In this document: positions 1 to 64,000 of the stretch, one piece after another
Numbering within the stretch: position 1 is the first letter of the stretch
Layout: every line of letters begins with the position of its first letter
Assembly (NCBI RefSeq): GCF_015710575.1
Contig: NZ_CP065373.1
Span: 5,022,001-5,086,000, forward strand
Direction of reading: 5' to 3'
DNA from: Mycolicibacterium mengxianglii
GTDB taxonomy: Bacteria; Actinomycetota; Actinomycetes; Mycobacteriales; Mycobacteriaceae
DNA: 64,000 bases
Notes under the pieces: generated by a model
What the model was told of the DNA's origin: nothing
Databases searched by the model: none
Seen by the model: the letters and a program-made list of their open reading frames with translations, nothing else
Position numbers and translations under genes: made by a program

Positions 1-1061
1 GAAATCTTGTTGGTGTCGTAGAACGGCAGCGACGAGGCCACCTTGTCGATGTCGACGACCTCGACCGATGGGCCGTCGGCCTCGGTGAGTTCACGCGAGA
101 GCCGCTGCCAGCGGAACTGCAGATACCCCTTGCCGTGGCCGAGGGTTTCACACCAGTTGGTCACGCCGGGATTGGCGTCCGCCACCACGATCCGAATCTT
201 GCCGTCCGGATCAGCTTGAGCCTGGGTGCCGTTCAGAGACGTCTGGTGGTTGATGTAGTCCAGCGAGATGTACCACAGGCTGCCCAGTTGGAAGCCCAGA
301 TAAGGCGCATCGGTCACGGGCAGCGTGATGATCATGGCCTGGTCGGCGGTCAGATCGAAGCGCCCCACCGACGAGTACTGCGTGGCGAGCCCGCCTGGGG
401 TCAACCGGGGCGCGACCATCGTGTTGACCGGAAGATTGTCGTAGAACCACTGCGGGAACTGCAGCCAGGTCTTGACCCGCTGAACGAGCTGCTTGCCGGC
501 TACGGCGTAGCGCTTCTCGATCAGCGCCTTGGTCAACGGGGGTGGTGCCGTACCGGCGGTGTCGGTGCGGGCAACACTGATGAAGCCACGTTGAGCCGAC
601 CAGTCGTTGTAGACCTCGCGAACCAGCAACTGCGACGGGCTGTTCGGGGTCACCCGCCATTCGAACGTGCCGTCAGCGGCGATCTCGAGCTCGCGGTCGT
701 CGAAGGCGGCCTGGCTGGCCGGCACATTGTTGTCGGTGTAGTCACCCCCCAGCATCTGAAAGCTCAGATCCGTGGTGGTTCCCCGCTTACCGGTGACGAC
801 GTACTCGTGCCCGGGCTGGACCCGCGTGCCGAAATACAGGGTGTCCGGGTTGTCCAGCCCCATCTTGGTGAACGGGCCCGTGCCTGACTGCATGAACGGA
901 TGATCCCGGTCATAGTCGAAGGCCAGGTGCGTACAACCTGCTATACACCCCGCCAAGTACTGCAGTCCTTCCAGCAGGTCAGCCTCGGATTCGATGAAAG
1001 GTGCTGCGGCGACCAGTTTCTCGGCTTCGCCGATCGCCTCGGCCAGGGGCTGCGAATACAT
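1..1061 (-). CDS. DUF1214-domain protein (Rv3531c-like), 3' end cut by window edge
   Basis: The minus strand is open from an ATG at 1061 to the left edge, about 353 residues, with no stop; the protein begins MYSQPLAEAIGEAEKLV. A GAGAGG ribosome-binding site lies about 10 nt before the ATG. The middle and C-terminal parts carry the aromatic, beta-rich pattern of DUF1214 proteins (VREVYNDW, FPQWFYDNLP, LGSLWYISLDY). The biochemical function of the family is unknown. In M. tuberculosis a protein of this type (Rv3531c) lies beside the hsa genes, and here the gene faces an IclR regulator across a perfect KstR box, so steroid-linked expression is inferred. Apparent plus-strand frames over the same bases are shadows. 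Confidence 0.75.
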   Translation of the reverse strand, partial: MYSQPLAEAIGEAEKLVAAAPFIESEADLLEGLQYLAGCIAGCTHLAFDYDRDHPFMQSGTGPFTKMGLDNPDTLYFGTRVQPGHEYVVTGKRGTTTDLSFQMLGGDYTDNNVPASQAAFDDRELEIAADGTFEWRVTPNSPSQLLVREVYNDWSAQRGFISVARTDTAGTAPPPLTKALIEKRYAVAGKQLVQRVKTWLQFPQWFYDNLPVNTMVAPRLTPGGLATQYSSVGRFDLTADQAMIITLPVTDAPYLGFQLGSLWYISLDYINHQTSLNGTQAQADPDGKIRIVVADANPGVTNWCETLGHGKGYLQFRWQRLSRELTEADGPSVEVVDIDKVASSLPFYDTNKI

Positions 1062-1121
1062 TCGATGATCATCCTCTCGGTCCACTATTGGACCGCAGTG
1101 GTAGAGTTTCCGACCTGACAC

Positions 1122-1135
1122 TAGAACGTGTTCTA
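1122..1135. promoter_or_regulatory. KstR operator between DUF1214 gene and iclR-type gene
   Basis: TAGAACGTGTTCTA is a perfect 14-bp palindrome matching the published KstR consensus TnnAACnnGTTnnA. It lies 60 bp before the DUF1214 start and 26 bp before the regulator start, so it could repress both divergent genes until a cholesterol-derived CoA thioester releases KstR. Confidence 0.9.
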
Positions 1136-1161
1136 AATCGAGTCAACGTCCGTGAACGGCG

Positions 1162-2076
1162 GTGCAGACACTCATGGCGATTCCGGAGCCGGGTCGATCC
1201 TCCCCGCCCACCGAGCGGGTGGTGGCCGTATTGGAATTCCTGGCCGCGCACCCCCAGGACAGCTTCGGACTCTCCGACCTGAGCCGGCGGACCGGACTGA
1301 GTAAACCGACCTGCCTGGGCATCGTCACCACACTGGCCGAACGCGGATATCTGTTGCGCGACTCCGTGGACAAGACCTACCGGCTCGGTCCGGCGCTGAT
1401 CGCGCTCGGGCACACCGCCCAGGAGTCGCTGCGGGTCAGCCCCGCCGCCCGAGACGAATTGCGCCGGTTGTCCGGAAGCTGCCACACCACAGCCGCGCTG
1501 TCGGCAGTGGTCGACGAGCGGATCACCCTGCTGGAAGTGGTCGCACCACCGGGCGTCGACATCGGCGTCCGCGTCGGCCAGAGCTATCCGTTCGCCCCGC
1601 CGGTGGGGTTGATGTTCGTGCTGTGGGACGACGAGGCGCTACGGCGGTGGCTGATCAAGGAACCCACCATTCCGCTGCGGACCGACACCCGGCGTCTCGA
1701 CCGGGTGATCGCCGAATGCCGCACAACCGGATATCTGGTCGAGCGCCTCACCCCCGGCGGGCGACGACTGTACGGGCTGATGGCCGGCATGTCCTCGACC
1801 CTGCCTGACGAGCTGCGGGCGCTGCTCGGCGAGCTGATCTCCGATATCGGCGAGCGGGTCTACCTGCGCAGTGAGGCCGGCACTGCCAAGCGACACGATG
1901 TCAGCGTGATCTCAGCACCGGTGTACGACCATCACTGCCGGCAGGTGATGGTGGTGTCGCTGCAGATCGGGCGGGCGCTGACCGACGCCGAGATCGGCAG
2001 GCACGCCAAGAACCTCCTCGTCACCGCTGCGGCGCTGACCACACAACTGGGCGGCCGCAGCCCCACCGTCAGCTGA
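1162..2076 (+). CDS. IclR-family transcriptional regulator
   Basis: A 304-residue protein with the IclR layout: an N-terminal winged helix-turn-helix (about residues 20-85, with SDLSRRTGLSKPTCLGIVTT as recognition region) followed by a GAF-like effector domain (about 95-290, containing DIGVRVGQSYPFAPPVGLMF and a late CRQVMVVSLQIGR strand). The start shown is GTG at 1162; an in-frame ATG at 1174 is an equally good choice. The gene sits just downstream of a perfect KstR box, which places it in the steroid regulon. It converges on recQ with an 8-bp overlap of the 3' ends. Its own targets and ligand cannot be read from the sequence. Confidence 0.88.
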   Translation: MQTLMAIPEPGRSSPPTERVVAVLEFLAAHPQDSFGLSDLSRRTGLSKPTCLGIVTTLAERGYLLRDSVDKTYRLGPALIALGHTAQESLRVSPAARDELRRLSGSCHTTAALSAVVDERITLLEVVAPPGVDIGVRVGQSYPFAPPVGLMFVLWDDEALRRWLIKEPTIPLRTDTRRLDRVIAECRTTGYLVERLTPGGRRLYGLMAGMSSTLPDELRALLGELISDIGERVYLRSEAGTAKRHDVSVISAPVYDHHCRQVMVVSLQIGRALTDAEIGRHAKNLLVTAAALTTQLGGRSPTVS

Positions 2077-4159
2077 CGCTGGCCAGCGCGAACGGCAGCA
2101 CAGCCGGCGCACCCGCCTGCCGTACGGCCCTGGCCGCCATCGTCAGTGTCCACCCGCTGTCAGTCACGTCATCAACCAACAACACCGGCCCGGCCACCTC
2201 CCCGATATCCGGTCGCATCCACGAACCATCAAGGCCCGCAACACGATACGCGGAGTTCGCCGCGGTCACCGGCCGCCTCTCCGGCGCGTACCGCAGGATT
2301 CCCAAATTGGTGAGCCTGCCGAGTTGAGCAAGCTGATCCACCAGCGAGCCGATGAGCACCGGGTGCCGTTCGGAGTCCAGACCCAGCACAGCGACGGGCC
2401 GCTGGTCCCAGTCCCAGGCAGCCAGCACCTCGACCGCGGCGCGCACCATGACCTCAGGCACCGGGGCGTCGTCGCCGTCCAGCACGCGGCGTAACCGCTC
2501 GCCCCAGCCGAGGTCGGTCAGCCGCCCGATGACGCGGCCAGGTGCGGGGCCGTCGGCGATGCGCCCGGACAGGGGCACCCCGATCTTCGACAGCCCCGTG
2601 GGCCACTGCTTGCGCGGGGTGATCTCGACCCCCGGACGCAGCAGTCGAGACTGCATGTCCTCGAGTGCCCCCGCGTCCACCTCTGCGGTGAACGTCCCGC
2701 CCGCACAGTTGTCGCAGCGGCCACAACGCTCGTCGGGCGCAAGCTCGGGGTCGTCGAGTTGTCCACGCAGAAAAGACATTCGGCATCCGGTGGTGGTCTG
2801 ATACTCGAGCATCGCCTGTTGCTCGCGCCGGCGCGCCTCATCGAGATTGCGGTAGCGCTGCTCGTCATAACTCCATGACTGGCCGGTGCTGACCCAACCG
2901 CCCTTGACGCGGCGCACCGCCCCGTCGACGTCGAGCACTTTGAGCACCATCTCGAGCCGGGTACGGCCCAGGTCCACCAGCGGCTCGAGTGCCGGCGTCG
3001 ACTGCGCCCGGTCCGGGTCGAGTGCGGCAATGACGTTGCGCACCATAGCTTCCGATGGGAACGCCACCGAAGCGAAGTAACGCCATACATCTTGGTCCTC
3101 CCGACCGGGCAGCAGCACCACCTCGGCACTGTCGGTGGACCGGCCGGCGCGTCCAACCTGCTGGTAGTACGCGATCGGCGAGGACGGAGCGCCCAAGTGG
3201 ACGACGAAACCCAGATCAGGTTTGTCGAATCCCATACCGAGCGCCGAGGTGGCCACCAGCGCCTTCACCCGGTTGGCCAGCAGGTCGGCCTCGAGCTGTT
3301 CACGCTCGGCGGCCTCGGTGGCGCCGGTGTACGCCGCGACCTGAAATCCCTGTTCGCGCAGCAACGCGGCCAGGTCATGCGCCTGCGCCACGGTGAGGGT
3401 GTAGATGATGCCCGAGCCCGGCAGGGCATTCAGCTGAGCGGCGATCCAGGCCGCCCGTTGCGCACCGCCGCCGGCCTGCACCACCGACAACCGCAGCGAC
3501 TGCCGATCCAGGCCGCCCCGCAGCACCAGCGTGTCCGCCCCGGACCGGGATCCCCCGACACCCAACTGCTCGGCGACGTCGGCCACTACCCGGTCATTGG
3601 CGGTGGCGGTGGTGGCCAGCACCGGGATGCCGCTGCCCAGCTCGGCGAGCAGCGTCCGGATCCGGCGGTAGTCAGGCCGGAAGTCGTGGCCCCAATCGGA
3701 GACGCAGTGCGCCTCGTCGACGACCAGCAGCCCCGCATCGGCAGCCAGGGCCGGCAGCACGCTGTCGCGGAAATCCGGGTTGTTCAACCGCTCGGGGCTG
3801 ACCAGCAGAACATCCAGGTCGCCGCTTTTGACCTGCTGATGAACCTCGTCCCAGTCGGCGACATTGCTGGAATTGATGGTGGCGGCCCGTACCCCGGCAC
3901 GCTCGGCGGCGGCGACCTGGTTGCGCATCAATGCCAGCAGCGGCGAGACGATGACGGTCGGACCGTGGCCGGCGGCACGTAGGAGTTTGGCGGCGATGAA
4001 GTACACCGCCGATTTGCCCCACCCGGTGCGCTGCACCACCAGAGCGCGTTTGCGCTGCACCACCAGAGCCTCGATGGCGGTCCACTGGTCATCGCGCAGC
4101 TGGGCGCTGGGTCCGGCCAGCTGCTCCAGGATCGACTGGGCGTCTTCTCGGGTGACCAT
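2069..4159 (-). CDS. recQ: RecQ-family ATP-dependent DNA helicase with C-terminal phosphoribosyltransferase-like domain
   Basis: 696 residues. N-terminal superfamily 2 helicase: Walker A-like RTGWGKSAVY near residue 45, DEAH box in VVDEAHCVSDWGHDFRP near 150, motif VI QVGRAGRS near 330. A RecQ zinc-binding region follows (CRMSFL...CGRCDNC, about 455-485). Instead of ending with RQC/HRDC domains, the protein continues into a segment whose last 60 residues contain VLLVDDVTDSGWTL, the PRPP-loop pattern of type I phosphoribosyltransferases. RecQ unwinds DNA 3' to 5' during repair. It has no obvious tie to the steroid genes and is probably a conserved neighbour. Confidence 0.92.
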   Translation of the reverse strand: MVTREDAQSILEQLAGPSAQLRDDQWTAIEALVVQRKRALVVQRTGWGKSAVYFIAAKLLRAAGHGPTVIVSPLLALMRNQVAAAERAGVRAATINSSNVADWDEVHQQVKSGDLDVLLVSPERLNNPDFRDSVLPALAADAGLLVVDEAHCVSDWGHDFRPDYRRIRTLLAELGSGIPVLATTATANDRVVADVAEQLGVGGSRSGADTLVLRGGLDRQSLRLSVVQAGGGAQRAAWIAAQLNALPGSGIIYTLTVAQAHDLAALLREQGFQVAAYTGATEAAEREQLEADLLANRVKALVATSALGMGFDKPDLGFVVHLGAPSSPIAYYQQVGRAGRSTDSAEVVLLPGREDQDVWRYFASVAFPSEAMVRNVIAALDPDRAQSTPALEPLVDLGRTRLEMVLKVLDVDGAVRRVKGGWVSTGQSWSYDEQRYRNLDEARRREQQAMLEYQTTTGCRMSFLRGQLDDPELAPDERCGRCDNCAGGTFTAEVDAGALEDMQSRLLRPGVEITPRKQWPTGLSKIGVPLSGRIADGPAPGRVIGRLTDLGWGERLRRVLDGDDAPVPEVMVRAAVEVLAAWDWDQRPVAVLGLDSERHPVLIGSLVDQLAQLGRLTNLGILRYAPERRPVTAANSAYRVAGLDGSWMRPDIGEVAGPVLLVDDVTDSGWTLTMAARAVRQAGAPAVLPFALASVS

Positions 4160-4278
4160 CGGTCAAGGATGCCCGGTCGGTATGACACCGCCGGTCACCG
4201 ACCCTGATCGGCCAACAACGTCCGACGGATGCAACCACCGCCACCATCCAAACCACAAGACGACGACGAACCACCCTT

Positions 4279-5334
4279 CTAGGTTGCCGAGGCAGCGTCC
4301 ATTTCCCGCTTGATCTCCAGCGCGATGTCGATGAGCTGGTCCTCCTGGCCGCCGATGAGCTTGCGCTGCCCTGCGCGGTGCAGGAGCTTGTGGGCGGGCA
4401 CGCCGTAGCGCTCGGACTGGCGGATGGCGTGCTTGAGGAAGCTCGAGTACACCCCCGAGTAGCCCATGATCAGCGCGTTGCGGTCCAGCAGGCACTCCTG
4501 CGGCATGGCCGGCGCGACCACCTCTTCGGCGGCATCGGCAATGTCGAAGAAGTCGATACCGGTCTTGACGCCGATCTTGTCGAATACCCCGATCAGCGCC
4601 TCCACCGGTGCGTTACCCGCACCGGCTCCGAACCGCCGGCAGGAGCCGTCGATCTGCTTCGCGCCGGCGCGCACGGCCTCGATCGAGTTGGCCACGCCCA
4701 GACCCAGGTTTTCGTGGCCGTGGAAGCCCACCTGGGCGTCGTCTCCGAGTTCAGCGACCAATGCGGCCACGCGATCAGCGACACCATCGAGCACCAGTGC
4801 ACCCGCGGAGTCGACCACGTAGACACACTGGCAGCCGGCGTCGGCCATGATGCGGGCCTGGGCGGCCAGCTTCTCCGGCGGAAGAGTGTGGCTCATCATC
4901 AAAAAGCCCACGGTTTCCAGCCCCAACTCACGGGCCAACCCGAAATGCTGGATGGAGACGTCGGCTTCGGTGCAGTGGGTCGCGATGCGGCAGATCGAAC
5001 CGCCGTTGTTCTGCGCCTCCTTGATGTCCTCCTTGGTGCCGACACCGGGCAGCATCAGGAAGGCGATCTTCGCGTCCTTGGCCGTCTCTGCGGCCAGTTT
5101 GATCAGCTCCTGTTCCGGGGTCTTGGAGAACCCGTAGTTGAAACTCGACCCACCCAGACCGTCACCGTGGGTGACCTCGATGACCGGCACGCCTGCGGAA
5201 TCCAGCGCCGCCACGATGGCACCGACTTCATCCTTGGTGAACTGATGCCGCTTGTGGTGTGACCCGTCGCGCAGGGAAGTGTCCGTCATCCGGATGTCCC
5301 ACATGGGGTCGAAGTAAATTCCGTCGATACTCAT
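4279..5334 (-). CDS. hsaF: 4-hydroxy-2-oxohexanoate/4-hydroxy-2-oxovalerate aldolase HsaF
   Basis: 351 residues of the DmpG/HMG-CoA lyase-like aldolase family. Metal and catalytic motifs are visible: [14 protein letters not shown] near residue 17 (metal Asp, catalytic Arg and His) and the paired His of [15 protein letters not shown] near 200. The enzyme cleaves 4-hydroxy-2-oxohexanoate to pyruvate and propionaldehyde, the aldehyde passing directly to HsaG through a protein tunnel. Its ATG overlaps the hsaG stop by 4 nt (ATGA), so the two are translationally coupled. It is the last gene of the hsaE-G-F operon and corresponds to Rv3534c of M. tuberculosis. Confidence 0.95.
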
Positions 5335-6263
5335 GCGTGACCTCCAGTAGTCGCGGCAAGTACTTCCTTTGCGATCTCCTCGCCCACCTTGGTGGCCGCG
5401 GCGGTCATGATGTCCAGATTTCCAGCGTAGGGCGGCAGATAGTCCCCGGCACCTTCCACTTCGATGAAGGTGGTGACCACGGCCTGCCCACCGGAGTTCA
5501 TCGACGGATCGTCGAACTGCGGTTCGTTGAGAAGTCGGTAGCCGGGCACGTACGTCTGCACCTCGGCCACCACGTCCTTGATGGACTGGGTGATGGCGTC
5601 GCGGTCCGCATCCTCGGGAATGGCGCAGAAGATGGTGTCCCGCATGATCATCGGAGGATCAGCCGGATTCAGGATGATGATCGCCTTACCCCGCTTGGCT
5701 CCGCCGATGTTCTGTACCCCGGCACTGGTGGTCTTGGTGAACTCATCGATGTTGGCCCGAGTACCCGGGCCGGCGGACGCGGAGGACACAGACGCCACGA
5801 TCTCGCCGTACGGCACCTCTGAACCTTGTGCTTTGACAGCACGGCTCACCGCGTAGACGATCGGGATGGTCGCTTGCCCACCGCAGGTCACCATGTTCAC
5901 GTTGGGCGCATCCAGATGCTCGCGCAGGTTGGCCGGCGGAATGACACCGGGGCCGACGGCCGCAGGCGTCAGGTCGATCGCCCGGATGCCCGCCTCGGCG
6001 TACCGCGGAGCCGCATCGCGGTGCACGTAGGCGCTGGTTGCCTCGAAGACCAGATCCGGCTTCTCATTCAGACCGAGGAGCCAGTCGACTCCCTCGTGGG
6101 AGGTCTCCAGACCCAATTTGCGCGCCCGGGCCAGTCCCTCGCTCTCGGGGTCGATCCCGATCATCCAGCGCGGTTCCAGCCATTCCGAGCGCAACAACTT
6201 GTAGAGCAGATCGGTACTGATGTTGCCGGAACCGACAATCGCCACTGTCGCCTTATCAGGCAT
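5331..6263 (-). CDS. hsaG: Acylating acetaldehyde/propionaldehyde dehydrogenase HsaG
   Basis: 310 residues of the DmpF/BphJ family. The N terminus is a Rossmann fold ([11 protein letters not shown], residues 7-17) and the catalytic cysteine is C127 in [12 protein letters not shown]. It converts propionaldehyde plus CoA and NAD+ to propionyl-CoA, acting in a complex with the HsaF aldolase. A CoA-linked product (propionyl-CoA) then enters central metabolism. It lies between hsaE (14-nt gap) and hsaF (4-nt overlap) in one operon, corresponding to Rv3535c. Confidence 0.95.
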
Positions 6264-6276
6264 AACAAACCCCTTG

Positions 6277-7062
6277 CTATTCGAAAGTCAGCTTGACTGA
6301 ACCCAACCCGGCGAAGTCAGCGACGAAATGGTCACCGGGATGTGCATCTATCGCTCTGGTGCACGAGCCGGGAAGCACCACGTCGCCGGCCTTCAACCGG
6401 ACGCCGAAACTGTCGACCTTGCGCGCGAGCCAGGCCACCGCGGTGACGGGGTTGCCCAGCACCGCATCGCTACGACCCTCGGCGATCACCTCGCCATTAC
6501 AACGCAGCACTGCATCGATGGCCTTGATGTCAATGTCTTTGGGAGACACCCGTTCCTCACCGAGCACCCAGCCTGCCGAGGATGCGTTGTCGGCGATGGT
6601 GTCACACAGTTTGATCTTCCAGTCCTTGATCCGGGTATCGATCAGTTCGATCGACGGGACGAAGGCTGCCGTGGCGGCGAGCACGTCGTCCTCGGTGCAC
6701 CCGGCGCCGGGCAGATCGTCGGCGAGGATGAATCCGACCTCGACCTCCACCCGGGGGTAGAGGAACTTCGACACCGGAACCGGTTTGTCCTGATATACCG
6801 CCATGTCGTCGAGCAGATGTCCGTAGTCGGGCTCGTCGACGTTCATCATCTTCTGCATCGCGGCGCTGGAGAGCCCGACCTTGTGGCCCACCACCTTGGC
6901 GCCCCCGGCGACCCGCTGACGGATGTTGATCAGCTGGATCTCGTAAGCATCGACAACGTCGATATCGGGATGTGCGTTGGTCAGCGGATCGATCGGCACT
7001 CGACTGCGCTCGGCCTGCGCCAGGTCGGCGGCGAGCTGCTCGCGGGTCTGTTCACCCAGCAT
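6277..7062 (-). CDS. hsaE: 2-hydroxyhexa-2,4-dienoate hydratase HsaE
   Basis: 261 residues, the length of Rv3536c, when started at [21 protein letters not shown] stands 9 nt upstream of this ATG. A longer frame reaching 7212 would run through the KstR operator and into kstD and is rejected. The protein is a 2-keto-4-pentenoate hydratase (FAH fold) with [15 protein letters not shown], the metal-ligand segment VEVEVGFIL and the C-terminal DVVLPGSC. It hydrates the dienoate released by HsaD from cholesterol rings A/B. It is the first gene of hsaE-G-F, transcribed from the promoter that carries the KstR box at 7120. Confidence 0.95.
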
Positions 7063-7119
7063 TTCGTGAATTCCCCTCACTTCTTTGACCGGGGCGGTTG
7101 TTCGCAGCCCGGGCAATTC

Positions 7120-7133
7120 TATAACGTGTTCTA
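7120..7133. promoter_or_regulatory. KstR operator between hsaE and kstD
   Basis: TATAACGTGTTCTA matches TnnAACnnGTTnnA at every fixed position. It ends one base before the kstD ATG (7135) and lies 58 bp before the hsaE ATG, so a single site can control both divergent operons. Confidence 0.92.
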
Positions 7134-7134
7134 C

Positions 7135-8817
7135 ATGACCGTTCAGGAGTTCGATGTCATCGTCGTCGGCAGTGGCGGCGCCGGCATGGTCGCTGCCCTC
7201 ACCGCCGCCCACCAGGGACTCTCAACATTAGTTGTTGAGAAGGCCCCACACTATGGTGGTTCCACTGCGCGGTCAGGTGGCGGCGTGTGGATCCCGAACA
7301 ACGAGATCCTCAAGCGTGACGGGGTCAAGGACAGCCCCGCCGCCGCGGCCGAATACCTGCACGCGATCATCGGCGATGTGGTCCCGGCGGAGAAGATCAA
7401 CACCTATCTGGACCGTGGCCCGGAGATGTTGTCGTTCGTGCTCGAGCACTCTCCGCTCAAGCTCTGCTGGGTACCGAACTACTCCGACTATTACCCAGAG
7501 ACCCCGGGTGGGAAGTCCTCGGGCCGGTCGGTGGAACCCAAGCCGTTCAATGCCAACAAGCTGGGCGCCGACCTTCCCGGTCTCGAGCCGCCGTACGGCA
7601 AGGTTCCGATGAACATGGTCGTCCTGCAGCAGGATTACGTGCGACTCAACCAGCTCAAGCGCCACCCGCGCGGAGTGCTGCGCAGCCTCAAGGTCGGCGT
7701 CCGCGCGACGTGGGGCAAAGTCACCGGGAAGAACCTCGTCGGCATGGGCCGTGCGCTGATCGCCCCACTGCGCATCGGTCTGCAGGAGGCGGGCGTACCG
7801 GTTCGCCTCAACACCGCCCTGACAGACCTCTTCGTCGAGGACGGTGTGGTTCGCGGTATCTACGTCCGTGACAGCAACGGACCCGAATCGGCTGAGCCCG
7901 AACTGATCCGGGTGCGCCGTGCGGTGATCCTCGGCAGCGGTGGGTTCGAGCACAACGAGCAGATGCGGGTGAAATACCAGCGCGCGCCGATCACCACCGA
8001 GTGGACCGTCGGCGCGAAGGCAAACACCGGTGACGGGATCGTCGCCGCCGAGAAGCTCGGTGCCGCATTGGATGTCATGGAAGACGCCTGGTGGGGCCCG
8101 ACCGTGCCCCTGCCCGGCGCACCCTGGTTCGCGCTCTCGGAGCGCAACTCCCCGGGCTCCATCATCGTCAACATGGCCGGCAAGCGATTCATGAACGAAT
8201 CGATGCCGTACGTCGAAGCCTGCCACCACATGTACGGCGGCGAGTACGGCCAGGGGCCCGGTCCCGGCGAGAACATCCCCGCCTGGCTGGTGTTCGACCA
8301 GCAGTACCGCGACCGCTACATCTTCGCCGGTCTGCAGCCGGGACAACGCATTCCGCGCAAATGGCTGGAGTCGGGTGTGATCATCAAGGCCGACACGCTC
8401 GAAGAGCTTGCCGAAAAGGCCGGTTTACCCGCCGCAGCCTTCAGCGAGACCGTCAACCGGTTCAACGGGTTCGCCCGGTCCGGGGTCGACGAGGACTTTC
8501 ACCGCGGCGAGAGCGCCTACGACCGCTACTACGGTGACCCCACCAACAAACCGAATCCCAACCTCGGTGAGATCAAGCACGGCCCGTTCTACGCAGCCAA
8601 GATGGTACCGGGTGATCTCGGCACCAAAGGCGGGATCGTCACCGATGTCCACGGCCGCGCGCTGCGTGACGACGGCTCGATCATCGAGGGCCTGTACGCC
8701 GCAGGTAACGTCAGCGCACCCGTCATGGGGCACACGTATCCCGGCCCCGGTGGGACCATCGGGCCAGCCATGACATTCGGCTACCTGGCTGCACTGCACA
8801 TCGCGGGAAAGAACTGA
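7135..8817 (+). CDS. kstD: 3-ketosteroid-delta1-dehydrogenase
   Basis: 560 residues, typical for KstD (Rv3537 class). FAD-binding Rossmann motif VIVVGSGGAGM at residues 8-18 and the C-terminal FAD/substrate segment GPGGTIGPAMTFGY. The enzyme desaturates the C1-C2 bond of 4-androstenedione-type steroids, allowing ring opening by the 9-alpha-hydroxylase. The ATG at 7135 begins MTVQEFDV. No Shine-Dalgarno sequence precedes it and the KstR box abuts it, which suggests a leaderless transcript. A much longer in-frame reading frame upstream overlaps hsaE on the other strand and is spurious. The hydratase gene follows after one base. Confidence 0.95.
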   Translation: MTVQEFDVIVVGSGGAGMVAALTAAHQGLSTLVVEKAPHYGGSTARSGGGVWIPNNEILKRDGVKDSPAAAAEYLHAIIGDVVPAEKINTYLDRGPEMLSFVLEHSPLKLCWVPNYSDYYPETPGGKSSGRSVEPKPFNANKLGADLPGLEPPYGKVPMNMVVLQQDYVRLNQLKRHPRGVLRSLKVGVRATWGKVTGKNLVGMGRALIAPLRIGLQEAGVPVRLNTALTDLFVEDGVVRGIYVRDSNGPESAEPELIRVRRAVILGSGGFEHNEQMRVKYQRAPITTEWTVGAKANTGDGIVAAEKLGAALDVMEDAWWGPTVPLPGAPWFALSERNSPGSIIVNMAGKRFMNESMPYVEACHHMYGGEYGQGPGPGENIPAWLVFDQQYRDRYIFAGLQPGQRIPRKWLESGVIIKADTLEELAEKAGLPAAAFSETVNRFNGFARSGVDEDFHRGESAYDRYYGDPTNKPNPNLGEIKHGPFYAAKMVPGDLGTKGGIVTDVHGRALRDDGSIIEGLYAAGNVSAPVMGHTYPGPGGTIGPAMTFGYLAALHIAGKN

Positions 8818-8818
8818 T

Positions 8819-9679
8819 ATGCCAATCGATCTCGATGTCGCCCTGGGTGCGGAGCTGCCGCCCACCGAATTCTCCTGGACCAGCAGCGATATCCAGCTCT
8901 ATCACCTGGGCCTGGGTGCGGGTGCGGATCCGCTGAACCCGCGTGAGCTGGCCTACCTGGTCGACAACACCCCGCAGGTCCTGCCCACCTTCGGCAATGT
9001 GGCCCAGAGCTTTCACATGACCGAGCCGCCCACGGTGAACTTCCCGGGCATCGACATCGAACTGTCGAAGGTGCTGCACGCCAGCGAGGGCATTGCGGCG
9101 CCGGCGCCGATCCCGCCGTCGGGCACCGGCATCGCCGTCACTCGGTTCACCGACATCTGGGACAAGGGCAAGGCGGCCGTCATCTGGTCCGAGACCGAGG
9201 TCACCACACCCGACGGCGCGCCCCTGTGGACCCAGAAGCGCTCGATCTTCGCCCGCGGTGAAGGCGGCTTCGGCGGCGACCGGGGCCCGTCCGGCACCCA
9301 GGTGACGCCCGACCGCGCACCTGACCTCGAGATCACCATCGCCACCTTGCCGCAGCAGGCGCTGCTGTACCGGCTGTGTGGCGATCGCAACCCGCTGCAC
9401 TCCGATCCTGAATTCGCCTCCGCTGCAGGCTTTCCCAAACCGATCCTGCACGGCTTGTGTACGTATGGGATGACTTGTAAAGCGATCACCGATGCCTTGC
9501 TCGGCGGCGATGCCGCTGCCGTCGGCTCCTACAGCGCCCGTTTCGCCGGAGTCGTGTTCCCCGGCGAGACACTCAACGCCCGGGTGTGGAAGGAAGACGG
9601 GCGGCTCGTCGCCAACGTCGTGGCACCCGGCCGCGACGACGCCGCGGTGCTCAGTGACGTGGAGTTGACACCGAAGTAG
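8819..9679 (+). CDS. hsd4B: 2-enoyl-acyl-CoA hydratase of steroid side-chain degradation (Rv3538/Hsd4B type, MaoC double hot-dog)
   Basis: 286 residues with the two-hot-dog MaoC layout. The C-terminal half carries the hydratase 2 catalytic signature in LYRLCGDRNPLHSDPEFA (Asp and His, about residue 185) followed by GFPKPILHGLCTYG. The N-terminal half is the degenerate hot-dog repeat. Proteins of this kind hydrate 2-enoyl-CoA intermediates of the cholesterol side chain. The gene begins one base after the kstD stop (TGATATG), so it shares the KstR-controlled promoter. The glycan block starts just downstream. Confidence 0.88.
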   Translation: MPIDLDVALGAELPPTEFSWTSSDIQLYHLGLGAGADPLNPRELAYLVDNTPQVLPTFGNVAQSFHMTEPPTVNFPGIDIELSKVLHASEGIAAPAPIPPSGTGIAVTRFTDIWDKGKAAVIWSETEVTTPDGAPLWTQKRSIFARGEGGFGGDRGPSGTQVTPDRAPDLEITIATLPQQALLYRLCGDRNPLHSDPEFASAAGFPKPILHGLCTYGMTCKAITDALLGGDAAAVGSYSARFAGVVFPGETLNARVWKEDGRLVANVVAPGRDDAAVLSDVELTPK

Positions 9680-9829
9680 CGACCGCACCGAAATGTTCCG
9701 GTGAAAGCACACGGCAACTGACCGGGGGGTCAACGCGCGTGCTCAAGTTGCTGACTCGGGTATTTGCCAGCATGATCTTGGTTACATCGCCGGAAAAATG
9801 TCGTAATTGCTAACCCGACGCGTGTCATC

Positions 9830-10627
9830 ATGGGAGCCAAATTGCTGAACAGTATTCCGCGGCGCATTGTTCGTGCCAATGTGGCGATAAGCGAGCGTAT
9901 CGAACCGTCGATCATCGAGAATACCCACGCCTATACGAAGTACTACGAGACCGGCGAAAACCTTCTCCGACTCGAGCCGAACCATGTTCTCGACGTGGGA
10001 GCCGGCAAGGAATGGCCTTTCGCTCCAGAACTGAAGCGCCAGGGCATGAGCCTGACCGGCTTCGATATCGACATCGACGAGATGTCGGGCAACGACCTAC
10101 TCGATCAAAAGCTCTGTGGCGACGCCTGTGAAAGCCTCGGTGTTCCAGATGGATCCGTCGACTTGATAATGGCGAGGGCAACCATCGAGCACTTACACGA
10201 CAATGCATCGTTCGTGAGGAATGCACACCGGGCCCTCCGGGAAGACGGCCGAATCATTGTGACCTTTCCGGGCAAGTACGCACCGTTCGCAATACTGAAC
10301 CGCATTCTGCCGCCACGGATAGCCCAGTGGCTCCTCCATCACCTGGTACCGGGATCGGACGGCATGCTGGGATTCAAGGCCTTCTATGACCAGGCGAGTT
10401 TTCATGAGTTCCGAGGGATTCTCGTCGATGCCGGATTCGAGATAGAGAATGAGTACGCGAGCTACTTCTCGTGCATGTACTACCGCTTTTTCGTCCCGTT
10501 GTTTGCGCTGGGCCTCGCTTACGATTACTTGTGCAGCTCGCTCGGCAACCCACGTTTCGCTTCGTACTTGATGTTTGTCGCCAAGAAAAGCCGCTACCCA
10601 TCGACTGACACACCGAATTCCCGTTGA
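9830..10627 (+). CDS. Class I SAM-dependent methyltransferase
   Basis: 265 residues. The SAM-binding fold is seen in motif I VLDVGAGKEWPFA (about residues 52-64), the acidic LTGFDIDID strand end, and DGSVDLIMARATIEHLHD (about 105-122), followed by REDGRIIVTFPG. The C-terminal part is hydrophobic (YYRFFVPLFALGLAY) and may lie on the membrane. It is the first gene of the glycan block. Its codon choice is less GC-biased than the steroid genes next to it, which hints at later acquisition. Methylation of a sugar or lipid carrier is inferred only from context. No strong ribosome-binding site precedes the ATG. Confidence 0.82.
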   Translation: MGAKLLNSIPRRIVRANVAISERIEPSIIENTHAYTKYYETGENLLRLEPNHVLDVGAGKEWPFAPELKRQGMSLTGFDIDIDEMSGNDLLDQKLCGDACESLGVPDGSVDLIMARATIEHLHDNASFVRNAHRALREDGRIIVTFPGKYAPFAILNRILPPRIAQWLLHHLVPGSDGMLGFKAFYDQASFHEFRGILVDAGFEIENEYASYFSCMYYRFFVPLFALGLAYDYLCSSLGNPRFASYLMFVAKKSRYPSTDTPNSR

Positions 10628-10775
10628 GACGCCACGTCTTCGGCAGCGCGAGGCGATGGCGCGGTCGTATTCAACGCGCAACGGTAGCCTTCGAGGTCGA
10701 CGGTGACGATGGCCAAGGGGCACGGTGATGCCGGCACCATGAAAGGAATTCGGGCGCTTTGAATGAGCAGACAGG

Positions 10776-11906
10776 TTGACCGGAAGCACTGACCTCTTGT
10801 TCGATGCGCGACACATCGATCAAAGCGGCATAGGCACCTACATCAGCGCCCAGGTACCCCGCCTGGAAGAGGCGCTGACTCGCCAGCAGCGCACACTTAC
10901 AGTCCTGGCGGATCGCAACAACCCTCCGCCTGTTCGTAAGAGCACCGCCGTGGTTTTTTCCGAGCCCGCCAACGCACCGATGTACTCCATCCAGGAGCAG
11001 CGCGCCTGGGATCACGCGGTGCAGACGACACAACCCAAGGCCATCTGGGTTCCTCACTATCCGTTCCCCGTCACCCTCTGGCGGAAGCGCAACCGGCGGA
11101 TTTTGAGCTTCAGCACGGTGCATGACGACAACCATCTGCTGCGGGCGAGTGTCAGCGGCCAGGGGCCGGCACGGAGAATCTATGCGCGCACGATGCTGGA
11201 AATCGATGCTCGGAAGTCGGAGACGGTCTTCACCCCGTCGCAGGCGGCCGCCGATGCTCTGGCGGAAGTCGTACCCTGCGCGCGGTTCGTCGTGACACCC
11301 ATCCCCGTCAGCGATATTTGGTTCGAACCGGCCGATCCGCAGCTGTCCCCGGTGCCGGGTAAGTACATCCTGTATCTCGGGAATGTCAAGCGGCACAAGA
11401 ATCTTCCGACTCTGCTCGACGCGTATGCACAAGTACGGCACGCGATCCCGCACCAGTTGGTGGTCGCGGGCAGCGGCGCATCGGTCCGAATGCTCGATGA
11501 ACGCGTCCGGGAACGAGCCACCGCGCTCGGGGACCGCGTCCAGATGCTCGGCCGACTCGACTTCGACGAATTGCATGCGCTCGTCGCGGGCGCAGACCTG
11601 CTGGTGATGCCGTCGTTCAACGAAGGCGCCGGACTTCCTCCCCTCGAAGCCATGGCGTCGCATACCGCCGTTCTGTGTTCGAACATCCCGTCCCTGCGCG
11701 AAACCTGCGGCGACGGTGCCGAGTATTTCGATCCACACGATCCCCGGGAGCTGGCCCAGCTGATCCGCACCTATTGCGACGACGACCAGGCCAGAAAGGA
11801 ACTGGCATCCAGGGGCTGGACGCACGTCACCCAGCGCCAGTCACGAATCTCGGCCGACGCCGCCGCTGACGCTATTGTCGCCAAACTCGATCAGTGCCCC
11901 TCTTGA
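10776..11906 (+). CDS. GT4-family glycosyltransferase
   Basis: 376 residues, TTG start. The GT-B fold is visible: N-terminal Rossmann half from LLFDARHIDQSGIGTYI, linker near FTPSQAAADAL, and the GT4 C-terminal half with ILYLGNVKRHKNLPTLLDAY (about 200) and the donor-binding E-x7-E region FNEGAGLPPLEAMA (about 285). The family transfers a sugar from a nucleotide donor with retention. The 3' end overlaps the next gene by 13 nt if that gene starts at its GTG. Acceptor and sugar are unknown; assembly of a polysaccharide repeat unit is inferred from context. Confidence 0.87.
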   Translation: MTGSTDLLFDARHIDQSGIGTYISAQVPRLEEALTRQQRTLTVLADRNNPPPVRKSTAVVFSEPANAPMYSIQEQRAWDHAVQTTQPKAIWVPHYPFPVTLWRKRNRRILSFSTVHDDNHLLRASVSGQGPARRIYARTMLEIDARKSETVFTPSQAAADALAEVVPCARFVVTPIPVSDIWFEPADPQLSPVPGKYILYLGNVKRHKNLPTLLDAYAQVRHAIPHQLVVAGSGASVRMLDERVRERATALGDRVQMLGRLDFDELHALVAGADLLVMPSFNEGAGLPPLEAMASHTAVLCSNIPSLRETCGDGAEYFDPHDPRELAQLIRTYCDDDQARKELASRGWTHVTQRQSRISADAAADAIVAKLDQCPS

Positions 11907-13465
11907 GGATGTCGCGGCGACGGTTCCTGCTCGCCGCCCCTCCGGTACTCGCGCTGTGGGGATGTTCGCCGCCGGCGTCGAGACCCATTGTCAACGTGCG
12001 CGACCACGGAGCGGTCGGCGACGGCACCAGCGACGATTCGGCGGCGATCACCGCCGCCGTGGCTGCCTTGGCGACGGGAAGTGTCCTGCACTTCCCGTCC
12101 GGCCGCTATCGGTTCGCTGAGCGCAATCCGAGCTCGGCCGCGGCCATCAGCGTGGCCGGTTTGTCGGACATCGACATCGACTTCGCGCCGGACGCGGAAC
12201 TGGTCATGGACAATGTGGATCCCCGCACCAACACCGGCACCAGTCACGGCATACTCATCCGCGGCCCCGCAGCCGGTATCACGCTGCGCAACGTCCATAT
12301 CCGATGGACGCAGCAGCCCAGGCGCTCGATGGGCGACGGGATACGCATCGTCGGTTTCCCCGATGATGTCGGCGCTGCGCCGGACGGTTGGAGTGGGCCC
12401 GCCGCCCCCGTCAGTGGTGTCACCCTCTCCAATTGCCTGATCCAGTCGGCCCCACAGGCCGGTGTCGTCATGATCGGGGTTTCCGACGTCACGGTCACCG
12501 ACTCGCGTGCCGAGAACACCCAGGCGGACGGTCTGCATTTCAACGCGTGCCGTCGGGGTACGGTCAGCGGTCATACCGCGGTGAACACCGGTGACGACGG
12601 GTTGGCTCTGGTCACGTACTTCTCCGACAAGTACTCCTTCGACCCAGCCGCAGAAATGTTCGCGTTTCCCGAGCTGACCGAATGGTCCAATACGGATTTC
12701 ACCGTCGAGAACGTGATGGTTTCCGGTGGGCAGGCCAACGGTGTGCGACTGGCCGGGGCCCACCGCGTCAGCATCAACGGGCTGAAAGTCACTGAGGTGC
12801 AGCACGGCTCGGCTGTCATGGTCGACTCCGCGACAGCAGGTCATGACGTCGAGTGGGAGTACGTCGCCACCCGAGGTTTGCGCGTGGCCGGTCTGACCGC
12901 GCAGGACTGCGAAACCGGTATCCACGTGCTTGCCCGTCCCCCGGAGAGCGTCGATCCGCGGTTCACCGATTTCGGTGTCGACATTGCCGATGCCCGCCTG
13001 CTCCGCTGCACAAACTGGTCGGTCAGGGTCGAGTCGCTTTCGGACCAACGGGCCACGGGAGTCAGCCTCGACCGGTGCCTCGTCGACGCCACATCGGCGG
13101 CGGGCGGCAACGGTGGCGTCGGGCTGAGCAGTACGCAAGGCGTACACCTCGGCCGGATATCGATCAACCATGCACAGGCCGTCACCATCTTCGCGGCTGC
13201 CGACACCGGGTTACTGACCGTAGATGACCTGGAGTTGACGTTGACCCAGCCGAACGGTTCCGACGACGCCGCGTCCTGCGCCCGGTTCGTGAACACCGAC
13301 GGTGCGATCGAGACGATGGCGCTGCGTTGGCCGGCCGCGCCGCCGGCGTGGAAACCTGTCCTCCTGGAACCTGTCTCGGCCTGCGATCAGGTTTCCCCGC
13401 CTCTGGTGATCAACACGCTCACAGTCGAACCGTCATTTCTGGCCGATCGAGTCACCTCCTGCTGA
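11894..13465 (+). CDS. Tat-exported lipoprotein with right-handed beta-helix (pectate-lyase-superfamily) fold
   Basis: 523 residues from a GTG start; an ATG at 11909 (MSRRRFLL) is equally plausible and keeps the whole signal. The signal peptide has a twin-arginine motif (SRRRFL) and a lipobox-like LALWGC, so export by Tat and lipid anchoring are predicted. The mature part opens with VNVRDHGAVGDGTSDDSAAI, the classic start of pectate-lyase/GH28-like beta-helices, followed by many short parallel-strand repeats. Such proteins cleave, epimerise or bind polysaccharides. A second lipoprotein of the same architecture lies at 25280-26413. A role outside the membrane on the glycan made by this block is inferred. 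Confidence 0.85.
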   Translation: MPLLRMSRRRFLLAAPPVLALWGCSPPASRPIVNVRDHGAVGDGTSDDSAAITAAVAALATGSVLHFPSGRYRFAERNPSSAAAISVAGLSDIDIDFAPDAELVMDNVDPRTNTGTSHGILIRGPAAGITLRNVHIRWTQQPRRSMGDGIRIVGFPDDVGAAPDGWSGPAAPVSGVTLSNCLIQSAPQAGVVMIGVSDVTVTDSRAENTQADGLHFNACRRGTVSGHTAVNTGDDGLALVTYFSDKYSFDPAAEMFAFPELTEWSNTDFTVENVMVSGGQANGVRLAGAHRVSINGLKVTEVQHGSAVMVDSATAGHDVEWEYVATRGLRVAGLTAQDCETGIHVLARPPESVDPRFTDFGVDIADARLLRCTNWSVRVESLSDQRATGVSLDRCLVDATSAAGGNGGVGLSSTQGVHLGRISINHAQAVTIFAAADTGLLTVDDLELTLTQPNGSDDAASCARFVNTDGAIETMALRWPAAPPAWKPVLLEPVSACDQVSPPLVINTLTVEPSFLADRVTSC

Positions 13466-13579
13466 GAGCACTCACCCTCGATGTGTTTGCTAGTGATGAA
13501 TTCATCGGGCACACTGGGCCGAACACACTGACGGGGGCATGGAGTGGTCCAGTCGCACTTGTATGACATGGGGACATCG

Positions 13580-14686
13580 ATGCGCTTCGCGTTTCTCACC
13601 GAGCTCTACCACCCGAATCTCGGTGGGCAAGAGGTGTTCTTTCAAGAACTTGCCGAGGCGATGGTACGGCGAGGCCATTCAGTCGACGTCTACTGCATCG
13701 GTCACCACACGAGCCTCGCCGTCGATGAGACCCTCAACGGGGTACGAATTCGGCGGAACCCGCTCAGTAACCACTACCTCAACCCACCGATCCCCGCACT
13801 GCGGCGGAATTGGTCTGACGTGCTGAGGTTCAGTGCCGGGGTTCGGCAGCACGTGGTGCCGCGACGATACGACTTCCACCTGGTGAACCAGTGGCCGCTA
13901 CTGCACGTCGCTGCCCTACCGCGAAAGCTGCGGGCACGCACTGGAATCCACTGGTGTGAGGTCCGTGAAGACCCGATCCTCGGTCAGGCGCAGCGGCGGC
14001 TCCCTCGGATGGTCGGCTCGAACTTCGCCGTCAGCAAGGCCGTCGCCGCAGCGATCACGGAGCAGTCGGGGCAACCGTGTTCGGTGCTGCCGAGTGGCAT
14101 CGAACTCACGCGGTACCGGGTTGCGGAACGCAGCCGGCGCTCCGGTGCCCTTTACGTCGGACGCCTGGCGCCGCACAAGAATCTCCCGTTACTCATCGAT
14201 GCCTTCGAACTCGCCGCGGCGCGAGGCTTCGACGGCGATCTGGTGATCGCCGGTGACGGCCCGACAAGAGCGGACATCGAGGATCACGCTGGCCGTTCCT
14301 CCCTGACATCGCGGGTGCACGTGCTCGGCTCCGTCACCGAGGCGCAGAAAATCCAGCTCCTCTCCCAAGCCGCCGTCCTGGGGATGCCCAGCCAGCGCGA
14401 GGGCTTCCCTCGGGTGATCGCCGAAGCAATGGCCAGTGGCCTTCCAGTGGTAACGGCCGGATTCCCCGAGAACGGGGCCAAAGACGTGGTGTCACAGTAT
14501 GGCTCGGGAGTTGTCTGCGGGACCGGACCCGCGGACTTCGCCGAGGCTCTGCTCACCGCCCAGGCCCAATGGGACACGTTCTCAACAGCCGGACTCGCGG
14601 GCGCACAGTCGTTGGATTGGTCGGGCATCGCCCAGGCCCTCGAGACGCGGGCGCTTGAGGTCTGCGGAAGATACCCAGTCGCATGA
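13580..14686 (+). CDS. GT4-family glycosyltransferase
   Basis: 368 residues from the ATG at 13580 (MRFAFLTELYHPNLGG), which has GGGGA 6 nt upstream; an in-frame GTG at 13544 would add 12 residues. The N-terminal half begins with the first GT-B strand and a glycine loop (PNLGGQEVFFQ). The C-terminal half has ALYVGRLAPHKNLPLLIDAF and QREGFPRVIAEAMASGLPVV, the donor-binding acidic motif of GT4 enzymes. Its stop overlaps the ATG of the downstream epimerase gene by 4 nt (ATGA). Confidence 0.87.
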   Translation: MRFAFLTELYHPNLGGQEVFFQELAEAMVRRGHSVDVYCIGHHTSLAVDETLNGVRIRRNPLSNHYLNPPIPALRRNWSDVLRFSAGVRQHVVPRRYDFHLVNQWPLLHVAALPRKLRARTGIHWCEVREDPILGQAQRRLPRMVGSNFAVSKAVAAAITEQSGQPCSVLPSGIELTRYRVAERSRRSGALYVGRLAPHKNLPLLIDAFELAAARGFDGDLVIAGDGPTRADIEDHAGRSSLTSRVHVLGSVTEAQKIQLLSQAAVLGMPSQREGFPRVIAEAMASGLPVVTAGFPENGAKDVVSQYGSGVVCGTGPADFAEALLTAQAQWDTFSTAGLAGAQSLDWSGIAQALETRALEVCGRYPVA

Positions 14687-15663
14687 CTGCAACAGTGGAG
14701 GGAGCGCGCGTGCGTGTAATGGTAACGGGTGGAGCGGGTTTCGTCGGTAGAGAGCTCGTTCGAATCCTCAGCACGAAAGCCGATGTGCTGGTTGCTGACC
14801 TACTGCGTTACGGCGCACCGGACTGGTTGACTCGAGATGATGCGAACTTCAGCTTCTCCCGGGTCGACATCCGCGATGCGGCGGCCACCCGAGCTCTGAT
14901 CGAGGATTTCCAGCCGGACGTCATCGTCCACCTGGCGGCCATTCACTACATCCCAGAGTGCGACGCCGACCCGGCGAACGCCGTGACCACCAATGTCACC
15001 GGAACCGTGAATGTGTTGGCGGGCTGCCCATCTGGTGTGCGGTTCGTCTTCGCCAGCAGCGGCGCGGTGTACGAGCCCGACGAGGCGCCTCACCGCGAGT
15101 TCGAGTCGGCACTCAACCCCGCCGACATCTACGGCATCACCAAGCTGCACGGCGAACACTATGTGCGCGCTTTTGCCGCTGACCGCGGCGTGACCGCCTC
15201 GATCGTTCGACTCTTCAACGTGATCGGGCCGGGTGAGACCAACCCGCATCTGCTGCCGGCCATTGTTGCTCAGCTTCGCGAAGGACCGAGTTCGATCAAC
15301 CTCGGAAACACCTGGCCCAAGCGTGATTACATCGACGTTCTGGATGCCGCCAACGGCTTCGCTGCCGTCGCTCTCGGAAGAAATTCCGAGGGCGTCGACT
15401 GTGAAACCGTCAACCTCGGTAGCGGTCAACAGTATTCGGTCGACGATATCCTGACCCGGATGCGGTCGGTTTTGGGGCTTCATTTCGAGGTCCGCCAGGA
15501 TCCGGCCCGCATGCGCGCCGTCGACCGCCCGTTCCTTGGTGCCGATATCTCGCACATCGGTGAGGTGTTCGGTTGGCAGCCCATGCACGAGCTGGACGAG
15601 ACCCTGAAACGCACGTGGGCGAACCCCGAGTTCCTGCCGGATTTGCAGGGGCGCCTGACCTGA
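14683..15663 (+). CDS. NAD-dependent epimerase/dehydratase (nucleotide-sugar, extended SDR)
   Basis: 326 residues. Rossmann motif VMVTGGAGFVGREL near residue 13, the strand/Ser segment FVFASSGAVYE and catalytic Tyr-Lys in YGITK near 150, all hallmarks of UDP-glucose 4-epimerase-like extended SDRs. The KRDYIDVLDAANG segment is the usual signature of the C-terminal sugar-binding half. It probably converts one nucleotide-sugar to another for the glycosyltransferases of this block; the substrate cannot be told. It is translationally coupled to the GT4 gene upstream and converges on the membrane-protein gene that ends at 15676. Confidence 0.87.
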   Translation: MTATVEGARVRVMVTGGAGFVGRELVRILSTKADVLVADLLRYGAPDWLTRDDANFSFSRVDIRDAAATRALIEDFQPDVIVHLAAIHYIPECDADPANAVTTNVTGTVNVLAGCPSGVRFVFASSGAVYEPDEAPHREFESALNPADIYGITKLHGEHYVRAFAADRGVTASIVRLFNVIGPGETNPHLLPAIVAQLREGPSSINLGNTWPKRDYIDVLDAANGFAAVALGRNSEGVDCETVNLGSGQQYSVDDILTRMRSVLGLHFEVRQDPARMRAVDRPFLGADISHIGEVFGWQPMHELDETLKRTWANPEFLPDLQGRLT

Positions 15664-15675
15664 GGGGCGGGTCTA

Positions 15676-16992
15676 TCAACGGTCGGCGGTCCGTCTCACG
15701 CTCCACCCTGCGATGGCCGCGCTGCCGATGGTGAGTGCCAGCAGATAGATGACGATGCCGTAGCTCAGTATCTGGATACGCCACATCTCGGCAAAACAGT
15801 AGGCGACCACACCTGCCGAACCGGCGACCACGGTGCCGTACCGGAAGATCCGGGCGAACACATAACCGGCGAGCGCGTAGAGACCGAATGTGTAGAGCCA
15901 GCCCCATACTCCGAACAGCGCGTAGGTATCCGCGAACACCGAAACCGTGAAAAAGTTGGGCGCGAACTTCACCGAGTAGCCGAACTCAGACGCACGCTTC
16001 CAGCTGTCTTCTTTGCTGACCTTGTCGAGCTGCAAGAAGGTCGGCTGGACCGCGGTCAGAGCGCTGACGGGGTCGGACTGGACGCGCCAGGCTCCACTCA
16101 TGACGGCCTCGGATACGCCGATGGACACCTGGGCCGGCACCGCGAGATACGCGCCCATCTGGTACAGGTTCATGGCGACCGGGTTCGACACCCCCGCGTC
16201 GCGGTAGTAATTCGCGTTGCGAAAGTAGTTCAAGGCGGCCAAGAGTGAGAATCCGACGACCGCGATGGTCAGGAGTGCGATCCAGCGGTTGGCGGCTTTG
16301 GTCGAGTTCTGCGGCGTCTTTTCGCGTTGCTTGACCCAGATCGCCAGGTAGACCACGCCCGCCATCAGCAAGGACAGCCGGTGTGCCAGCAACGCATTCA
16401 TCAGCAGGAGAACGACACTCAACACCATGAGCGGCCACGCGATGACTTTCTTGCGCCACAGGTAGATACCGATCGGCGCAGCCAGAATGGTCGAGTAGCG
16501 CAATGTCACCGGTGAAGCGGTGTTGGACAACGAGCCGTAGAGGTCGTTGCCGGTCTGCTCACTGAGTGACTCGATGATCGAGAGCGGGCTTCCGATTTGA
16601 TAGAACGAATAGCCGATTCCGATGAAAGCAGCCAGCAGGATCACGAAGAAGTAGCGGCGCTCGAACAGAACGGAATTGGTCAGCGCCACGACTTGCGGAC
16701 GCGACGGCGCCCGAGTTCCCAGTCGCCACGCCAACATCGACATCGAAACCACTGCGGCGTACCAGAAGACCAGCAGCACCACGCTTCGCGTGGTCAGTGA
16801 CTCCGGTTCCGAGAAGCCGGCGAGGTTTTCCCAGGCCCCGCCCGAATGACCGAGGACGTCGATGGCCCCCAACACACCCCATGCACCGAACGACGCGCCA
16901 ACCGGAGCCAGGATGAACAAGGCGGGCGCGAACCATCCTGCCGCGGTGGGCATCTCGTGGGACTTCGCCAACGACTGTGCTGCCCCCGACAT
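15676..16992 (-). CDS. Polytopic membrane protein, Wzy/O-antigen-polymerase-like
   Basis: 438 residues from the ATG at 16992 (MSGAAQSLAKSHEMP). The stop of the upstream gene and this ATG share one base (TGATG), which fixes the start; a longer frame to 17166 runs inside that gene. About ten hydrophobic segments are visible, for example SVVLLVFWYAAVVSMSMLAW and YFFVILLAAFIGIGYSFY, with a large extracytoplasmic loop in the second half (about residues 285-360). This layout is typical of Wzy-type repeat-unit polymerases and O-antigen ligases, whose sequences diverge widely. Pairing with a Wzc/Wzz-like gene supports this. No catalytic residue can be assigned. Confidence 0.7.
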   Translation of the reverse strand: MSGAAQSLAKSHEMPTAAGWFAPALFILAPVGASFGAWGVLGAIDVLGHSGGAWENLAGFSEPESLTTRSVVLLVFWYAAVVSMSMLAWRLGTRAPSRPQVVALTNSVLFERRYFFVILLAAFIGIGYSFYQIGSPLSIIESLSEQTGNDLYGSLSNTASPVTLRYSTILAAPIGIYLWRKKVIAWPLMVLSVVLLLMNALLAHRLSLLMAGVVYLAIWVKQREKTPQNSTKAANRWIALLTIAVVGFSLLAALNYFRNANYYRDAGVSNPVAMNLYQMGAYLAVPAQVSIGVSEAVMSGAWRVQSDPVSALTAVQPTFLQLDKVSKEDSWKRASEFGYSVKFAPNFFTVSVFADTYALFGVWGWLYTFGLYALAGYVFARIFRYGTVVAGSAGVVAYCFAEMWRIQILSYGIVIYLLALTIGSAAIAGWSVRRTADR

Positions 16993-18253
16993 CACCGATG
17001 ACTCGATCGCGAGAAGCCACGCCCGAAAGCCATGACAGCGAACAGCGGCGCCGCGCTCGCCGTGGTCGCCGAGCGCACCGCGAAGACCTGTTCGACCGTG
17101 TCGGTGCCGAGTCTCGCCACCACGATCAGGTCGGTGGCCTGCTGTACTGCCTCCCCGATCAGCCACGAGTCGCCGATCGCACCGGCATCGACGATAAGTG
17201 TGCCGGTCTCGTCGACAGGGTGGAACCCGGTCGTTGAGTCATCCGCAAGTCGAATGACTTTGACGGGGCCGACTTCTCCGGCGCCTCTCTCGAGGAGCGA
17301 ACTGACGATCGAGGTTCCCGACGACGGTGAGGCTCCGATCAGGACGATGGTCCGCGCCGGCCCGGGCGACGGGCACTGGCCGTACAGCGTCCTGGCGACT
17401 GTGACCGCCTTCTTCGACCGCGACATGGCCGCCGCCTGGCCCAGATCGACTGCGGGGACGAACATGCTGTCCACCAGGTCCGCGATCTCGGTGGCTGACG
17501 TGAGGCGCCCTGCCTTGCGGCTGCGTGCCAGTTGCCGCAGCGGAACTGCTGTGCCCCGAGGAGGGCACCCAGCACCATCCCGAGTGGCCACTGGCGGCCG
17601 GAGGCCCCGTCGACGGCCGGCTGCTGGAGCACCGTGATGGCGGCAGGCGCCCCGGCCTGCAGGCCAATCGACTCGCGCAGTGTCTGGATCTGCCGCACCC
17701 GGGAGGCATCACCGGCCGCATTCGCCGCCTGTTGCCACGTGTCGAGGGCCGGAAGGATGGTTTGCAACTGCTGCTCGGATCGCTCTTCGAGCTGATCGCT
17801 GTAGACGTCGATCGCTGCCTGCACTGTGCGGACCGCATCGGCATCGGAGTCTGCGCTGGCGCTGAATACCACGACCGACGAGCCGATCTCCTCCAGGACG
17901 TCGATCTGGGCCGGCTCCGATCGCCCCAGACTGTCCCCCACCGCGCGGGTGAAACCAACTCCCGACAGATAGGCCACCTCGCCCGCGACATACTGGGTGA
18001 CATACGACTCCGCGTCAGGCGTCGTACGTTCAGCGCCCGCGGCGATTGCCACCAGTTCCACAGGCGGAGTGAGCCGGACAAGCGAGGTCGCAGTCGAATC
18101 GGTACCCAGCGCGCCGAAGACCACGCCACCCAGGACTGCGCCCGCGATCGCGCCGAGGGTAGCCCCCACGGCCAGTTGCGTGATCCAGATTCGGGAGGCT
18201 TTCGCAGGCACCGTCATCGGCAACGATCCGGGGGCCCGTGACATAACGGCCAA
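16992..18253 (-). pseudogene. Wzz/Wzc-like polysaccharide co-polymerase, reading frame broken near 17,540
   Basis: Two frames together give one protein. The upstream frame (18253 to about 17545) has a Wzz-type N terminus: a membrane helix (ITQLAVGATLGAIAGAVLGG), an extracytoplasmic coiled region and the start of the second helix (PLGMVLGALLGA). The coding pattern then moves by -1 into the frame of 17591-16992 (LRQLARSRKAGRLTS, then a cytoplasmic P-loop-like domain with IVLIGASPSSGTS and TLIVDAGAIGDSW). A single missing base near 17535-17550 would explain it. If the sequence is right the product is split. The P-loop is degenerate and no tyrosine cluster is seen, so kinase activity is doubtful even if repaired. 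The start could be 18253 or an in-frame ATG at 18217. Confidence 0.72.
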
Positions 18254-18454
18254 GCTTACGGGGACCCTGCCACATTCCCGGGCAAGCCCTCATGGGCTGC
18301 GAGGCGGGGTTACCCGGCTGCAGCAGGACTTCCAGAATGGCCGGGGCGGAAGCAAGACGGGATGGATTCAATCGCACGTGAACGCGGTTGTCGCGTATGG
18401 TAATCCGGGACCGAGACCTTGGCCTGACTGCGTTCCCCAGCGATTGAGCGGCCC

Positions 18455-19021
18455 TTGACGCTTACGAGCGCCCTCCCCTGGTTCCTGCCAGGGTTGGCGG
18501 CCACGACCGCGATCGCACTCGCGGTCGCCGGCCGCGTCGCACGGCGCTTGCACACCGCGACCTGGATCGCATTCCTCCTTGTCATGAGCGTGGGTATCGT
18601 GCTGGCCGCAACGATCCCACCCGACGGAGGCGGCTTCAGCCACGACCCGTCGGCACCAGGCGAGTGCGATTTCGGACGCATCGGGCTGGCGCCGTTCTCC
18701 CACTATGTCCGGTTGGGCGAGACAAGTCTCAACGCCGCCCTGTTCGTACCGCTAGGCCTGGCACTGGGATTGCAAAGTCGGCCCAAGGCCGCTACCGGGG
18801 TGTTTGTAGCGGCCCTTGGCATTCCGTTGGCCATCGAAGCCGCTCAATGGCTGGTGCCGATGCTCGGTCGTGGATGCCAAAGCCAAGATGTCGTCGACAA
18901 TCTCGTCGGGCTCGGCATCGGTGCGGCGCTGGGCGTATCGGCCTCAGTGGTTCGAGTGATCTGGGTCCGCAGATCTAGTTTTCGCGGTGGCCGACGAGGC
19001 GGTCCGAGACGCCTTCAATGA
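18455..19021 (+). CDS. VanZ-like membrane protein
   Basis: 188 residues with a TTG start. Four to five hydrophobic helices are visible, with the VanZ-family pattern LNAALFVPLGLALG in the middle and SQDVVDNLVGLGIGAALG near the end. VanZ was first linked to teicoplanin resistance, but most relatives occur beside surface-polysaccharide genes and have no defined activity. Here the gene is divergent from the Wzz/Wzc-like gene and upstream of the PhyH gene. The last 15 residues are basic (RRSSFRGGRRGGPRR) and probably cytoplasmic. An imperfect inverted repeat, 18781-18820, lies within the coding sequence. Confidence 0.72.
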   Translation: MTLTSALPWFLPGLAATTAIALAVAGRVARRLHTATWIAFLLVMSVGIVLAATIPPDGGGFSHDPSAPGECDFGRIGLAPFSHYVRLGETSLNAALFVPLGLALGLQSRPKAATGVFVAALGIPLAIEAAQWLVPMLGRGCQSQDVVDNLVGLGIGAALGVSASVVRVIWVRRSSFRGGRRGGPRRLQ

Positions 19022-19209
19022 CACTCATGATGTGGTTTGGCAAATTCAAAAGCGATTTCAAAAATCGCCGCATGTCCTCGTTGGCAAGCTGCTAGCGTGC
19101 GGTTATTCACCATCACCCATTGTCCCCAGTTCTAGGCAATGGCAACAAATCTGCCCAGCCGGACACCGGTCAGGACGGCGCCCCCCGAGGATGGAGAAGG
19201 GTCGATCAG

Positions 19210-20091
19210 ATGCAACCCGAAATAACTGATGCAGGACCGTCCATCTCGGCGCGACCGAACGACGACGATGTCGCGTTTTACCAGGAGCACGGCTGGTGGA
19301 TCAGTCCGAAGGTTTTGTCCGAGGAATTCCTCGACGCTGCGGCTGATGCTGCCGAACGCTTCTATCGCGGGCGGGATCGCACCCTGCCGTTCGAGGACGG
19401 GTACAGCAACTGGACCGAGGACGACGGGTTCGACGTTGTCCGCAACAACGAGTTCGTGTCATTGCAAAGCGACGATCTGCGCGCCGTGGTCTGCCAGCCG
19501 GTGCTCGGCGCGATGGCCGCCAGGCTTGCCGGCACCGACGGCATCCGGCTCCTCGACGACCAACTCGTCTACAAGCCACCGACAGCGCCTGGGTCGACGA
19601 CTTCCGTCGTCGGTTGGCACGCAGACCACGCATACTGGGGCACGTGTAGCTCCGACCGCCTTCTTACCGCGTGGGTCCCGTTCCACGACGTCGATGAGGA
19701 GAACGGGACGCTCGCCGTGCTTGATGGCAGTCACCGTTGGCCCGGCACCCGACATGCCCGGTTCTTCAACAACGTCGACCTCGATGCCCTGGAGGAGCGG
19801 TTCGCAGCGGAGGGACACACCGTCACCCGGGTTCCCTTGCGACTACGCAAGGGACAAGTCAGCTTTCACCATGGATGGACGTTGCACGCGAGCTTCCCCA
19901 ACACCTCGGCCGGGGTTCGGCTAGCGCTGGCGGTGCATCTTCAGGATGCCGATAACCGATATGTTGCAGCGCGTACACCCGACGGCCGACCGATCCAGAT
20001 ATTCGACGAATTACTCTGCCGCACACAGCCGAATGGCGAGCCCGACTTCACCGATCCCGACGTGTTTCCCACCATCTGGGCCAAATCCTGA
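19210..20091 (+). CDS. Phytanoyl-CoA dioxygenase (PhyH) family Fe(II)/2-oxoglutarate oxygenase
   Basis: 293 residues from ATG 19210 (MQPEITDAG), with AGAAGG upstream; an earlier in-frame start at 19120 has no ribosome-binding site. The facial triad is visible: HxD in VGWHADHAYWG and the distal His in FHHGWTLHASFPN, with the 2-oxoglutarate-binding Arg a few residues later. The double-stranded beta-helix core is complete. Family members hydroxylate lipids, sugars or small molecules. Placed between a VanZ-like and a FemAB-like gene inside a glycan locus, hydroxylation of a sugar or lipid building block is possible, but the substrate is unknown. Confidence 0.85.
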   Translation: MQPEITDAGPSISARPNDDDVAFYQEHGWWISPKVLSEEFLDAAADAAERFYRGRDRTLPFEDGYSNWTEDDGFDVVRNNEFVSLQSDDLRAVVCQPVLGAMAARLAGTDGIRLLDDQLVYKPPTAPGSTTSVVGWHADHAYWGTCSSDRLLTAWVPFHDVDEENGTLAVLDGSHRWPGTRHARFFNNVDLDALEERFAAEGHTVTRVPLRLRKGQVSFHHGWTLHASFPNTSAGVRLALAVHLQDADNRYVAARTPDGRPIQIFDELLCRTQPNGEPDFTDPDVFPTIWAKS

Positions 20092-20096
20092 AAACG

Positions 20097-21173
20097 ATGA
20101 CAGCTCCTTCCGTTCAGCTCATCGCCCCCACCGACGAGCGGTGGGTGTCCACGCTCGCGAAGGTGCCGCACGATGTGTACACCACGCCGGCCTACCTGAG
20201 TGCGGAAGCGCTTCGCCTGCAGGCACAGCCAGTGGGCTACCTGGTCGACGAAGGCGACCGGCTATTCCTGCTCCCCCTCCTTCTTCGGGAGATTTGTGAA
20301 GGCGAGGGGTCGACGAGAGACGCGATTTCGCCCTACGGCTACCCGGGCATCGTTCTCAACGACGACGGGGCATCGGCCGAGGATTTTGCGGACAGCTGCC
20401 TCACGGTCTGCCTCGACGTACTCCGTGATGCGAATGTGTGTGCAGCGTTTGTCCGCTTGCATCCACTGTTGAACGAGTCGTTGAGCAATCAGCTCACCCG
20501 ACACCCGGTGACCGAAAACGGCCTCACGGTGTCGATCGATCTCACACTTCCGGCCGACCGTGCATGGGCCGCAATGACCAGGGGGCACAGAAACGCCATC
20601 AACCGTGCCAACCGGGCGGGTTTGCGTGTCGAGATCTCTCCGGCCGCCCAGTGTTTCGACGAGTTCGTGACGATCTACGCAGACACCATGCAGCGCCTCG
20701 GCGCTGCAGAGACGTACCACTACAGTCCGGATTACCTGGCCCGGCTCTCCGCGATGAACGAGGCGTTCGTGGGAGTGGCTTACTCCGGCGACACGGTGGC
20801 CGGCACGTATCTGTTCTTCGAGAGCCCCGGTATCGTCCAGATGCATCTCGGCGGCCCCCGCACCGAATTCCGCAATCCGTCGCCGTCACATCTGATGATC
20901 CACGAAATAGCGCAGTGGGCCCGGAATCGGGGGAACTCATTGCTTCATCTCGGTGGAGGACTCGGTGCCGCTTCAGATGACTCATTGTTCGGCTTCAAAG
21001 CCGGCTTCTCGCACTGCCGGCACCCCTTTCGGACGTTGCGGCTGGTCGCCGACCAAAAGCGGTATGACACCCTGACCCAGGAACGAGCCCTCCATCTAGG
21101 TACGTCAACCGAGGAGCTCTGCAGCTCGGGGTTCTTCCCCGCCTACCGCGCCACGCCGGCTCCGGGCGTCTGA
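20097..21173 (+). CDS. FemAB/GNAT-like acyltransferase (Acetyltransf_6 type), copy 1
   Basis: 358 residues, 5 nt after the PhyH stop. The protein has the two-lobed GNAT arrangement of FemAB and lipid-II aminoacyltransferases: a first lobe with ISPYGYPG and AAFVRLHPLL, and a second with MTRGHRNAINRANRAGLRV and LLHLGGGLGAASDDSLFGFKAG. The same motifs in the same order appear in the protein at 22971-24035, so the two are paralogues. The family transfers an acyl or aminoacyl group to an amine or hydroxyl. Modification of a polysaccharide or its lipid-linked unit is inferred. Its 3' end overlaps the convergent HAD gene by 31 bp. Confidence 0.78.
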   Translation: MTAPSVQLIAPTDERWVSTLAKVPHDVYTTPAYLSAEALRLQAQPVGYLVDEGDRLFLLPLLLREICEGEGSTRDAISPYGYPGIVLNDDGASAEDFADSCLTVCLDVLRDANVCAAFVRLHPLLNESLSNQLTRHPVTENGLTVSIDLTLPADRAWAAMTRGHRNAINRANRAGLRVEISPAAQCFDEFVTIYADTMQRLGAAETYHYSPDYLARLSAMNEAFVGVAYSGDTVAGTYLFFESPGIVQMHLGGPRTEFRNPSPSHLMIHEIAQWARNRGNSLLHLGGGLGAASDDSLFGFKAGFSHCRHPFRTLRLVADQKRYDTLTQERALHLGTSTEELCSSGFFPAYRATPAPGV

Positions 21174-21910
21174 TCGCGTCCTTGGCGTTCGACTCGATGA
21201 GGCCCACGAAAGCCGATGCCGAGGGCCTGGTCCAGATCGTCGAAACTTTCGATTTCCGCGTCGATGTCGTCACCACCGGGGGTGGTGAAATGCAGACCGC
21301 CCGCGCGACGCACACGGACCGTCCGCCACCCCATCCGGTGAGGCGCCACAAAATCCTTGGCCGGGTTGTCCGCAACATAAGCGCATTGACGGCCTTCGAT
21401 CCCCGCCTCGCGCTCCAGCCGTTCGAACGCTGCTGGATGCGGTTTCCCATGCCCGGGCCCCAGCGAATCGGTGAAGACGAACAGTCCGACCCATCGATGC
21501 AGCAGCAGCGACTTGACCTTGGCTCGCTGGCTGTTGAGCGGGCCATCGGTGACGACCGCGAGATCCACCTTCGGCGCCGACCGGTCGAGCCAGCGTCGGA
21601 CGTCGGTCAGCAGCCTGATGATCGGATCATGCGATCGGTAGACCTCCACGAGCTGCGCCACGAGCTCCGGGGTGGCCTCAATGCAGTCGTCAGCAAGAAC
21701 ATCATCGAATATCGTGCGACGAAGTTCTGCCTCGAATGCCGCCCAGCACCGATCTCCGAAGCCCTCGACCCCCAAGTGCTCACGGGCCCACACGCCGACC
21801 GCTGCGAAACCGCTACGGACGTAGTCGCGTTCGAGGTAAACCGTGTCATCGACGTCGAGCACCACAAGTCGCCGGTCCTGATCCGGGCAGGCAACACTAT
21901 CGGCGGTCAT
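21143..21910 (-). CDS. HAD-superfamily hydrolase
   Basis: 255 residues from ATG 21910 (MTADSVACPD). HAD motif I is VVLDVDDTVYLE (nucleophile Asp and general-acid Asp), motif II is VVTDG, the Lys is in AKVKSLLL, and motif III is YVADNPAKDF, so the full catalytic set is present. An alpha-helical cap lies between motifs I and II. The family mostly dephosphorylates small molecules. The start overlaps the stop of the ATP-grasp gene by 4 nt (ATGA). It is the last gene of the long minus-strand operon. A phosphosugar or activated acyl-phosphate substrate is possible. Confidence 0.85.
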   Translation of the reverse strand: MTADSVACPDQDRRLVVLDVDDTVYLERDYVRSGFAAVGVWAREHLGVEGFGDRCWAAFEAELRRTIFDDVLADDCIEATPELVAQLVEVYRSHDPIIRLLTDVRRWLDRSAPKVDLAVVTDGPLNSQRAKVKSLLLHRWVGLFVFTDSLGPGHGKPHPAAFERLEREAGIEGRQCAYVADNPAKDFVAPHRMGWRTVRVRRAGGLHFTTPGGDDIDAEIESFDDLDQALGIGFRGPHRVERQGRDQTPGAGVAR

Positions 21911-22974
21911 GAAGTGCCGCGCACCACCGGATTCTGCGCCTCGTCGACAAAGACGGCGGCGTCGTAGCGAAGCATCACCAGTCCGTCGCGCCACGCATCC
22001 GCGGCCGCCGTCGAAGGCAGTCCGAGGTGGTCCTCGAGCTGCCACCGGGGGAAGTCCGCACCCGCCTCGAGCGCCAGCGGGAACCCGCCGCCGTAGCGGG
22101 CATTGATCTCGATCACCGCCATCTCCGCTGTCGGGTCGTCCGGATCGCCGTCAACAAACACCTGGATGTTGATGGCCCCGAATGCGCCGGGAAGCGCCGA
22201 ACAGATCTCGCCAGCGAGGTCCTGCAGTCGGTGGGATCGCACCGTCACACCCTTGCTGACTTCACCAGCACGAACTTCGATGCGCCGACGAGGAACAGCG
22301 CACACGGCCCTGCCACTTCGGTCAGCCAGCACGTCGATGGTGTATTCATGCCCACGGGCGAGGGACTGCACCACCGTCTCGCGCCGCCCGGGCCGACCCA
22401 ACTCAGCAGCCAACTCGCCGGCGTCCGCCGGCATGGCGACGCCCACGCCGGCGCTACCGAATCGGGGCTTGGTCACGAGTGGGAAGGACCAGACAGCGGG
22501 GTCGGCCAGCACGGCGGCAGGGATGGACTGCCGGACTGTCGGAAAGCCGTTGGCCACCAGCCAGTCGTGCGTCAACTGTTTGTCGGCCGCAATACGCACG
22601 ACATCGCTTCCAGGCATCAGCACGGTCGTGCCGATGTCGGTGAACTGCTGGCGGATCTCCGCCAACGTCGCCATCTCGGTGTCGATGGTGGGGACGAGCA
22701 AGTCGACTTCCCACTTCTCGCACGCCTCCAAAAGCGCGGGCACGAAGTCGGGGGCGTCGAGAAGCGGCACGATGATCCCCTCGTCGGCCTCGTGGAATGC
22801 GCTCGAGTACCACGATGCGTCGCTGGCCACTACCAGCCCACCGACCCCAAGTGATGCGATAGCCCTGCGGAAACCGCGCACCAACTCCACCCGTCGGCCG
22901 GCTGATGACACCAGAACTGTGACCGGGCGGGCTGATGTTCGTTGCGATGTCCCCTGCGGCTGGAGTGCATTCAC
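21907..22974 (-). CDS. ATP-grasp ligase (carbamoyl-phosphate-synthase-like)
   Basis: 355 residues from GTG 22974, which overlaps the stop of the upstream FemAB-like gene (GTGA); a longer frame to 23196 would run inside that gene. The N-terminal pre-ATP-grasp domain begins VTVLVSSAGRRVELVRGF. The ATP-grasp region follows with PLVTKPRFGSAGVGV and the Mg-ATP segment MAVIEINARYGGGFPLALEAG. Related enzymes join a carboxylate to an amine by an acyl-phosphate. Coupling on both sides to a FemAB-like transferase and a HAD phosphatase suggests the three work on one modification, possibly amide-linked decoration of a sugar. Confidence 0.85.
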   Translation of the reverse strand: MNALQPQGTSQRTSARPVTVLVSSAGRRVELVRGFRRAIASLGVGGLVVASDASWYSSAFHEADEGIIVPLLDAPDFVPALLEACEKWEVDLLVPTIDTEMATLAEIRQQFTDIGTTVLMPGSDVVRIAADKQLTHDWLVANGFPTVRQSIPAAVLADPAVWSFPLVTKPRFGSAGVGVAMPADAGELAAELGRPGRRETVVQSLARGHEYTIDVLADRSGRAVCAVPRRRIEVRAGEVSKGVTVRSHRLQDLAGEICSALPGAFGAINIQVFVDGDPDDPTAEMAVIEINARYGGGFPLALEAGADFPRWQLEDHLGLPSTAAADAWRDGLVMLRYDAAVFVDEAQNPVVRGTS

Positions 22975-24035
22975 AGCGCTGGGCAGTGCTCGGCGCGATA
23001 TGCGGGAAAGAAGTCGCTTGCGTCCCCCGACCTCCCCGACAGGTTCGCGTAACGCTGCTCGTCCAGCACGACGCGCCATGTCTTGAACATGCGTCTCTGG
23101 CTGGAGAATCCGGACTTGAATTGCATGAGCGAGTCTTCCGCGCCACCGATCCCGCCGCCTAGATGCAACACGCTGTCCCCGCGCTGCGTCGCCCAACGTC
23201 GAACGCCGTCCAGCAGCACTTTGAGCGGACTGAATTCAAGTGCGTCCTCCCCCGTTCCCGACAGGTGGTACTGCACGATGCCACGTGACTCTCCGAACAA
23301 CCCTGCACAGACAATCCTATCGCCCGCTTCGACCACGCCGAGGTGCATGCTGGCGGGGAGTTGCTCCCACAGCCCGACCAGATACTCGCTCGAGAAGAAG
23401 TAATCGCGAGCTGCATTTCTGCGGTGCATCGTCTCGGTATACAGATCGACGAACCTGTCGAGATGCTGACCGGTCCCGTCGATGAATGCGCGAAGGCCGG
23501 CACTTTCGCTCCGCCTGAGTGCTTTGCGGTAGTTCGGTCGCATGTCAGCCCACTGTTGCGCATCATCTTGGCGCAGATCGATACTGACCGTCTGTCCATG
23601 CTCGACAAGCCTTCCGACCCCATCCAGGACAGAAGACGGGAAGTCGAGGATGGGATGAAGCCGCACGAACATCGATACAAACCCTTGTTCGCGCAGGGAA
23701 TCCACGGCGGTCAGCAATGCGCTCCGCAGCCGGCCAGAATCGGAGAACTCCGCAATCAGGGACGGGTAGCCGTAGGGAGACACGAGGTCTTCAGCCGAAC
23801 TGTGCGGAATCGAGCGGCGAATGAGCGGAATCAACAGTCGCACCCCAGGTTGATTCACGTAAGCGGCAACCACCTCGCCCCCAAGCCGGTCCGCCTCGAG
23901 CAGGCAGTACTCCGGGAGGTGATAAAAATCGTGGGTAACCGAGCCCAGAGTTTCGCGCCACCGCGGGTCGTTCGGCCCGATCAAATCAGCGCGTTCCGGT
24001 GCAGCATCGCCCCCGGATCCTGGCAAACGCGTCAT
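22971..24035 (-). CDS. FemAB/GNAT-like acyltransferase, copy 2
   Basis: 354 residues. It has the same motif order as the plus-strand copy at 20097-21173: LVSPYGYPS, MFVRLHPILD, MRPNYRKALRRSESAGLRA and VLHLGGGIGGAEDSLMQFKSG, ending in FFPAYR in both. The two are diverged paralogues on opposite strands around the HAD and ATP-grasp genes. Aminoacyl or acyl transfer is the family function. The stop overlaps the ATP-grasp GTG by 4 nt. The upstream GT4 gene ends 53 nt before this ATG, so the gene belongs to the long operon. Confidence 0.8.
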   Translation of the reverse strand: MTRLPGSGGDAAPERADLIGPNDPRWRETLGSVTHDFYHLPEYCLLEADRLGGEVVAAYVNQPGVRLLIPLIRRSIPHSSAEDLVSPYGYPSLIAEFSDSGRLRSALLTAVDSLREQGFVSMFVRLHPILDFPSSVLDGVGRLVEHGQTVSIDLRQDDAQQWADMRPNYRKALRRSESAGLRAFIDGTGQHLDRFVDLYTETMHRRNAARDYFFSSEYLVGLWEQLPASMHLGVVEAGDRIVCAGLFGESRGIVQYHLSGTGEDALEFSPLKVLLDGVRRWATQRGDSVLHLGGGIGGAEDSLMQFKSGFSSQRRMFKTWRVVLDEQRYANLSGRSGDASDFFPAYRAEHCPAL

Positions 24036-24088
24036 GAGATGCCCTTCGCCTCGGTCAAACTATATGTGCGAAGTGGCATTGGTGTAAC

Positions 24089-25267
24089 TCATAGGCAGGA
24101 AGAGAAACGGACTCCGAGTGCGCACGCATAGAGCCGTTCGTTGAGGGCGATGACCTGGGGCAGGCTGTAGCGGGACATGTGGCGGCGGCCGGCCGCGCCG
24201 ACCTCACGCGAGTGCACGGGGTTGTCGACGAATTCACCGATAGCGCCGGCCAGCCGCTTGGTGTCGCCGATCGGCACGATGATTCCGCCGCCGTCAGCGA
24301 GTAGATCGCGAATCCCGCGGGCATCGGACCCCACGACGGGAACTTCCAGGCAGAGTGCTTCCATGACGCTGCGCGGAAGGCCTTCGAATTCGGAGACCAG
24401 AACAGCGCACGTCGCCGCACGTAAAAGCGCCGGAACGTCCCGGCGATAGCCGAGGAAGTGAACGGATTCATCCAGGCCGTGCGCAGCGACCAGCCCCTCG
24501 ATTTCGGCGCGCCGCGCACCGTCTCCCACAAACGCAACGTGGATGTCGGACCGATTGAGCAGCGCTACGGCGCGGATGACGTCGTGATGACGTTTGCGCG
24601 GTATCAGCTCGGCCACCATGGTGACGAGCTTGTCGTCCGGCGTGAGACTCAGTTCGTCACGGATGCGCTGGACGTCGTGGACGGAAATGCGTCCGGGCGA
24701 GAATTCCTCGAGATCGATCCCGACGCCGGGAATGTACCAAATCTTTTCCGGAGGAACGATATTCAGTTCACGCGCAGCAATTTCATCATCCTGGTTGATG
24801 ACCACCAGGTAGTCGGTCCATCGCCCGGCGCGCTTCTCGACTGTTCGGAAGATGAAATTCATCACCGGTCCACCGCTGCGGTGGAAGTGAAAACCGTGCG
24901 CCGTGTACACCATGGCGGTCCCCCGCGCCCGCGAAGGATGCGCGTACCTGCGGGTGGTGAAGGCGGCAACTGGGGTGTGCACGTGCACTAGATCGTATTC
25001 TGCCCGGTCGATCAAACGGGCGATCGTGCGCCCAGCAACGGCCGCGGCCCGGACGTCGAGCGGACTACGAGAGAAGGGTATGTCGTGAACCTCGTCGAAA
25101 GCGTCGACGCACTCGGGCATTTCGCTAATACGGTCGGCGGCGCCATGGACTTCGCAACCGAGTTCACGCAGGCGCCGAACCCACGGAAGATGAAAAGCCC
25201 GAAAGTGCCCGGGCACCGAGGCGACCAGGAGAATTCGAGGCGCAGTTGAATTCATGTGACCATCCAT
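24089..25267 (-). CDS. GT4-family glycosyltransferase (EpsD/CapM-like)
   Basis: 392 residues; MDGHMNS gives a second possible ATG at 25255. The N-terminal half has the EPS-type pattern ILLVASVPGHFRAFHLPWVR, DLVHVHTPVAA and MVYTAHGFHFHR. The C-terminal half has VTMVAELIPRKRHHDVIRAV and the donor motif VSEFEGLPRSVMEALC. Proteins of this type add the second or a later sugar to a lipid-linked exopolysaccharide unit on the cytoplasmic face. The gene lies 12 nt after the beta-helix lipoprotein gene. Confidence 0.88.
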   Translation of the reverse strand: MDGHMNSTAPRILLVASVPGHFRAFHLPWVRRLRELGCEVHGAADRISEMPECVDAFDEVHDIPFSRSPLDVRAAAVAGRTIARLIDRAEYDLVHVHTPVAAFTTRRYAHPSRARGTAMVYTAHGFHFHRSGGPVMNFIFRTVEKRAGRWTDYLVVINQDDEIAARELNIVPPEKIWYIPGVGIDLEEFSPGRISVHDVQRIRDELSLTPDDKLVTMVAELIPRKRHHDVIRAVALLNRSDIHVAFVGDGARRAEIEGLVAAHGLDESVHFLGYRRDVPALLRAATCAVLVSEFEGLPRSVMEALCLEVPVVGSDARGIRDLLADGGGIIVPIGDTKRLAGAIGEFVDNPVHSREVGAAGRRHMSRYSLPQVIALNERLYACALGVRFSSCL

Positions 25268-25279
25268 CGTCCGCTTCCG

Positions 25280-26413
25280 CTAAGGGCCTTGGACGTTCGA
25301 CGATTCTTCCACCGCATAGTCCCCGTCTAAACTTCCACTCACCCGATTGTCAGCCACGCGCACGTTTTCTGCCCCGATAACCCAGATGCCCTTTGACGGT
25401 ACATCGGTGGTGTCGTTGTCGGTGCCTGCCCCCACGACGTCGTTATTGGTCACGCTGATGTTGGTGGCACGACGACTGGCGCCTTCACTGATCATGATTC
25501 CACTGGCCAGCACGTTGGAAACCGAGTTGTGGTCAACGGAAACGCGGTCCGCACCAAACAAGAGTATGCCGCGCGGCGTCGAGCCGAAGCCAGTTCGCGC
25601 AGTGCAGTCCTGGACAGTGTTGTTGGTTATGCGTGCATCCGTTGGATAGTCACCGGAACCCTTGTCTTGCAGCGCTATTGCATCGTCTTTGGTGTGCGTT
25701 ATGAAGTTGCCATGGATCTCGAGGCCGCGCATGGAACCAAACAGCGAGATACCCCCGCCATTCGATTCGAATATGCGGTTTCCCAACAGAGCCAACCCAG
25801 CAGTCGGGTTCTGGTTGGGCGTGTCGGCATATATGGCGATCGTCCGAACATTGTGGAACGCAACGTCTTCGACTGTGGCGTTCACGGTGGAACCCACGTC
25901 GAAGAGCGGACTCGTGGCGCTCTCCCCACCGCGGTCATACCAATCAGCGCGCTGATCGAGGCCAAAAGCCTGGAATCGGACGTCACGCACACCCAGGTGA
26001 CTTGGGGCGAGCATCACCGTCCCGTTCATGCGCGTCGTGGCATTCTGGATCACCGTGGCGGACGAGCCGGCTCCAATCAGGGTGAGACCGTCTCCGTATC
26101 GCAGCGTCGCGGAAATGAGGTACGTACCGGCGGGCACATGGACAGAATGATCGCCACTGCTGAGCGCCGCGTCGAGGGCCTGCTGCAGCGCAGCCGTGTC
26201 GTCGGTGCGACCGTCTCCGAGAGCACCGAACTGGCGGACATCGATGGCCCCGGACGGAACTTCGGTACTCACGGGTTCGACCTCGGCGGTGGCCTGAAAA
26301 GGCTGGCTGGACGTACCACAGGCGACACCACACAGCAGTGCCGCCGACACTGCCACAGCAATCGTCGTCCGCGACAGACGCCAGCAGCGTCGTTGCTTCC
26401 GGCCCCTAATCAC
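25280..26413 (-). CDS. Lipoprotein with right-handed beta-helix (pectate-lyase-superfamily) fold, second copy
   Basis: 377 residues from GTG 26413 (VIRGRKQRRCWRL), which overlaps the stop of the Wzz-like gene by 8 nt (GTGATTAG); a longer frame to 26599 lies inside that gene. The signal peptide is basic then hydrophobic (TTIAVAVSAALLCGVAC) with a lipobox Cys. The mature protein opens with IDVRQFGALGDGRTDDTAAL, the same fold entry as the lipoprotein at 11894-13465, and continues with NosD/PbH1-like repeats (for example ITNNTVQDC, VSVDHNSVSN, ISVTNNDVVG). It is probably anchored outside the membrane and acts on or binds the polymer. Confidence 0.85.
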   Translation of the reverse strand: MIRGRKQRRCWRLSRTTIAVAVSAALLCGVACGTSSQPFQATAEVEPVSTEVPSGAIDVRQFGALGDGRTDDTAALQQALDAALSSGDHSVHVPAGTYLISATLRYGDGLTLIGAGSSATVIQNATTRMNGTVMLAPSHLGVRDVRFQAFGLDQRADWYDRGGESATSPLFDVGSTVNATVEDVAFHNVRTIAIYADTPNQNPTAGLALLGNRIFESNGGGISLFGSMRGLEIHGNFITHTKDDAIALQDKGSGDYPTDARITNNTVQDCTARTGFGSTPRGILLFGADRVSVDHNSVSNVLASGIMISEGASRRATNISVTNNDVVGAGTDNDTTDVPSKGIWVIGAENVRVADNRVSGSLDGDYAVEESSNVQGP

Positions 26414-27320
26414 GGCGTGCCCTGTCGAGAGACTCGATCGGATAGGTGCCGGCGGGTTCGTTGAATGCAGGAGTCCGTTCCTGATCGTCCGCAGCCTGCC
26501 CCATCGAGAATGCCAGCTCCGCCCGCCGGCGGCGATCATTCCGGCGCTCGATTGCGACCGCCAGCGCTGCGCCGAACAGCAGTCCGAATGCGACGCCAAC
26601 AGCCGCGGCGATCAGCGGTTTGGGTGCCACCGGAGATGCCGGCGCCGTCGCCGTCGCCACGACACGCGCCCGCCCGGTGGCGGCTGCCGCCTCGATCCGC
26701 ACCTCCCGGAGACGGATGGACAGTGTCGACCCCTGGGAAACCAGAGCATCACGCTCCTGGACCAGGCTGGTCACGTCAGTCGGGGCGGCTTCGATTCGTT
26801 GATTGATGGCCGCGATCTGCCGACCGACCTCGGCTATCTCCGCCTCCAACGCCCGCTCTGCCGCGCCCCTGGCATCTGTGGCAACGTCCTTGCGGACTTC
26901 GATGTATGAGGCGGCGTATGCGTTGGCAATGGCGGCAGCGTTGGCGGGCACCCGGTCTGCGGCGATGATCCGGATGACGTCAGATTGACCGACAGGTTCG
27001 ACAGCCACCTCCGGGGCGTCCTCAACGTGCAGGCTGCGACGAACCGCATCCTCTACGGCCTCACTACTCACAAGCTGGATCTCCGTCTGCAGAGTACGCA
27101 CCGGGTCACCGCCGGCGGCGTCAGCCGGCAGGAATAGCGGCTCCGTAACCGGGATTTCGAACAGAATGTCGGCAGAGGCCTCATAACGGGGCGGCTGCAG
27201 GTTCGCTGTCACGTACGAAACCGCAGCTACGAGGATCGTCGTCAGCAAGATCAGAAGTCTGTGCCGCCGCAGCGTGAACCACGGCTCCTGCAAATTGTTG
27301 GTAGCGGCAATGGTGGACAT
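26406..27320 (-). CDS. Wzz-like polysaccharide chain-length determinant (no kinase domain)
   Basis: 304 residues. The first membrane helix is LLILLTTILVAAVSYVTANL (about residues 22-41). The extracytoplasmic part contains a coiled-coil (AAERALEAEIAEVGRQIAAI) and the second helix is PLIAAAVGVAFGLLFGAALAVAI (about 232-254), with a short basic cytoplasmic tail. This is the layout of Wzz/PCP proteins, which set polymer length together with a Wzy polymerase. The partner polymerase gene is immediately upstream (6-nt gap). Unlike the broken gene at 16992-18253 there is no P-loop domain. Confidence 0.85.
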   Translation of the reverse strand: MSTIAATNNLQEPWFTLRRHRLLILLTTILVAAVSYVTANLQPPRYEASADILFEIPVTEPLFLPADAAGGDPVRTLQTEIQLVSSEAVEDAVRRSLHVEDAPEVAVEPVGQSDVIRIIAADRVPANAAAIANAYAASYIEVRKDVATDARGAAERALEAEIAEVGRQIAAINQRIEAAPTDVTSLVQERDALVSQGSTLSIRLREVRIEAAAATGRARVVATATAPASPVAPKPLIAAAVGVAFGLLFGAALAVAIERRNDRRRRAELAFSMGQAADDQERTPAFNEPAGTYPIESLDRARRD

Positions 27321-27326
27321 GAAGGG

Positions 27327-28748
27327 TCACTCCCTCGGAAGCGTGGACGTGGGTCGGAGGAGTCGGGGGGCGGCCACGGTGATCAAGACTGCCCCGGTGG
27401 CGCTGCCGACAAATGTCAACAACTCGCGGTACATCCCTCCGATCCGGATGAGGTCGAGAATGAAAATGACCAAGACGGCAGCCACGAGAATGCTGCGTTG
27501 TCCCGAACGGCCCAGTAGCCACTCGGCCGCCAGGGCGAGCAAGGCGACCAGCCACCCGGCAAGTACCACTCCGGGCACGAGCAAGGAAACAAAAGACGTT
27601 CCGACCAGGCTGATTGGAATGGCGTCTTCGTAGTGTGGGAAATGGCGCTGCCGGAAGTCGTAGTCGTAGGAAAAAGGCTTGTCGTGCCAGACCGCCCTGG
27701 GGATCGGAGCGGTCAGTACCCGCCCGTAAATCTCCGGCCCCTGGGGACGAGGTTCTCGTGCCACCGCGACAATCAGCGGGTCGAGAAGCGTCTGGTCCAG
27801 AACGAGGGAGGAGAACAGAGACGGAGGCTTTCCTCCGCTTTCCGCATTGTCCACGGCGGCCCGCCGGGAGGTGGTGGCGATGGCCGCCCCCACACCGACG
27901 ACGACTATCAGGGTCACGATGGCGACCGCCTTGACTGAGATGCGCCCGCGTCCGGAGGTTCGACGTGCCCGCGACGCGAGGACCGCAATCAACAACACCA
28001 CCAGGGGCGTCAAGACCTGCTGCCGCCCGCCCGTGAAATAGGGCCCGGCCATGCTGAGCACCAGGAAAACCGCACTCAGACGGCGATGTCCCGCGAGCCA
28101 GAGAGCCGCAGGTGCCGTGATCGCGCAGAATTCGAGCAGGCTCAACGGCGTTGACTCACCGGCCGCAGAAAAGTTTCGGGACCGAATTCCCATGGTCAGG
28201 CCGATAGACAACCCAACCATCGATCCGATCAGACCCAAGACGATTGCTGTACGGAAGCGCAGAGTCTTGCGCAAGGTCTCCTGACGCCGATCGCCTTCTT
28301 CGAGTTGATGTCGGGGCGTGGGTACCGAGCCGAAAACAAGCGCAATGGGCAACGCAAACGCGATCAGTACGACTTGTGTGATGGTCTTAGATCGGTCGAT
28401 CTCGTCGGGCGTCATCGGGATCTTGTCGAGCAGACCGGACCCGGGGTCGAATGCGAGCAGTCTTGGCACGAAGAAGAAAATGATGCCCAGGCCAACGATC
28501 ACCGGCACAACTCCCTGCGGCGACTGCCGCAGCCGATACAGCGCCACACCTGCAGGCAGGCAGAGCATGATCGCCGTCGTTGCCGTCAAGAGCCGGTCAC
28601 TGCCCACCCCCGCGACGAGCCACGCTGCGGCGACTCCCGCCGGGAGCGCCACCATCACCAGGACGACACCCTGAGCGACAGTCACGCGTTCTCGCTCGGC
28701 CGACGGAGGGTCTCCACCCGTGGCGACCAGATCTGAAGAGGTTGTCAT
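27327..28748 (-). CDS. Polytopic membrane protein, Wzy/O-antigen polymerase-like
   Basis: 473 residues from ATG 28748, which overlaps the GT2 stop by 4 nt (ATGA); a GTG at 28754 is an alternative. Ten or more membrane segments are visible, for example VVPVIVGLGIIFFFV and AVAIVTLIVVVGVGAAIA. A large loop follows with PRAVWHDKPFSYDYDFRQRH (about residues 350-385), the soluble loop expected in Wzy-type polymerases. It is followed at once by the Wzz-like gene, the usual Wzy-Wzz pairing. Linkage of lipid-borne repeat units on the outer face of the membrane is the inferred job. Confidence 0.8.
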   Translation of the reverse strand: MTTSSDLVATGGDPPSAERERVTVAQGVVLVMVALPAGVAAAWLVAGVGSDRLLTATTAIMLCLPAGVALYRLRQSPQGVVPVIVGLGIIFFFVPRLLAFDPGSGLLDKIPMTPDEIDRSKTITQVVLIAFALPIALVFGSVPTPRHQLEEGDRRQETLRKTLRFRTAIVLGLIGSMVGLSIGLTMGIRSRNFSAAGESTPLSLLEFCAITAPAALWLAGHRRLSAVFLVLSMAGPYFTGGRQQVLTPLVVLLIAVLASRARRTSGRGRISVKAVAIVTLIVVVGVGAAIATTSRRAAVDNAESGGKPPSLFSSLVLDQTLLDPLIVAVAREPRPQGPEIYGRVLTAPIPRAVWHDKPFSYDYDFRQRHFPHYEDAIPISLVGTSFVSLLVPGVVLAGWLVALLALAAEWLLGRSGQRSILVAAVLVIFILDLIRIGGMYRELLTFVGSATGAVLITVAAPRLLRPTSTLPRE

Positions 28749-29734
28749 CGCCACGCCCCTCGTCTCGCCGTCATGGCGTGGATCCGTTCACGGGACAGGC
28801 GCCACGACCGCAGGTAGTCGCCCAGCCCCGCCGGTCCTGCGTACCGCACGCACATCGCGAGGTAGCCTGCCTCTCCGGCCAGCCAACCGAGGACTTCCGA
28901 TGGGCGCGACGCATGTCGCCACACGGTCAGGCGGTAGTTCGCCATCACGCTGGTCCGCACCTCCGGTGAACGATCCCGGAATCTGAACTTTCCGTCGAAC
29001 GAACCACCTTGGTGGTGAAGAACTTTGATGTTCGGCATCCACCAGGCCGGAATGCCACGTCGCTCCGCCCACCAGAACAAGTCGAGATCCTCGTAATACG
29101 AGTGGTATTCGGGGTCGAAGACGCCGCCTACTTCGGCGTAGCGTTTGGCGTAAAGTGCCCGTCCGAAGATGATGCAGCTGCCGTTCGCCGACGGAACTTT
29201 CTCGCCGGCCGACGGCATCGCAGCCAGTTCCGCGGGCCGGAGCAGCCAGTCCCGGCGTTGGGGGCCCATATCAGCGCTCTGGGCATCCGCTGACGGCGAT
29301 GCAACCGACGGAACGAGGAACGCGGGCTTAGCGAGAGCTGCGGCCGTGGCCTTCATCTCGATGAAGAAGTCGCGGTTGAATTCGAGGTCCAGATTGGCGA
29401 CAACCAAGACCTCGCCGCAGGCAAGCGCGCAACCTCGGTTCATGCCGCCGGCGAAACCGAGATTGTCCGACTCACGGAAGAGCCGAACCGCGACGTGCTC
29501 AGCCGCGGGCGCGGCGCGTTCCAGCTCCTGGCTGGCCGACCGGCCATCCGGACCGTTCTCCACGGCCACCAGCTCGACGCACATTCCCGCCGCAACAGCC
29601 GCCGCTTCCAGCGTTCGCAAAAAGGCTCCTGCGTACCGCTCGTTGCGCCAAAGCAGCGTGATCACCGTGATGTCGGTCTGACGGGGGGCGATGTCGGCCG
29701 GGTGCTCACGCGCATCCGGCAGAGGCCTCAGCAC
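28745..29734 (-). CDS. GT2-family glycosyltransferase (rhamnosyltransferase-like)
   Basis: 329 residues with a GTG start that overlaps the flippase stop by 7 nt. The GT-A fold shows VITLLWRNERYAGAFL at the N terminus, ESDNLGFAGGMNRG (about 90-103), the metal-binding region VVANLDLEFN and the late acidic segment YYEDLDLFWWAERRG (about 215-230), as in dTDP-rhamnose- and galactofuranose-type GT2 enzymes. Inverting transfer of a sugar to the lipid-linked unit is expected. The donor may be a dTDP-sugar, given the RmlA-like gene in the operon. Confidence 0.88.
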   Translation of the reverse strand: MLRPLPDAREHPADIAPRQTDITVITLLWRNERYAGAFLRTLEAAAVAAGMCVELVAVENGPDGRSASQELERAAPAAEHVAVRLFRESDNLGFAGGMNRGCALACGEVLVVANLDLEFNRDFFIEMKATAAALAKPAFLVPSVASPSADAQSADMGPQRRDWLLRPAELAAMPSAGEKVPSANGSCIIFGRALYAKRYAEVGGVFDPEYHSYYEDLDLFWWAERRGIPAWWMPNIKVLHHQGGSFDGKFRFRDRSPEVRTSVMANYRLTVWRHASRPSEVLGWLAGEAGYLAMCVRYAGPAGLGDYLRSWRLSRERIHAMTARRGAWR

Positions 29735-31091
29735 GCCTGCTCCTGCGAAGACAGGCGGGACAAGCTGCGGCCGTCATCCTGGCGACCTGAGTCGACGACC
29801 TCCGATGAAGCCGCCGAATCAGGAACGGTCTTCGACCGTCTGATCCGCTGAAATACTATCCAGGACAACAGGGTTGCGGACACGTCTCCGAACATGATGG
29901 CCGCCGCCAAACCCGTCGCCCCCTGAGTCGAGGACAGGAGTAGCCCCGCGAAGATCATCAGGGGCGCCGTGACGAGTCGGACGTACACCAGAAGCTTGGG
30001 CGCCTCCAGGACCCGGAGGGCAATCAGCGGTCCCACGCCCAGCGCTTGGGCCACCAGGGCGCCGGCGAAAATCAAGCGGATCGACGCAGCTTCGGTCCAG
30101 CTTTCACCGAACAACGCCACACCGAGCCACGGCGGGATGGCAAAAGCCAGCACACTCGCCCACAGCAGTGCCAGAGCCCCCAGGCCTGTCGATGACCAGA
30201 CGGCCAGACGGGCGAGGTGTGCATTGCTTCGCCGGGACGCTGCAGGCAGCAGCACCAACCAGACACCCTGGAAGATGACGCCGAAGAAGCCGTACGGGAG
30301 GTACGCCGCGCGCGCCATACCCAGTTCGAAAAGCGAAGATACCAACGGCATCAACGCGAACAACAGGTAAGCAGGCGCCACCATGAGGCCGTAGTTCCAC
30401 ACCAACGGCATCCCCAGCGTCCGGGTGTTGACGAACCATCCTCGCGCTCCTCGAAGCGAGGGAACAACATGCAGTTGCGCGAGCAGTAGAACACCGGCGG
30501 CCGCCCCGGGAATGAGCCAGGCAGCGACGTAGTGCCACGTCTGGGCGCCGGGCCAGTTCATGGCCAGTATCACGAACGGCACCATGGACAGTGCCCAAAC
30601 CGCGTCGTTGGTTGCGGCAAGACGCGGGCGATCGAGCGCGAAACACGTGACGCGACAGGCGTCTTGCATGATCAGCAAGGGCAGACTCAGTCCAAGCACC
30701 AACAGAACTGACTGGATGTTTCCCCCCGCAGCGAATGCCGCGACGACGCAGCCAGTTCCGATCAGGGAGCCGAGCCACAGCGCCAATCCCAGACACCGCG
30801 GGGCTTCCGCCATGATCGGTCCCGTCGCCCGGCCGAACCGGATCGCAAGTGGTTCGGTAGTCAGTGCCCGGCAAACGCCTATCGTCAGGACGTAGATGAC
30901 GACGCCGATGGAGAAAGCACCGAAATCCTCGGGTGAAACTGATCGGACCACGATGATGGCCAACAAGAAGTTGGATCCGCTCGAGAGCGCCTGGTCGATG
31001 ATCGCCCAGGTGCCCGCGGTGACATAGTGCCGCCCTCGACGCAGGGTTTCCCGCTCAGGGCCCGGCGCATCGGGGAAACCGTCTCGTGCAC

Positions 31092-31095
<4 letters not shown>
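29728..31095 (-). CDS. Polysaccharide repeat-unit flippase, Wzx/MOP family
   Basis: 455 residues with 12 or more membrane segments and little polar sequence between them (for example SNFLLAIIVVRSVSPEDFGA, a typical Wzx N-terminal segment, and LLSWIVFQRIRR at the end). The MOP-family flippases move undecaprenyl-diphosphate-linked oligosaccharides across the membrane. ATG 31095 overlaps the stop of the priming transferase by 4 nt. The C-terminal 40 residues are polar and cytoplasmic. A Wzx-type flippase next to a Wzy/Wzz pair is the clearest sign that this locus makes a polymer by the Wzx/Wzy route. Confidence 0.87.
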
Positions 31096-31725
<630 letters not shown>

Positions 31726-31733
<8 letters not shown>

Positions 31734-32883
31734 GGCTGGCACCTTTCTCCCGAAGTGGAGCGGCCAGGAATTCACGGATAGTGTCGTGAACCCTGGCGAC
31801 TTCCGCTGGGGTGAGCGCGGATCCGCTGGGCAGCGCGAGGCCCGAGGCGAAAAGCCTGTCGGCGTCGCCACGCACGAAGGCGCGGATGCCCGCGAACACC
31901 GGCTGCTGATGCATGGGCTTCCACAACGGTCGCGTTTCCACGTTCTGCGCCGCGAGCGCTGTCTCCAGCTCATTGGGCTTCCACCGCGCCTCGACCGAAT
32001 CCACGACGATGGCGGTCAGCCAGCAGTTGTCCTCGACATCACAATGCCCTTGGAATAGCTGGACGCCCTCGGTCCCACTGAAGGTCTCGCGATACTGCGC
32101 TCGCAGCTGACGGCGGCGCGCGACCATCGACGTGAGCCGCTCCAGTTGGGCAAGACCGAGGGCCGCAAGTACGTTACTCAGTCGGTAGTTGTATCCGATC
32201 TCGGTGTGCTGGTAGTGCGAAACCGGTTGTCGGGCTTGTGAACCAAGATAACGAATGCGCTCAGCGAAGCGTTGGTCGTCGGTGAGTAGCGCGCCCCCAC
32301 CGCTGGTCGAGATGACCTTGTTGCCATTGAAACTCAGGACCGCTGCATCTCCGAACGAACCGGCCGGCCGCCCGACACGTCCAGAACCGAGGGCCTCAGC
32401 GGCATCAGACAGCAGCGGGACCCCCGCGTTCAAACATATTTCCTCGATGGCCTCATAGTCAGCGCAGTGCCCGAGCAGATCCACCGCGATCACCGCGGCG
32501 ATGTCCGATCCTTCTCGCCGAAGCTGATGGAGCGCCTCGTCTAGCAGATCCGGCGACATATTGCCCGTCAGCGGGTCACAATCCACGAAAACCGGGGTAG
32601 CGCCGGTATATACGACCGCGTTGGCGGTCGCCGCAAAAGTCATGGTGGGAACTACCACGTATTTTCCTGGAACGGCGCCCAATTCGAGCAGTCCGAGGTG
32701 CAGTGCGGCGGTTCCGGACGAAAGGGCGACGGCGTACTGCCGTCCACATGTTTGCGCCAGGGCCGTTTCGAACGCGTCCACCATCGGACCCATCGGCGCT
32801 ACCCAACCGGACCGCAGTGCGGCGATGCACATTTCCTCTTCGCGGGCACCGATATCCGGTGCGGAAAGGTAGATCTTGCCCAT
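31726..32883 (-). CDS. DegT/DnrJ/EryC1 PLP-dependent sugar aminotransferase
   Basis: 385 residues from ATG 32883 ([12 protein letters not shown]). The stop of the upstream dehydratase and this ATG share one base (TGATG). The internal PLP lysine is in SFNGNKVISTSGGG (about residue 185), with SSGTAALHL for phosphate binding and LLSDAAEALGS as the cofactor Asp region. The IGYNYRLSNVLAALG segment is characteristic of the family. Enzymes of this kind (PglE and relatives) aminate the 4-keto sugar made by a PglF-type dehydratase, which is the next gene upstream. Confidence 0.92.
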
Positions 32884-34781
32884 CACGCCAGGTACCTCGG
32901 CATCTCGAGGCCGGCCGGTGTCAGGCCGACAGGCGGCGGGCATTCGGCGAGCTCAACGGGCGGGCTGCCCATGGCTCCCGCCTCTGCCGCCATCCACCTC
33001 ACCGCATCACTGTGGTCGCTGAACCGGTCCAATGCGGCCTCCCCTTCGATCAGCGCCAGAGGCGGCACGCTCACGTGGGAGACCAGTGGGTGAGCGGGCC
33101 GGTAGTCACCGGCCTCTCCCGGCCCGAAAAGCTCTTCGTGGAGCTTCTCCCCTGGCCGCAGCCCCGTGTAGACGATCTCGACGTCGTCCCGTTGCGCTCG
33201 GGACACCAGCAGTCGCGCCACATCGGCGATCTTCACCGGTGCGCCCATATCGAGAACCAGAGCCTCACCGCCGCTGCCGACGGCGGCAGCTTGCAGTACC
33301 AGCTGGGACGCCTCGGGGATGGTCATGAAGAACCGGGTTACGTCGGGATCGGTGACGGTCACGGGGCCACCTGCCTCGATCTGCCGCGAAAAGGACTCCA
33401 GCACCGACCCCCGTGACCCCAGTACGTTACCGAACCGCACGCTGAGGAATCGGCCGTTCGAGTGAGTCGCGATGTGTGCGGTCAGACGTTCAGTGACACG
33501 CTTGCTGTACCCCAGGACACTTACCGGTCCCGCCGCCTTGTCGGTCGAGATGTTGACGAAAGTGTCGACTCCCAGTTCCCTTGCCGCGCAGAGAACATTC
33601 CACGTGCCGACAACATTGGTCATCCACGCTTCCAGTGGATACTTCTCCAGTAGCGGCAGGTGCTTCAGCGCTGCGGCATGGATCACCACCTCGGGCCGGC
33701 ATGCCTCGAATACCCGTCGTACCGCGCACGCGTCGCGGATATCGGCAAGGACAGTGTCATCATCGTCGAGCAGGGCCCGCCCGTAGATCGACAGCTGAGC
33801 AGCGTGCAGTGCTGATTCGTCACGGTCCAGCATGATCAACGTCGCGGGGGCGAACCGGTGGATCTGCCGACACATCTCTGAGCCTATGGATCCCCCAGCG
33901 CCGGTGACCAGGACACGACGACCCGTGATCTGCGCGGAGATCACCGCCTCGTCCAGATGCGCTGGAGACCTTCCGAGTAGATCGTCGAGACGGAGATCTC
34001 GTACATCCTGGGACGGCCGCGCACTCCGCACCAACTGTGCCGCGGGCGGGACCACCAGGGCCCCGATGCCCAACAGCGCCGCCTCCGACGAGACGTCCCT
34101 CACCAGTTCGGGATCCGGGTCCGCAATCGCGATCACCACCGCATCCGCTTTGAAACGGCCTACAACAGAGGCCAGATCGCGCCGGGTACCCCGCACCTGC
34201 ACGCCGGCGACGTGGAGGTGTCGCCTACGGGGGTCGTCATCCAGCAGTGCCACGAGCTCATAGGGCATCCGCTCGTCCAGCTGCATCTGCCGTGCCAAAT
34301 TCTGTCCGGTACGACCGGCGCCCAGGATGACGACTTTGCGGCGGTTTGTACCGCCCATGCGGGGCGACCGCCCCACCTTGCGGGCCAGCCAGCGCACCGC
34401 GAACATTCCGCCCAATGCCACCATGCCTGCGAGCACCGGAACGCTGCGCGGCACCAAATATGGCGTCACCACACTGACTGCCAGGAGCAGCACCACAGAT
34501 GAGATCGCCGCAACTGTTGCCAGCGCAACGCATTCCTCGAAACTCGCGACGACATAACGTCGTCGGTAGATTCCCATGACGCTGCCGATCGCGGCGTTGG
34601 TGACCATTGCCGTCCCCGCAAAGATCGCGGTGGGGACTATTCGCACCTGGTCGATGTCGAAGTCGAAACGCACCCAGGCCGCTATCCAGACCGCAATGCA
34701 CCAGACGATGGTGTCCGGAATCCAGCACCGCGACGCCGATACCACCTGAGCTGTGCCCACGGCACGTTCGTAGTAACTCAC
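32883..34781 (-). CDS. Membrane-bound nucleotide-sugar 4,6-dehydratase, WbpM/PglF/CapD type
   Basis: 632 residues from GTG 34781, overlapping the RmlA stop as GTGA; ATG 34796 is an alternative. Four N-terminal membrane helices (about residues 15-125) are followed by a CoA-binding-like Rossmann domain ([17 protein letters not shown], about 150) and the catalytic SDR domain with [17 protein letters not shown] (about 295) and [19 protein letters not shown] (about 410). Large dehydratases of this class usually have Met or Tyr four residues before the active Lys; here the residue is Leu, with a Tyr two before the Lys. Conversion of UDP-GlcNAc to a 4-keto-6-deoxy sugar is the expected reaction. Confidence 0.9.
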
Positions 34782-35656
34782 TTCTCTGTCCCCCATTGAT
34801 CGAGAAGGCCGAGCAGATAGAGCCCGTATCCTGACTTGTGCAACCGTTCCCCGTGGCCCCGCAGATCGTCATCGCTGATGAAACCCCGGCGCCAGGCGGC
34901 CTCTTCGGGCACGCCGACTTTCAGACCTTGGCGTTCTTCGATGGTGCGAACGTAATTGCCTGCGTCAAGCAAGGATCCGAATGTCCCGGTGTCGAACCAC
35001 GCGGTCCCCCGGGGGAGCACCTCGACGTCCAGTTTGCCGCGGTCCAGATATTCGCGGTTGACGTCGGTGATTTCGTATTCACCACGATCTGAGGGCGTCA
35101 ATGCGCCGGCGATGCCCACCACGTCGTTGTCATAGAAATACAGGCCGGGCACGGCGTAGGCAGATCGCGGAGACTTCGGCTTTTCCTCCAACGAGAGTAC
35201 GTGGCCCTGTTGGTCGAATTCCACCACGCCGTACGCGCTCGGATCCGACACCCGGTAGGCGAAGATGGACCCACCCTCGATCTCGCGAAAGCGACTCAAT
35301 TGCGATCCCATGTTTGGACCGTGAATGAGGTTGTCGCCCAACACCAGTGCCACGGCTTCGGTGCCGATGTGATCTCTACCGATGACAAATGCCTGGGCCA
35401 AACCATCGGGGGTCGGCTGTACCGCATAGGTGATCGCGACCCCGAACTGCGCTCCGTCGCCCAGCAACCGACTGAAAGCGGCCGCGTCCGTCGGCGTGGT
35501 GATGACGAGGATGTCGCGAATGCCCGCAAGGATCAATGTCGACAACGGGTAATAGATCATCGGCTTGTCGTAGACCGGAAGTAGTTGCTTGCTGGTGCCG
35601 ACCGTGATCGGGTTCAGTCGTGAGCCGGCCCCCCGGCGAGGATGATCCCGCGCATA
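34778..35656 (-). pseudogene. rmlA: Glucose-1-phosphate thymidylyltransferase-like (RmlA), frameshifted in codons 8-10
   Basis: From the ATG at 35656 the frame reads [10 protein letters not shown] and stops four codons later. One extra base in the C6 run at 35630-35635 would restore the family start [13 protein letters not shown]. Downstream the protein is complete: [28 protein letters not shown] (metal Asp), [16 protein letters not shown], and [12 protein letters not shown]. RmlA makes dTDP-glucose from glucose-1-phosphate and dTTP. As written the nucleotide-binding loop is out of frame, so activity depends on slippage, on another start that lacks the loop, or on a base missing from this sequence. 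It sits between an epimerase gene and the dehydratase gene. Confidence 0.8.
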
Positions 35657-35749
35657 TCTGTGCCCACCCCTCGGTACCTCGTTATCAGATGTTGTTACAG
35701 ATGAAGTCTGTTGCCACACCGCTCATCTGGGTCATGCCGATTGATCTCG

Positions 35750-36697
35750 TCACGCACCGATGAGCAGAGCCGGCTCGGGCTCGAGCCTGGCGCGCAGCCA
35801 CTGCATGGTGCGCTCGGTGCCCTCGGCCAAGCTGACGTTTGCCTTCCACCCGAGCTCGCTTCCGGACCTGACCCGGTCCCGCGTGCCGAAGGCCCCCCTT
35901 TCGCGCCGCGGACCGGACAGATCTAGTGGCGGCACATCGCTGGTGGCAGTTTGGTCCCCGGTTCCGATGGTGAATGTTCCGGTCGTTTCCAACGGTGCAT
36001 CGGCAGCACACAGGAAGGCTTCGACCGCATCGTCGACGTAGACGAACTCGTGGCGGGGCGCCACCTCTCGCGACACGGCCACAGGTTGTCCGGTGATCAT
36101 CGACGTGCCGAGGCGTGTTATCACACCCCCCGGCCCATGGAGATTCTGACGGGGGCCGTATACCGTCGGCAGCGCCAGACTGATGGGTGCCAGGCCGTAC
36201 ATCTCACCGTATGCGTTCAGGTACATCGCGCCGGCGAGCTTGGCCACCAGATATGGCGACAGTGGATTCGGCTGCGCGTCCTCGAACACATGGCCCTGCG
36301 TGTCGGGATACGAACACTCAACCCCGGCATAAACGACCCTGCGGACACCTGCGCGGCGGCTCGCCTCACACACGTTGAGCGTGCCCAGCACGTTGCTACG
36401 GGCATCGAACTGAGGATCATCCACTGACGTCTGCAGATCCACCTGAGCCGCGAGGTGGAAGATGACATCGGGATTGCTGCCCACCACGATCCCCGTCAGG
36501 TCGGGCGTCTGAACATCACGGCGTAGGAAGGTAAATCGTCCAGGACCTCGCACGTTCAACCGAACGGCCTGAGTGAGATTGTCCAACACGCCACTACGGA
36601 GATTGTCGACGCCGATCACCTGGTGGCCGTCGGCCAGCAGCCGATCGACCAGATTCGACCCGATGAAACCGGCAGCACCGGTGACCAAGACCCTCAT
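35750..36697 (-). CDS. NAD-dependent nucleotide-sugar epimerase/dehydratase
   Basis: 315 residues from ATG 36697 (MRVLVTGAAGFIGSNLVDRL); a GTG 9 nt upstream is an alternative. The extended-SDR signature is complete: TGAAGFIG at the N terminus, IFHLAAQVDL, and the Tyr-Lys in SPYLVAKLAG. The usual YSSGG-like Ser region is replaced by VVYAGVECSYP. PTVYGPRQ and HEFVYVDDAV resemble UDP-glucose 4-epimerases and UDP-glucuronate epimerases. It lies 27 nt after glmS and precedes rmlA. Confidence 0.87.
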   Translation of the reverse strand: MRVLVTGAAGFIGSNLVDRLLADGHQVIGVDNLRSGVLDNLTQAVRLNVRGPGRFTFLRRDVQTPDLTGIVVGSNPDVIFHLAAQVDLQTSVDDPQFDARSNVLGTLNVCEASRRAGVRRVVYAGVECSYPDTQGHVFEDAQPNPLSPYLVAKLAGAMYLNAYGEMYGLAPISLALPTVYGPRQNLHGPGGVITRLGTSMITGQPVAVSREVAPRHEFVYVDDAVEAFLCAADAPLETTGTFTIGTGDQTATSDVPPLDLSGPRRERGAFGTRDRVRSGSELGWKANVSLAEGTERTMQWLRARLEPEPALLIGA

Positions 36698-36724
36698 GAA
36701 GTACACACCTGTCGGTTCATCTGT

Positions 36725-38509
36725 TCACTCCACGGTCACTGACTTCGCGAGGTTTCGGGGTTTGTCGACGTCGTTACCCCGAGCCAGCGCCAGTGTGCGG
36801 GCGAGGATCTGCATCGGAATCACACTGTCGATGGGTCCCCACGGTCCAATAGAACTGCGCCGCAACGGGATCTCGCTTCCAGCAGGACCGATACCGACGA
36901 TGCGCCCACCCCTTGCCGCCACCTCGGCGATGTTGGCGGCGAGCTTGGGGTCGCCGTTGTCGATGACAATCACCGGGGTTCCGTCTCCGACCAACGCAAG
37001 TGGCCCGTGCTTGAGTTCACCGGCGGGATAGTGTTCAGCCCAGCGGTACGTCAGTTCCTTGAGCTTGAGCGCGCCTTCAGCCGCGTACGGCAGACCGGAA
37101 CCCCTGGCGATGAACAGGAAGCCGGTGGCCGCCCAGAACTCCTCGGCGATCGGTGGCACGAGGCACTTCGCCGCAGTGCCCGCCGCGCTGATCTGTTCTG
37201 GCACCTGCTTCAGCTCGTCAACCAGAGCAGCTGCCTCGATGGTGGACAATCGTTTTGTCGCCACGAGCGCCGACATCATCATCGCTGCACCGGCAATGAC
37301 CTGGCACACGAACGTCTTTGTGGCGGCGACACCGATCTCCGGCCCGGCGGCGCAACTGACGAATGCATCCGCATACCGGGCCAGGGTCGAATGTGGGTTA
37401 TTGGTGAGCGCCAGGACTGGCCCATCGCTGGGCCGGGTTTCGAGAGCTCGTAACACATCGGCTGTTTCGCCGGACTGGCTGACGGCCAGACACAACGTTC
37501 CGGGTTCGACGACCTCATCGGCGGCCTCACTTGCGACGGTGAGTGTCACCGCCACACCACCGAGCCGACGGGCCAGATTGGCGATCACGCGGCCTGCATT
37601 CAGGGAAGTGCCGCAGCCGAGGATCTGCAACCGGTCAAACGGGGCCAAACCCAGATCGCTCCAGAGCGTCCCGTTGACCACCTTGCCGCTGAGCTCGTCG
37701 AGCACTCGGGCTGCGGCCGTCGGCTGTTCGTCGATCTCCTTGGCCATGTAGTCCACGTAGCCGTTCAACTCGGTGTCGGCACCCCGCCAACTGCATCTGG
37801 CCATCACCGGAGCCTCTGAACGACCGTTGAGGTCCCGGTGCCCGTCGGCTTCGGTCAGCTCCACCACATCACCGTCTTGAAGCACCCGGAATTCGTCGAC
37901 CCAGTCGGCGACTGCTGCGATATCACTCGTTGCGAAGTCGCCATGTCCGGTGTGCGCCACGAGCAGGGGGGACCGGTTCGCAGCGACGACGAGCCGGCCG
38001 GTGTGCTCCTCGAGAACCGCTATCGCCCAGGACCCCACAACCGCAGCGAGTGCCGATTCGACTGCGGCGGCGAGATCGTCGACGGTTTTGCGCCGGTCCT
38101 CGATGAGATGGCACAAGACCTCGCTGTCCACTGTCGACCTGAACAAGTGCCCGGTTCTTTCGAGAGCGCCCCGAAGCTCGTCAGCGTTCTCGATGATTCC
38201 GTTGTGCACCACCGCGATACGGCCGGTGCAGTCGAGGTGCGGATGCGCGTTGTCTTCGGTGACTGAACCGTGAGTCGCCCACCTGGTGTGTCCGATTCCC
38301 AGACCGTCCAACTTCGGACCGCGCCAGCAGCTGACCAATTGATCCAGTGAACCGATACGCCCCACCGTACGAAGCCTCGCCACACCGCCGGTATCCGTGC
38401 GAACCGCCACCCCCACCGAGTCATAACCGCGGTACTCCAGCCGCCGAAGAGCTGCCAGGAGGTAGTCGATCGCAGGTGCATGCGTTCGGCAGGCGATGAT
38501 GCCGCACAT
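36725..38509 (-). CDS. glmS: Glutamine-fructose-6-phosphate aminotransferase (isomerizing), likely island-specific copy
   Basis: 594 residues beginning MCGIIACRTH, so the nucleophile is Cys2 after Met removal; an upstream frame to 38569 would block this N-terminal Cys and is rejected. The glutaminase domain has RRLEYRGYDSVGVA, HTRWATHG and HNGIIENADELR. Two SIS domains follow (ILGCGTSLNAGRV, SQSGETADVL) and the protein ends DKPRNLAKSVTVE, as GlmS does. It makes glucosamine-6-phosphate, the precursor of UDP-GlcNAc. Mycobacteria need a housekeeping glmS elsewhere, so a copy inside a glycan operon suggests dedicated supply. It is the first gene of the long operon, downstream of a repeat element. 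Confidence 0.92.
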   Translation of the reverse strand: MCGIIACRTHAPAIDYLLAALRRLEYRGYDSVGVAVRTDTGGVARLRTVGRIGSLDQLVSCWRGPKLDGLGIGHTRWATHGSVTEDNAHPHLDCTGRIAVVHNGIIENADELRGALERTGHLFRSTVDSEVLCHLIEDRRKTVDDLAAAVESALAAVVGSWAIAVLEEHTGRLVVAANRSPLLVAHTGHGDFATSDIAAVADWVDEFRVLQDGDVVELTEADGHRDLNGRSEAPVMARCSWRGADTELNGYVDYMAKEIDEQPTAAARVLDELSGKVVNGTLWSDLGLAPFDRLQILGCGTSLNAGRVIANLARRLGGVAVTLTVASEAADEVVEPGTLCLAVSQSGETADVLRALETRPSDGPVLALTNNPHSTLARYADAFVSCAAGPEIGVAATKTFVCQVIAGAAMMMSALVATKRLSTIEAAALVDELKQVPEQISAAGTAAKCLVPPIAEEFWAATGFLFIARGSGLPYAAEGALKLKELTYRWAEHYPAGELKHGPLALVGDGTPVIVIDNGDPKLAANIAEVAARGGRIVGIGPAGSEIPLRRSSIGPWGPIDSVIPMQILARTLALARGNDVDKPRNLAKSVTVE

Positions 38510-38607
38510 CACTCGGCCTCCTTGACGCCGCCGGCGTGCACTGTTGTCGATGTGTTCGCCACGCGACACCCACTTCGACTCAGAGCGAACTCGATTGATA
38601 CCACTCC

Positions 38608-38647
38608 ACTATCGGTGGCAACGTTGTTCGCGTACATGGACCATCGG
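38608..38647 (-). promoter_or_regulatory. Repeated promoter element upstream of glmS operon (copy 1)
   Basis: CGTACATGGACCATCGG at 38631-38647 is identical to a site at 40976-40992, and both have ACTATCGG 15-16 nt to the left (38608-38615 here). Read on the transcribed minus strand the element is CCGATGGTCCATGTACG, 15 nt, CCGATAGT, so two CCGAT half-sites repeat about three helical turns apart. It lies about 100-140 bp before the glmS ATG and directly after a LuxR-type regulator gene. An operator or activator site is inferred. Confidence 0.55.
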
Positions 38648-38671
38648 GGCCAATTTCGCCTGGACCACGAT

Positions 38672-39598
38672 CTAGTCCTGCCGGCCACCCTGGGTGGATC
38701 GAACCGTGCGGGAAAGGGCAGCGGCTTGAGCCCGGCTGCTCACCCCTAGCTTGGTAAGCAGGTTATGAACATGGTTTTTCACCGTGTGCACGGCGATTTC
38801 GAGGTGGTCTGCGATATCCCTGTTCGACCGGCCCAGTTCCAGCATCTTAAGGATCTGGGCCTCTCGCGCCGTGAGAGCCAGATCCTTGGCCGCCGGCGCG
38901 GGTGTAGATGCCAGCAGCGTCAGTCGGCGCAGCAACATCGTCGACACCTGGGCCGGGCAAAAGGACTCTCCGGCCGCCACATTGCGGATCATCGTGATCA
39001 AGCTGGCGAGTGAGTCGGTGCGCATGTGGTAGCCGGCCACCCCGGCCTCAGCACAAGCGATGATGCTCTCCTCGTCTTGTTCTGACACCCCGAATACGAT
39101 CACCCGCACAGCCGGAGCGATATCCATCACGGCGCGGAGTAACAGATCACTCCCCGCGGTGGACATGTTGAGCAGGACCAAGCTGATATCGGCCGGGTCG
39201 AAAGCCATTACCACAGAAGGCAAGTCCCATGCGAGGCGCGCGGCAGTTATCCCGTTGGCTGCGAGGACAGCGGCAAGATTCTCCCGGAACAGTGTGCAGT
39301 CATCAATGATCAACACGCTCAATGCACTCTGTGAATCGCAATCGGCCGTTCGGTCTACGGCCAGATTCAACAGCTCAGCGGCGCCCGACGAACTGCGCCG
39401 ATGACGATCGGGCGTGGCTTCGTCGGGCGGCCACCCGTCGGGTGACCAGACCTGATCCCCGTTGCTGTTCTGGTGCCCCCAGCCGTCACCTCCAGGCTGA
39501 CCGAGCGAACCCGTTGGGTATCGGCCCTCCACCGGCTGCGGTTCCGAGCCAATTGGATGGTCAGCAACCTCTGCTACCAGGCAGTGCACTTTTGCCAT
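38672..39598 (-). CDS. LuxR-type transcriptional regulator with pseudo-receiver domain, copy 1
   Basis: 308 residues from ATG 39598 (MAKVHCLV), which has AGGGAGACGAAG just upstream. A disordered N-terminal stretch of about 90 residues is followed by a receiver-like domain (LSVLIIDDCTLFRENLAAVL) and a C-terminal LuxR/GerE helix-turn-helix (LTAREAQILKMLELGRSNRD, then VHTVKNHVHNLLTKLG). The acidic pair DD is kept, but the phospho-acceptor Asp is replaced by Asn in LVLLNMS and the conserved Lys is missing in AGYHMR, so control by phosphorylation is unlikely. A close paralogue lies at 41036-41911. Control of the downstream glycan operon is inferred. Confidence 0.87.
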   Translation of the reverse strand: MAKVHCLVAEVADHPIGSEPQPVEGRYPTGSLGQPGGDGWGHQNSNGDQVWSPDGWPPDEATPDRHRRSSSGAAELLNLAVDRTADCDSQSALSVLIIDDCTLFRENLAAVLAANGITAARLAWDLPSVVMAFDPADISLVLLNMSTAGSDLLLRAVMDIAPAVRVIVFGVSEQDEESIIACAEAGVAGYHMRTDSLASLITMIRNVAAGESFCPAQVSTMLLRRLTLLASTPAPAAKDLALTAREAQILKMLELGRSNRDIADHLEIAVHTVKNHVHNLLTKLGVSSRAQAAALSRTVRSTQGGRQD

Positions 39599-39690
39599 CT
39601 TCGTCTCCCTGCCGTGGCGGCCCACATTGTCACCAGACACCTGCCACGGACCGCGTGTTGTGCATTGACGCTCGAGCCCACTGCGCGGAA

Positions 39691-40848
39691 CTAATCAGTG
39701 CCCGAGGACGCTCCGCCCGATCCGTTCGACGAGGAGTCATTGCCTGAGCCGCCACCGGAATTGTCTGACCCGCCATCGGAGTTGCCCTGGGAGCCTGCGC
39801 CTGACCCCGCGCCGCCACCGTCGGAGACGTCTGATCCCGACGGGGACCCACCGCCCAGTTCGTTCCCGCTTGGTCCACCACCGTCGCTTTCCGGTGAGTC
39901 GTCATTCTCAGAGGGGTAGGGCCCCAGCTGCCCGTCGAGGAAAGTGGGCTCTGGTTCCGGTTCTGGCGCAGGAGAACTCGGTGCCGTCACGGGATCCGGA
40001 AGGAAAGTTTCCGTTGGTGTGATCGTCTCGGGGACATACACGTCGACAAAAGTTGGTGCCACCGATGGTGGTACCACATCGACCGGCACGGACGTCGGCG
40101 CGGGTACAACTTCGGACGGCGCAGTGAACTCCGGATTCGGCGGTGGTGGTGGCGGTGGCGGGGGTGGCGGTGGCGGCGGTGGCGGCGGGGCCATCCAGTC
40201 AGCCGGCACCGGTGGTCCGAGCTGTACCTGCGTCTGCGCCTGCGCCTGCGCGGGTTGGACCGCGATCGAATTGATAATCGTCGATACCAGCTGCGCAACT
40301 AGCCCGAAGATCTCCCCACCCGCTTCGTAAGCCTTTCGCATGAGCAGCTCGATCAGCATCATTAATTGCGGCGGAATCTGTCCGGTCGTCGGCGCGCCGA
40401 ATCCGCCGCCTCCCCCTCCTGCCACCGTCAACCCGGTAATGGACACGGGCCCAACGGAAGTGACGATTTCGAGCGCTGTCATGAGGTCTCGCAACCGGTA
40501 CGTGGTGACGAGTTCGAGCAACGCTTCCTGGGGAAGTTGAGCACGTGCTGCATCCAGCAGCGTGACCAGCTGGGAGAGGTCTCGCAGGTTGAGATCCATC
40601 AGGCTTGCGCTGTTGCGGTTCAGCGAGATCGGCTTCAACAAATTGGGGAAATCTGCCACCTCTACAAAGCGAGGCGCGTCGCCGAACAAGTGCAGCGGGC
40701 TCGACGCCGGGTACACGGTGGCGCTGAATGCCACAGCCGCAGAGACAACGGCTGCTCCGATGATGCGGTTGCGGGAGCGCTCCGATTCTTCGTAAGTCCC
40801 AGCGACCTTCGGAGCGCTCTTCGTATTCGTGTTCGAACCAGGCATCAT
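39691..40848 (-). CDS. Proline-rich, membrane-anchored exported protein with 17-proline run
   Basis: 385 residues, start MMPGSNTN. A single hydrophobic helix (RIIGAAVVSAAVAFSATVYP, about residues 28-47) without a clear cleavage site suggests an N-terminal anchor with the rest outside. Next come helical, leucine-rich stretches (LNLRDLSQLVTLLDAARAQL), a glycine patch, a second hydrophobic stretch (GLVAQLVSTIINSIAV), a run of 17 prolines (bases 40138-40188), a Pro/Val/Glu spacer and an acidic Gly/Ser/Asp tail. The proline run and tail look like a cell-wall-spanning stalk. I recognise no family. It is flanked by the two LuxR-type genes and has its own copy of the repeat element upstream. Confidence 0.75.
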   Translation of the reverse strand: MMPGSNTNTKSAPKVAGTYEESERSRNRIIGAAVVSAAVAFSATVYPASSPLHLFGDAPRFVEVADFPNLLKPISLNRNSASLMDLNLRDLSQLVTLLDAARAQLPQEALLELVTTYRLRDLMTALEIVTSVGPVSITGLTVAGGGGGGFGAPTTGQIPPQLMMLIELLMRKAYEAGGEIFGLVAQLVSTIINSIAVQPAQAQAQTQVQLGPPVPADWMAPPPPPPPPPPPPPPPPPNPEFTAPSEVVPAPTSVPVDVVPPSVAPTFVDVYVPETITPTETFLPDPVTAPSSPAPEPEPEPTFLDGQLGPYPSENDDSPESDGGGPSGNELGGGSPSGSDVSDGGGAGSGAGSQGNSDGGSDNSGGGSGNDSSSNGSGGASSGTD

Positions 40849-40951
40849 CTACGCCTCTCTCCGGCGCGGTGGCCCGCGGTCCCTCGCCACCACCCGGAGG
40901 TGGTGTCGCTACGTCGATTTCGAGTTCTGGCTAACGTGCACCGCACGGGTC

Positions 40952-40992
40952 TACTATCGGCTCAACCCTGCCCGGTCGTACATGGACCATCG
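40952..40992 (-). promoter_or_regulatory. Repeated promoter element upstream of proline-rich gene (copy 2)
   Basis: ACTATCGG (40952-40959) and CGTACATGGACCATCGG (40976-40992) duplicate the element in front of glmS with a one-base difference in spacing. It lies 104-144 bp before the proline-rich gene's ATG and 44 bp after the end of the second LuxR-type gene. Confidence 0.55.
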
Positions 40993-41035
40993 GAGCTATT
41001 TTCAAACCGGTTCTCTACCTGGATCTCAGAGGCGC

Positions 41036-41911
41036 CTAGCTGTAGTGGACCGTCCGAGAAAGGGCCACAGCTTCCGTCCGGGTACTGGCACCGAGCTTGG
41101 TCAAGACACTGTGGACATGGTTCTTCACTGTGTGCAGCGCGATGCACAAGTGGTCGGCTATTTCGCGGTTGGACAGGCCCAGTTCGAGCATCCCAAGGAT
41201 CTGGATCTCACGCGACGTGAGCACTGGTTCCTTGACGACAGGTTGGCGCTGCGCCGCCAACGCAGAGAGTCGTTTGAGAAGGATCGTGGTCACCCGTGGC
41301 GAACAGGCGGACTCCCCCTCGATTACCTTCGAGATCAGCTTGATCAGATCATCCAGTGATTCCGTACGGAGGTGATAGCCCGCCACTCCCGCTTCGGCAC
41401 ACGCAACGATGATGGATTCGTCGTCGTCAGAGATACCGACCGCGATCACCTTCACGTCGGGGTATCTCTGTCGGATGGAACCCAACAACCCCACGCTGCC
41501 GTGGGTGCCCATGTTCAACAGGACGATCTCAGGTGTGCGCTCCCCCAGTGATGCGATCAATGAGGGCAGATCCCACGCCACCGCGGGCACGGTGTGTGCA
41601 CCGAGTGCGAACATGGCAGCCAGATTCTCGCGGTGGAGCGTGCAGTCATCGACGATCAACATCACGACATCGGGGAGTTGAACTCGCGGTTCGCCCATGT
41701 CGCGCCGATGGTGAGCAAGGGGAGGCACCGGCTTGTCGACCACATGGGCGTAGGAGAAGGAGACCCGGTCTGTCATCGGGCCCTTCGTGCCGGCTGTCGC
41801 GTCCAGGACCAATGACTGGCTTGCGCCCCGCGACAAGTTGAGATCGATTGATCGTGGCACGCTGACGTGCCTGGCTTCCCCACCCTCAGTCGGATGCGTG
41901 AGATGAGTCAT
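41036..41911 (-). CDS. LuxR-type transcriptional regulator with pseudo-receiver domain, copy 2
   Basis: 291 residues from ATG 41911 (MTHLTHPTEGG); a longer frame to 42046 has no ribosome-binding site. A receiver-like domain (VMLIVDDCTLHRENLAAMF, VPAVAWDLPSLIASL) shares most positions with the copy at 38672-39598, including the Asn that replaces the phospho-acceptor (IVLLNMG) and the missing Lys (GYHLRTES). The C-terminal helix-turn-helix (LTSREIQILGMLELGLSNRE, LHTVKNHVHSVLTKLG) is intact. An orphan, phosphorylation-independent regulator is inferred. It is the first gene at the right end of the glycan block. Confidence 0.87.
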   Translation of the reverse strand: MTHLTHPTEGGEARHVSVPRSIDLNLSRGASQSLVLDATAGTKGPMTDRVSFSYAHVVDKPVPPLAHHRRDMGEPRVQLPDVVMLIVDDCTLHRENLAAMFALGAHTVPAVAWDLPSLIASLGERTPEIVLLNMGTHGSVGLLGSIRQRYPDVKVIAVGISDDDESIIVACAEAGVAGYHLRTESLDDLIKLISKVIEGESACSPRVTTILLKRLSALAAQRQPVVKEPVLTSREIQILGMLELGLSNREIADHLCIALHTVKNHVHSVLTKLGASTRTEAVALSRTVHYS

Positions 41912-42609
41912 TCGTCGTCCCCGTCTGACGTCCGACGCGAACCGCGTCGTTCCATCCTGAAATAAAACGGTGCCTACCCACAGTCGTGAGTCCACACTTG
42001 CGGGTCTGAACTGCCCGCCTCGATGTGCCCCACCCGATCCCCCCACTGCGGAAGTTCTCCGGCCCCGTCGGCGACTAGACCCCTTCGGCGGTATGCCTCA
42101 CAACCTTCCCTTCGATTGCCCGCCGATCCGGTTCATCGTCACGCCACGGCCAATGGTAAACATTTGCCAGCACAGCGGTCAACGAACACGGAAAGCCATC
42201 CCATCAAAGATTGCCTAGGGAAGTAGTGAACCAAAAGTACCTTCGGATCGCACAGCGAGTAACCCCTGTTCGAAGCTGATACGAGGCTGAGAACTCACAG
42301 GTAGGACGGATTTGCGCAGGAAAAATCGTTTTGCTGACGGCCCGATCCGCAACCCCGCGCCGAACCCCGGTCCGAGAAATAACCAGCCGCGGCAGCCCTG
42401 CGCTACCGACTCCCAGGTTGGCAAAGGCGCAAGCGCTCGTTTAAAACGTCCAGCAACATCCGATTTTGATCTTGTTCCCCATTGAATACTTTGCTAAATC
42501 TGCATCAAGTGGCACATTTTGGATGTAATTTCGGCGCGCGATGAATCCAAGTGGAGCGAAGAGTCCACTGTCGAACGATCAGTCCCACCAGCCCGGCTGC
42601 TGAGGTCGA
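41912..42609. other. Long intergenic region, right edge of glycan block
   Basis: About 700 bp without a convincing gene. Short frames here (up to 82 codons) show no family features or ribosome-binding sites. Bases 42431-42540 are clearly richer in A+T than the surroundings (TTTTGATCTTG, GAATACTTTGC). The stretch should hold the promoter of the second LuxR-type gene; no KstR-type box was found in it. It marks the junction between the glycan block and ltp2. Confidence 0.6.
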
Positions 42610-43776
42610 TCAACCCAGAATCAGACCGGACGTCGGCACACCGGTACCAGCGGTCACGAGCACATGCTCCACCGCATCGACCTGGTTGACCGAGGTACCC
42701 CGGAGCTGCCGGACCCCTTCGGCGATGCCGTTCATGCCGTGGATATAGGCCTCACCGAGCTGGCCGCCGTGGGTGTTGATGGGCAGTCGTCCGCCGATCT
42801 CGAGCGCGCCGCCGGCGATGAAGTCTTTGGCCTCACCCCGGCCGCAGAAGCCCAGCTCTTCCAACTGGATCAGTGTGAAAGGCGTGAAGTGGTCGTAGAG
42901 CACCGCGGTTTGGATGTCAGACGGCTGCAGTCCGGACTGCGACCACAGTTGGCGCCCCACCAGACCCATTTCGGGCAGGCCGTCGAGTTCCGGGCGGTAA
43001 TAGCTCACCATTGTGTACTGGTCAGGGCTCGAACCCTGAGCGGCCGCCTCGATCACCACGGGACGGTTCTTGAGGTCCTTGGCTCTCTCCGGAGTGGTGA
43101 CCACGATCGCCACCGCGCCGTCAGTCTCCTGGCAGCAGTCCAGCAGCCGGAGCGGCTCGGCAATCCACCGCGAATTCTGGTGGTCCTCAATGGTTATCGG
43201 CTTCTCGTAGAAATAAGCCTTGGGATTCTTGGCCGCATGCTTGCGATCGGCCACCGACACGGCGCCGAAATCGGCACTGGTGGCGCCCGACAGATGCATG
43301 TAGCGTTTCGCGATCATCGCGACCTGCGCCGCCGGCGTGGACAGCCCATGCGGGTACGAAAACGAGTTGTCCGCCCCCGTCGAGTCGGCGTTGGACACCA
43401 AACCCTGCTGCACCTGGCCGAACCGGGTGCCGGAGCGCTCGTTGAAGGCGCGATACGCCACTACACATTCCGCGACACCCGTGGCCACGGCCAGAGCGGC
43501 CTGCTGCACGGTCGCACAGGCCGCTCCGCCGCCGTAACCGATCTTGGAAAAGAACTTCAATTCGCCGATCCCGGCGGCGCGGGCCACCGCCTGCTCGGTG
43601 TTGGTGTCCATGGTGAAGGTGGTGAGACCGTCGACGTCCGACGGCTTCAAACCGGCGTCGTCAAGGGCGTCCAACACCGCCTCGGCCGCCAAGCGAAGTT
43701 CGCTTCGCCCCGAGTTCTTGGAGAAGTCGGTGGCACCGATGCCGGCGATTGCCGCCTTGCCTGACAGACCGGTCAC
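42610..43776 (-). CDS. ltp2: Steroid side-chain retro-aldolase Ltp2 (thiolase/SCP-x fold)
   Basis: 388 residues, GTG start overlapping the chsH1 stop (GTGA). The thiolase-like fold is seen in AIAGIGATDFSKNSG, GGGAACATVQQAALAVATG (cysteine region, about residue 85) and NTHGGQLGEAYIHG near the C terminus. Ltp2, with the DUF35 domain of ChsH2, cleaves the 17-hydroxy-3-oxo-pregn-4-ene-20-carboxyl-CoA side chain, releasing propionyl-CoA and androstenedione. It is the last gene of the cyp125-chsE1-chsE2-chsH2-chsH1-ltp2 operon and corresponds to Rv3540c. Confidence 0.94.
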   Translation of the reverse strand: MTGLSGKAAIAGIGATDFSKNSGRSELRLAAEAVLDALDDAGLKPSDVDGLTTFTMDTNTEQAVARAAGIGELKFFSKIGYGGGAACATVQQAALAVATGVAECVVAYRAFNERSGTRFGQVQQGLVSNADSTGADNSFSYPHGLSTPAAQVAMIAKRYMHLSGATSADFGAVSVADRKHAAKNPKAYFYEKPITIEDHQNSRWIAEPLRLLDCCQETDGAVAIVVTTPERAKDLKNRPVVIEAAAQGSSPDQYTMVSYYRPELDGLPEMGLVGRQLWSQSGLQPSDIQTAVLYDHFTPFTLIQLEELGFCGRGEAKDFIAGGALEIGGRLPINTHGGQLGEAYIHGMNGIAEGVRQLRGTSVNQVDAVEHVLVTAGTGVPTSGLILG

Positions 43777-44177
43777 GCGCTCTCACCTATCGTCAGCGTC
43801 GCGGTCGCAACGATGTGATCACCAAGACTGTTGCTGCCCACGACTTTCAGTGAGATCAGCCCGTTCTCGACCGCGGTCACCTCACCTTTGAAAGTCACCG
43901 TGTCGTAGGCGTACCACGGCACACCGAGCCGCAGGCCGATCGACTTGATGAGCGCGTTGGGCCCGGCCCAGTCGGTGATGTACCGCTGCACCAGGCCGGT
44001 GTCGGTGAGGATGTTCACGAAGATGTCCTTGGAACCCTTGGCCTGAGCCTTGTCCCGGTCGTGATGGACATCCTGGTAATCGCGGGTGGCGATCGCTGTC
44101 GAGACGATGAAGGTCGGATCGCCGTACAACGACAGTTCCGGCAGCTTGGTGCCGACTGCCACAGTAGGTGCGCTCAC
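43773..44177 (-). CDS. chsH1: MaoC-like enoyl-CoA hydratase subunit ChsH1
   Basis: 134 residues from GTG 44177, which overlaps the chsH2 stop by 4 nt. It is a single hot-dog domain with TRDYQDVHHDRDKAQAKG (the catalytic Asp-His region) and a C-terminal VVGSNSLGDHIVATATLTI. ChsH1 and ChsH2 form a heterotetramer that hydrates the enoyl-CoA made by ChsE1-ChsE2; the catalytic pair lies in this subunit. It corresponds to Rv3541c. Confidence 0.93.
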   Translation of the reverse strand: MSAPTVAVGTKLPELSLYGDPTFIVSTAIATRDYQDVHHDRDKAQAKGSKDIFVNILTDTGLVQRYITDWAGPNALIKSIGLRLGVPWYAYDTVTFKGEVTAVENGLISLKVVGSNSLGDHIVATATLTIGESA

Positions 44178-45145
44178 TGAGCGGGCTCCCATGCGTAGAG
44201 CGTCCAGGCCGGGCCGACGCTGTTCTCCGGAAAGTCGATATAGGTTGCGCGAACCGGCATTCCGATCTGCACCTCGGCCGGATCGACGTTGCGCAACTCA
44301 CCGAGCATGCGCACGCCCTCTTCGAGCTCGACCAATGCGATGACGAATGGCAGGGTGCGGCCGGGAACTCTGGGCGCATGGTGCACCACGAAGCTGAATA
44401 CGGTGCCATTACCGGAGGCGACGACGTAGTCCGTCGGCAGTTCTTTGTCCGCCCACACCGCCGGCACCGGTGGATGCTGCAGCGCACCGTCGGGTCGTTT
44501 CTGGATACGCAGCTCGTGGGCATTGACGCCATCCCAGAAGAACTGGGTGTCCTTCGAAGCCGCGGGTCGCATCATGGCGTCGGCGTCGAGATCCTCGGGC
44601 ACCGCCGATGTGGGTACATCCTGGTCAGCAGGGCGGAATTTCATTATGCGCCAGAGCATCTCGGCGACGTCCTCGTCACCCACAGACCAGGTGATCTTCT
44701 GCGTGATGAAGAATCCCTCACCCAGCGCTGTCCGTTTCGGGCCGATGACGTCGGTCAGCTCAGCCGAGATGCTGACCTCCTCGCCCGGCCGTAGGTAACG
44801 GTGGTAGGTCTGCTCGCAGTTGGTGGCGACGACGCCGATGTACCCGGCTTCGTCGAACAGGCCGAGGATCTTGCCCAGGGGATCGTCGTCGGGCCGGACA
44901 CCGCCCAGCCCCATCATGGTCCACACCTGGATCATGGCCGGGGGCGCGACGATTCCCGGATGACCGGCAGCCTTGGCAGCCGCTTCGTCGACGTAGATCG
45001 GGTTCTTGTCACCCAGCGCGTCCAGCCAGTGCTCGATCATGGGCTGATTCACCGGATGGCGGCCCACCCTCGCCTTGCTGCGGCCCTCTGCCTTGACGCG
45101 GTCAGCGGCCGCTTTGATGGCTGCAGTTTTGTCGTCGCCGCTCAC
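44174..45145 (-). CDS. chsH2: ChsH2: MaoC-like hydratase subunit fused to DUF35 OB-fold domain
   Basis: 323 residues. The N-terminal half is a MaoC hot-dog (HPVNQPMIEHWLDALGDKNP, GIVAPPAMIQVWTM). The C-terminal half (about residues 205-323) is a DUF35 acyl-CoA-associated OB-fold ending in ATYIDFP and WTLYAWEP. The N domain pairs with ChsH1 and the DUF35 domain with Ltp2, linking hydration to side-chain cleavage. The usual four zinc cysteines of DUF35 proteins are absent (RIQKRPDGALQHPPVP in that place). Its start overlaps the chsE2 stop by 4 nt. It corresponds to Rv3542c. Confidence 0.94.
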   Translation of the reverse strand: MSGDDKTAAIKAAADRVKAEGRSKARVGRHPVNQPMIEHWLDALGDKNPIYVDEAAAKAAGHPGIVAPPAMIQVWTMMGLGGVRPDDDPLGKILGLFDEAGYIGVVATNCEQTYHRYLRPGEEVSISAELTDVIGPKRTALGEGFFITQKITWSVGDEDVAEMLWRIMKFRPADQDVPTSAVPEDLDADAMMRPAASKDTQFFWDGVNAHELRIQKRPDGALQHPPVPAVWADKELPTDYVVASGNGTVFSFVVHHAPRVPGRTLPFVIALVELEEGVRMLGELRNVDPAEVQIGMPVRATYIDFPENSVGPAWTLYAWEPAQ

Positions 45146-46305
45146 CGGGGCACCCTCGGCACCTTGAGCCCGGAGGCCGCGATCATCTCGCGCATCACCT
45201 CATTGACACCGCCACCGAAGGTGATGACCAGGTTGCGTTTGGTCTGGCTGTCCAGCCACTGCAACAGCTCAGCGGTATCGGGATCGGCAGGATTGCCGTA
45301 GACGCCGACGATCTCCTCCGCCAAGCGGCCGACCTTCTGAATGCGCTCGGTGGAAAAGACTTTCGTCGCGGCGGCATCGGCCACCGCAATGGTCTCGCCC
45401 GCGGCGGCGACCTGCCAGTTCAACAGCTCATTGATCCGCCAGATCGCCTGGATCTCCGCCAAGGCACGCTTGACATTGGGGTTGTCGATCGGCGTGACGC
45501 CGTTGCTTCCGGGCTTGGAAGCCCAGGCGTGCACGCGGTCGTACACCCCGGCGACCTTGCCCGCCGGTCCGAGCATCACGCGCTCGTGGTTGAGCTGCGT
45601 GGTGATCAGCCGCCAGCCGGCGTTCTCCTCGCCCACCAGCATGTCGGCCGGAACGCGGACGTCGTTGTAATAGCTGGCGTTGGTGTGATGCGCGCCGTCG
45701 GACAGGATGATCGGCGTCCAGGAGTAGCCGGGATCCTTGGTGTCCACGATAAGGATCGAAATGCCCTTGTGTTTGGGCGCTTCCGGATCAGTGCGCACCG
45801 CGAGCCAGATGTAGTCGGCGTCGTGGGCACCGGTGGTCCAGATCTTCTGCCCGTTGACGATCCACTCGTCGCCGTGGCGCACTGCCGAAGTGCGTAGTGA
45901 TGCCAGATCGGTGCCGGCCTCGGGCTCGGAGTAACCGATCGCGAAGTGCACCTCGCCGGCGAGGATGGCAGGCAGGAACTTCTTCTTCTGTGCCTCGTTG
46001 CCGTACACCTGCAGCGTCGGTCCGACAGTCTGCAACGTCACCGCCGGCAACGGGATGTCGGCCCGTGCCGCCTCGTTGACGAAGATGGACTGCTCCACGG
46101 GACCGAACCCCAGGCCGCCGAACTCTTTAGGCCAGCCGACGCCGAGCTTGCCGTCCGAGCCCATCCGCTTGATGATGGCGCGGTATGCCTCGTTGTGCCG
46201 ATCGGCCTCCATCGCCTTCGCCTCTTCAGGCGATATCAGCGTCGAAAAGTACTGCCGCATTTCGGCTTGCAGCTGCCGCTGCTCGGGCGTCAGGTCGATG
46301 AACAT
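45142..46305 (-). CDS. chsE2: Acyl-CoA dehydrogenase subunit ChsE2 (FadE29)
   Basis: 387 residues from ATG 46305 (MFIDLTPEQRQL), sharing one base with the chsE1 stop; this is the length of FadE29. Acyl-CoA dehydrogenase motifs: AIGYSEPEAGTDLASLRTSA (flavin and substrate loop), EWIVNGQKIWTTGAHDADY, and GVYGNPADPDTAELLQW near the C terminus. With ChsE1 it forms an alpha2-beta2 enzyme that dehydrogenates 3-oxo-pregn-4-ene-20-carboxyl-CoA. It corresponds to Rv3543c. Confidence 0.94.
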   Translation of the reverse strand: MFIDLTPEQRQLQAEMRQYFSTLISPEEAKAMEADRHNEAYRAIIKRMGSDGKLGVGWPKEFGGLGFGPVEQSIFVNEAARADIPLPAVTLQTVGPTLQVYGNEAQKKKFLPAILAGEVHFAIGYSEPEAGTDLASLRTSAVRHGDEWIVNGQKIWTTGAHDADYIWLAVRTDPEAPKHKGISILIVDTKDPGYSWTPIILSDGAHHTNASYYNDVRVPADMLVGEENAGWRLITTQLNHERVMLGPAGKVAGVYDRVHAWASKPGSNGVTPIDNPNVKRALAEIQAIWRINELLNWQVAAAGETIAVADAAATKVFSTERIQKVGRLAEEIVGVYGNPADPDTAELLQWLDSQTKRNLVITFGGGVNEVMREMIAASGLKVPRVPR

Positions 46306-47309
46306 CAGGCTCCCACCAGATCCAAACGGTGTGACGGTCCGCCCAGCAGGCGGGTCAGGTCTTTGATCGTCGAGTAAAAGCGATCCATCGGGTAAGTGAT
46401 ATCCATGCCCATACCGCCGTGCAGATGATGACATGTCTGCATCATCGGCGGCGCCTGCGCGGTCAGCCAGTAACCCAGCACATCAAGATCGTCGTCGGCG
46501 TCACGTCCCTCGGCCAACCGCCAGATCGCCGACGTCGCAGCCAAATCCAGGGTGCGCGAGATGATGTACACCTCGGCAAGCTGTGCGGCCACAGTCTGGA
46601 ACGTCGACAGCGGCCGACCGAACTGCTCGCGGTTGGCGACGTAATCGGCGGTCAGCCGCAGCGCGCCCGCCACCAGACCGGCACCGTAGGCACCGATCGC
46701 AGCCAGGGCCAGCTGGTTGACGCGGTGCGCGGTGGCCCCGGCCAGCACGTCGGCCTCGGCCACCGTGACGTCGTCGAAAGTCACTGCGAATTCATCGGTG
46801 CCGTTGGATGTCGGTGTCGCGATGACCTGCACACCGGCAGCTTTCGCAGCGACCACGACCACACCAGTATCGGCGGTGACCAGGATCCACTCGGCGGTGC
46901 CGGCGTACGGCACACCCACTTTGGTGCCGTTGAGTCGGCCGTTGCTCAGCTTCACCGACGGCAGATCCGGTAGGGCGGCACCGGGTTCATTCAGCGCGGC
47001 GGTCAACACCGCGCCTTTGGGGACACCAGCGAGATAACGGTCCTGCTGTTCCTCGTTGGCCAGGTCCAACAGCGGCAGCAGCGCAAGACCGAGCGTGGCC
47101 AGCGCCGGCCCGGTACTGCCGCGACGGCCGATCTCGGTGATGGCGGTCGTGACCTCCGGCAGACCGACGCCGTCGCCACCGAGCCGTTCCGGAACGCCGA
47201 GCGCGGGCACTCCCCCCGCAACCAACGCGTCCCAACTGTTGTCCCTGGTGAGCACCGACGTCACCACATCGGCGACTGCCTGCTGCTCCGGGGCCGGCAT
47301 GAAATCCAA
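46305..47309 (-). CDS. chsE1: Acyl-CoA dehydrogenase subunit ChsE1 (FadE28)
   Basis: 334 residues. The start is a TTG at 47309, with AAGGAGG spaced 6 nt upstream, a better site than the ATG 9 nt further in. The protein has the acyl-CoA dehydrogenase fold but lacks the full flavin loop of ChsE2. The C-terminal region with REQFGRPLSTFQTVAAQLAE and CHHLHGGMGMDITYPMDRFY is well kept. It contributes part of the active site of the ChsE1-ChsE2 heterotetramer. It corresponds to Rv3544c and lies between cyp125 (39-nt gap) and chsE2. Confidence 0.94.
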   Translation of the reverse strand: MDFMPAPEQQAVADVVTSVLTRDNSWDALVAGGVPALGVPERLGGDGVGLPEVTTAITEIGRRGSTGPALATLGLALLPLLDLANEEQQDRYLAGVPKGAVLTAALNEPGAALPDLPSVKLSNGRLNGTKVGVPYAGTAEWILVTADTGVVVVAAKAAGVQVIATPTSNGTDEFAVTFDDVTVAEADVLAGATAHRVNQLALAAIGAYGAGLVAGALRLTADYVANREQFGRPLSTFQTVAAQLAEVYIISRTLDLAATSAIWRLAEGRDADDDLDVLGYWLTAQAPPMMQTCHHLHGGMGMDITYPMDRFYSTIKDLTRLLGGPSHRLDLVGA

Positions 47310-47348
47310 CCGAATCCTCCTTGATTCTGCGGAAAAAGCCAGGTGTGG

Positions 47349-48620
47349 CTAGGCGCTGGCGCCCGTGTAATCAACCTGCCAGTGCTTGATGCCGTTGAGC
47401 CACCCCGACTTCAGGCGCTCGGGCTCACCGACCGGCTTCAGACTCGGCATGTGGTCGGCGACCGCGTTGAAGATCAGGTTGATGGTCATGCGCGCCAGAT
47501 TGGCACCGACGCAGTAGTGCGCCCCCGTGCCGCCGAACCCGACGTGGGGATTCGGGCTCCGCAGGATGTCGAACTCGAGCGGGTTCTCGAACACCTCGTC
47601 GTCGAAGTTGGCGGAGCGGTAGGACATCACGACCCGCTGACCCTTTTTGATCGAGACGCCGGCCAGTTCGGTGTCTTCCAGGGCGGTGCGCTGGAAAGCC
47701 GAGACGGGTGTGGCCCAGCGGACGATTTCGTCGGCCGCAGTCTCCGGGCGCTCCTTCTTGTAGAGCTCCCACTGCTCCGGGTGCTGCGAGAACGCGATCA
47801 TGCCGTGGGTGATCGAGTTGCGGGTGGTCTCATTGCCCGCCACCGCCAGCATGATGACGAAGAAGCCGAACTCGTCATCGGAGAGCTTCTCGCCGTCGAT
47901 GTCAGCTTCGATGAGCGTGGTGACGATGTCGTCAGTGGGGTTCTTGGCCCGCTCCTCGGCCATCTTCATCGCGTACGTGATCAGCTCGAACGACGACATC
48001 GCCGGGTCGATGTCGGCGTACTCGGGGTCCTCGCCTGCGGTCATCTCATTGGACCACCGGAACAGCTTGTCCCGGTCATCCTGGGGCACACCCAGCAGAC
48101 CGGCGATCGCCTGCAGCGGCAGCTCGCACGAGACCTGCTCCACGAAGTCACCTGAGCCGGACGCGGCGGCGGTCTCGGCGATCTTCTGCGCCCGTTCGGC
48201 GAGTTCGGCTTCAAGGCGACCCACGGCGCGCGGGGTGAAACCACGGGAGATGATCTTGCGCAACCGGGTGTGCTGCGGGGCATCCATGTTGAGCAGCACG
48301 GCCTTCTGCAGGTCAATCGCATCGCGGGTCATTGCCTGCGGCCACACCGGGATGGCGCCGTCGGGTGAACTACCGAAGATGTCGTTGCGTTTGGACACCT
48401 CTTTGACGTCCGTGTGCTTGGTCACCAGCCAGTAGCCCTTGTCACCGAACCCACCGGTGCCCCCGGGCACGTCCACCCAGTGCACGGGCTCGGCCTTTCG
48501 CAACACGGCGAGCTGTTCGACTGGAAGACTCTTGAGATTGACCTCGGCGTCCAGGAAGTCGAAGTCTGCGGGAATGCTCAGGTCTGAATCGGGGCCCGGC
48601 ATGTGGTCGGTCGATGTCAC
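47349..48620 (-). CDS. cyp125: Cytochrome P450 CYP125, steroid C26/C27 monooxygenase
   Basis: 423 residues. The haem-binding loop is FGGTGAHYCVGANLAR with Cys370 as iron ligand. The I-helix contains MLAVAGNETTRNSITHG (acidic/Thr oxygen-activation pair) and the K-helix ETAADEIVRWATPV. CYP125 oxidises the terminal methyl of cholesterol or cholest-4-en-3-one to the acid, starting side-chain degradation. It is the first gene of the side-chain operon, divergent from fadA5 across a KstR box. It corresponds to Rv3545c. Confidence 0.95.
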   Translation of the reverse strand: MTSTDHMPGPDSDLSIPADFDFLDAEVNLKSLPVEQLAVLRKAEPVHWVDVPGGTGGFGDKGYWLVTKHTDVKEVSKRNDIFGSSPDGAIPVWPQAMTRDAIDLQKAVLLNMDAPQHTRLRKIISRGFTPRAVGRLEAELAERAQKIAETAAASGSGDFVEQVSCELPLQAIAGLLGVPQDDRDKLFRWSNEMTAGEDPEYADIDPAMSSFELITYAMKMAEERAKNPTDDIVTTLIEADIDGEKLSDDEFGFFVIMLAVAGNETTRNSITHGMIAFSQHPEQWELYKKERPETAADEIVRWATPVSAFQRTALEDTELAGVSIKKGQRVVMSYRSANFDDEVFENPLEFDILRSPNPHVGFGGTGAHYCVGANLARMTINLIFNAVADHMPSLKPVGEPERLKSGWLNGIKHWQVDYTGASA

Positions 48621-48714
48621 TGTGCGCTCCTCATATATGACGTTCTCTAGTGCCAGTAAAACATGCCTCCACCGCAGACAAAAGGTGGTGCGGCATCCGC
48701 GCTTGTCAGAGTAA

Positions 48715-48728
48715 TGAAACGTGTTCTA
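48715..48728. promoter_or_regulatory. KstR operator between cyp125 and fadA5
   Basis: TGAAACGTGTTCTA matches TnnAACnnGTTnnA. It ends 10 bp before the fadA5 ATG and lies 95 bp before the cyp125 start. This position can control both divergent operons. Confidence 0.92.
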
Positions 48729-48729
48729 G

Positions 48730-50767
<2,038 letters not shown>

Positions 50768-50866
50768 ATTCAGGCGTCACACGCGCAACAAAGCCGGCCG
50801 GTTTCGGTGTCGTTCCGACGCTGCTGGGGAGTGAATAGTTAGCCCATTTACGTTACGATTCCAGCC

Positions 50867-51217
50867 ATGCGTGGAGTACGGATCGCGACGTTTGCCGCGG
50901 GTGCGGCCCTGGCACTGACACAGGCACTGTCCCTGGCGCCGGCGGCTCAAGCCGACCCCGATGAGGCGTTCGCCGATCAGTTGCACACCTACGGCATCTA
51001 CGGGCAGAAGGACTTCAACGCCTGGATCGGCAAGATCGTGTGCAAACGCCTGCGCAACGGCCACGACCCCGACGCCTTCGCCTCGGCGAAATTCGTCAGC
51101 GGCCAGCTGGAGAAGGGGTCCACCACCGACCAGGCGTGGCAATTCGTCGGCGCAGCCATCCCGGTCTACTGCCCCGACCAGATGCCCGTACTGCAACGCG
51201 CCGCCGAGCAACGCTGA
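50867..51217 (+). CDS. Small exported DUF732-like protein
   Basis: 116 residues with a clear signal peptide (RIATFAAGAALALTQALSLA, cleavage near AAQA-DPDEAF). The mature part has the DUF732 pattern: an N-terminal DEAFADQLHTYGIYGQKDFN, one Cys in IGKIVCKRL and a second in VYCPDQMP that could form a disulfide. Such small alpha-helical proteins are abundant in mycobacteria and have no known function. The ATG lies about 100 nt after ddn. A second exported protein follows 20 nt later, so the two may share a transcript. Confidence 0.82.
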   Translation: MRGVRIATFAAGAALALTQALSLAPAAQADPDEAFADQLHTYGIYGQKDFNAWIGKIVCKRLRNGHDPDAFASAKFVSGQLEKGSTTDQAWQFVGAAIPVYCPDQMPVLQRAAEQR

Positions 51218-51237
51218 GAAGTCTGGAGCCAATCCCT

Positions 51238-51696
51238 ATGCGCCGCAATCGCTTCACCACACTGGCCGGATCAGCCCTGGCCACCGTGGCCGCCGCCGCC
51301 ACCTTGGCCGTCGCCCCCACCGCAGCCGCCGATGCCACCGACGAATACCCCATCCCCAGCCGGATCCTGAAAACCACCTGCACTGTCGACCAGTACATGG
51401 CCGCCGTCCGTGACACCGACCCGGTGTACTACGAGCGCTACATGACCGACTACAAGAACAAGACCCCCGACGTGCAGAAGTGGGCCCGCGACCGAATCTA
51501 CTGGTTCTGGTCCATGGACTACGCCGGCCGGCGTGCCTACTCCGAAGAGACGGCCACCAACGCCTTCTACGAGACCCTGGCCTGGAACTGGCCCAACTGG
51601 GCGAAACTGTTCTTCAACAACAAAGGCGTCACCGCCCACGGCACCGACGTCTGCATGAACTACCCATCCAGCGACCCCACCGTCTGGACCTGGTGA
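51238..51696 (+). CDS. Small exported protein (DUF5078-like)
   Basis: 152 residues from ATG 51238; a longer frame beginning at 51040 lies inside the upstream gene. The signal peptide is MRRNRFTTLAGSALATVAAA with cleavage near AAADA. The mature part starts ATDEYPIPSRILKTTCTVDQ and has two cysteines and many aromatic residues (YYERYMTDYK, IYWFWSMDYAGRRAY, WNWPNWAKLF). Such proteins are found only in mycobacteria and relatives; DUF5078 is my tentative assignment. Function unknown. A strong hairpin terminator follows. Confidence 0.8.
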   Translation: MRRNRFTTLAGSALATVAAAATLAVAPTAAADATDEYPIPSRILKTTCTVDQYMAAVRDTDPVYYERYMTDYKNKTPDVQKWARDRIYWFWSMDYAGRRAYSEETATNAFYETLAWNWPNWAKLFFNNKGVTAHGTDVCMNYPSSDPTVWTW

Positions 51697-51740
51697 CCAC
51701 CGCCTGAAACCCGCACTTTTGGGTTGTTGTGACAGAAACG

Positions 51741-51774
51741 AATTGAGGCCACCCCTTCCGGGGTGGCCTCAATT
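51741..51774. terminator. Bidirectional hairpin terminator
   Basis: A perfect 15-bp stem (AATTGAGGCCACCCC and its complement) with a TTCC loop lies between the converging exported-protein gene and mmpL. The AATT ends give short A and T runs on both sides. Confidence 0.88.
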
Positions 51775-51792
51775 ACGTTGTGCGGTAACCGC

Positions 51793-54681
51793 TCAGACGT
51801 GAGTCGGTTCGCGTTCAGCGGGGGGCGACGGCCACGGTTGCGGCCTGGGCCTGGCCCGCACGTTCTGCGGCCACCAGAACCATTTGCCCATCAGCGCGGC
51901 GATAGCCGGCGTCATGAACGCCCGGACCACCAGGGTGTCGAACAACAGGCCCAACCCGATGGTGGTGCCCACCTGCCCGATGACCGTCAGTTCACTGACA
52001 GCCATGGACATCATGGTGAACGCGAACACCAGACCTGCGGCGGTCACCACCGATCCACTGCCGCCCATCGCTCGGATGATGCCGGTGTTCACCCCGGCAT
52101 GTATCTCTTCTTTGAGCCGAGACACCAGCAGCAGGTTGTAGTCCGCACCGACCGCCAACAGGATGATCACCGACATCGCCAGCACCATCCAGTGCAGTTC
52201 GATACCGACGATGTGCTGCCAGATGAGGACCGACAAACCGAAGGACGCCCCCAGCGAGAGCACCACCGTGCCGACGATCACCGCCGAGGCGACGACCGCC
52301 CGGGTGAGGATCAACATGATGATGAATATCAGGCACAGCGAGGCGATTCCGGCGATCATGAGGTCGTAGATATTGCCGTCGGACATGTCCTTGAACGTGG
52401 CCGCCGACCCACCGAGGTAGATCGTCGACCCTTCCAGTGGAGTGCCCTTGATGGCCTCCTTGGCCGCCGTCTTGATCGAGTCGATGCGGGCGACGCCCTC
52501 CGGCGACAACGGTTCACCGTCGTGACTGATGATGAAGCGCACCGCATGACCGTCAGGTGAAAGGAACTGCTCGAGCCCGCGCTTGAAATCTGGATTGTCG
52601 AATGCTTCCTGCGGCAGGTAGAACGAGTCGTCGTTCTTGGCCGCGTTGAACGCATCGCCCATGGCGGTGCCGTTCTCCTGCATGATGCGCTGCTGCTCCT
52701 GCATGCCAGACTGCGTCTGCTGCATCGTGAGCATCATCGTCTTCATCGACTTCATCGTCTCGATCATCGACGGCATCAACGCCACCATCTGGGGCATGAG
52801 CTTGTCCAGACGTTCCATCTGGGGCATCAGCGCCTGGATGTCGTCGGTCATGACCTGGATACCGTCGATGGTGTCGAAGATCGACCGCAACGCCCAACAG
52901 ATCGGGATGTCGTAGCAGTGCGGTTCCCAGTAGAAGTAGTTGCGCAGCGGCCGGAAGAAGTCATCGAATTCCGCGATGTTGTCGCGCAACTCGCCGATGT
53001 CGACGACCATGCCGTTCATCTGCGTGACCATTTGATGGGTGGTGTCGGCCATCTCGGTGGTGATGGCCGACATCTTCTCCATCGTGTTGATGGTGGTCTG
53101 CATGTCCTCGGCCTGCTTCGACATGTCCGCCATGCGGTCCTGGTTGTACTTCTGGTTCAGCGTCGACAGGGTGCCCTGCTGGCTCATCATGAACGGGATC
53201 GAACTGTTCTCGATCGGCTGTCCCTGCGGACGGGTGATGGCCTGGACGCGCGCGATGCCTTCGGTTTTGAAGATGGCTTTGGCGATCTTCTCGATCACCA
53301 GGAAGTCAGCCGGATTTCGCAGGTCGTGATCGCTTTCGACCATCAGCAGTTCCGGATTCATCCGCGCGTTCGAGAAGTGCCGGTCCGCCGCGGCGTAACC
53401 CTCGTTGGCGGGCAGATCAGCAGGTAGGTAATCCCGGTCGTTGTAGTTGGTCCGGTAGCCGGGCAGCGCGAGCAACCCCACCAGCGCCAATGCCACGGCG
53501 CCGATCAGGATGGGGCCGGGCCAACGCACCACAGCGGCACCGAGCTTGCGCCAGCCTCGAATACGCATGGCGCGCTTGGGCTCGAACAGCCCGAACCGGC
53601 TGCCGACGGTGATGATCGAGACGCCGAGGGTCAGTGCCGACAGAATGCCGACGATCATGCCGATCGCCAGCGGCACGCCCAGGGTCTGGAAGTACGGCAG
53701 CCGGGTGAAGCTCAGGCAGAACGTGGCGCCCGCGATCGTCAGGCCCGAGCCCGCGACGACGTGCGCGGTCCCGTGGAACATCGTGTAGTACGCGGATTCT
53801 TTGTCCTCGCCCAGACTTCGCGCTTCCTGATAGCGGCCTATCAGGAAGATGGCATAGTCCGTCGACGCCGCGATCGCCAATGTCACCAGGAGGTTGGTGG
53901 CGAAGTTCGACAGGCCGATGATCTCGTGATACCCCAGGAACGACACCACTCCGCGCGTCGCTGCCAGGGACAGCACCACCATCCCCAACATCAAGAGCGT
54001 GGTGACGATGGAGCGGTAGACCAGCAACAGCATGATGATGATGACCGTGAACGTGACGGCCTCGATCATCTGCATACTGCGGTCGCTGGCGATGTGCTGA
54101 TCAGCAGCGAGTGCCGCCGGGCCGGTCACGAAGACCTGCAGCCCGTCCGGCTTCTGCAAACCGTCGACGATGCTCTGAACAGCCTCCACCGACTCGTTGG
54201 CCAGTGCCTCGCCCTGGTTGCCGGCGAGCTTCGCCTGGACGTACGCGGCCTTGCCGTCGGGGCTTTGGGAACCCGGGGCGGTCAGCGGATCACTCCAGAA
54301 GTCCTGCACCGACTGCACGTGGACGGTGTCTTCGCGGAGCTTCTTGATCATGTCGTCGTAGAAGCGGTGCGCTTCGTCGCCGAGGGGCTCCTGCCCCTCG
54401 AGCACGATCATGGCCGAGCTGTCCGAGGTGCCCTCCTGGAAGAGGTCACCAACACGCTTCATCGCGATCACCGACGGCGCTTCGTCGGGGCTCATCGACA
54501 CGGCCTGCATCTGCCCGACAGTCTCCAGCTGGGGCACCACCGTGTTGACGACGGCGATCAGCGCAACCCACACCAGGATGATCGGGATCGCGAACGCCCG
54601 GATCATCCGCGGCAGGAACGGCCGTTGGGTCTTCACCGGGGGGAACGCGTCGGTAGGCACGTCGTTGGTGGGCGCGGTCAT
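51793..54681 (-). CDS. MmpL-family RND transporter
   Basis: 962 residues with the MmpL layout: helix near residues 30-50, a large extracytoplasmic loop, a first membrane block (about 200-400, ending in [20 protein letters not shown]), a second large loop (about 420-740, with a Met/Gln-rich coiled-coil around [20 protein letters not shown]), and a second membrane block (about 755-950). MmpL proteins export lipids or siderophores across the inner membrane using proton flow. The substrate is not predictable. ATG 54681 overlaps the mmpS stop (ATGA). Confidence 0.92.
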
Positions 54682-55109
54682 GCCGATTTCTCGATGCAGT
54701 AGGTCTGTACGTTCACGCCGTTGATGGTTCTTTCTTCCTTCAGCTCACCGTCGACCAAGATCCGGCAGGTGAGGGTGTCGGCATTGCCCTGTGCGACAAC
54801 CTGGGCCAATGCCGACGGTTCCGTGGTTTCCAGCCGAATGGTCCAGGGCAGCGCGGCTCCGTCGATTCGCTGCGGCTTGCCCTCCAAGTCGAGGTAATTG
54901 ATATCGGCCGTCGCACCTGACGGACCGTCGATCTCGTACTCGACGACCTTGGGATCAAAAGGCTCCGGGTCGTCGGCGAAGTTCACCGGCGTGACCAGCG
55001 GCCCTTCGGAGGCGAAGAAGCCGCGAATGCGATGCACGGTGAAGCCCGCTATCAGCACGACGACTACGATGAGTAGCGGGATCCACGCCCGCTTCAACGC
55101 CCCAGTCAT
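54678..55109 (-). CDS. MmpS-family accessory protein
   Basis: 143 residues. One N-terminal membrane helix ([20 protein letters not shown]) is followed by a beta-rich extracytoplasmic domain ([40 protein letters not shown]) with two cysteines. MmpS proteins stabilise their MmpL partner. It is the first gene of the pair; the region upstream has no other gene for about 500 bp. Confidence 0.92.
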
Positions 55110-55626
55110 GGAACCCCGTCTTCCGGTGAAATCTCCACTGGAATGAGTGTCGACCGACCCCCGGTCGCCCTCCTCAAACCCAGCTGTCTCTAATAGTGGG
55201 CTTAGATTAGTTCATATAACTAGTGGTCGTCTCCCCCAGTGTTTACCTTTTGCTGTGTGCTGGATCACCGGGCTTCGTCAAGTGAGAGCGGTGACATACC
55301 AGATCTCGCACTTATCCGACGGTGGTGCCTGGCTTGCCCCAGCGCGGCGCACCAAGCCCCGCGCCGACAACCTGACCCGAACCGCCGCGACCACACCGGG
55401 CGAACACCTCACAGCGGGATATCCGCAGTTGGCGGGCAATCACCACAGCTCGGGCAACCCGCTCGACAGGCTCGGGCGCCGACCGTCCGGCGGTGGCCCA
55501 AGGCGCACGTTCCGGCTGCCGCGCCGCACAGGGCCGGTGTTTCACTCTGCGCGAACAAACCGAAAACCCGGGCCCTCGAGAACGTCCTCCGCCGCGCAAC
55601 TAGAACGTGTTCAGGACCCCAGGAGG
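55110..55626. other. Intergenic region between mmpS and SDR genes
   Basis: About 515 bp with no convincing gene. A 95-codon minus-strand frame (55312-55599) and a plus-strand frame from 55147 lack ribosome-binding sites and family features. The stretch near 55190-55230 is A+T rich and may hold the mmpS promoter. It contains one near-perfect KstR-like box at 55601. Confidence 0.6.
55601..55614. promoter_or_regulatory. KstR-like box, orphan
   Basis: TAGAACGTGTTCAG matches the core AACnnGTT of the KstR consensus and the first T, with G instead of A at the last position. It lies 12 bp after the stop of the minus-strand SDR gene and about 490 bp before mmpS, so no obvious promoter is attached. 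Confidence 0.5.
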
Positions 55627-56544
55627 CTATGCACCGTAAACGGCGACCGCCGGCCGCGCCTTGGCCAACAGATCGCTGACCACGGGGCCCAACTCGGCAG
55701 GATCCCAGCGGGCGCCCTTGTCCACCTGCGGCCCGTGCGCCCAGCCTTCGGCCACACGGATCTTGCCGCCCTCGACCTCGAAAACCTTGCCGGTGACCCC
55801 GCGGGACTCGACACTGCCCAGCCACACCACCAGCGGTGAGACGTTCTCCGGGGCCATCGCGTCGAACTCGTCGCCCTGGGTCGACATCATGTCGGCGAAG
55901 ACCGTCTCGGTCATCCGGGTACGAGCCGAGGGCGCAATAGCGTTGACGGTGACGCCGTAGCGACCCATCTCGGCGGCGGCGACCAGCGTCATGCCCGCGA
56001 TCCCCGCCTTGGCGGCGCTGTAATTCGCCTGCCCGACGCTGCCTTGCAGGCCGGCGCCCGAACTGGTGTTGATGATGCGCGCATTGAGAGTGTCGGCACC
56101 GGCGTTCCCGCTCTTCACCTGCGCCCGCCAGTACGCCGCCGCGTGCTTCATGGTGGCGAAATGCCCCTTGAGGTGCACCGCGATGACGGCGTCGAACTCG
56201 TCTTCGCTGGTGTTGGCGAACATCCGGTCACGCACGATGCCGGCATTGTTCACCAGGACGTCGAGGCCGCCGAAACTGTCCACGGCCGTCTGGATGAGAC
56301 CCTGGGCCTGGTCCCAGTCGGCGACGTTGGCGCCACTGGTGACGGCCTCGCCACCGGCGGCGACGATGTCGTCCACCACAGCCTGCGCGGCGCTGCCGCC
56401 GCCTGCCGGTGAACCGTCCAGACCGACACCGATGTCGTTGACCACCACGCGTGCGCCCTCCGCGGCGAAGGCCAGCGCATGCGCCCGACCGATGCCGCCA
56501 CCTGCGCCGGTCACGATGACCACACGACCGTCGAGCAGTCCCAT
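55627..56544 (-). CDS. SDR-family oxidoreductase (Rv3548c-like)
   Basis: 305 residues, the length of Rv3548c. Cofactor loop VIVTGAGGGIGRAHALAFA at the N terminus, NNAGIVRD, and the catalytic Ser and YSAAK in NTSSGAGLQGSVGQANYSAAK. The C-terminal extension (about 50 residues past the core) is typical of the larger SDRs in steroid clusters. It probably oxidises or reduces a hydroxyl/keto CoA intermediate of ring C/D catabolism. It follows the second SDR gene by 13 nt in the same operon under KstR2. Confidence 0.9.
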   Translation of the reverse strand: MGLLDGRVVIVTGAGGGIGRAHALAFAAEGARVVVNDIGVGLDGSPAGGGSAAQAVVDDIVAAGGEAVTSGANVADWDQAQGLIQTAVDSFGGLDVLVNNAGIVRDRMFANTSEDEFDAVIAVHLKGHFATMKHAAAYWRAQVKSGNAGADTLNARIINTSSGAGLQGSVGQANYSAAKAGIAGMTLVAAAEMGRYGVTVNAIAPSARTRMTETVFADMMSTQGDEFDAMAPENVSPLVVWLGSVESRGVTGKVFEVEGGKIRVAEGWAHGPQVDKGARWDPAELGPVVSDLLAKARPAVAVYGA

Positions 56545-56557
56545 ATTGTCCGTCTCC

Positions 56558-57334
56558 TTATTTGTTCGCGCTGGATGCGTTCAGATAGGTCGGGGGTTCT
56601 CCCCCGCCGTGCACCTCGAGGGTGGCACCGCTGATATACGACGCGGCATCGGATGTCAGAAACGCTGCGGCCCAACCGATATCGGCCGGCTTGGCCAGCC
56701 GCTGCAGCGGCACAGTGGCCGCAACGGCGGCCACAGATTCGGCGTCACCGTAGAACAATTCGGACTGTTCGGTTTCCACCATGCCCACCACAACGGAGTT
56801 CACCCGTACCTTGGGCGCCCATTCCACCGCCAGCGTGCTGGTCAGACTGTCGACGCCGGCCTTGGCGGCCCCGTAAGCGGCCGTGCCCGGCGTCGGACGA
56901 CGGCCACTGACGCTGGAGATGTTGACGATCGTCCCGCCGCCCGGCTGGGTCTGCATCACCGCGTTGGCGTGCTGGGAAACCGAGAGCGGCCCAAGAAGAT
57001 TGAGCTCGATGATCTTCATACTGAACTTGGCCGAAGCGTCGGCGGCCGACACGTAGGGTGAGCCGCCGGCATTGTTGACCACAGCGTCCAACCTGCCGTG
57101 CTTGTCCACGATGGCCCCGATCAACGCCTTGACGGAATCATCGTCGCGGACATCGCAGGAATGGAACTCGTACGGCAGACCGTCAACAGGCCTCCTGGCG
57201 CAGGTCACCACAATCGCACCCTGGCCGGCGAACACGGCGCTGATCCCAGCGCCGACCCCTCGCACACCTCCGGTGACGAGTACGACTCGACCACCGAGCC
57301 CCAGCTGGATTGCCTTGTCAGCGACGTCGGTCAC
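56558..57334 (-). CDS. SDR-family oxidoreductase (Rv3549c-like)
   Basis: 258 residues from GTG 57334 (VTDVADKAIQLGLGG); a very long upstream frame that overlaps echA20 is rejected. Cofactor loop VVLVTGGVRGVGAGIS, NNAGGSPYVS, and the catalytic Ser and YGAAK in SVSGRRPTPGTAAYGAAK. It ends with SGATLEVHGGGEPP, the usual C-terminal SDR motif. A KstR2 box lies 16 bp upstream. It probably acts on ring C/D intermediates beside EchA20, but the exact step is not defined. Confidence 0.9.
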   Translation of the reverse strand: MTDVADKAIQLGLGGRVVLVTGGVRGVGAGISAVFAGQGAIVVTCARRPVDGLPYEFHSCDVRDDDSVKALIGAIVDKHGRLDAVVNNAGGSPYVSAADASAKFSMKIIELNLLGPLSVSQHANAVMQTQPGGGTIVNISSVSGRRPTPGTAAYGAAKAGVDSLTSTLAVEWAPKVRVNSVVVGMVETEQSELFYGDAESVAAVAATVPLQRLAKPADIGWAAAFLTSDAASYISGATLEVHGGGEPPTYLNASSANK

Positions 57335-57349
57335 TGTGCTAGCGTACCA

Positions 57350-57363
57350 AGCAAGTGCTTGCT
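57350..57363. promoter_or_regulatory. KstR2 operator between SDR and echA20
   Basis: AGCAAGTGCTTGCT matches the published KstR2 consensus AnCAAGnnCTTGnT at all fixed positions. It lies 16 bp before the SDR GTG and 37 bp before the echA20 ATG and can control both. Confidence 0.93.
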
Positions 57364-57400
57364 TAGGTATTCGCCCCTCGGAGCTGCGGGAGTAGCCCTC

Positions 57401-58159
57401 ATGACGATTTCGTCCAAAACCGTGGAGCCGGGCATTGTCTCGGTCACCGTCGACTACCCACCGGTCAATGCGATCCCATCGCGCGGCTGGTTCGAACTCG
57501 CCGACACCATCACCGCCGTCGGTCGCGACCAGAGCACTCACGTGGTGATTCTGCGGGCCGAGGGTCGCGGCTTCAATGCCGGTGTCGACATCAAAGAGAT
57601 GCAGAAAACCGAAGGGTTCACCGCGCTGATCGACGCCAATCGTGGTTGCTACGAAGCGTTTCGCGCGGTTTATGAATGTGCGGTCCCGGTGGTCGCCGCG
57701 GTCAACGGGTTCTGCGTGGGTGGCGGGATCGGTCTCGTCGGCAACGCCGACGTCATCGTCGCCTCCGAGGACGCCACCTTCGGTCTGCCGGAAGTGGAAC
57801 GCGGTGCGCTCGGCGCGGCAACCCACCTGTCCCGGCTGGTTCCGCAACACATGATGCGGCGACTGTTCTTCACCGCGGCAACGGTCGACGCCGCCACCCT
57901 GCACCATTTCGGCTCCGTGCACGAGGTGGTACCTCGCGCCGATCTCGATGAGGCCGCCCTTCGGGTCGCCCGCGACATCGCCGTCAAAGACACCCGGGTG
58001 ATCAGGGCTGCCAAAGAGGCCCTCAACCTGATCGACGTGCAGAAGGTCAATTCCAGCTACCGCATGGAGCAGGGTTTCACCTTCGAACTCAACCTCGCCG
58101 GCGTCTCCGATGAACATCGCGACGCGTTCGCCGGGACCGACAAGAAGGGCGCGAAGTGA
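57401..58159 (+). CDS. echA20: EchA20, crotonase-fold ring D hydrolase
   Basis: 252 residues from ATG 57401 (MTISSKTVEPG); a longer frame from 57098 overlaps the SDR gene. The crotonase fold shows RAEGRGFNAGVDIKEMQ (first oxyanion strand), VNGFCVGGGIGLVGNADVIV (second) and ATFGLPEVERGALGAATHL with the acidic residue. EchA20 hydrolyses the ring D of 5-OH-HIC-CoA type intermediates in HIP degradation. It corresponds to Rv3550. The stop overlaps the ipdA GTG by 4 nt. Confidence 0.93.
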   Translation: MTISSKTVEPGIVSVTVDYPPVNAIPSRGWFELADTITAVGRDQSTHVVILRAEGRGFNAGVDIKEMQKTEGFTALIDANRGCYEAFRAVYECAVPVVAAVNGFCVGGGIGLVGNADVIVASEDATFGLPEVERGALGAATHLSRLVPQHMMRRLFFTAATVDAATLHHFGSVHEVVPRADLDEAALRVARDIAVKDTRVIRAAKEALNLIDVQKVNSSYRMEQGFTFELNLAGVSDEHRDAFAGTDKKGAK

Positions 58160-59034
58160 CGGACAAAACCACCTCTCTCGACGAGGCCGTCGCCGGCATC
58201 CAGAGCGGGATGACCATCGGTATCGGCGGCTGGGGGTCACGGCGCAAACCCATGGCCCTGGTGCGGGCACTGCTGCGCACCGACGTCACCGATCTGACCG
58301 TCGTGACCTACGGCGGCCCCGATCTCGGGCTGTTGTGCTCGGCGGGCAAGGTCAAGCGCGTCTACTACGGATTCGTCTCGCTGGACTCTCCACCGTTCTA
58401 CGACCCATGGTTCGCCAAGGCCCGTACCACCGGAGCCATCGAGGCCCGGGAGATGGACGAAGGAATGCTGCGCTGCGGCTTGCAGGCTGCCGCACAACGG
58501 CTTCCGTTCCTGCCGATCCGCGCCGGCCTGGGCAGCGATGTGCGCGCCTTCTGGGGTGATGAGCTCAAGACGGTCACGTCTCCGTACCCCACCGGCGACG
58601 GCTTCGAGGAACTGATCGCGATGCCCGCGCTGCGGTTGGATGCCGCCTTGGTGCACCTCAATGTCGGTGACGCCCAGGGCAATGCGGCTTACACCGGAAT
58701 CGACCCCTACTTCGACGATCTGTATCTGATGGCGGCCGACCAGCGGGTGCTCAGCGTCGAGAAGGTGGTTCCGACCGAGGAGCTGGTGAAATCCGTTCCC
58801 CCGCAAGCACTGCTGATCAATCGGATGATGGTGGACAGCGTTGTCGAGGCAGCGGGCGGCGCACATTTCACCACCGCTGAGCCGGACTACCGGCGAGACG
58901 AGAAGTTCCAGCGCCACTACGCCGAGGCGGCCGGCAGCGACGAGACCTGGCAGGAGTTCGTCGCGACCTACCTGTCCGGTAGCGAAGCCGACTACCAGTC
59001 CGCCGTCTCGAAGTTCAAGGAGGACCACGCGTGA
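58156..59034 (+). CDS. ipdA: IpdA, CoA-transferase-like ring C hydrolase subunit
   Basis: 292 residues with a GTG start inside the echA20 stop (GTGA). It has the class I CoA-transferase alpha-subunit fold with GMTIGIGGWGSRRKPMALVR (GxGG oxyanion motif) and IDPYFDDLYLMAADQRVLSV. IpdAB is known to hydrolyse the ring C of COCHEA-CoA rather than transfer CoA; the glutamate typical of true transferases lies in IpdB homologues. It corresponds to Rv3551. The stop overlaps the ipdB start by 4 nt. Confidence 0.94.
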   Translation: MTDKTTSLDEAVAGIQSGMTIGIGGWGSRRKPMALVRALLRTDVTDLTVVTYGGPDLGLLCSAGKVKRVYYGFVSLDSPPFYDPWFAKARTTGAIEAREMDEGMLRCGLQAAAQRLPFLPIRAGLGSDVRAFWGDELKTVTSPYPTGDGFEELIAMPALRLDAALVHLNVGDAQGNAAYTGIDPYFDDLYLMAADQRVLSVEKVVPTEELVKSVPPQALLINRMMVDSVVEAAGGAHFTTAEPDYRRDEKFQRHYAEAAGSDETWQEFVATYLSGSEADYQSAVSKFKEDHA

Positions 59035-59798
59035 GCGCCCAGCCAGAAGCCAGTGCAGCCACTCGCGCCGAAGTGTGCGCAGTGGCCTGCGCCGAGTTGT
59101 TCCGCGACGCCGGCGAGATCATGGTCAGCCCGATGGCGAACATGGTGGCCATCGGCGCCCGACTCGCGCGGCTCACCTTCTCCCCCGACATCGTGCTGAC
59201 CGACGGCGAGGCCCGACTGCTGGCCGACACCCCCGCCCTCGGCGCCAGTGGCGCCATCGAAGGCTGGATGCCGTTCGGACGCGTCTTCGAGACCCTGGCG
59301 TGGGGCCGGCGCCATGTCGTCATGGGCGCCAACCAGATCGACCGCTACGGCAACCAGAACCTGTCAGCCTTCGGCCCCCTGCAGCACCCCAAGCGGCAGA
59401 TGTTCGGTGTGCGCGGCGCGCCGGGCAACACCATCAATCACGCGACCAGCTACTGGGTGGGCAATCACAGCACCCGGGTGTTCGGTGAGTCCGTCGACAT
59501 CGTCTCCGGCATCGGTTGGAACAAGGTCGATCCCGCCAATCCTGCATACCGGTTCGTCAACGTCTACCGGGTGGTGTCCAACCTGGGGGTGTTCGACTTC
59601 AACGGCCCCGACCACCAGATGCGCGCCGTGTCCTTGCACCCCGGTGTCGACGCCGCGCAGGTCGCCGAGAACACCGGCTTCGAGGTGCACGGCCTGGATT
59701 CCGCCGAGACGACGCGGGTACCCACCGATGACGAACTGACGTTGATTCAAGATGTCATTGATCCGAAGTCCCTGCGGGACCGAGAGATTCGCTCGTGA
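59031..59798 (+). CDS. ipdB: IpdB, ring C hydrolase beta subunit
   Basis: 255 residues. Class I CoA-transferase beta-subunit fold: ICR-like start, FSPDIVLTDGEARLLADTP (the acidic region near residue 55-65), GANQIDRYGNQNLSAFG and GGAP-like RGAPGNTINH. It acts with IpdA in opening ring C. It corresponds to Rv3552. Starts GTGAGCGCC, overlapping ipdA by 4 nt, and its stop overlaps the ipdC GTG by 4 nt. Confidence 0.94.
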   Translation: MSAQPEASAATRAEVCAVACAELFRDAGEIMVSPMANMVAIGARLARLTFSPDIVLTDGEARLLADTPALGASGAIEGWMPFGRVFETLAWGRRHVVMGANQIDRYGNQNLSAFGPLQHPKRQMFGVRGAPGNTINHATSYWVGNHSTRVFGESVDIVSGIGWNKVDPANPAYRFVNVYRVVSNLGVFDFNGPDHQMRAVSLHPGVDAAQVAENTGFEVHGLDSAETTRVPTDDELTLIQDVIDPKSLRDREIRS

Positions 59799-60868
59799 GC
59801 CGATTGGTCACACCGCTGACCGAACTTGTCGGTATCGAGCACCCCGTGGTGCAGACCGGCATGGGCTGGGTAGCTGGGGCGCGACTGGTCTCGGCGACCT
59901 CCAACGCCGGCGGGCTGGGCATCCTGGCCTCGGCAACCATGACCCTGGCAGAACTGCAGACCGCGGTGACCAAGGTCAAGGCGGCCACCGACAAACCCTT
60001 CGGGATCAATATCCGCGCCGACGCCGGTGACGCCAATGACCGGATCGACCTGCTGATCCGCGAAGGCGTGAAGGTCGCCTCCTTCGCGCTGGCCCCCAAA
60101 CCGGACCTGATCGCCAGACTCAAAGACGCAGGCGTAGTGGTGATTCCGTCGGTGGGGTTGGCCAAGCACGCCAAGAAGGTCGCCGGCTGGGGCGCCGACG
60201 CGGTGATCGTCCAAGGTGGCGAGGGTGGCGGCCACACCGGGCCGATCGCGACCACACTGCTGCTGCCCTCGGTCCTCGATGCCGTCGCCGACACCGGCAT
60301 GCCGGTGATCGCCGCGGGTGGATTCTTCGACGGCCGGGGCCTGGCCGCCGCGCTGTCGTATGGCGCCGCGGGGGTGGCGATGGGCACCCGCTTCCTGCTG
60401 ACGTCCGACTCGACCGTGCCGGAAGCGGTCAAGCAACGTTATCTCGCAGCGGCACTGGACGGCACCGTGGTGTCCACCCGCGTCGACGGGATGCCGCACC
60501 GGGTACTGCGCACCGGCCTGGTCGAGAAGCTGGAGAGCGGCTCACGGGCCCGGGGATTCTCGGCGGCCATTCGCAACGCGCAGAAGTTCAAGAAGATGTC
60601 GGGCATGACCTGGAAATCGATGGTCACCGACGGGCTCGCCATGCGCCACGGTAAAGAACTCAGCTGGTCGCAGGTCCTGATGGCCGCCAACACACCGATG
60701 CTGTTGAAAGCCGGGCTGGTCGAGGGCAACACCGACGCCGGCGTGCTGGCCTCGGGTCAGGTGGCCGGCATTCTCGAGGACCTGCCGTCATGCGCTGCGC
60801 TGATCGAAGAGATCGTGCGCGACGCGATCGACCACCTGCAGGCGGCGGCGGGATACATCGCGCCCTGA
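59795..60868 (+). CDS. ipdC: IpdC, nitronate-monooxygenase-fold flavin reductase
   Basis: 357 residues of the 2-nitropropane dioxygenase/NMO family (TIM barrel with FMN): VVQTGMGWVAGARLVSATSN, GADAVIVQGGEGGGHTG (FMN phosphate site), VIAAGGFFDGRGLAAALSYG and GTRFLLTSDS. IpdC is an NADH-dependent reductase of HIP degradation that acts on the unsaturated ring C/D CoA intermediate. It corresponds to Rv3553. It ends the echA20-ipdA-ipdB-ipdC chain of 4-nt overlaps. Confidence 0.94.
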   Translation: MSRLVTPLTELVGIEHPVVQTGMGWVAGARLVSATSNAGGLGILASATMTLAELQTAVTKVKAATDKPFGINIRADAGDANDRIDLLIREGVKVASFALAPKPDLIARLKDAGVVVIPSVGLAKHAKKVAGWGADAVIVQGGEGGGHTGPIATTLLLPSVLDAVADTGMPVIAAGGFFDGRGLAAALSYGAAGVAMGTRFLLTSDSTVPEAVKQRYLAAALDGTVVSTRVDGMPHRVLRTGLVEKLESGSRARGFSAAIRNAQKFKKMSGMTWKSMVTDGLAMRHGKELSWSQVLMAANTPMLLKAGLVEGNTDAGVLASGQVAGILEDLPSCAALIEEIVRDAIDHLQAAAGYIAP

Positions 60869-60953
60869 CTGGCCTGAGTTTGGCCAAACGCCCTTGACCG
60901 GCGCGAAAGGTTCCTACACTCACGCCAACTGACCGTCGGCATTCGGGGGAACC

Positions 60954-62063
60954 ATGAAGACAACCGCTGCCGTGCTGTGGGGTTACGGCGAGGACTGGAG
61001 TGTCGAGGAGATCGACCTCGACCCTCCCCAGGACGGCGAGGTGCTGGTTTCTTTCGAAGCCACCGGGCTCTGCCATTCCGATGAGCACGTCCGCACCGGC
61101 GATCTGCCCGCACCGCTGCCACTGGTCGGCGGGCACGAGGGTGCCGGTGTGGTTCAGGAAGTCGGTCCCGGTGTGCGCGACCTCAACCCCGGTGACCACG
61201 TCGTCGCATCGTTCCTGCCGGCGTGCGGCCGATGCCGGTGGTGCGCACGCGGCAGGCAGAACCTGTGCGATCAGGGTGTGACGACGCTGACCGGTCTGCA
61301 ACTGGACGGCACCTACCGTAGGCGTGCCCGCGGCAAGGACGTCGGGGTCATGGCGGGATTGGGGACGTTCTCTGAGGTGAGCACGGTGGCGGAGAGCTCG
61401 TTGGTCAAGATCGACGACGACATCCCACTCTCACGGGCCTGCCTGCTGGGCTGCGGTGTGACGACGGGCTGGGGCTCGGCGGTCAACACCGCCGACGTAC
61501 GTCCCGGAGACACCGTGGTGGTCGTCGGCTGCGGCGGTATCGGTAGCGGCGCCATCCAGGGCGCCCGGCTGGCCGGCGCCGAGAAGATCGTTGTTGTCGA
61601 CATCGTGGAAGCCAAGCGGGACATGGCCTTTCTGTTCGGCGCGACCCACTTCGTCACATCGATGGCCGAGGCCACGGCCTTGGTGGCCGAGCTCACGCGC
61701 GGGGTGATGGCCGATTCGGCGATTCTGACCGTCGGCCTGCTCGAAGGCGCGATGATCAACGACGCGCTCGAGCTGGTCAGCAAGGGCGGCGCAGTCGTGG
61801 TGACGGCGATTGCGGCGATGACCGAACTGACGGCCACAATGTCGCTGATGTTCTTCACGCTGTTCCAGAAGCGGCTGCTGGGCAGCTTGTATGGGGAGGC
61901 CAATCCCCGCAACGACATTCATCGGTTGCTGAGCCTGTATCGCGCCGGCAAACTGCTGCTCGACGAAACCGTCACTGCAGAGTACAAACTCGGCGACATC
62001 AACGAGGCCTATGCGGACATGCGCGCGGGCCGCAACATCCGCGGAGTGATCCTCCACCAGTGA
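60954..62063 (+). CDS. Zinc-dependent alcohol dehydrogenase (NDMA-dependent, long-chain type)
   Basis: 369 residues. Catalytic zinc ligands in TGLCHSDEHV and VGGHEGAG; structural zinc cysteines in PACGRCRWCARGRQNLC; Rossmann VVVVGCGGIGSGAIQGARLA (about 185). The sequence resembles mycobacterial NDMA-type dehydrogenases (AdhB/AdhD group). In M. tuberculosis this position holds fdxB. It may oxidise an alcohol or CoA-linked hydroxyl in the pathway, but that is inferred from place only. An 85-nt gap follows ipdC, with no KstR2 box, so it may have its own promoter. Confidence 0.88.
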   Translation: MKTTAAVLWGYGEDWSVEEIDLDPPQDGEVLVSFEATGLCHSDEHVRTGDLPAPLPLVGGHEGAGVVQEVGPGVRDLNPGDHVVASFLPACGRCRWCARGRQNLCDQGVTTLTGLQLDGTYRRRARGKDVGVMAGLGTFSEVSTVAESSLVKIDDDIPLSRACLLGCGVTTGWGSAVNTADVRPGDTVVVVGCGGIGSGAIQGARLAGAEKIVVVDIVEAKRDMAFLFGATHFVTSMAEATALVAELTRGVMADSAILTVGLLEGAMINDALELVSKGGAVVVTAIAAMTELTATMSLMFFTLFQKRLLGSLYGEANPRNDIHRLLSLYRAGKLLLDETVTAEYKLGDINEAYADMRAGRNIRGVILHQ

Positions 62064-62110
62064 TTTCGGCGCGATTTCGACCGCTGAGCGGTCGAAATCG
62101 CGCCGAAATC
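62062..62110. terminator. Bidirectional hairpin terminator
   Basis: A perfect inverted repeat of 23 bp per arm (GATTTCGGCGCGATTTCG then ACCGC) with a TGA loop between the stops of adh and fadA6. It is long and unusually regular, with GATTTCG appearing twice in each arm. A terminator for both converging genes is the simplest reading. Confidence 0.85.
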
Positions 62111-62117
62111 CCCAGTA

Positions 62118-63266
62118 CTAGAGGCGCTCGATGATGGTGACGTTGGCGGTGCCGCCGCCCTCGCACATCGTCTGCAGGCCGTAGCGACCGCCGGTGCGTT
62201 CGAGCTCGTTGAGCATGGTGGCGAACAACTTGGCCCCGGTCGCGCCGAGCGGGTGCCCCAAGGCGATCGCGCCGCCGTTGGGGTTGACCTTGGCCGGATC
62301 CACCTTCAGTTCCTTGATCCACGACAGGACCACGGGCGCAAAGGCTTCGTTGATCTCCACGGTGTCGATATCGTCCATCGACAGCCCCGTCTTCTCCAAC
62401 GCATGGCGGGTGGCCGGGATCGGGCCGGTCAGCATGAGCACCGGATCGGCGCCCCGGGCGCTGATGTGGTGGATGCGGGCCCGGGGAGTCAGGTTGTGGT
62501 CCTTGACCGCCTGCTCGGAGGCGAGCAGCACCGCCGAGGCACCGTCGGAGATCTGGCTGGCCAGCGCCGCCGTGAGCCGGCCCCCATCGACCAGGGTCTT
62601 GAGCGAGGCCATCTTCTCCAGTGACGTCTCCCGCGGGCCTTCGTCGACACCGAAACCGTCCACCGGGATGATCTCGTTGTCGAAATGCCCGCCGCGGATT
62701 GCCGCCAGCGCCCGCTGGTGGCTGGCCAGGGCGAACTCTTCCATCTCTTCTCGGGTCAGCTCCCACCGCTGCGCGATCAACTCCGCGCCGCGGAACTGGG
62801 AGATCTCCTGATCGCCGTAGCGATGCAGCCAGCTCTTGGACTCGTTGGTGGGCGAAGTGAACCCGTACTGCTCACCTGCTGTCATCGCCGACGAAATCGG
62901 GATCTGGCTCATGTTCTGCATGCCACCGGCAAGGATCAGATCTGCGGTACCGGCCATGATCGCTTGGGCGCCAAAGGAAATGGCCTGCTGGCTGGATCCG
63001 CACTGGCGGTCGACAGTCACGCCGGGGACTTCCTCGGGATAGCCTGCTGCCAGCCACGAGAGCCGGCCGATATTGCCGGCCTGCGCACCGATGGCGTCGA
63101 CGCATCCTGCGATGACGTCATCCACCGCGCCGGGGTCGACGTCCACCCGGTCGAACAGACCGCGCCACGCAGCCGCGCCCAGATCAACCGGATGCATACC
63201 GGCGAGCGATCCATTGCGTTTACCGACCGCGGTACGCACGGCTTCGACGACGTACGCCTCAGGCAT
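62118..63266 (-). CDS. fadA6: FadA6 thiolase of ring C/D degradation
   Basis: 382 residues of the thiolase family. The nucleophile Cys is in VTVDRQCGSSQQAISFG (about residue 92), the His in AIALGHPLGATGAKL, and the second Cys in TMCEGGGTANVTIIE. FadA6 cleaves a beta-keto CoA produced by the IpdAB/EchA20 steps. It corresponds to Rv3556c. It lies 27 nt after kstR2 in the same operon, so KstR2 controls it from the box at 63921. Confidence 0.94.
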   Translation of the reverse strand: MPEAYVVEAVRTAVGKRNGSLAGMHPVDLGAAAWRGLFDRVDVDPGAVDDVIAGCVDAIGAQAGNIGRLSWLAAGYPEEVPGVTVDRQCGSSQQAISFGAQAIMAGTADLILAGGMQNMSQIPISSAMTAGEQYGFTSPTNESKSWLHRYGDQEISQFRGAELIAQRWELTREEMEEFALASHQRALAAIRGGHFDNEIIPVDGFGVDEGPRETSLEKMASLKTLVDGGRLTAALASQISDGASAVLLASEQAVKDHNLTPRARIHHISARGADPVLMLTGPIPATRHALEKTGLSMDDIDTVEINEAFAPVVLSWIKELKVDPAKVNPNGGAIALGHPLGATGAKLFATMLNELERTGGRYGLQTMCEGGGTANVTIIERL

Positions 63267-63293
63267 GTCAGACTCCTTCAGATTGGCAGTGCT

Positions 63294-63905
63294 CTAGGTT
63301 TTTTGAGGTTTTCGGGGAGCGGCGATACCGCCGAGGACGATTGACAGATACTGCCTGCCGACCTGCTCTGCAGTCAGCCCCTTGCCCTTGGACGGCTGAT
63401 ACCAACGCACGGACACCCACGTGGTGTCACGGATGAACCGATACACCAGATCCACATCGATATCGGGGCGGAAGTAACCCTCGTCGATGCCTTGCTTCAA
63501 GACGTCGACCCACATCTTGCGCTGCTCCCGATTGCGGGCCTCGAGGTAGGCGAAGCGCGGCTGGGACGACAGCCGCTTGGCCTCGTCCTGATAGATCACC
63601 ACCTGCGCATGGCGGTACTCGATGGCCTCGAATGAGGCCATGAACAGACCCTCGAGCCGCGCGAGTGGATTGGGCTCGGTGTCGATGATCTCCTGGTAAC
63701 GGCCGAACAACCAGCCGAGGAAGTCCCGCAGCACCTCGTCGACCATTTCCTCTTTGGACTTGAAATGGTGGTAGAGGCTGCCGGACAGTATCCCGGCGGC
63801 GTCGGCTATATCCCGCACCGTGGTGGCACGCAGACCCCGCTCGGCCATCATGGTCGCGGCGAGCGCCAACAGCTCGTCGCGACGCGTCGGCGCCACGTTG
63901 TCCAT
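63294..63905 (-). CDS. kstR2: TetR-family repressor KstR2
   Basis: 203 residues from ATG 63905 (MDNVAPTRRDELL), close to the 200 of Rv3557c. A longer frame to 63929 would include the operator. The TetR helix-turn-helix is in LRATTVRDIADAAGILSGSLYHHF (residues about 22-45), followed by the alpha-helical ligand domain ending in LTAEQVGRQYLSIVLGG. KstR2 is known to repress the HIP genes and is released by HIP-CoA. A KstR2 box just upstream indicates autoregulation. Confidence 0.95.
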   Translation of the reverse strand: MDNVAPTRRDELLALAATMMAERGLRATTVRDIADAAGILSGSLYHHFKSKEEMVDEVLRDFLGWLFGRYQEIIDTEPNPLARLEGLFMASFEAIEYRHAQVVIYQDEAKRLSSQPRFAYLEARNREQRKMWVDVLKQGIDEGYFRPDIDVDLVYRFIRDTTWVSVRWYQPSKGKGLTAEQVGRQYLSIVLGGIAAPRKPQKT

Positions 63906-63920
63906 CTCCACAGGGTACCA

Positions 63921-63934
63921 ACCAAGCACTTGCT
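63921..63934. promoter_or_regulatory. KstR2 operator upstream of kstR2
   Basis: ACCAAGCACTTGCT fits AnCAAGnnCTTGnT at all fixed positions. It lies 15 bp before the kstR2 ATG and 24 bp after the end of the partial SDR gene at the right edge. Confidence 0.93.
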
Positions 63935-63957
63935 TGGCGAGTGGGGTCTGGCGTGAC

Positions 63958-64000
63958 TCAGGGGTGCTGACTGGAAACCGAGATGACTTCGCCGGTCAGG
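63958..64000 (-). CDS. C-terminal end of an SDR oxidoreductase (IpdF-like), cut by window edge
   Basis: The last 14 codons before the stop at 63958 read LTGEVISVSSQHP. This is the C-terminal signature of SDR proteins (LTG-x-hydrophobic). In M. tuberculosis the gene at this place, Rv3559c, is ipdF, a 5-hydroxy-HIP-CoA reductase, and a PPE gene lies between it and kstR2 there. The match rests on 13 residues and synteny. Confidence 0.55.
   Translation of the reverse strand, partial: LTGEVISVSSQHP

Follow-up and report, generated by a model that had tools for sequence, protein, structure and literature searches.

Genes between hsd4B and ltp2

In the window (that is, the whole 64,000-nt stretch of Mycolicibacterium mengxianglii DNA that was analysed), 32.9 kb separates hsd4B from ltp2, and this interval encodes a PglC-type priming transferase, a Wzx-type flippase, two Wzy-like proteins, one Wzz, four glycosyltransferases, sugar-nucleotide enzymes and two LuxR-type regulators (Table 1). 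The left border gene belongs to the MaoC/MFE-2 hydratase family (Pfam), takes the name hsd4B from a preliminary description of this DNA and from its position, and has homologues in 181 of 198 same-genus genomes (E <= 1e-100); in the adjacent kstD-containing ORF, the KstD match begins at residue 274. As the preliminary description had it, the two border genes lie close together in M. tuberculosis, where PPE63 alone separates hsd4B (Rv3538) from ltp2 (Rv3540c), according to an excerpt of PMC6429209. Pfam matches likewise bear out its calls of the priming transferase, the four glycosyltransferases and the sugar-nucleotide enzymes (Bac_transf, three GT4, GT2, RmlA, NAD-epimerases, Polysacc_synt_2, DegT and GlmS) and of the locus's own regulators (two LuxR response regulators), and the lipoproteins that it listed correspond to two beta-helix proteins with N termini judged by eye to be lipobox-like (BH1 and BH2).

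The shift in base composition described earlier is also present: GC3 is 0.734 in the island (29 ORFs picked by script) versus 0.814 in the flanks (24 ORFs) and 0.812 in a genome control (258 ORFs in 15 stretches of that genome, none averaging below 0.759), which supports a foreign-like composition, and the A+T-rich gap at 42431-42540 has 43.6% GC. A plasmid or phage origin was rejected, as 9000-33999 has no near match among plasmids, the flippase has no relative in viral contigs, the window contains no tRNA and the Pfam scan of 28 island genes found neither integrase nor transposase. Terminal repeats were also rejected (longest shared word 11 bases, near chance).

Table 1 Features of the hsd4B-ltp2 interval and its borders
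Feature	Position	Strand	Support
kstD-containing ORF, left flank	6328..8817	+	NCBIfam NF005882, 971.7 bits, above cut-off
hsd4B homologue, left border gene	8819..9679	+	PF01575, PF22622, above cut-off
Methyltransferase, 55.5% GC	9830..10627	+	PF13489
GT4a glycosyltransferase, left module	10776..11906	+	PF00534; 71-74% in G137, G035 module
BH1 beta-helix protein, left module	11894..13465	+	PF12708, PF13229; 64-66% in G137, G035 module
GT4b glycosyltransferase, left module	13544..14686	+	PF00534; 65-68% in G137, G035
Epi1 NAD-epimerase/dehydratase, left module	14683..15663	+	PF01370; 81-82% in G035, G137
Wzy2-like repeat-unit polymerase, left module (true start probably near 16995)	15676..17166	-	Homologue names
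"Wzz2", two-frame gene, named by position only	16992..18253	-	Two ORFs, different frames
VanZ-like membrane protein	18455..19021	+	PF04892
PhyH-type oxygenase	19120..20091	+	PF05721
GNAT/FemAB-like transferase 1	20097..21173	+	PF13480
HAD-type hydrolase	21143..21910	-	PF00702, above cut-off
ATP-grasp ligase, PylC-like N-domain (true start probably near 22965)	21907..23196	-	PF21360, PF02655
GNAT/FemAB-like transferase 2	22971..24035	-	PF13480; 64% in G066
GT4c glycosyltransferase	24089..25267	-	PF00534
BH2 beta-helix protein	25280..26599	-	PF12708, PF13229
Wzz1 chain-length protein	26406..27320	-	PF02706, PF13807, above cut-off
Wzy1-like polymerase, ~11 TM (hydropathy)	27327..28754	-	PF14296, weak, family members
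GT2 glycosyltransferase	28745..29734	-	PF00535
Wzx flippase, ~11 TM	29728..31095	-	Profile-profile match to Wzx cluster
PglC-type priming phosphoglycosyl transferase (true start probably near 31736)	31092..31973	-	PF02397, 214.3 bits; best PDB match PglC 8g1n, E 3e-45
DegT/PglE-type aminotransferase	31726..32943	-	PF01041; best PDB matches 1o61, 7b0m, 4ztc
PglF-type UDP-GlcNAc 4,6-dehydratase	32883..34796	-	PF02719, PF13727; best PDB match WlaL 5bju, E 4e-72
RmlA nucleotidyltransferase	34778..35719	-	TIGR01207, 425.5 bits, above cut-off
Epi2 NAD-epimerase, steadier end	35750..36706	-	PF01370
GlmS paralog, steadier end	36725..38569	-	TIGR01135, above cut-off
RR1, LuxR-type, without phosphoacceptor Asp	38672..39640	-	PF00196; PF00072 under cut-off
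Secreted Pro/Gly-rich protein between regulators	39691..40848	-	Translation; no Pfam match
RR2, LuxR-type, without phosphoacceptor Asp	41036..42046	-	PF00196, PF00072
A+T-rich right border	42047..42609		55.8% GC
ltp2, right border gene	42610..43776	-	NF005892, above cut-off

Two modules and their membrane proteins

The right module opens with PglF-, PglE- and PglC-like enzymes, the homologues expected for a Pgl bacillosamine pathway; among the matched structures, we take WlaL to be PglF, and 1o61 and 4ztc to be C. jejuni PglE. Across the whole genome, PglD (TIGR03570) has no match above cut-off (best 47.9 versus 160.8 bits); an acetyltransferase of a non-PglD kind may act instead. N-glycosylation was rejected, as the genome has no STT3/PglB match (PF02516, E <= 0.01) in a search whose controls were positive in four archaea only and did not demonstrate detection of bacterial-type STT3. 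The GlmS paralog is 41-42% identical to two further copies in the genome. Two components of a Wzx/Wzy-dependent pathway, the polyprenyl-phosphate priming transferase (PF02397, PDB PglC) and a Wzz (Wzz1; PF02706, PF13807), were found by family, and neither an OPX-type exporter nor an LCP ligase was found among the 28 island genes scanned (Pfam).

At E <= 1e-3, Pfam recognizes none of Wzx, Wzy1 and Wzy2; these assignments, already made in the preliminary description, have indirect support from a profile match (Wzx), homologue names and weak PF14296 similarity. The Wzx profile matched a Wzx cluster whose representative carries PF01943 (c7; probability 96, E 4e-9, 377 columns) versus a probability of 0.7 at most for four unrelated controls, which supports its assignment as a MOP-type flippase. 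Another flippase cluster from the site (c83) was not matched by this profile (probability 2.9), although c7 matched c83 with probability 92; just 2 of the 19 Wzx family members reach PF01943 themselves (E <= 1). In the Wzy1 family, 10 of 15 members show weak PF14296 matches (best 3.9e-5), and Wzy1 itself scores 15.9 bits where the NCBIfam cut-off is 40; among the 180 homologues of Wzy2, drawn from 8000 scored candidates, several are named O-antigen or repeat-unit polymerase, and PF14296 occurs in 4 of 120 among the matches listed. Neither Wzy profile matched a PF04932-type cluster (c84; 0.0 and 0.6) or the other (1.6), and the Wzx and Wzy1 profiles returned no matches when searched against PDB sequences.

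Among 297 same-genus genomes, a close Wzx was found in the window's own genome only, with two others at 26-27%, so the set is not one common to all mycobacteria. In protein searches that scored 8000 candidates each, the Wzx matches of up to 77% came from contigs labelled jgi, lgn or ena, which are probably metagenomic, and homologues of Wzx and of Wzy1 both named five contigs of equal length. A single known cultured donor was rejected, as the best segments of 18 Wzx loci in named-species genomes are just 25-39% identical in a search that may omit records near the window's own.

The left module has counterparts in other mycobacteria (Table 1), and GT4a, GT4b and Epi1 are also common to the window, G056 and G084 at 68-79%. 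It lacks a priming enzyme and a second Wzz2-like gene, both present in its relatives, and the Wzz2-like gene that it does have is split between two frames (16992-17591 and 17339-18253, minus strand). Neither part matched the Wzz family or any other in a profile search; because G035 and G137 have the two parts in a single open frame, the gene appears to be either broken here or misread. The module as a whole is a partial copy of one kept elsewhere, with the priming enzyme, by other mycobacteria. Of the two Wzz-like proteins proposed earlier, Wzz1 (Wzz and GNVR domains) stands and the second is not confirmed, and the locus is a mosaic of two modules, the left one partial.

A recurrent and variable site in the genus

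Both border genes were listed for 129 genomes, 118 of which (own genome included) were kept after 11 with the genes on different contigs were dropped. The pairs are convergent in 118 of 118 and lie 10-57 kb apart in 29 among the matches listed; a Wzx/Wzy-type locus does lie within the cholesterol-degradation locus, as first described, but not as a one-off insertion. The closest hsd4B among the matches listed is that of G056 (91%), and the closest ltp2 genes are those of G071, G117 and G013 (92-93%). Of the 32 intervals read, 23 contain gene sets for polysaccharides, whose flippases differ greatly, two hold glycosyltransferases only and seven none of the genes sought, with profiles built from the same ORFs that were then searched (765, some counted twice in overlapping fetched pieces) and clusters annotated through one representative each (6 of 20 without a Pfam match).

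The end near ltp2 is steadier (median identity 63% for GlmS and 59% for the regulators). Among Wzx proteins from 18 genomes, 71 of 153 pairs are alignable (median identity 31%), and 6 of the 153 are at least 70% identical; some cassettes are therefore shared. G066 has PglC, DegT and PglF in common with the window at 73-75% and differs in flippase and transferases, and above cut-off, PF13440 and PF01943 mark a flippase and PF04932 a Wzy_C protein in the G056 interval. Across the genus, the hsd4B-ltp2 interval is a site filled repeatedly and variably, with fixed flanks and differing cassettes in relatives, and strains may exchange cassettes by recombining within the conserved flanks. Components of the Wzx/Wzy type are nothing unusual among mycobacteria: 148 of 198 same-genus genomes have a PF02397 priming transferase (E <= 1e-20).

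The phosphoacceptor aspartate is absent from 27 of 28 aligned regulators (four regulator ORFs of <200 residues excluded). RR2-like proteins occur in 29 of 198 genomes and are mostly found at the hsd4B-ltp2 site: 23 lie <=38 kb from a border gene on the same contig, one more would be near the border if the chromosome is circular, one lies elsewhere and four are unplaced. RR1 has matches in just 16 of 31 other intervals.

Proposed pathway, alternatives and known systems

We suggest that the island is probably a mosaic locus for a heteropolysaccharide of the Wzx/Wzy type, placed at a chromosomal site that mycobacteria re-use often. Which families are present, how they are linked and that such sets recur here are observed directly; from these, we infer each catalytic step and the polymer itself. 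The GlmS paralog would feed the supply of UDP-GlcNAc, which PglF- and PglE-like enzymes would convert to a UDP-4-amino-4,6-dideoxy sugar, and the PglC-like enzyme would load this amino sugar onto polyprenyl phosphate. After extension by GT2 and GT4 enzymes, the unit may be flipped by Wzx and polymerized by Wzy1 to a chain length set by Wzz1, with decoration or trimming by GNAT, ATP-grasp and beta-helix proteins and regulation by RR1 and RR2 without the usual phosphorylation. A broader proposal, in which our confidence is evenly balanced, is a mycobacterial capsule-type locus in which whole cassettes are swapped at a fixed site beside ltp2, often under paired non-phosphorylatable LuxR regulators that the genus seldom has at other sites, and in some lineages with fused single proteins (flippase, kinase fold, glycosyltransferase and 12-TM domain), giving environmental mycobacteria strain-specific coats, here from a bacillosamine-type sugar. 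One such fused protein is 1,848 residues long.

The kinship of the priming enzyme and dehydratase with C. jejuni Pgl proteins, their closest relatives among solved structures, would also suit protein glycosylation, in which PglF/E/C and Wzx make a lipid-linked oligosaccharide and a Wzy-like O-oligosaccharyltransferase moves the glycan onto secreted proteins; Wzy proteins and O-oligosaccharyltransferases are hard to separate by sequence. We consider this unlikely, as Wzz1 indicates long chains, the beta-helix proteins may point to a polymer substrate and the STT3 search of the genome (with its archaeal controls) was negative. The genes missing from the left module and its two-frame Wzz2-like gene could instead reflect a decaying island that captured fragments of two polysaccharide clusters and makes no polymer now, but the right-module ORFs are all open and keep the coding GC3 pattern, and we regard such decay as quite improbable. 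Some mycobacteria are known for lipooligosaccharide or glycopeptidolipid glycolipids, and in one relative (G033) the interval combines polysaccharide genes with large peptide and polyketide synthases; that the product here is likewise a lipid carrying a short glycan, not a polymer, is nevertheless very unlikely, with no such synthase among the window's 28 island genes and with Wzy-like proteins and a Wzz in the island.

We found no description of a hsd4B-ltp2 polysaccharide locus in the literature listings searched, and a 2019 review (PMC6364259) presents the genetic pathways of mycobacterial biofilm polysaccharides as a still-open research opportunity. The locus would matter because little is known of the genes that underlie mycobacterial surface polymers, and a fixed site with varied cassettes offers a direct route to some polysaccharide pathways, namely inspection of the hsd4B-ltp2 interval. 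If a coat is made, it may be relevant to biofilms, to phage adsorption and to the typing of environmental mycobacterial strains.

The preferred reading, a heteropolysaccharide locus, resembles Wzx/Wzy-dependent capsule and exopolysaccharide loci in its clustering of priming transferase, flippase, polymerase-like and chain-length proteins, glycosyltransferases and sugar enzymes, but differs in its mycobacterial host, in having no outer-membrane exporter among the 28 island genes and in the pair of LuxR pseudo-receiver regulators beside ltp2. VpsT-type LuxR regulators, which control exopolysaccharide, share with this pair a LuxR output, an unusual receiver and a polysaccharide locus nearby; however, the similarity is weak (3kln, E 2.4e-10), VraR, DevR and NarL score better, and inspection of RR1 and RR2 by eye did not show W[FLM][TS]R, which we take to be the c-di-GMP motif. 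Among solved structures, those of the Campylobacter jejuni Pgl system (PglF, PglE and PglC) come nearest to the dehydratase and priming transferase, and the aminotransferase is also close, whereas the genome here has neither PglD above cut-off nor an STT3 match. In the pneumococcal cps locus, the flanks are fixed, one end is conserved and the middle is variable. The hsd4B-ltp2 interval differs from it in its steroid-degradation flanks, its LuxR-type regulators and the many genomes in which the site is short or otherwise filled, but resembles it in its fixed flanking genes, steadier end, differing cassettes and highly divergent Wzx.

Cargo of the hsd4B–ltp2 interval

The interval between the hsd4B homologue and ltp2 recurs within the genus as a site of polysaccharide genes. 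ltp2 was found in 184 of 198 same-genus genomes (E ≤ 1e-150) and hsd4B in 181 (E ≤ 1e-100); among the matches listed, 129 genomes have both border genes and 118 have both on one contig, where the two are convergent in every case. Among these same matches, the gap is below 3 kb in 65 of the 118 genomes, 3–10 kb in 24 and 10–57 kb in 29, including the genome of the window (5.96 Mb, one contig). We read 32 intervals (the window, 28 others above 10 kb, one of 9.8 kb, and those of the genomes G056 and G084, of 38.7 kb and 37.6 kb) and scored their contents with profiles made from protein clusters. A glycosyltransferase occurs together with a priming transferase, Wzx or Wzz in 23 of the 32 and glycosyltransferases only in two; seven filled intervals (G009, G045, G065, G074, G133, G153 and G175) contain none of the polysaccharide genes sought, and the site therefore takes other cargo too. 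These seven span 9.8–30 kb. Pfam matches, obtained for 14 of 20 cluster representatives scanned, include PF01943, PF02706, PF02397, GT2, GT4, GH16, a deacetylase and a UDP-sugar dehydrogenase, and the interval of G056 encodes PF13440 and PF04932 proteins, both over cut-off. In G033, the interval encodes, next to polysaccharide genes, a nonribosomal peptide synthetase of 2,088 residues and a hybrid polyketide/peptide synthase of 2,615 residues. Among the matches listed, a literature search that covered few subscription papers found no description of a mycobacterial Wzx/Wzy locus or of this site.

In the window, open reading frames were chosen by codon-position GC and scanned with Pfam and NCBIfam, giving the family content of most genes; 28 genes were counted across the 32.9 kb separating the borders, and the Pfam scan covered these plus four frames that are probably not genes. 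GC3 is 0.734 in the island (29 script-picked frames), 0.814 in the flanks (24) and 0.812 in a same-genome control (258 frames, 15 stretches; lowest stretch mean, 0.759). An identical 11-base word lies close to both borders, which is near chance. Among the matches listed, hsd4B of the window is closest to that of G056 (91%), then G084 (86%), and its ltp2 to those of G071, G117 and G013 (92–93%); DNA identity at most further genes varies by only a few points (seven genomes compared). These pairwise identities of the border genes fit a possible exchange between strains by recombination in the flanks.

Positions of features in the window, its genome (G000) and fetched intervals of other genomes (L-numbers)
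Feature	Coordinates	Strand
Window	G000:C1:5022001-5086000	
hsd4B homologue, left border	ends 9679	
11-base word	9762 and 42162	
Left module	10–18 kb	
Wzy2	15676–17166	
Two-frame gene, "Wzz2"	16992–18253	
Right module	21–42 kb	minus
Wzy1	27327–28754	
RR1, LuxR-type regulator	38672–39640	minus
Pro/Gly-rich secreted protein	39691–40848	
RR2, LuxR-type regulator	41036–42046	minus
ltp2, right border	42610–43776	
Third GlmS-like copy	G000:C1:4145496-4147367	
Four-part fused protein, G068	L060:4511-10057	
Four-part fused protein, G085	L066:6480-12029	
Two-part protein, G138	L068:4993-7869	
Two-part protein, G119	L071:143-3112	
Synthetase genes, G033	L100:3081-17196	

Mosaic structure of the island

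Relatives of the left-module genes (GT4a, the beta-helix protein BH1, GT4b, Epi1, Wzy2 and the parts of the two-frame gene) are grouped at other loci in G035 and G137, with 52–82% identity, and more loosely in G191, G042, G153 and G095; Wzy2 has a match in 16 other genomes, and loci were opened in these six. Each of the six has a PglC-like match (39–43%) near these relatives, unlike the left module of the window, which lacks a PglC-like priming gene of its own. The two frames of "Wzz2" correspond to a single open frame in G035 and G137; neither part matches a Wzz family, and the name reflects position only. Of the 198 same-genus genomes, 17 have Wzy2 at E ≤ 1e-60, its own included, but tblastn did not find it in the other 31 intervals. 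Homologues carry the name O-antigen polymerase or repeat-unit polymerase in several species, among them M. malmesburyense, M. litorale, M. vaccae and M. hodleri.

Read from the ltp2 end, the right module consists of RR2, the secreted protein, RR1, a GlmS paralog, Epi2, RmlA, PglF-like, PglE-like and PglC-like proteins, Wzx, GT2, Wzy1, Wzz1, the beta-helix protein BH2, GT4c, GNAT2, ATP-grasp and HAD. Beyond the window, 16 of 31 intervals contain an RR1 match; GlmS occurs in 14 of the 32. Median identity (best pair per two genomes) is 63% between GlmS proteins and 59% between regulators; among the flippases of 18 genomes, 71 of 153 pairs are alignable, with a median identity of 31%, and six of the 153 reach at least 70%. 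G066 repeats the order RR2, RR1, GlmS, Epi2, PglF, DegT, PglC at 55–75%, with no RmlA match in that gene row, but it has different transferases and a different flippase. The closest genomes by hsd4B, G056 and G084, have GT4a, GT4b and Epi1 in common with the window at 68–79%, the remainder being mostly different.

Flippase and putative polymerases

Wzx, Wzy1 and Wzy2 have no Pfam match at E ≤ 1e-3. In profile–profile comparison, the family of the window's Wzx (A1) matches c7, a cluster that groups flippases of other inserts and whose representative carries PF01943, with a probability of 96 (E = 4e-9, 377 columns), and scores at most 0.7 with the Wzy families and two other multi-transmembrane clusters. 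However, A1 scores only 2.9 with c83, itself a flippase cluster (PF13440 and PF01943) that c7 matches at 92, so that Wzx would be a distant flippase family member at best. Scanned singly, two of 19 A1 members reach PF01943 at E ≤ 1. Ten of 15 Wzy1 members weakly match PF14296 (best, 3.9e-5), and Wzy1 scores 15.9 bits with NCBIfam (cut-off, 40); by profile–profile comparison, the two putative polymerases match neither each other nor c84, the PF04932/Wzy_C protein of G056. With 8,000 candidates scored of 5.8 billion proteins, Wzx gave 27 hits and Wzy1 16, own copies included, and five pairings of a Wzx hit with a Wzy1 hit name contigs of equal length (12004, 163026, 11534, 4828 and 12889), which suggests that the two genes stay linked.

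Fused proteins occur at the same site. In G068 and G085, a single open frame of 1,848–1,849 residues (62% identity between genomes) combines four parts, namely Wzx flippase, APH-fold kinase, GT2 glycosyltransferase and 12-transmembrane domain; in G056, Wzx and the 12-transmembrane protein are separate, adjoining genes. One half of a 958–989-residue protein in G138 and G119 (79% identity) is of the window's Wzx type, and the second half (about ten transmembrane segments) matched no profile tried, making this protein a candidate flippase–polymerase fusion.

Pseudo-receiver regulators and the putative first sugar

The phosphoacceptor aspartate is missing in 27 of 28 aligned regulators (N in 15, S in 8, T in 2, and R, A and D in one each), and none of the 28 genes of the island was seen to encode a histidine kinase. 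RR2-like proteins were found in 29 of 198 same-genus genomes at E ≤ 1e-25. In 23 they lie on the hsd4B or ltp2 contig, at most 38 kb away (two of these, G066 and G109, have an extra weaker match of 31–39% on another contig), and in G077 they are also near the site if the chromosome is circular; G171 alone has two copies elsewhere, and the other four, on contigs other than those of the border genes, count neither as at nor as away from it. Among 249 genomes of the order, 24 besides that of the window have an RR2 match, those listed lying outside the genus (32–47%). The role of the two regulators at the island is putative. The protein between the two regulators has a long proline run and a tail rich in Gly, Ser and Asn; in G056 and G084 its place is taken by a protein of another cluster.

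The island would direct synthesis of a surface polymer, and it contains no candidate for export through the mycomembrane or for anchoring. The genome has three GlmS copies, and that of the island shows 41–42% identity to the other two; the third, GlmS-like copy contains one in-frame TGA. By sequence search, the solved structures nearest to the priming enzyme, the dehydratase and the aminotransferase are PglC (8g1n, E = 3e-45), WlaL (5bju, E = 4e-72), which we take to be PglF, and 1o61, 7b0m and 4ztc, respectively. Given that no PglD-type acetyltransferase exceeded the cut-off in the whole genome and that STT3 had no match there (among controls, only four archaea gave a signal), the 4-amino group on the first sugar of the putative polymer may stay free, or a GNAT protein may modify the sugar.
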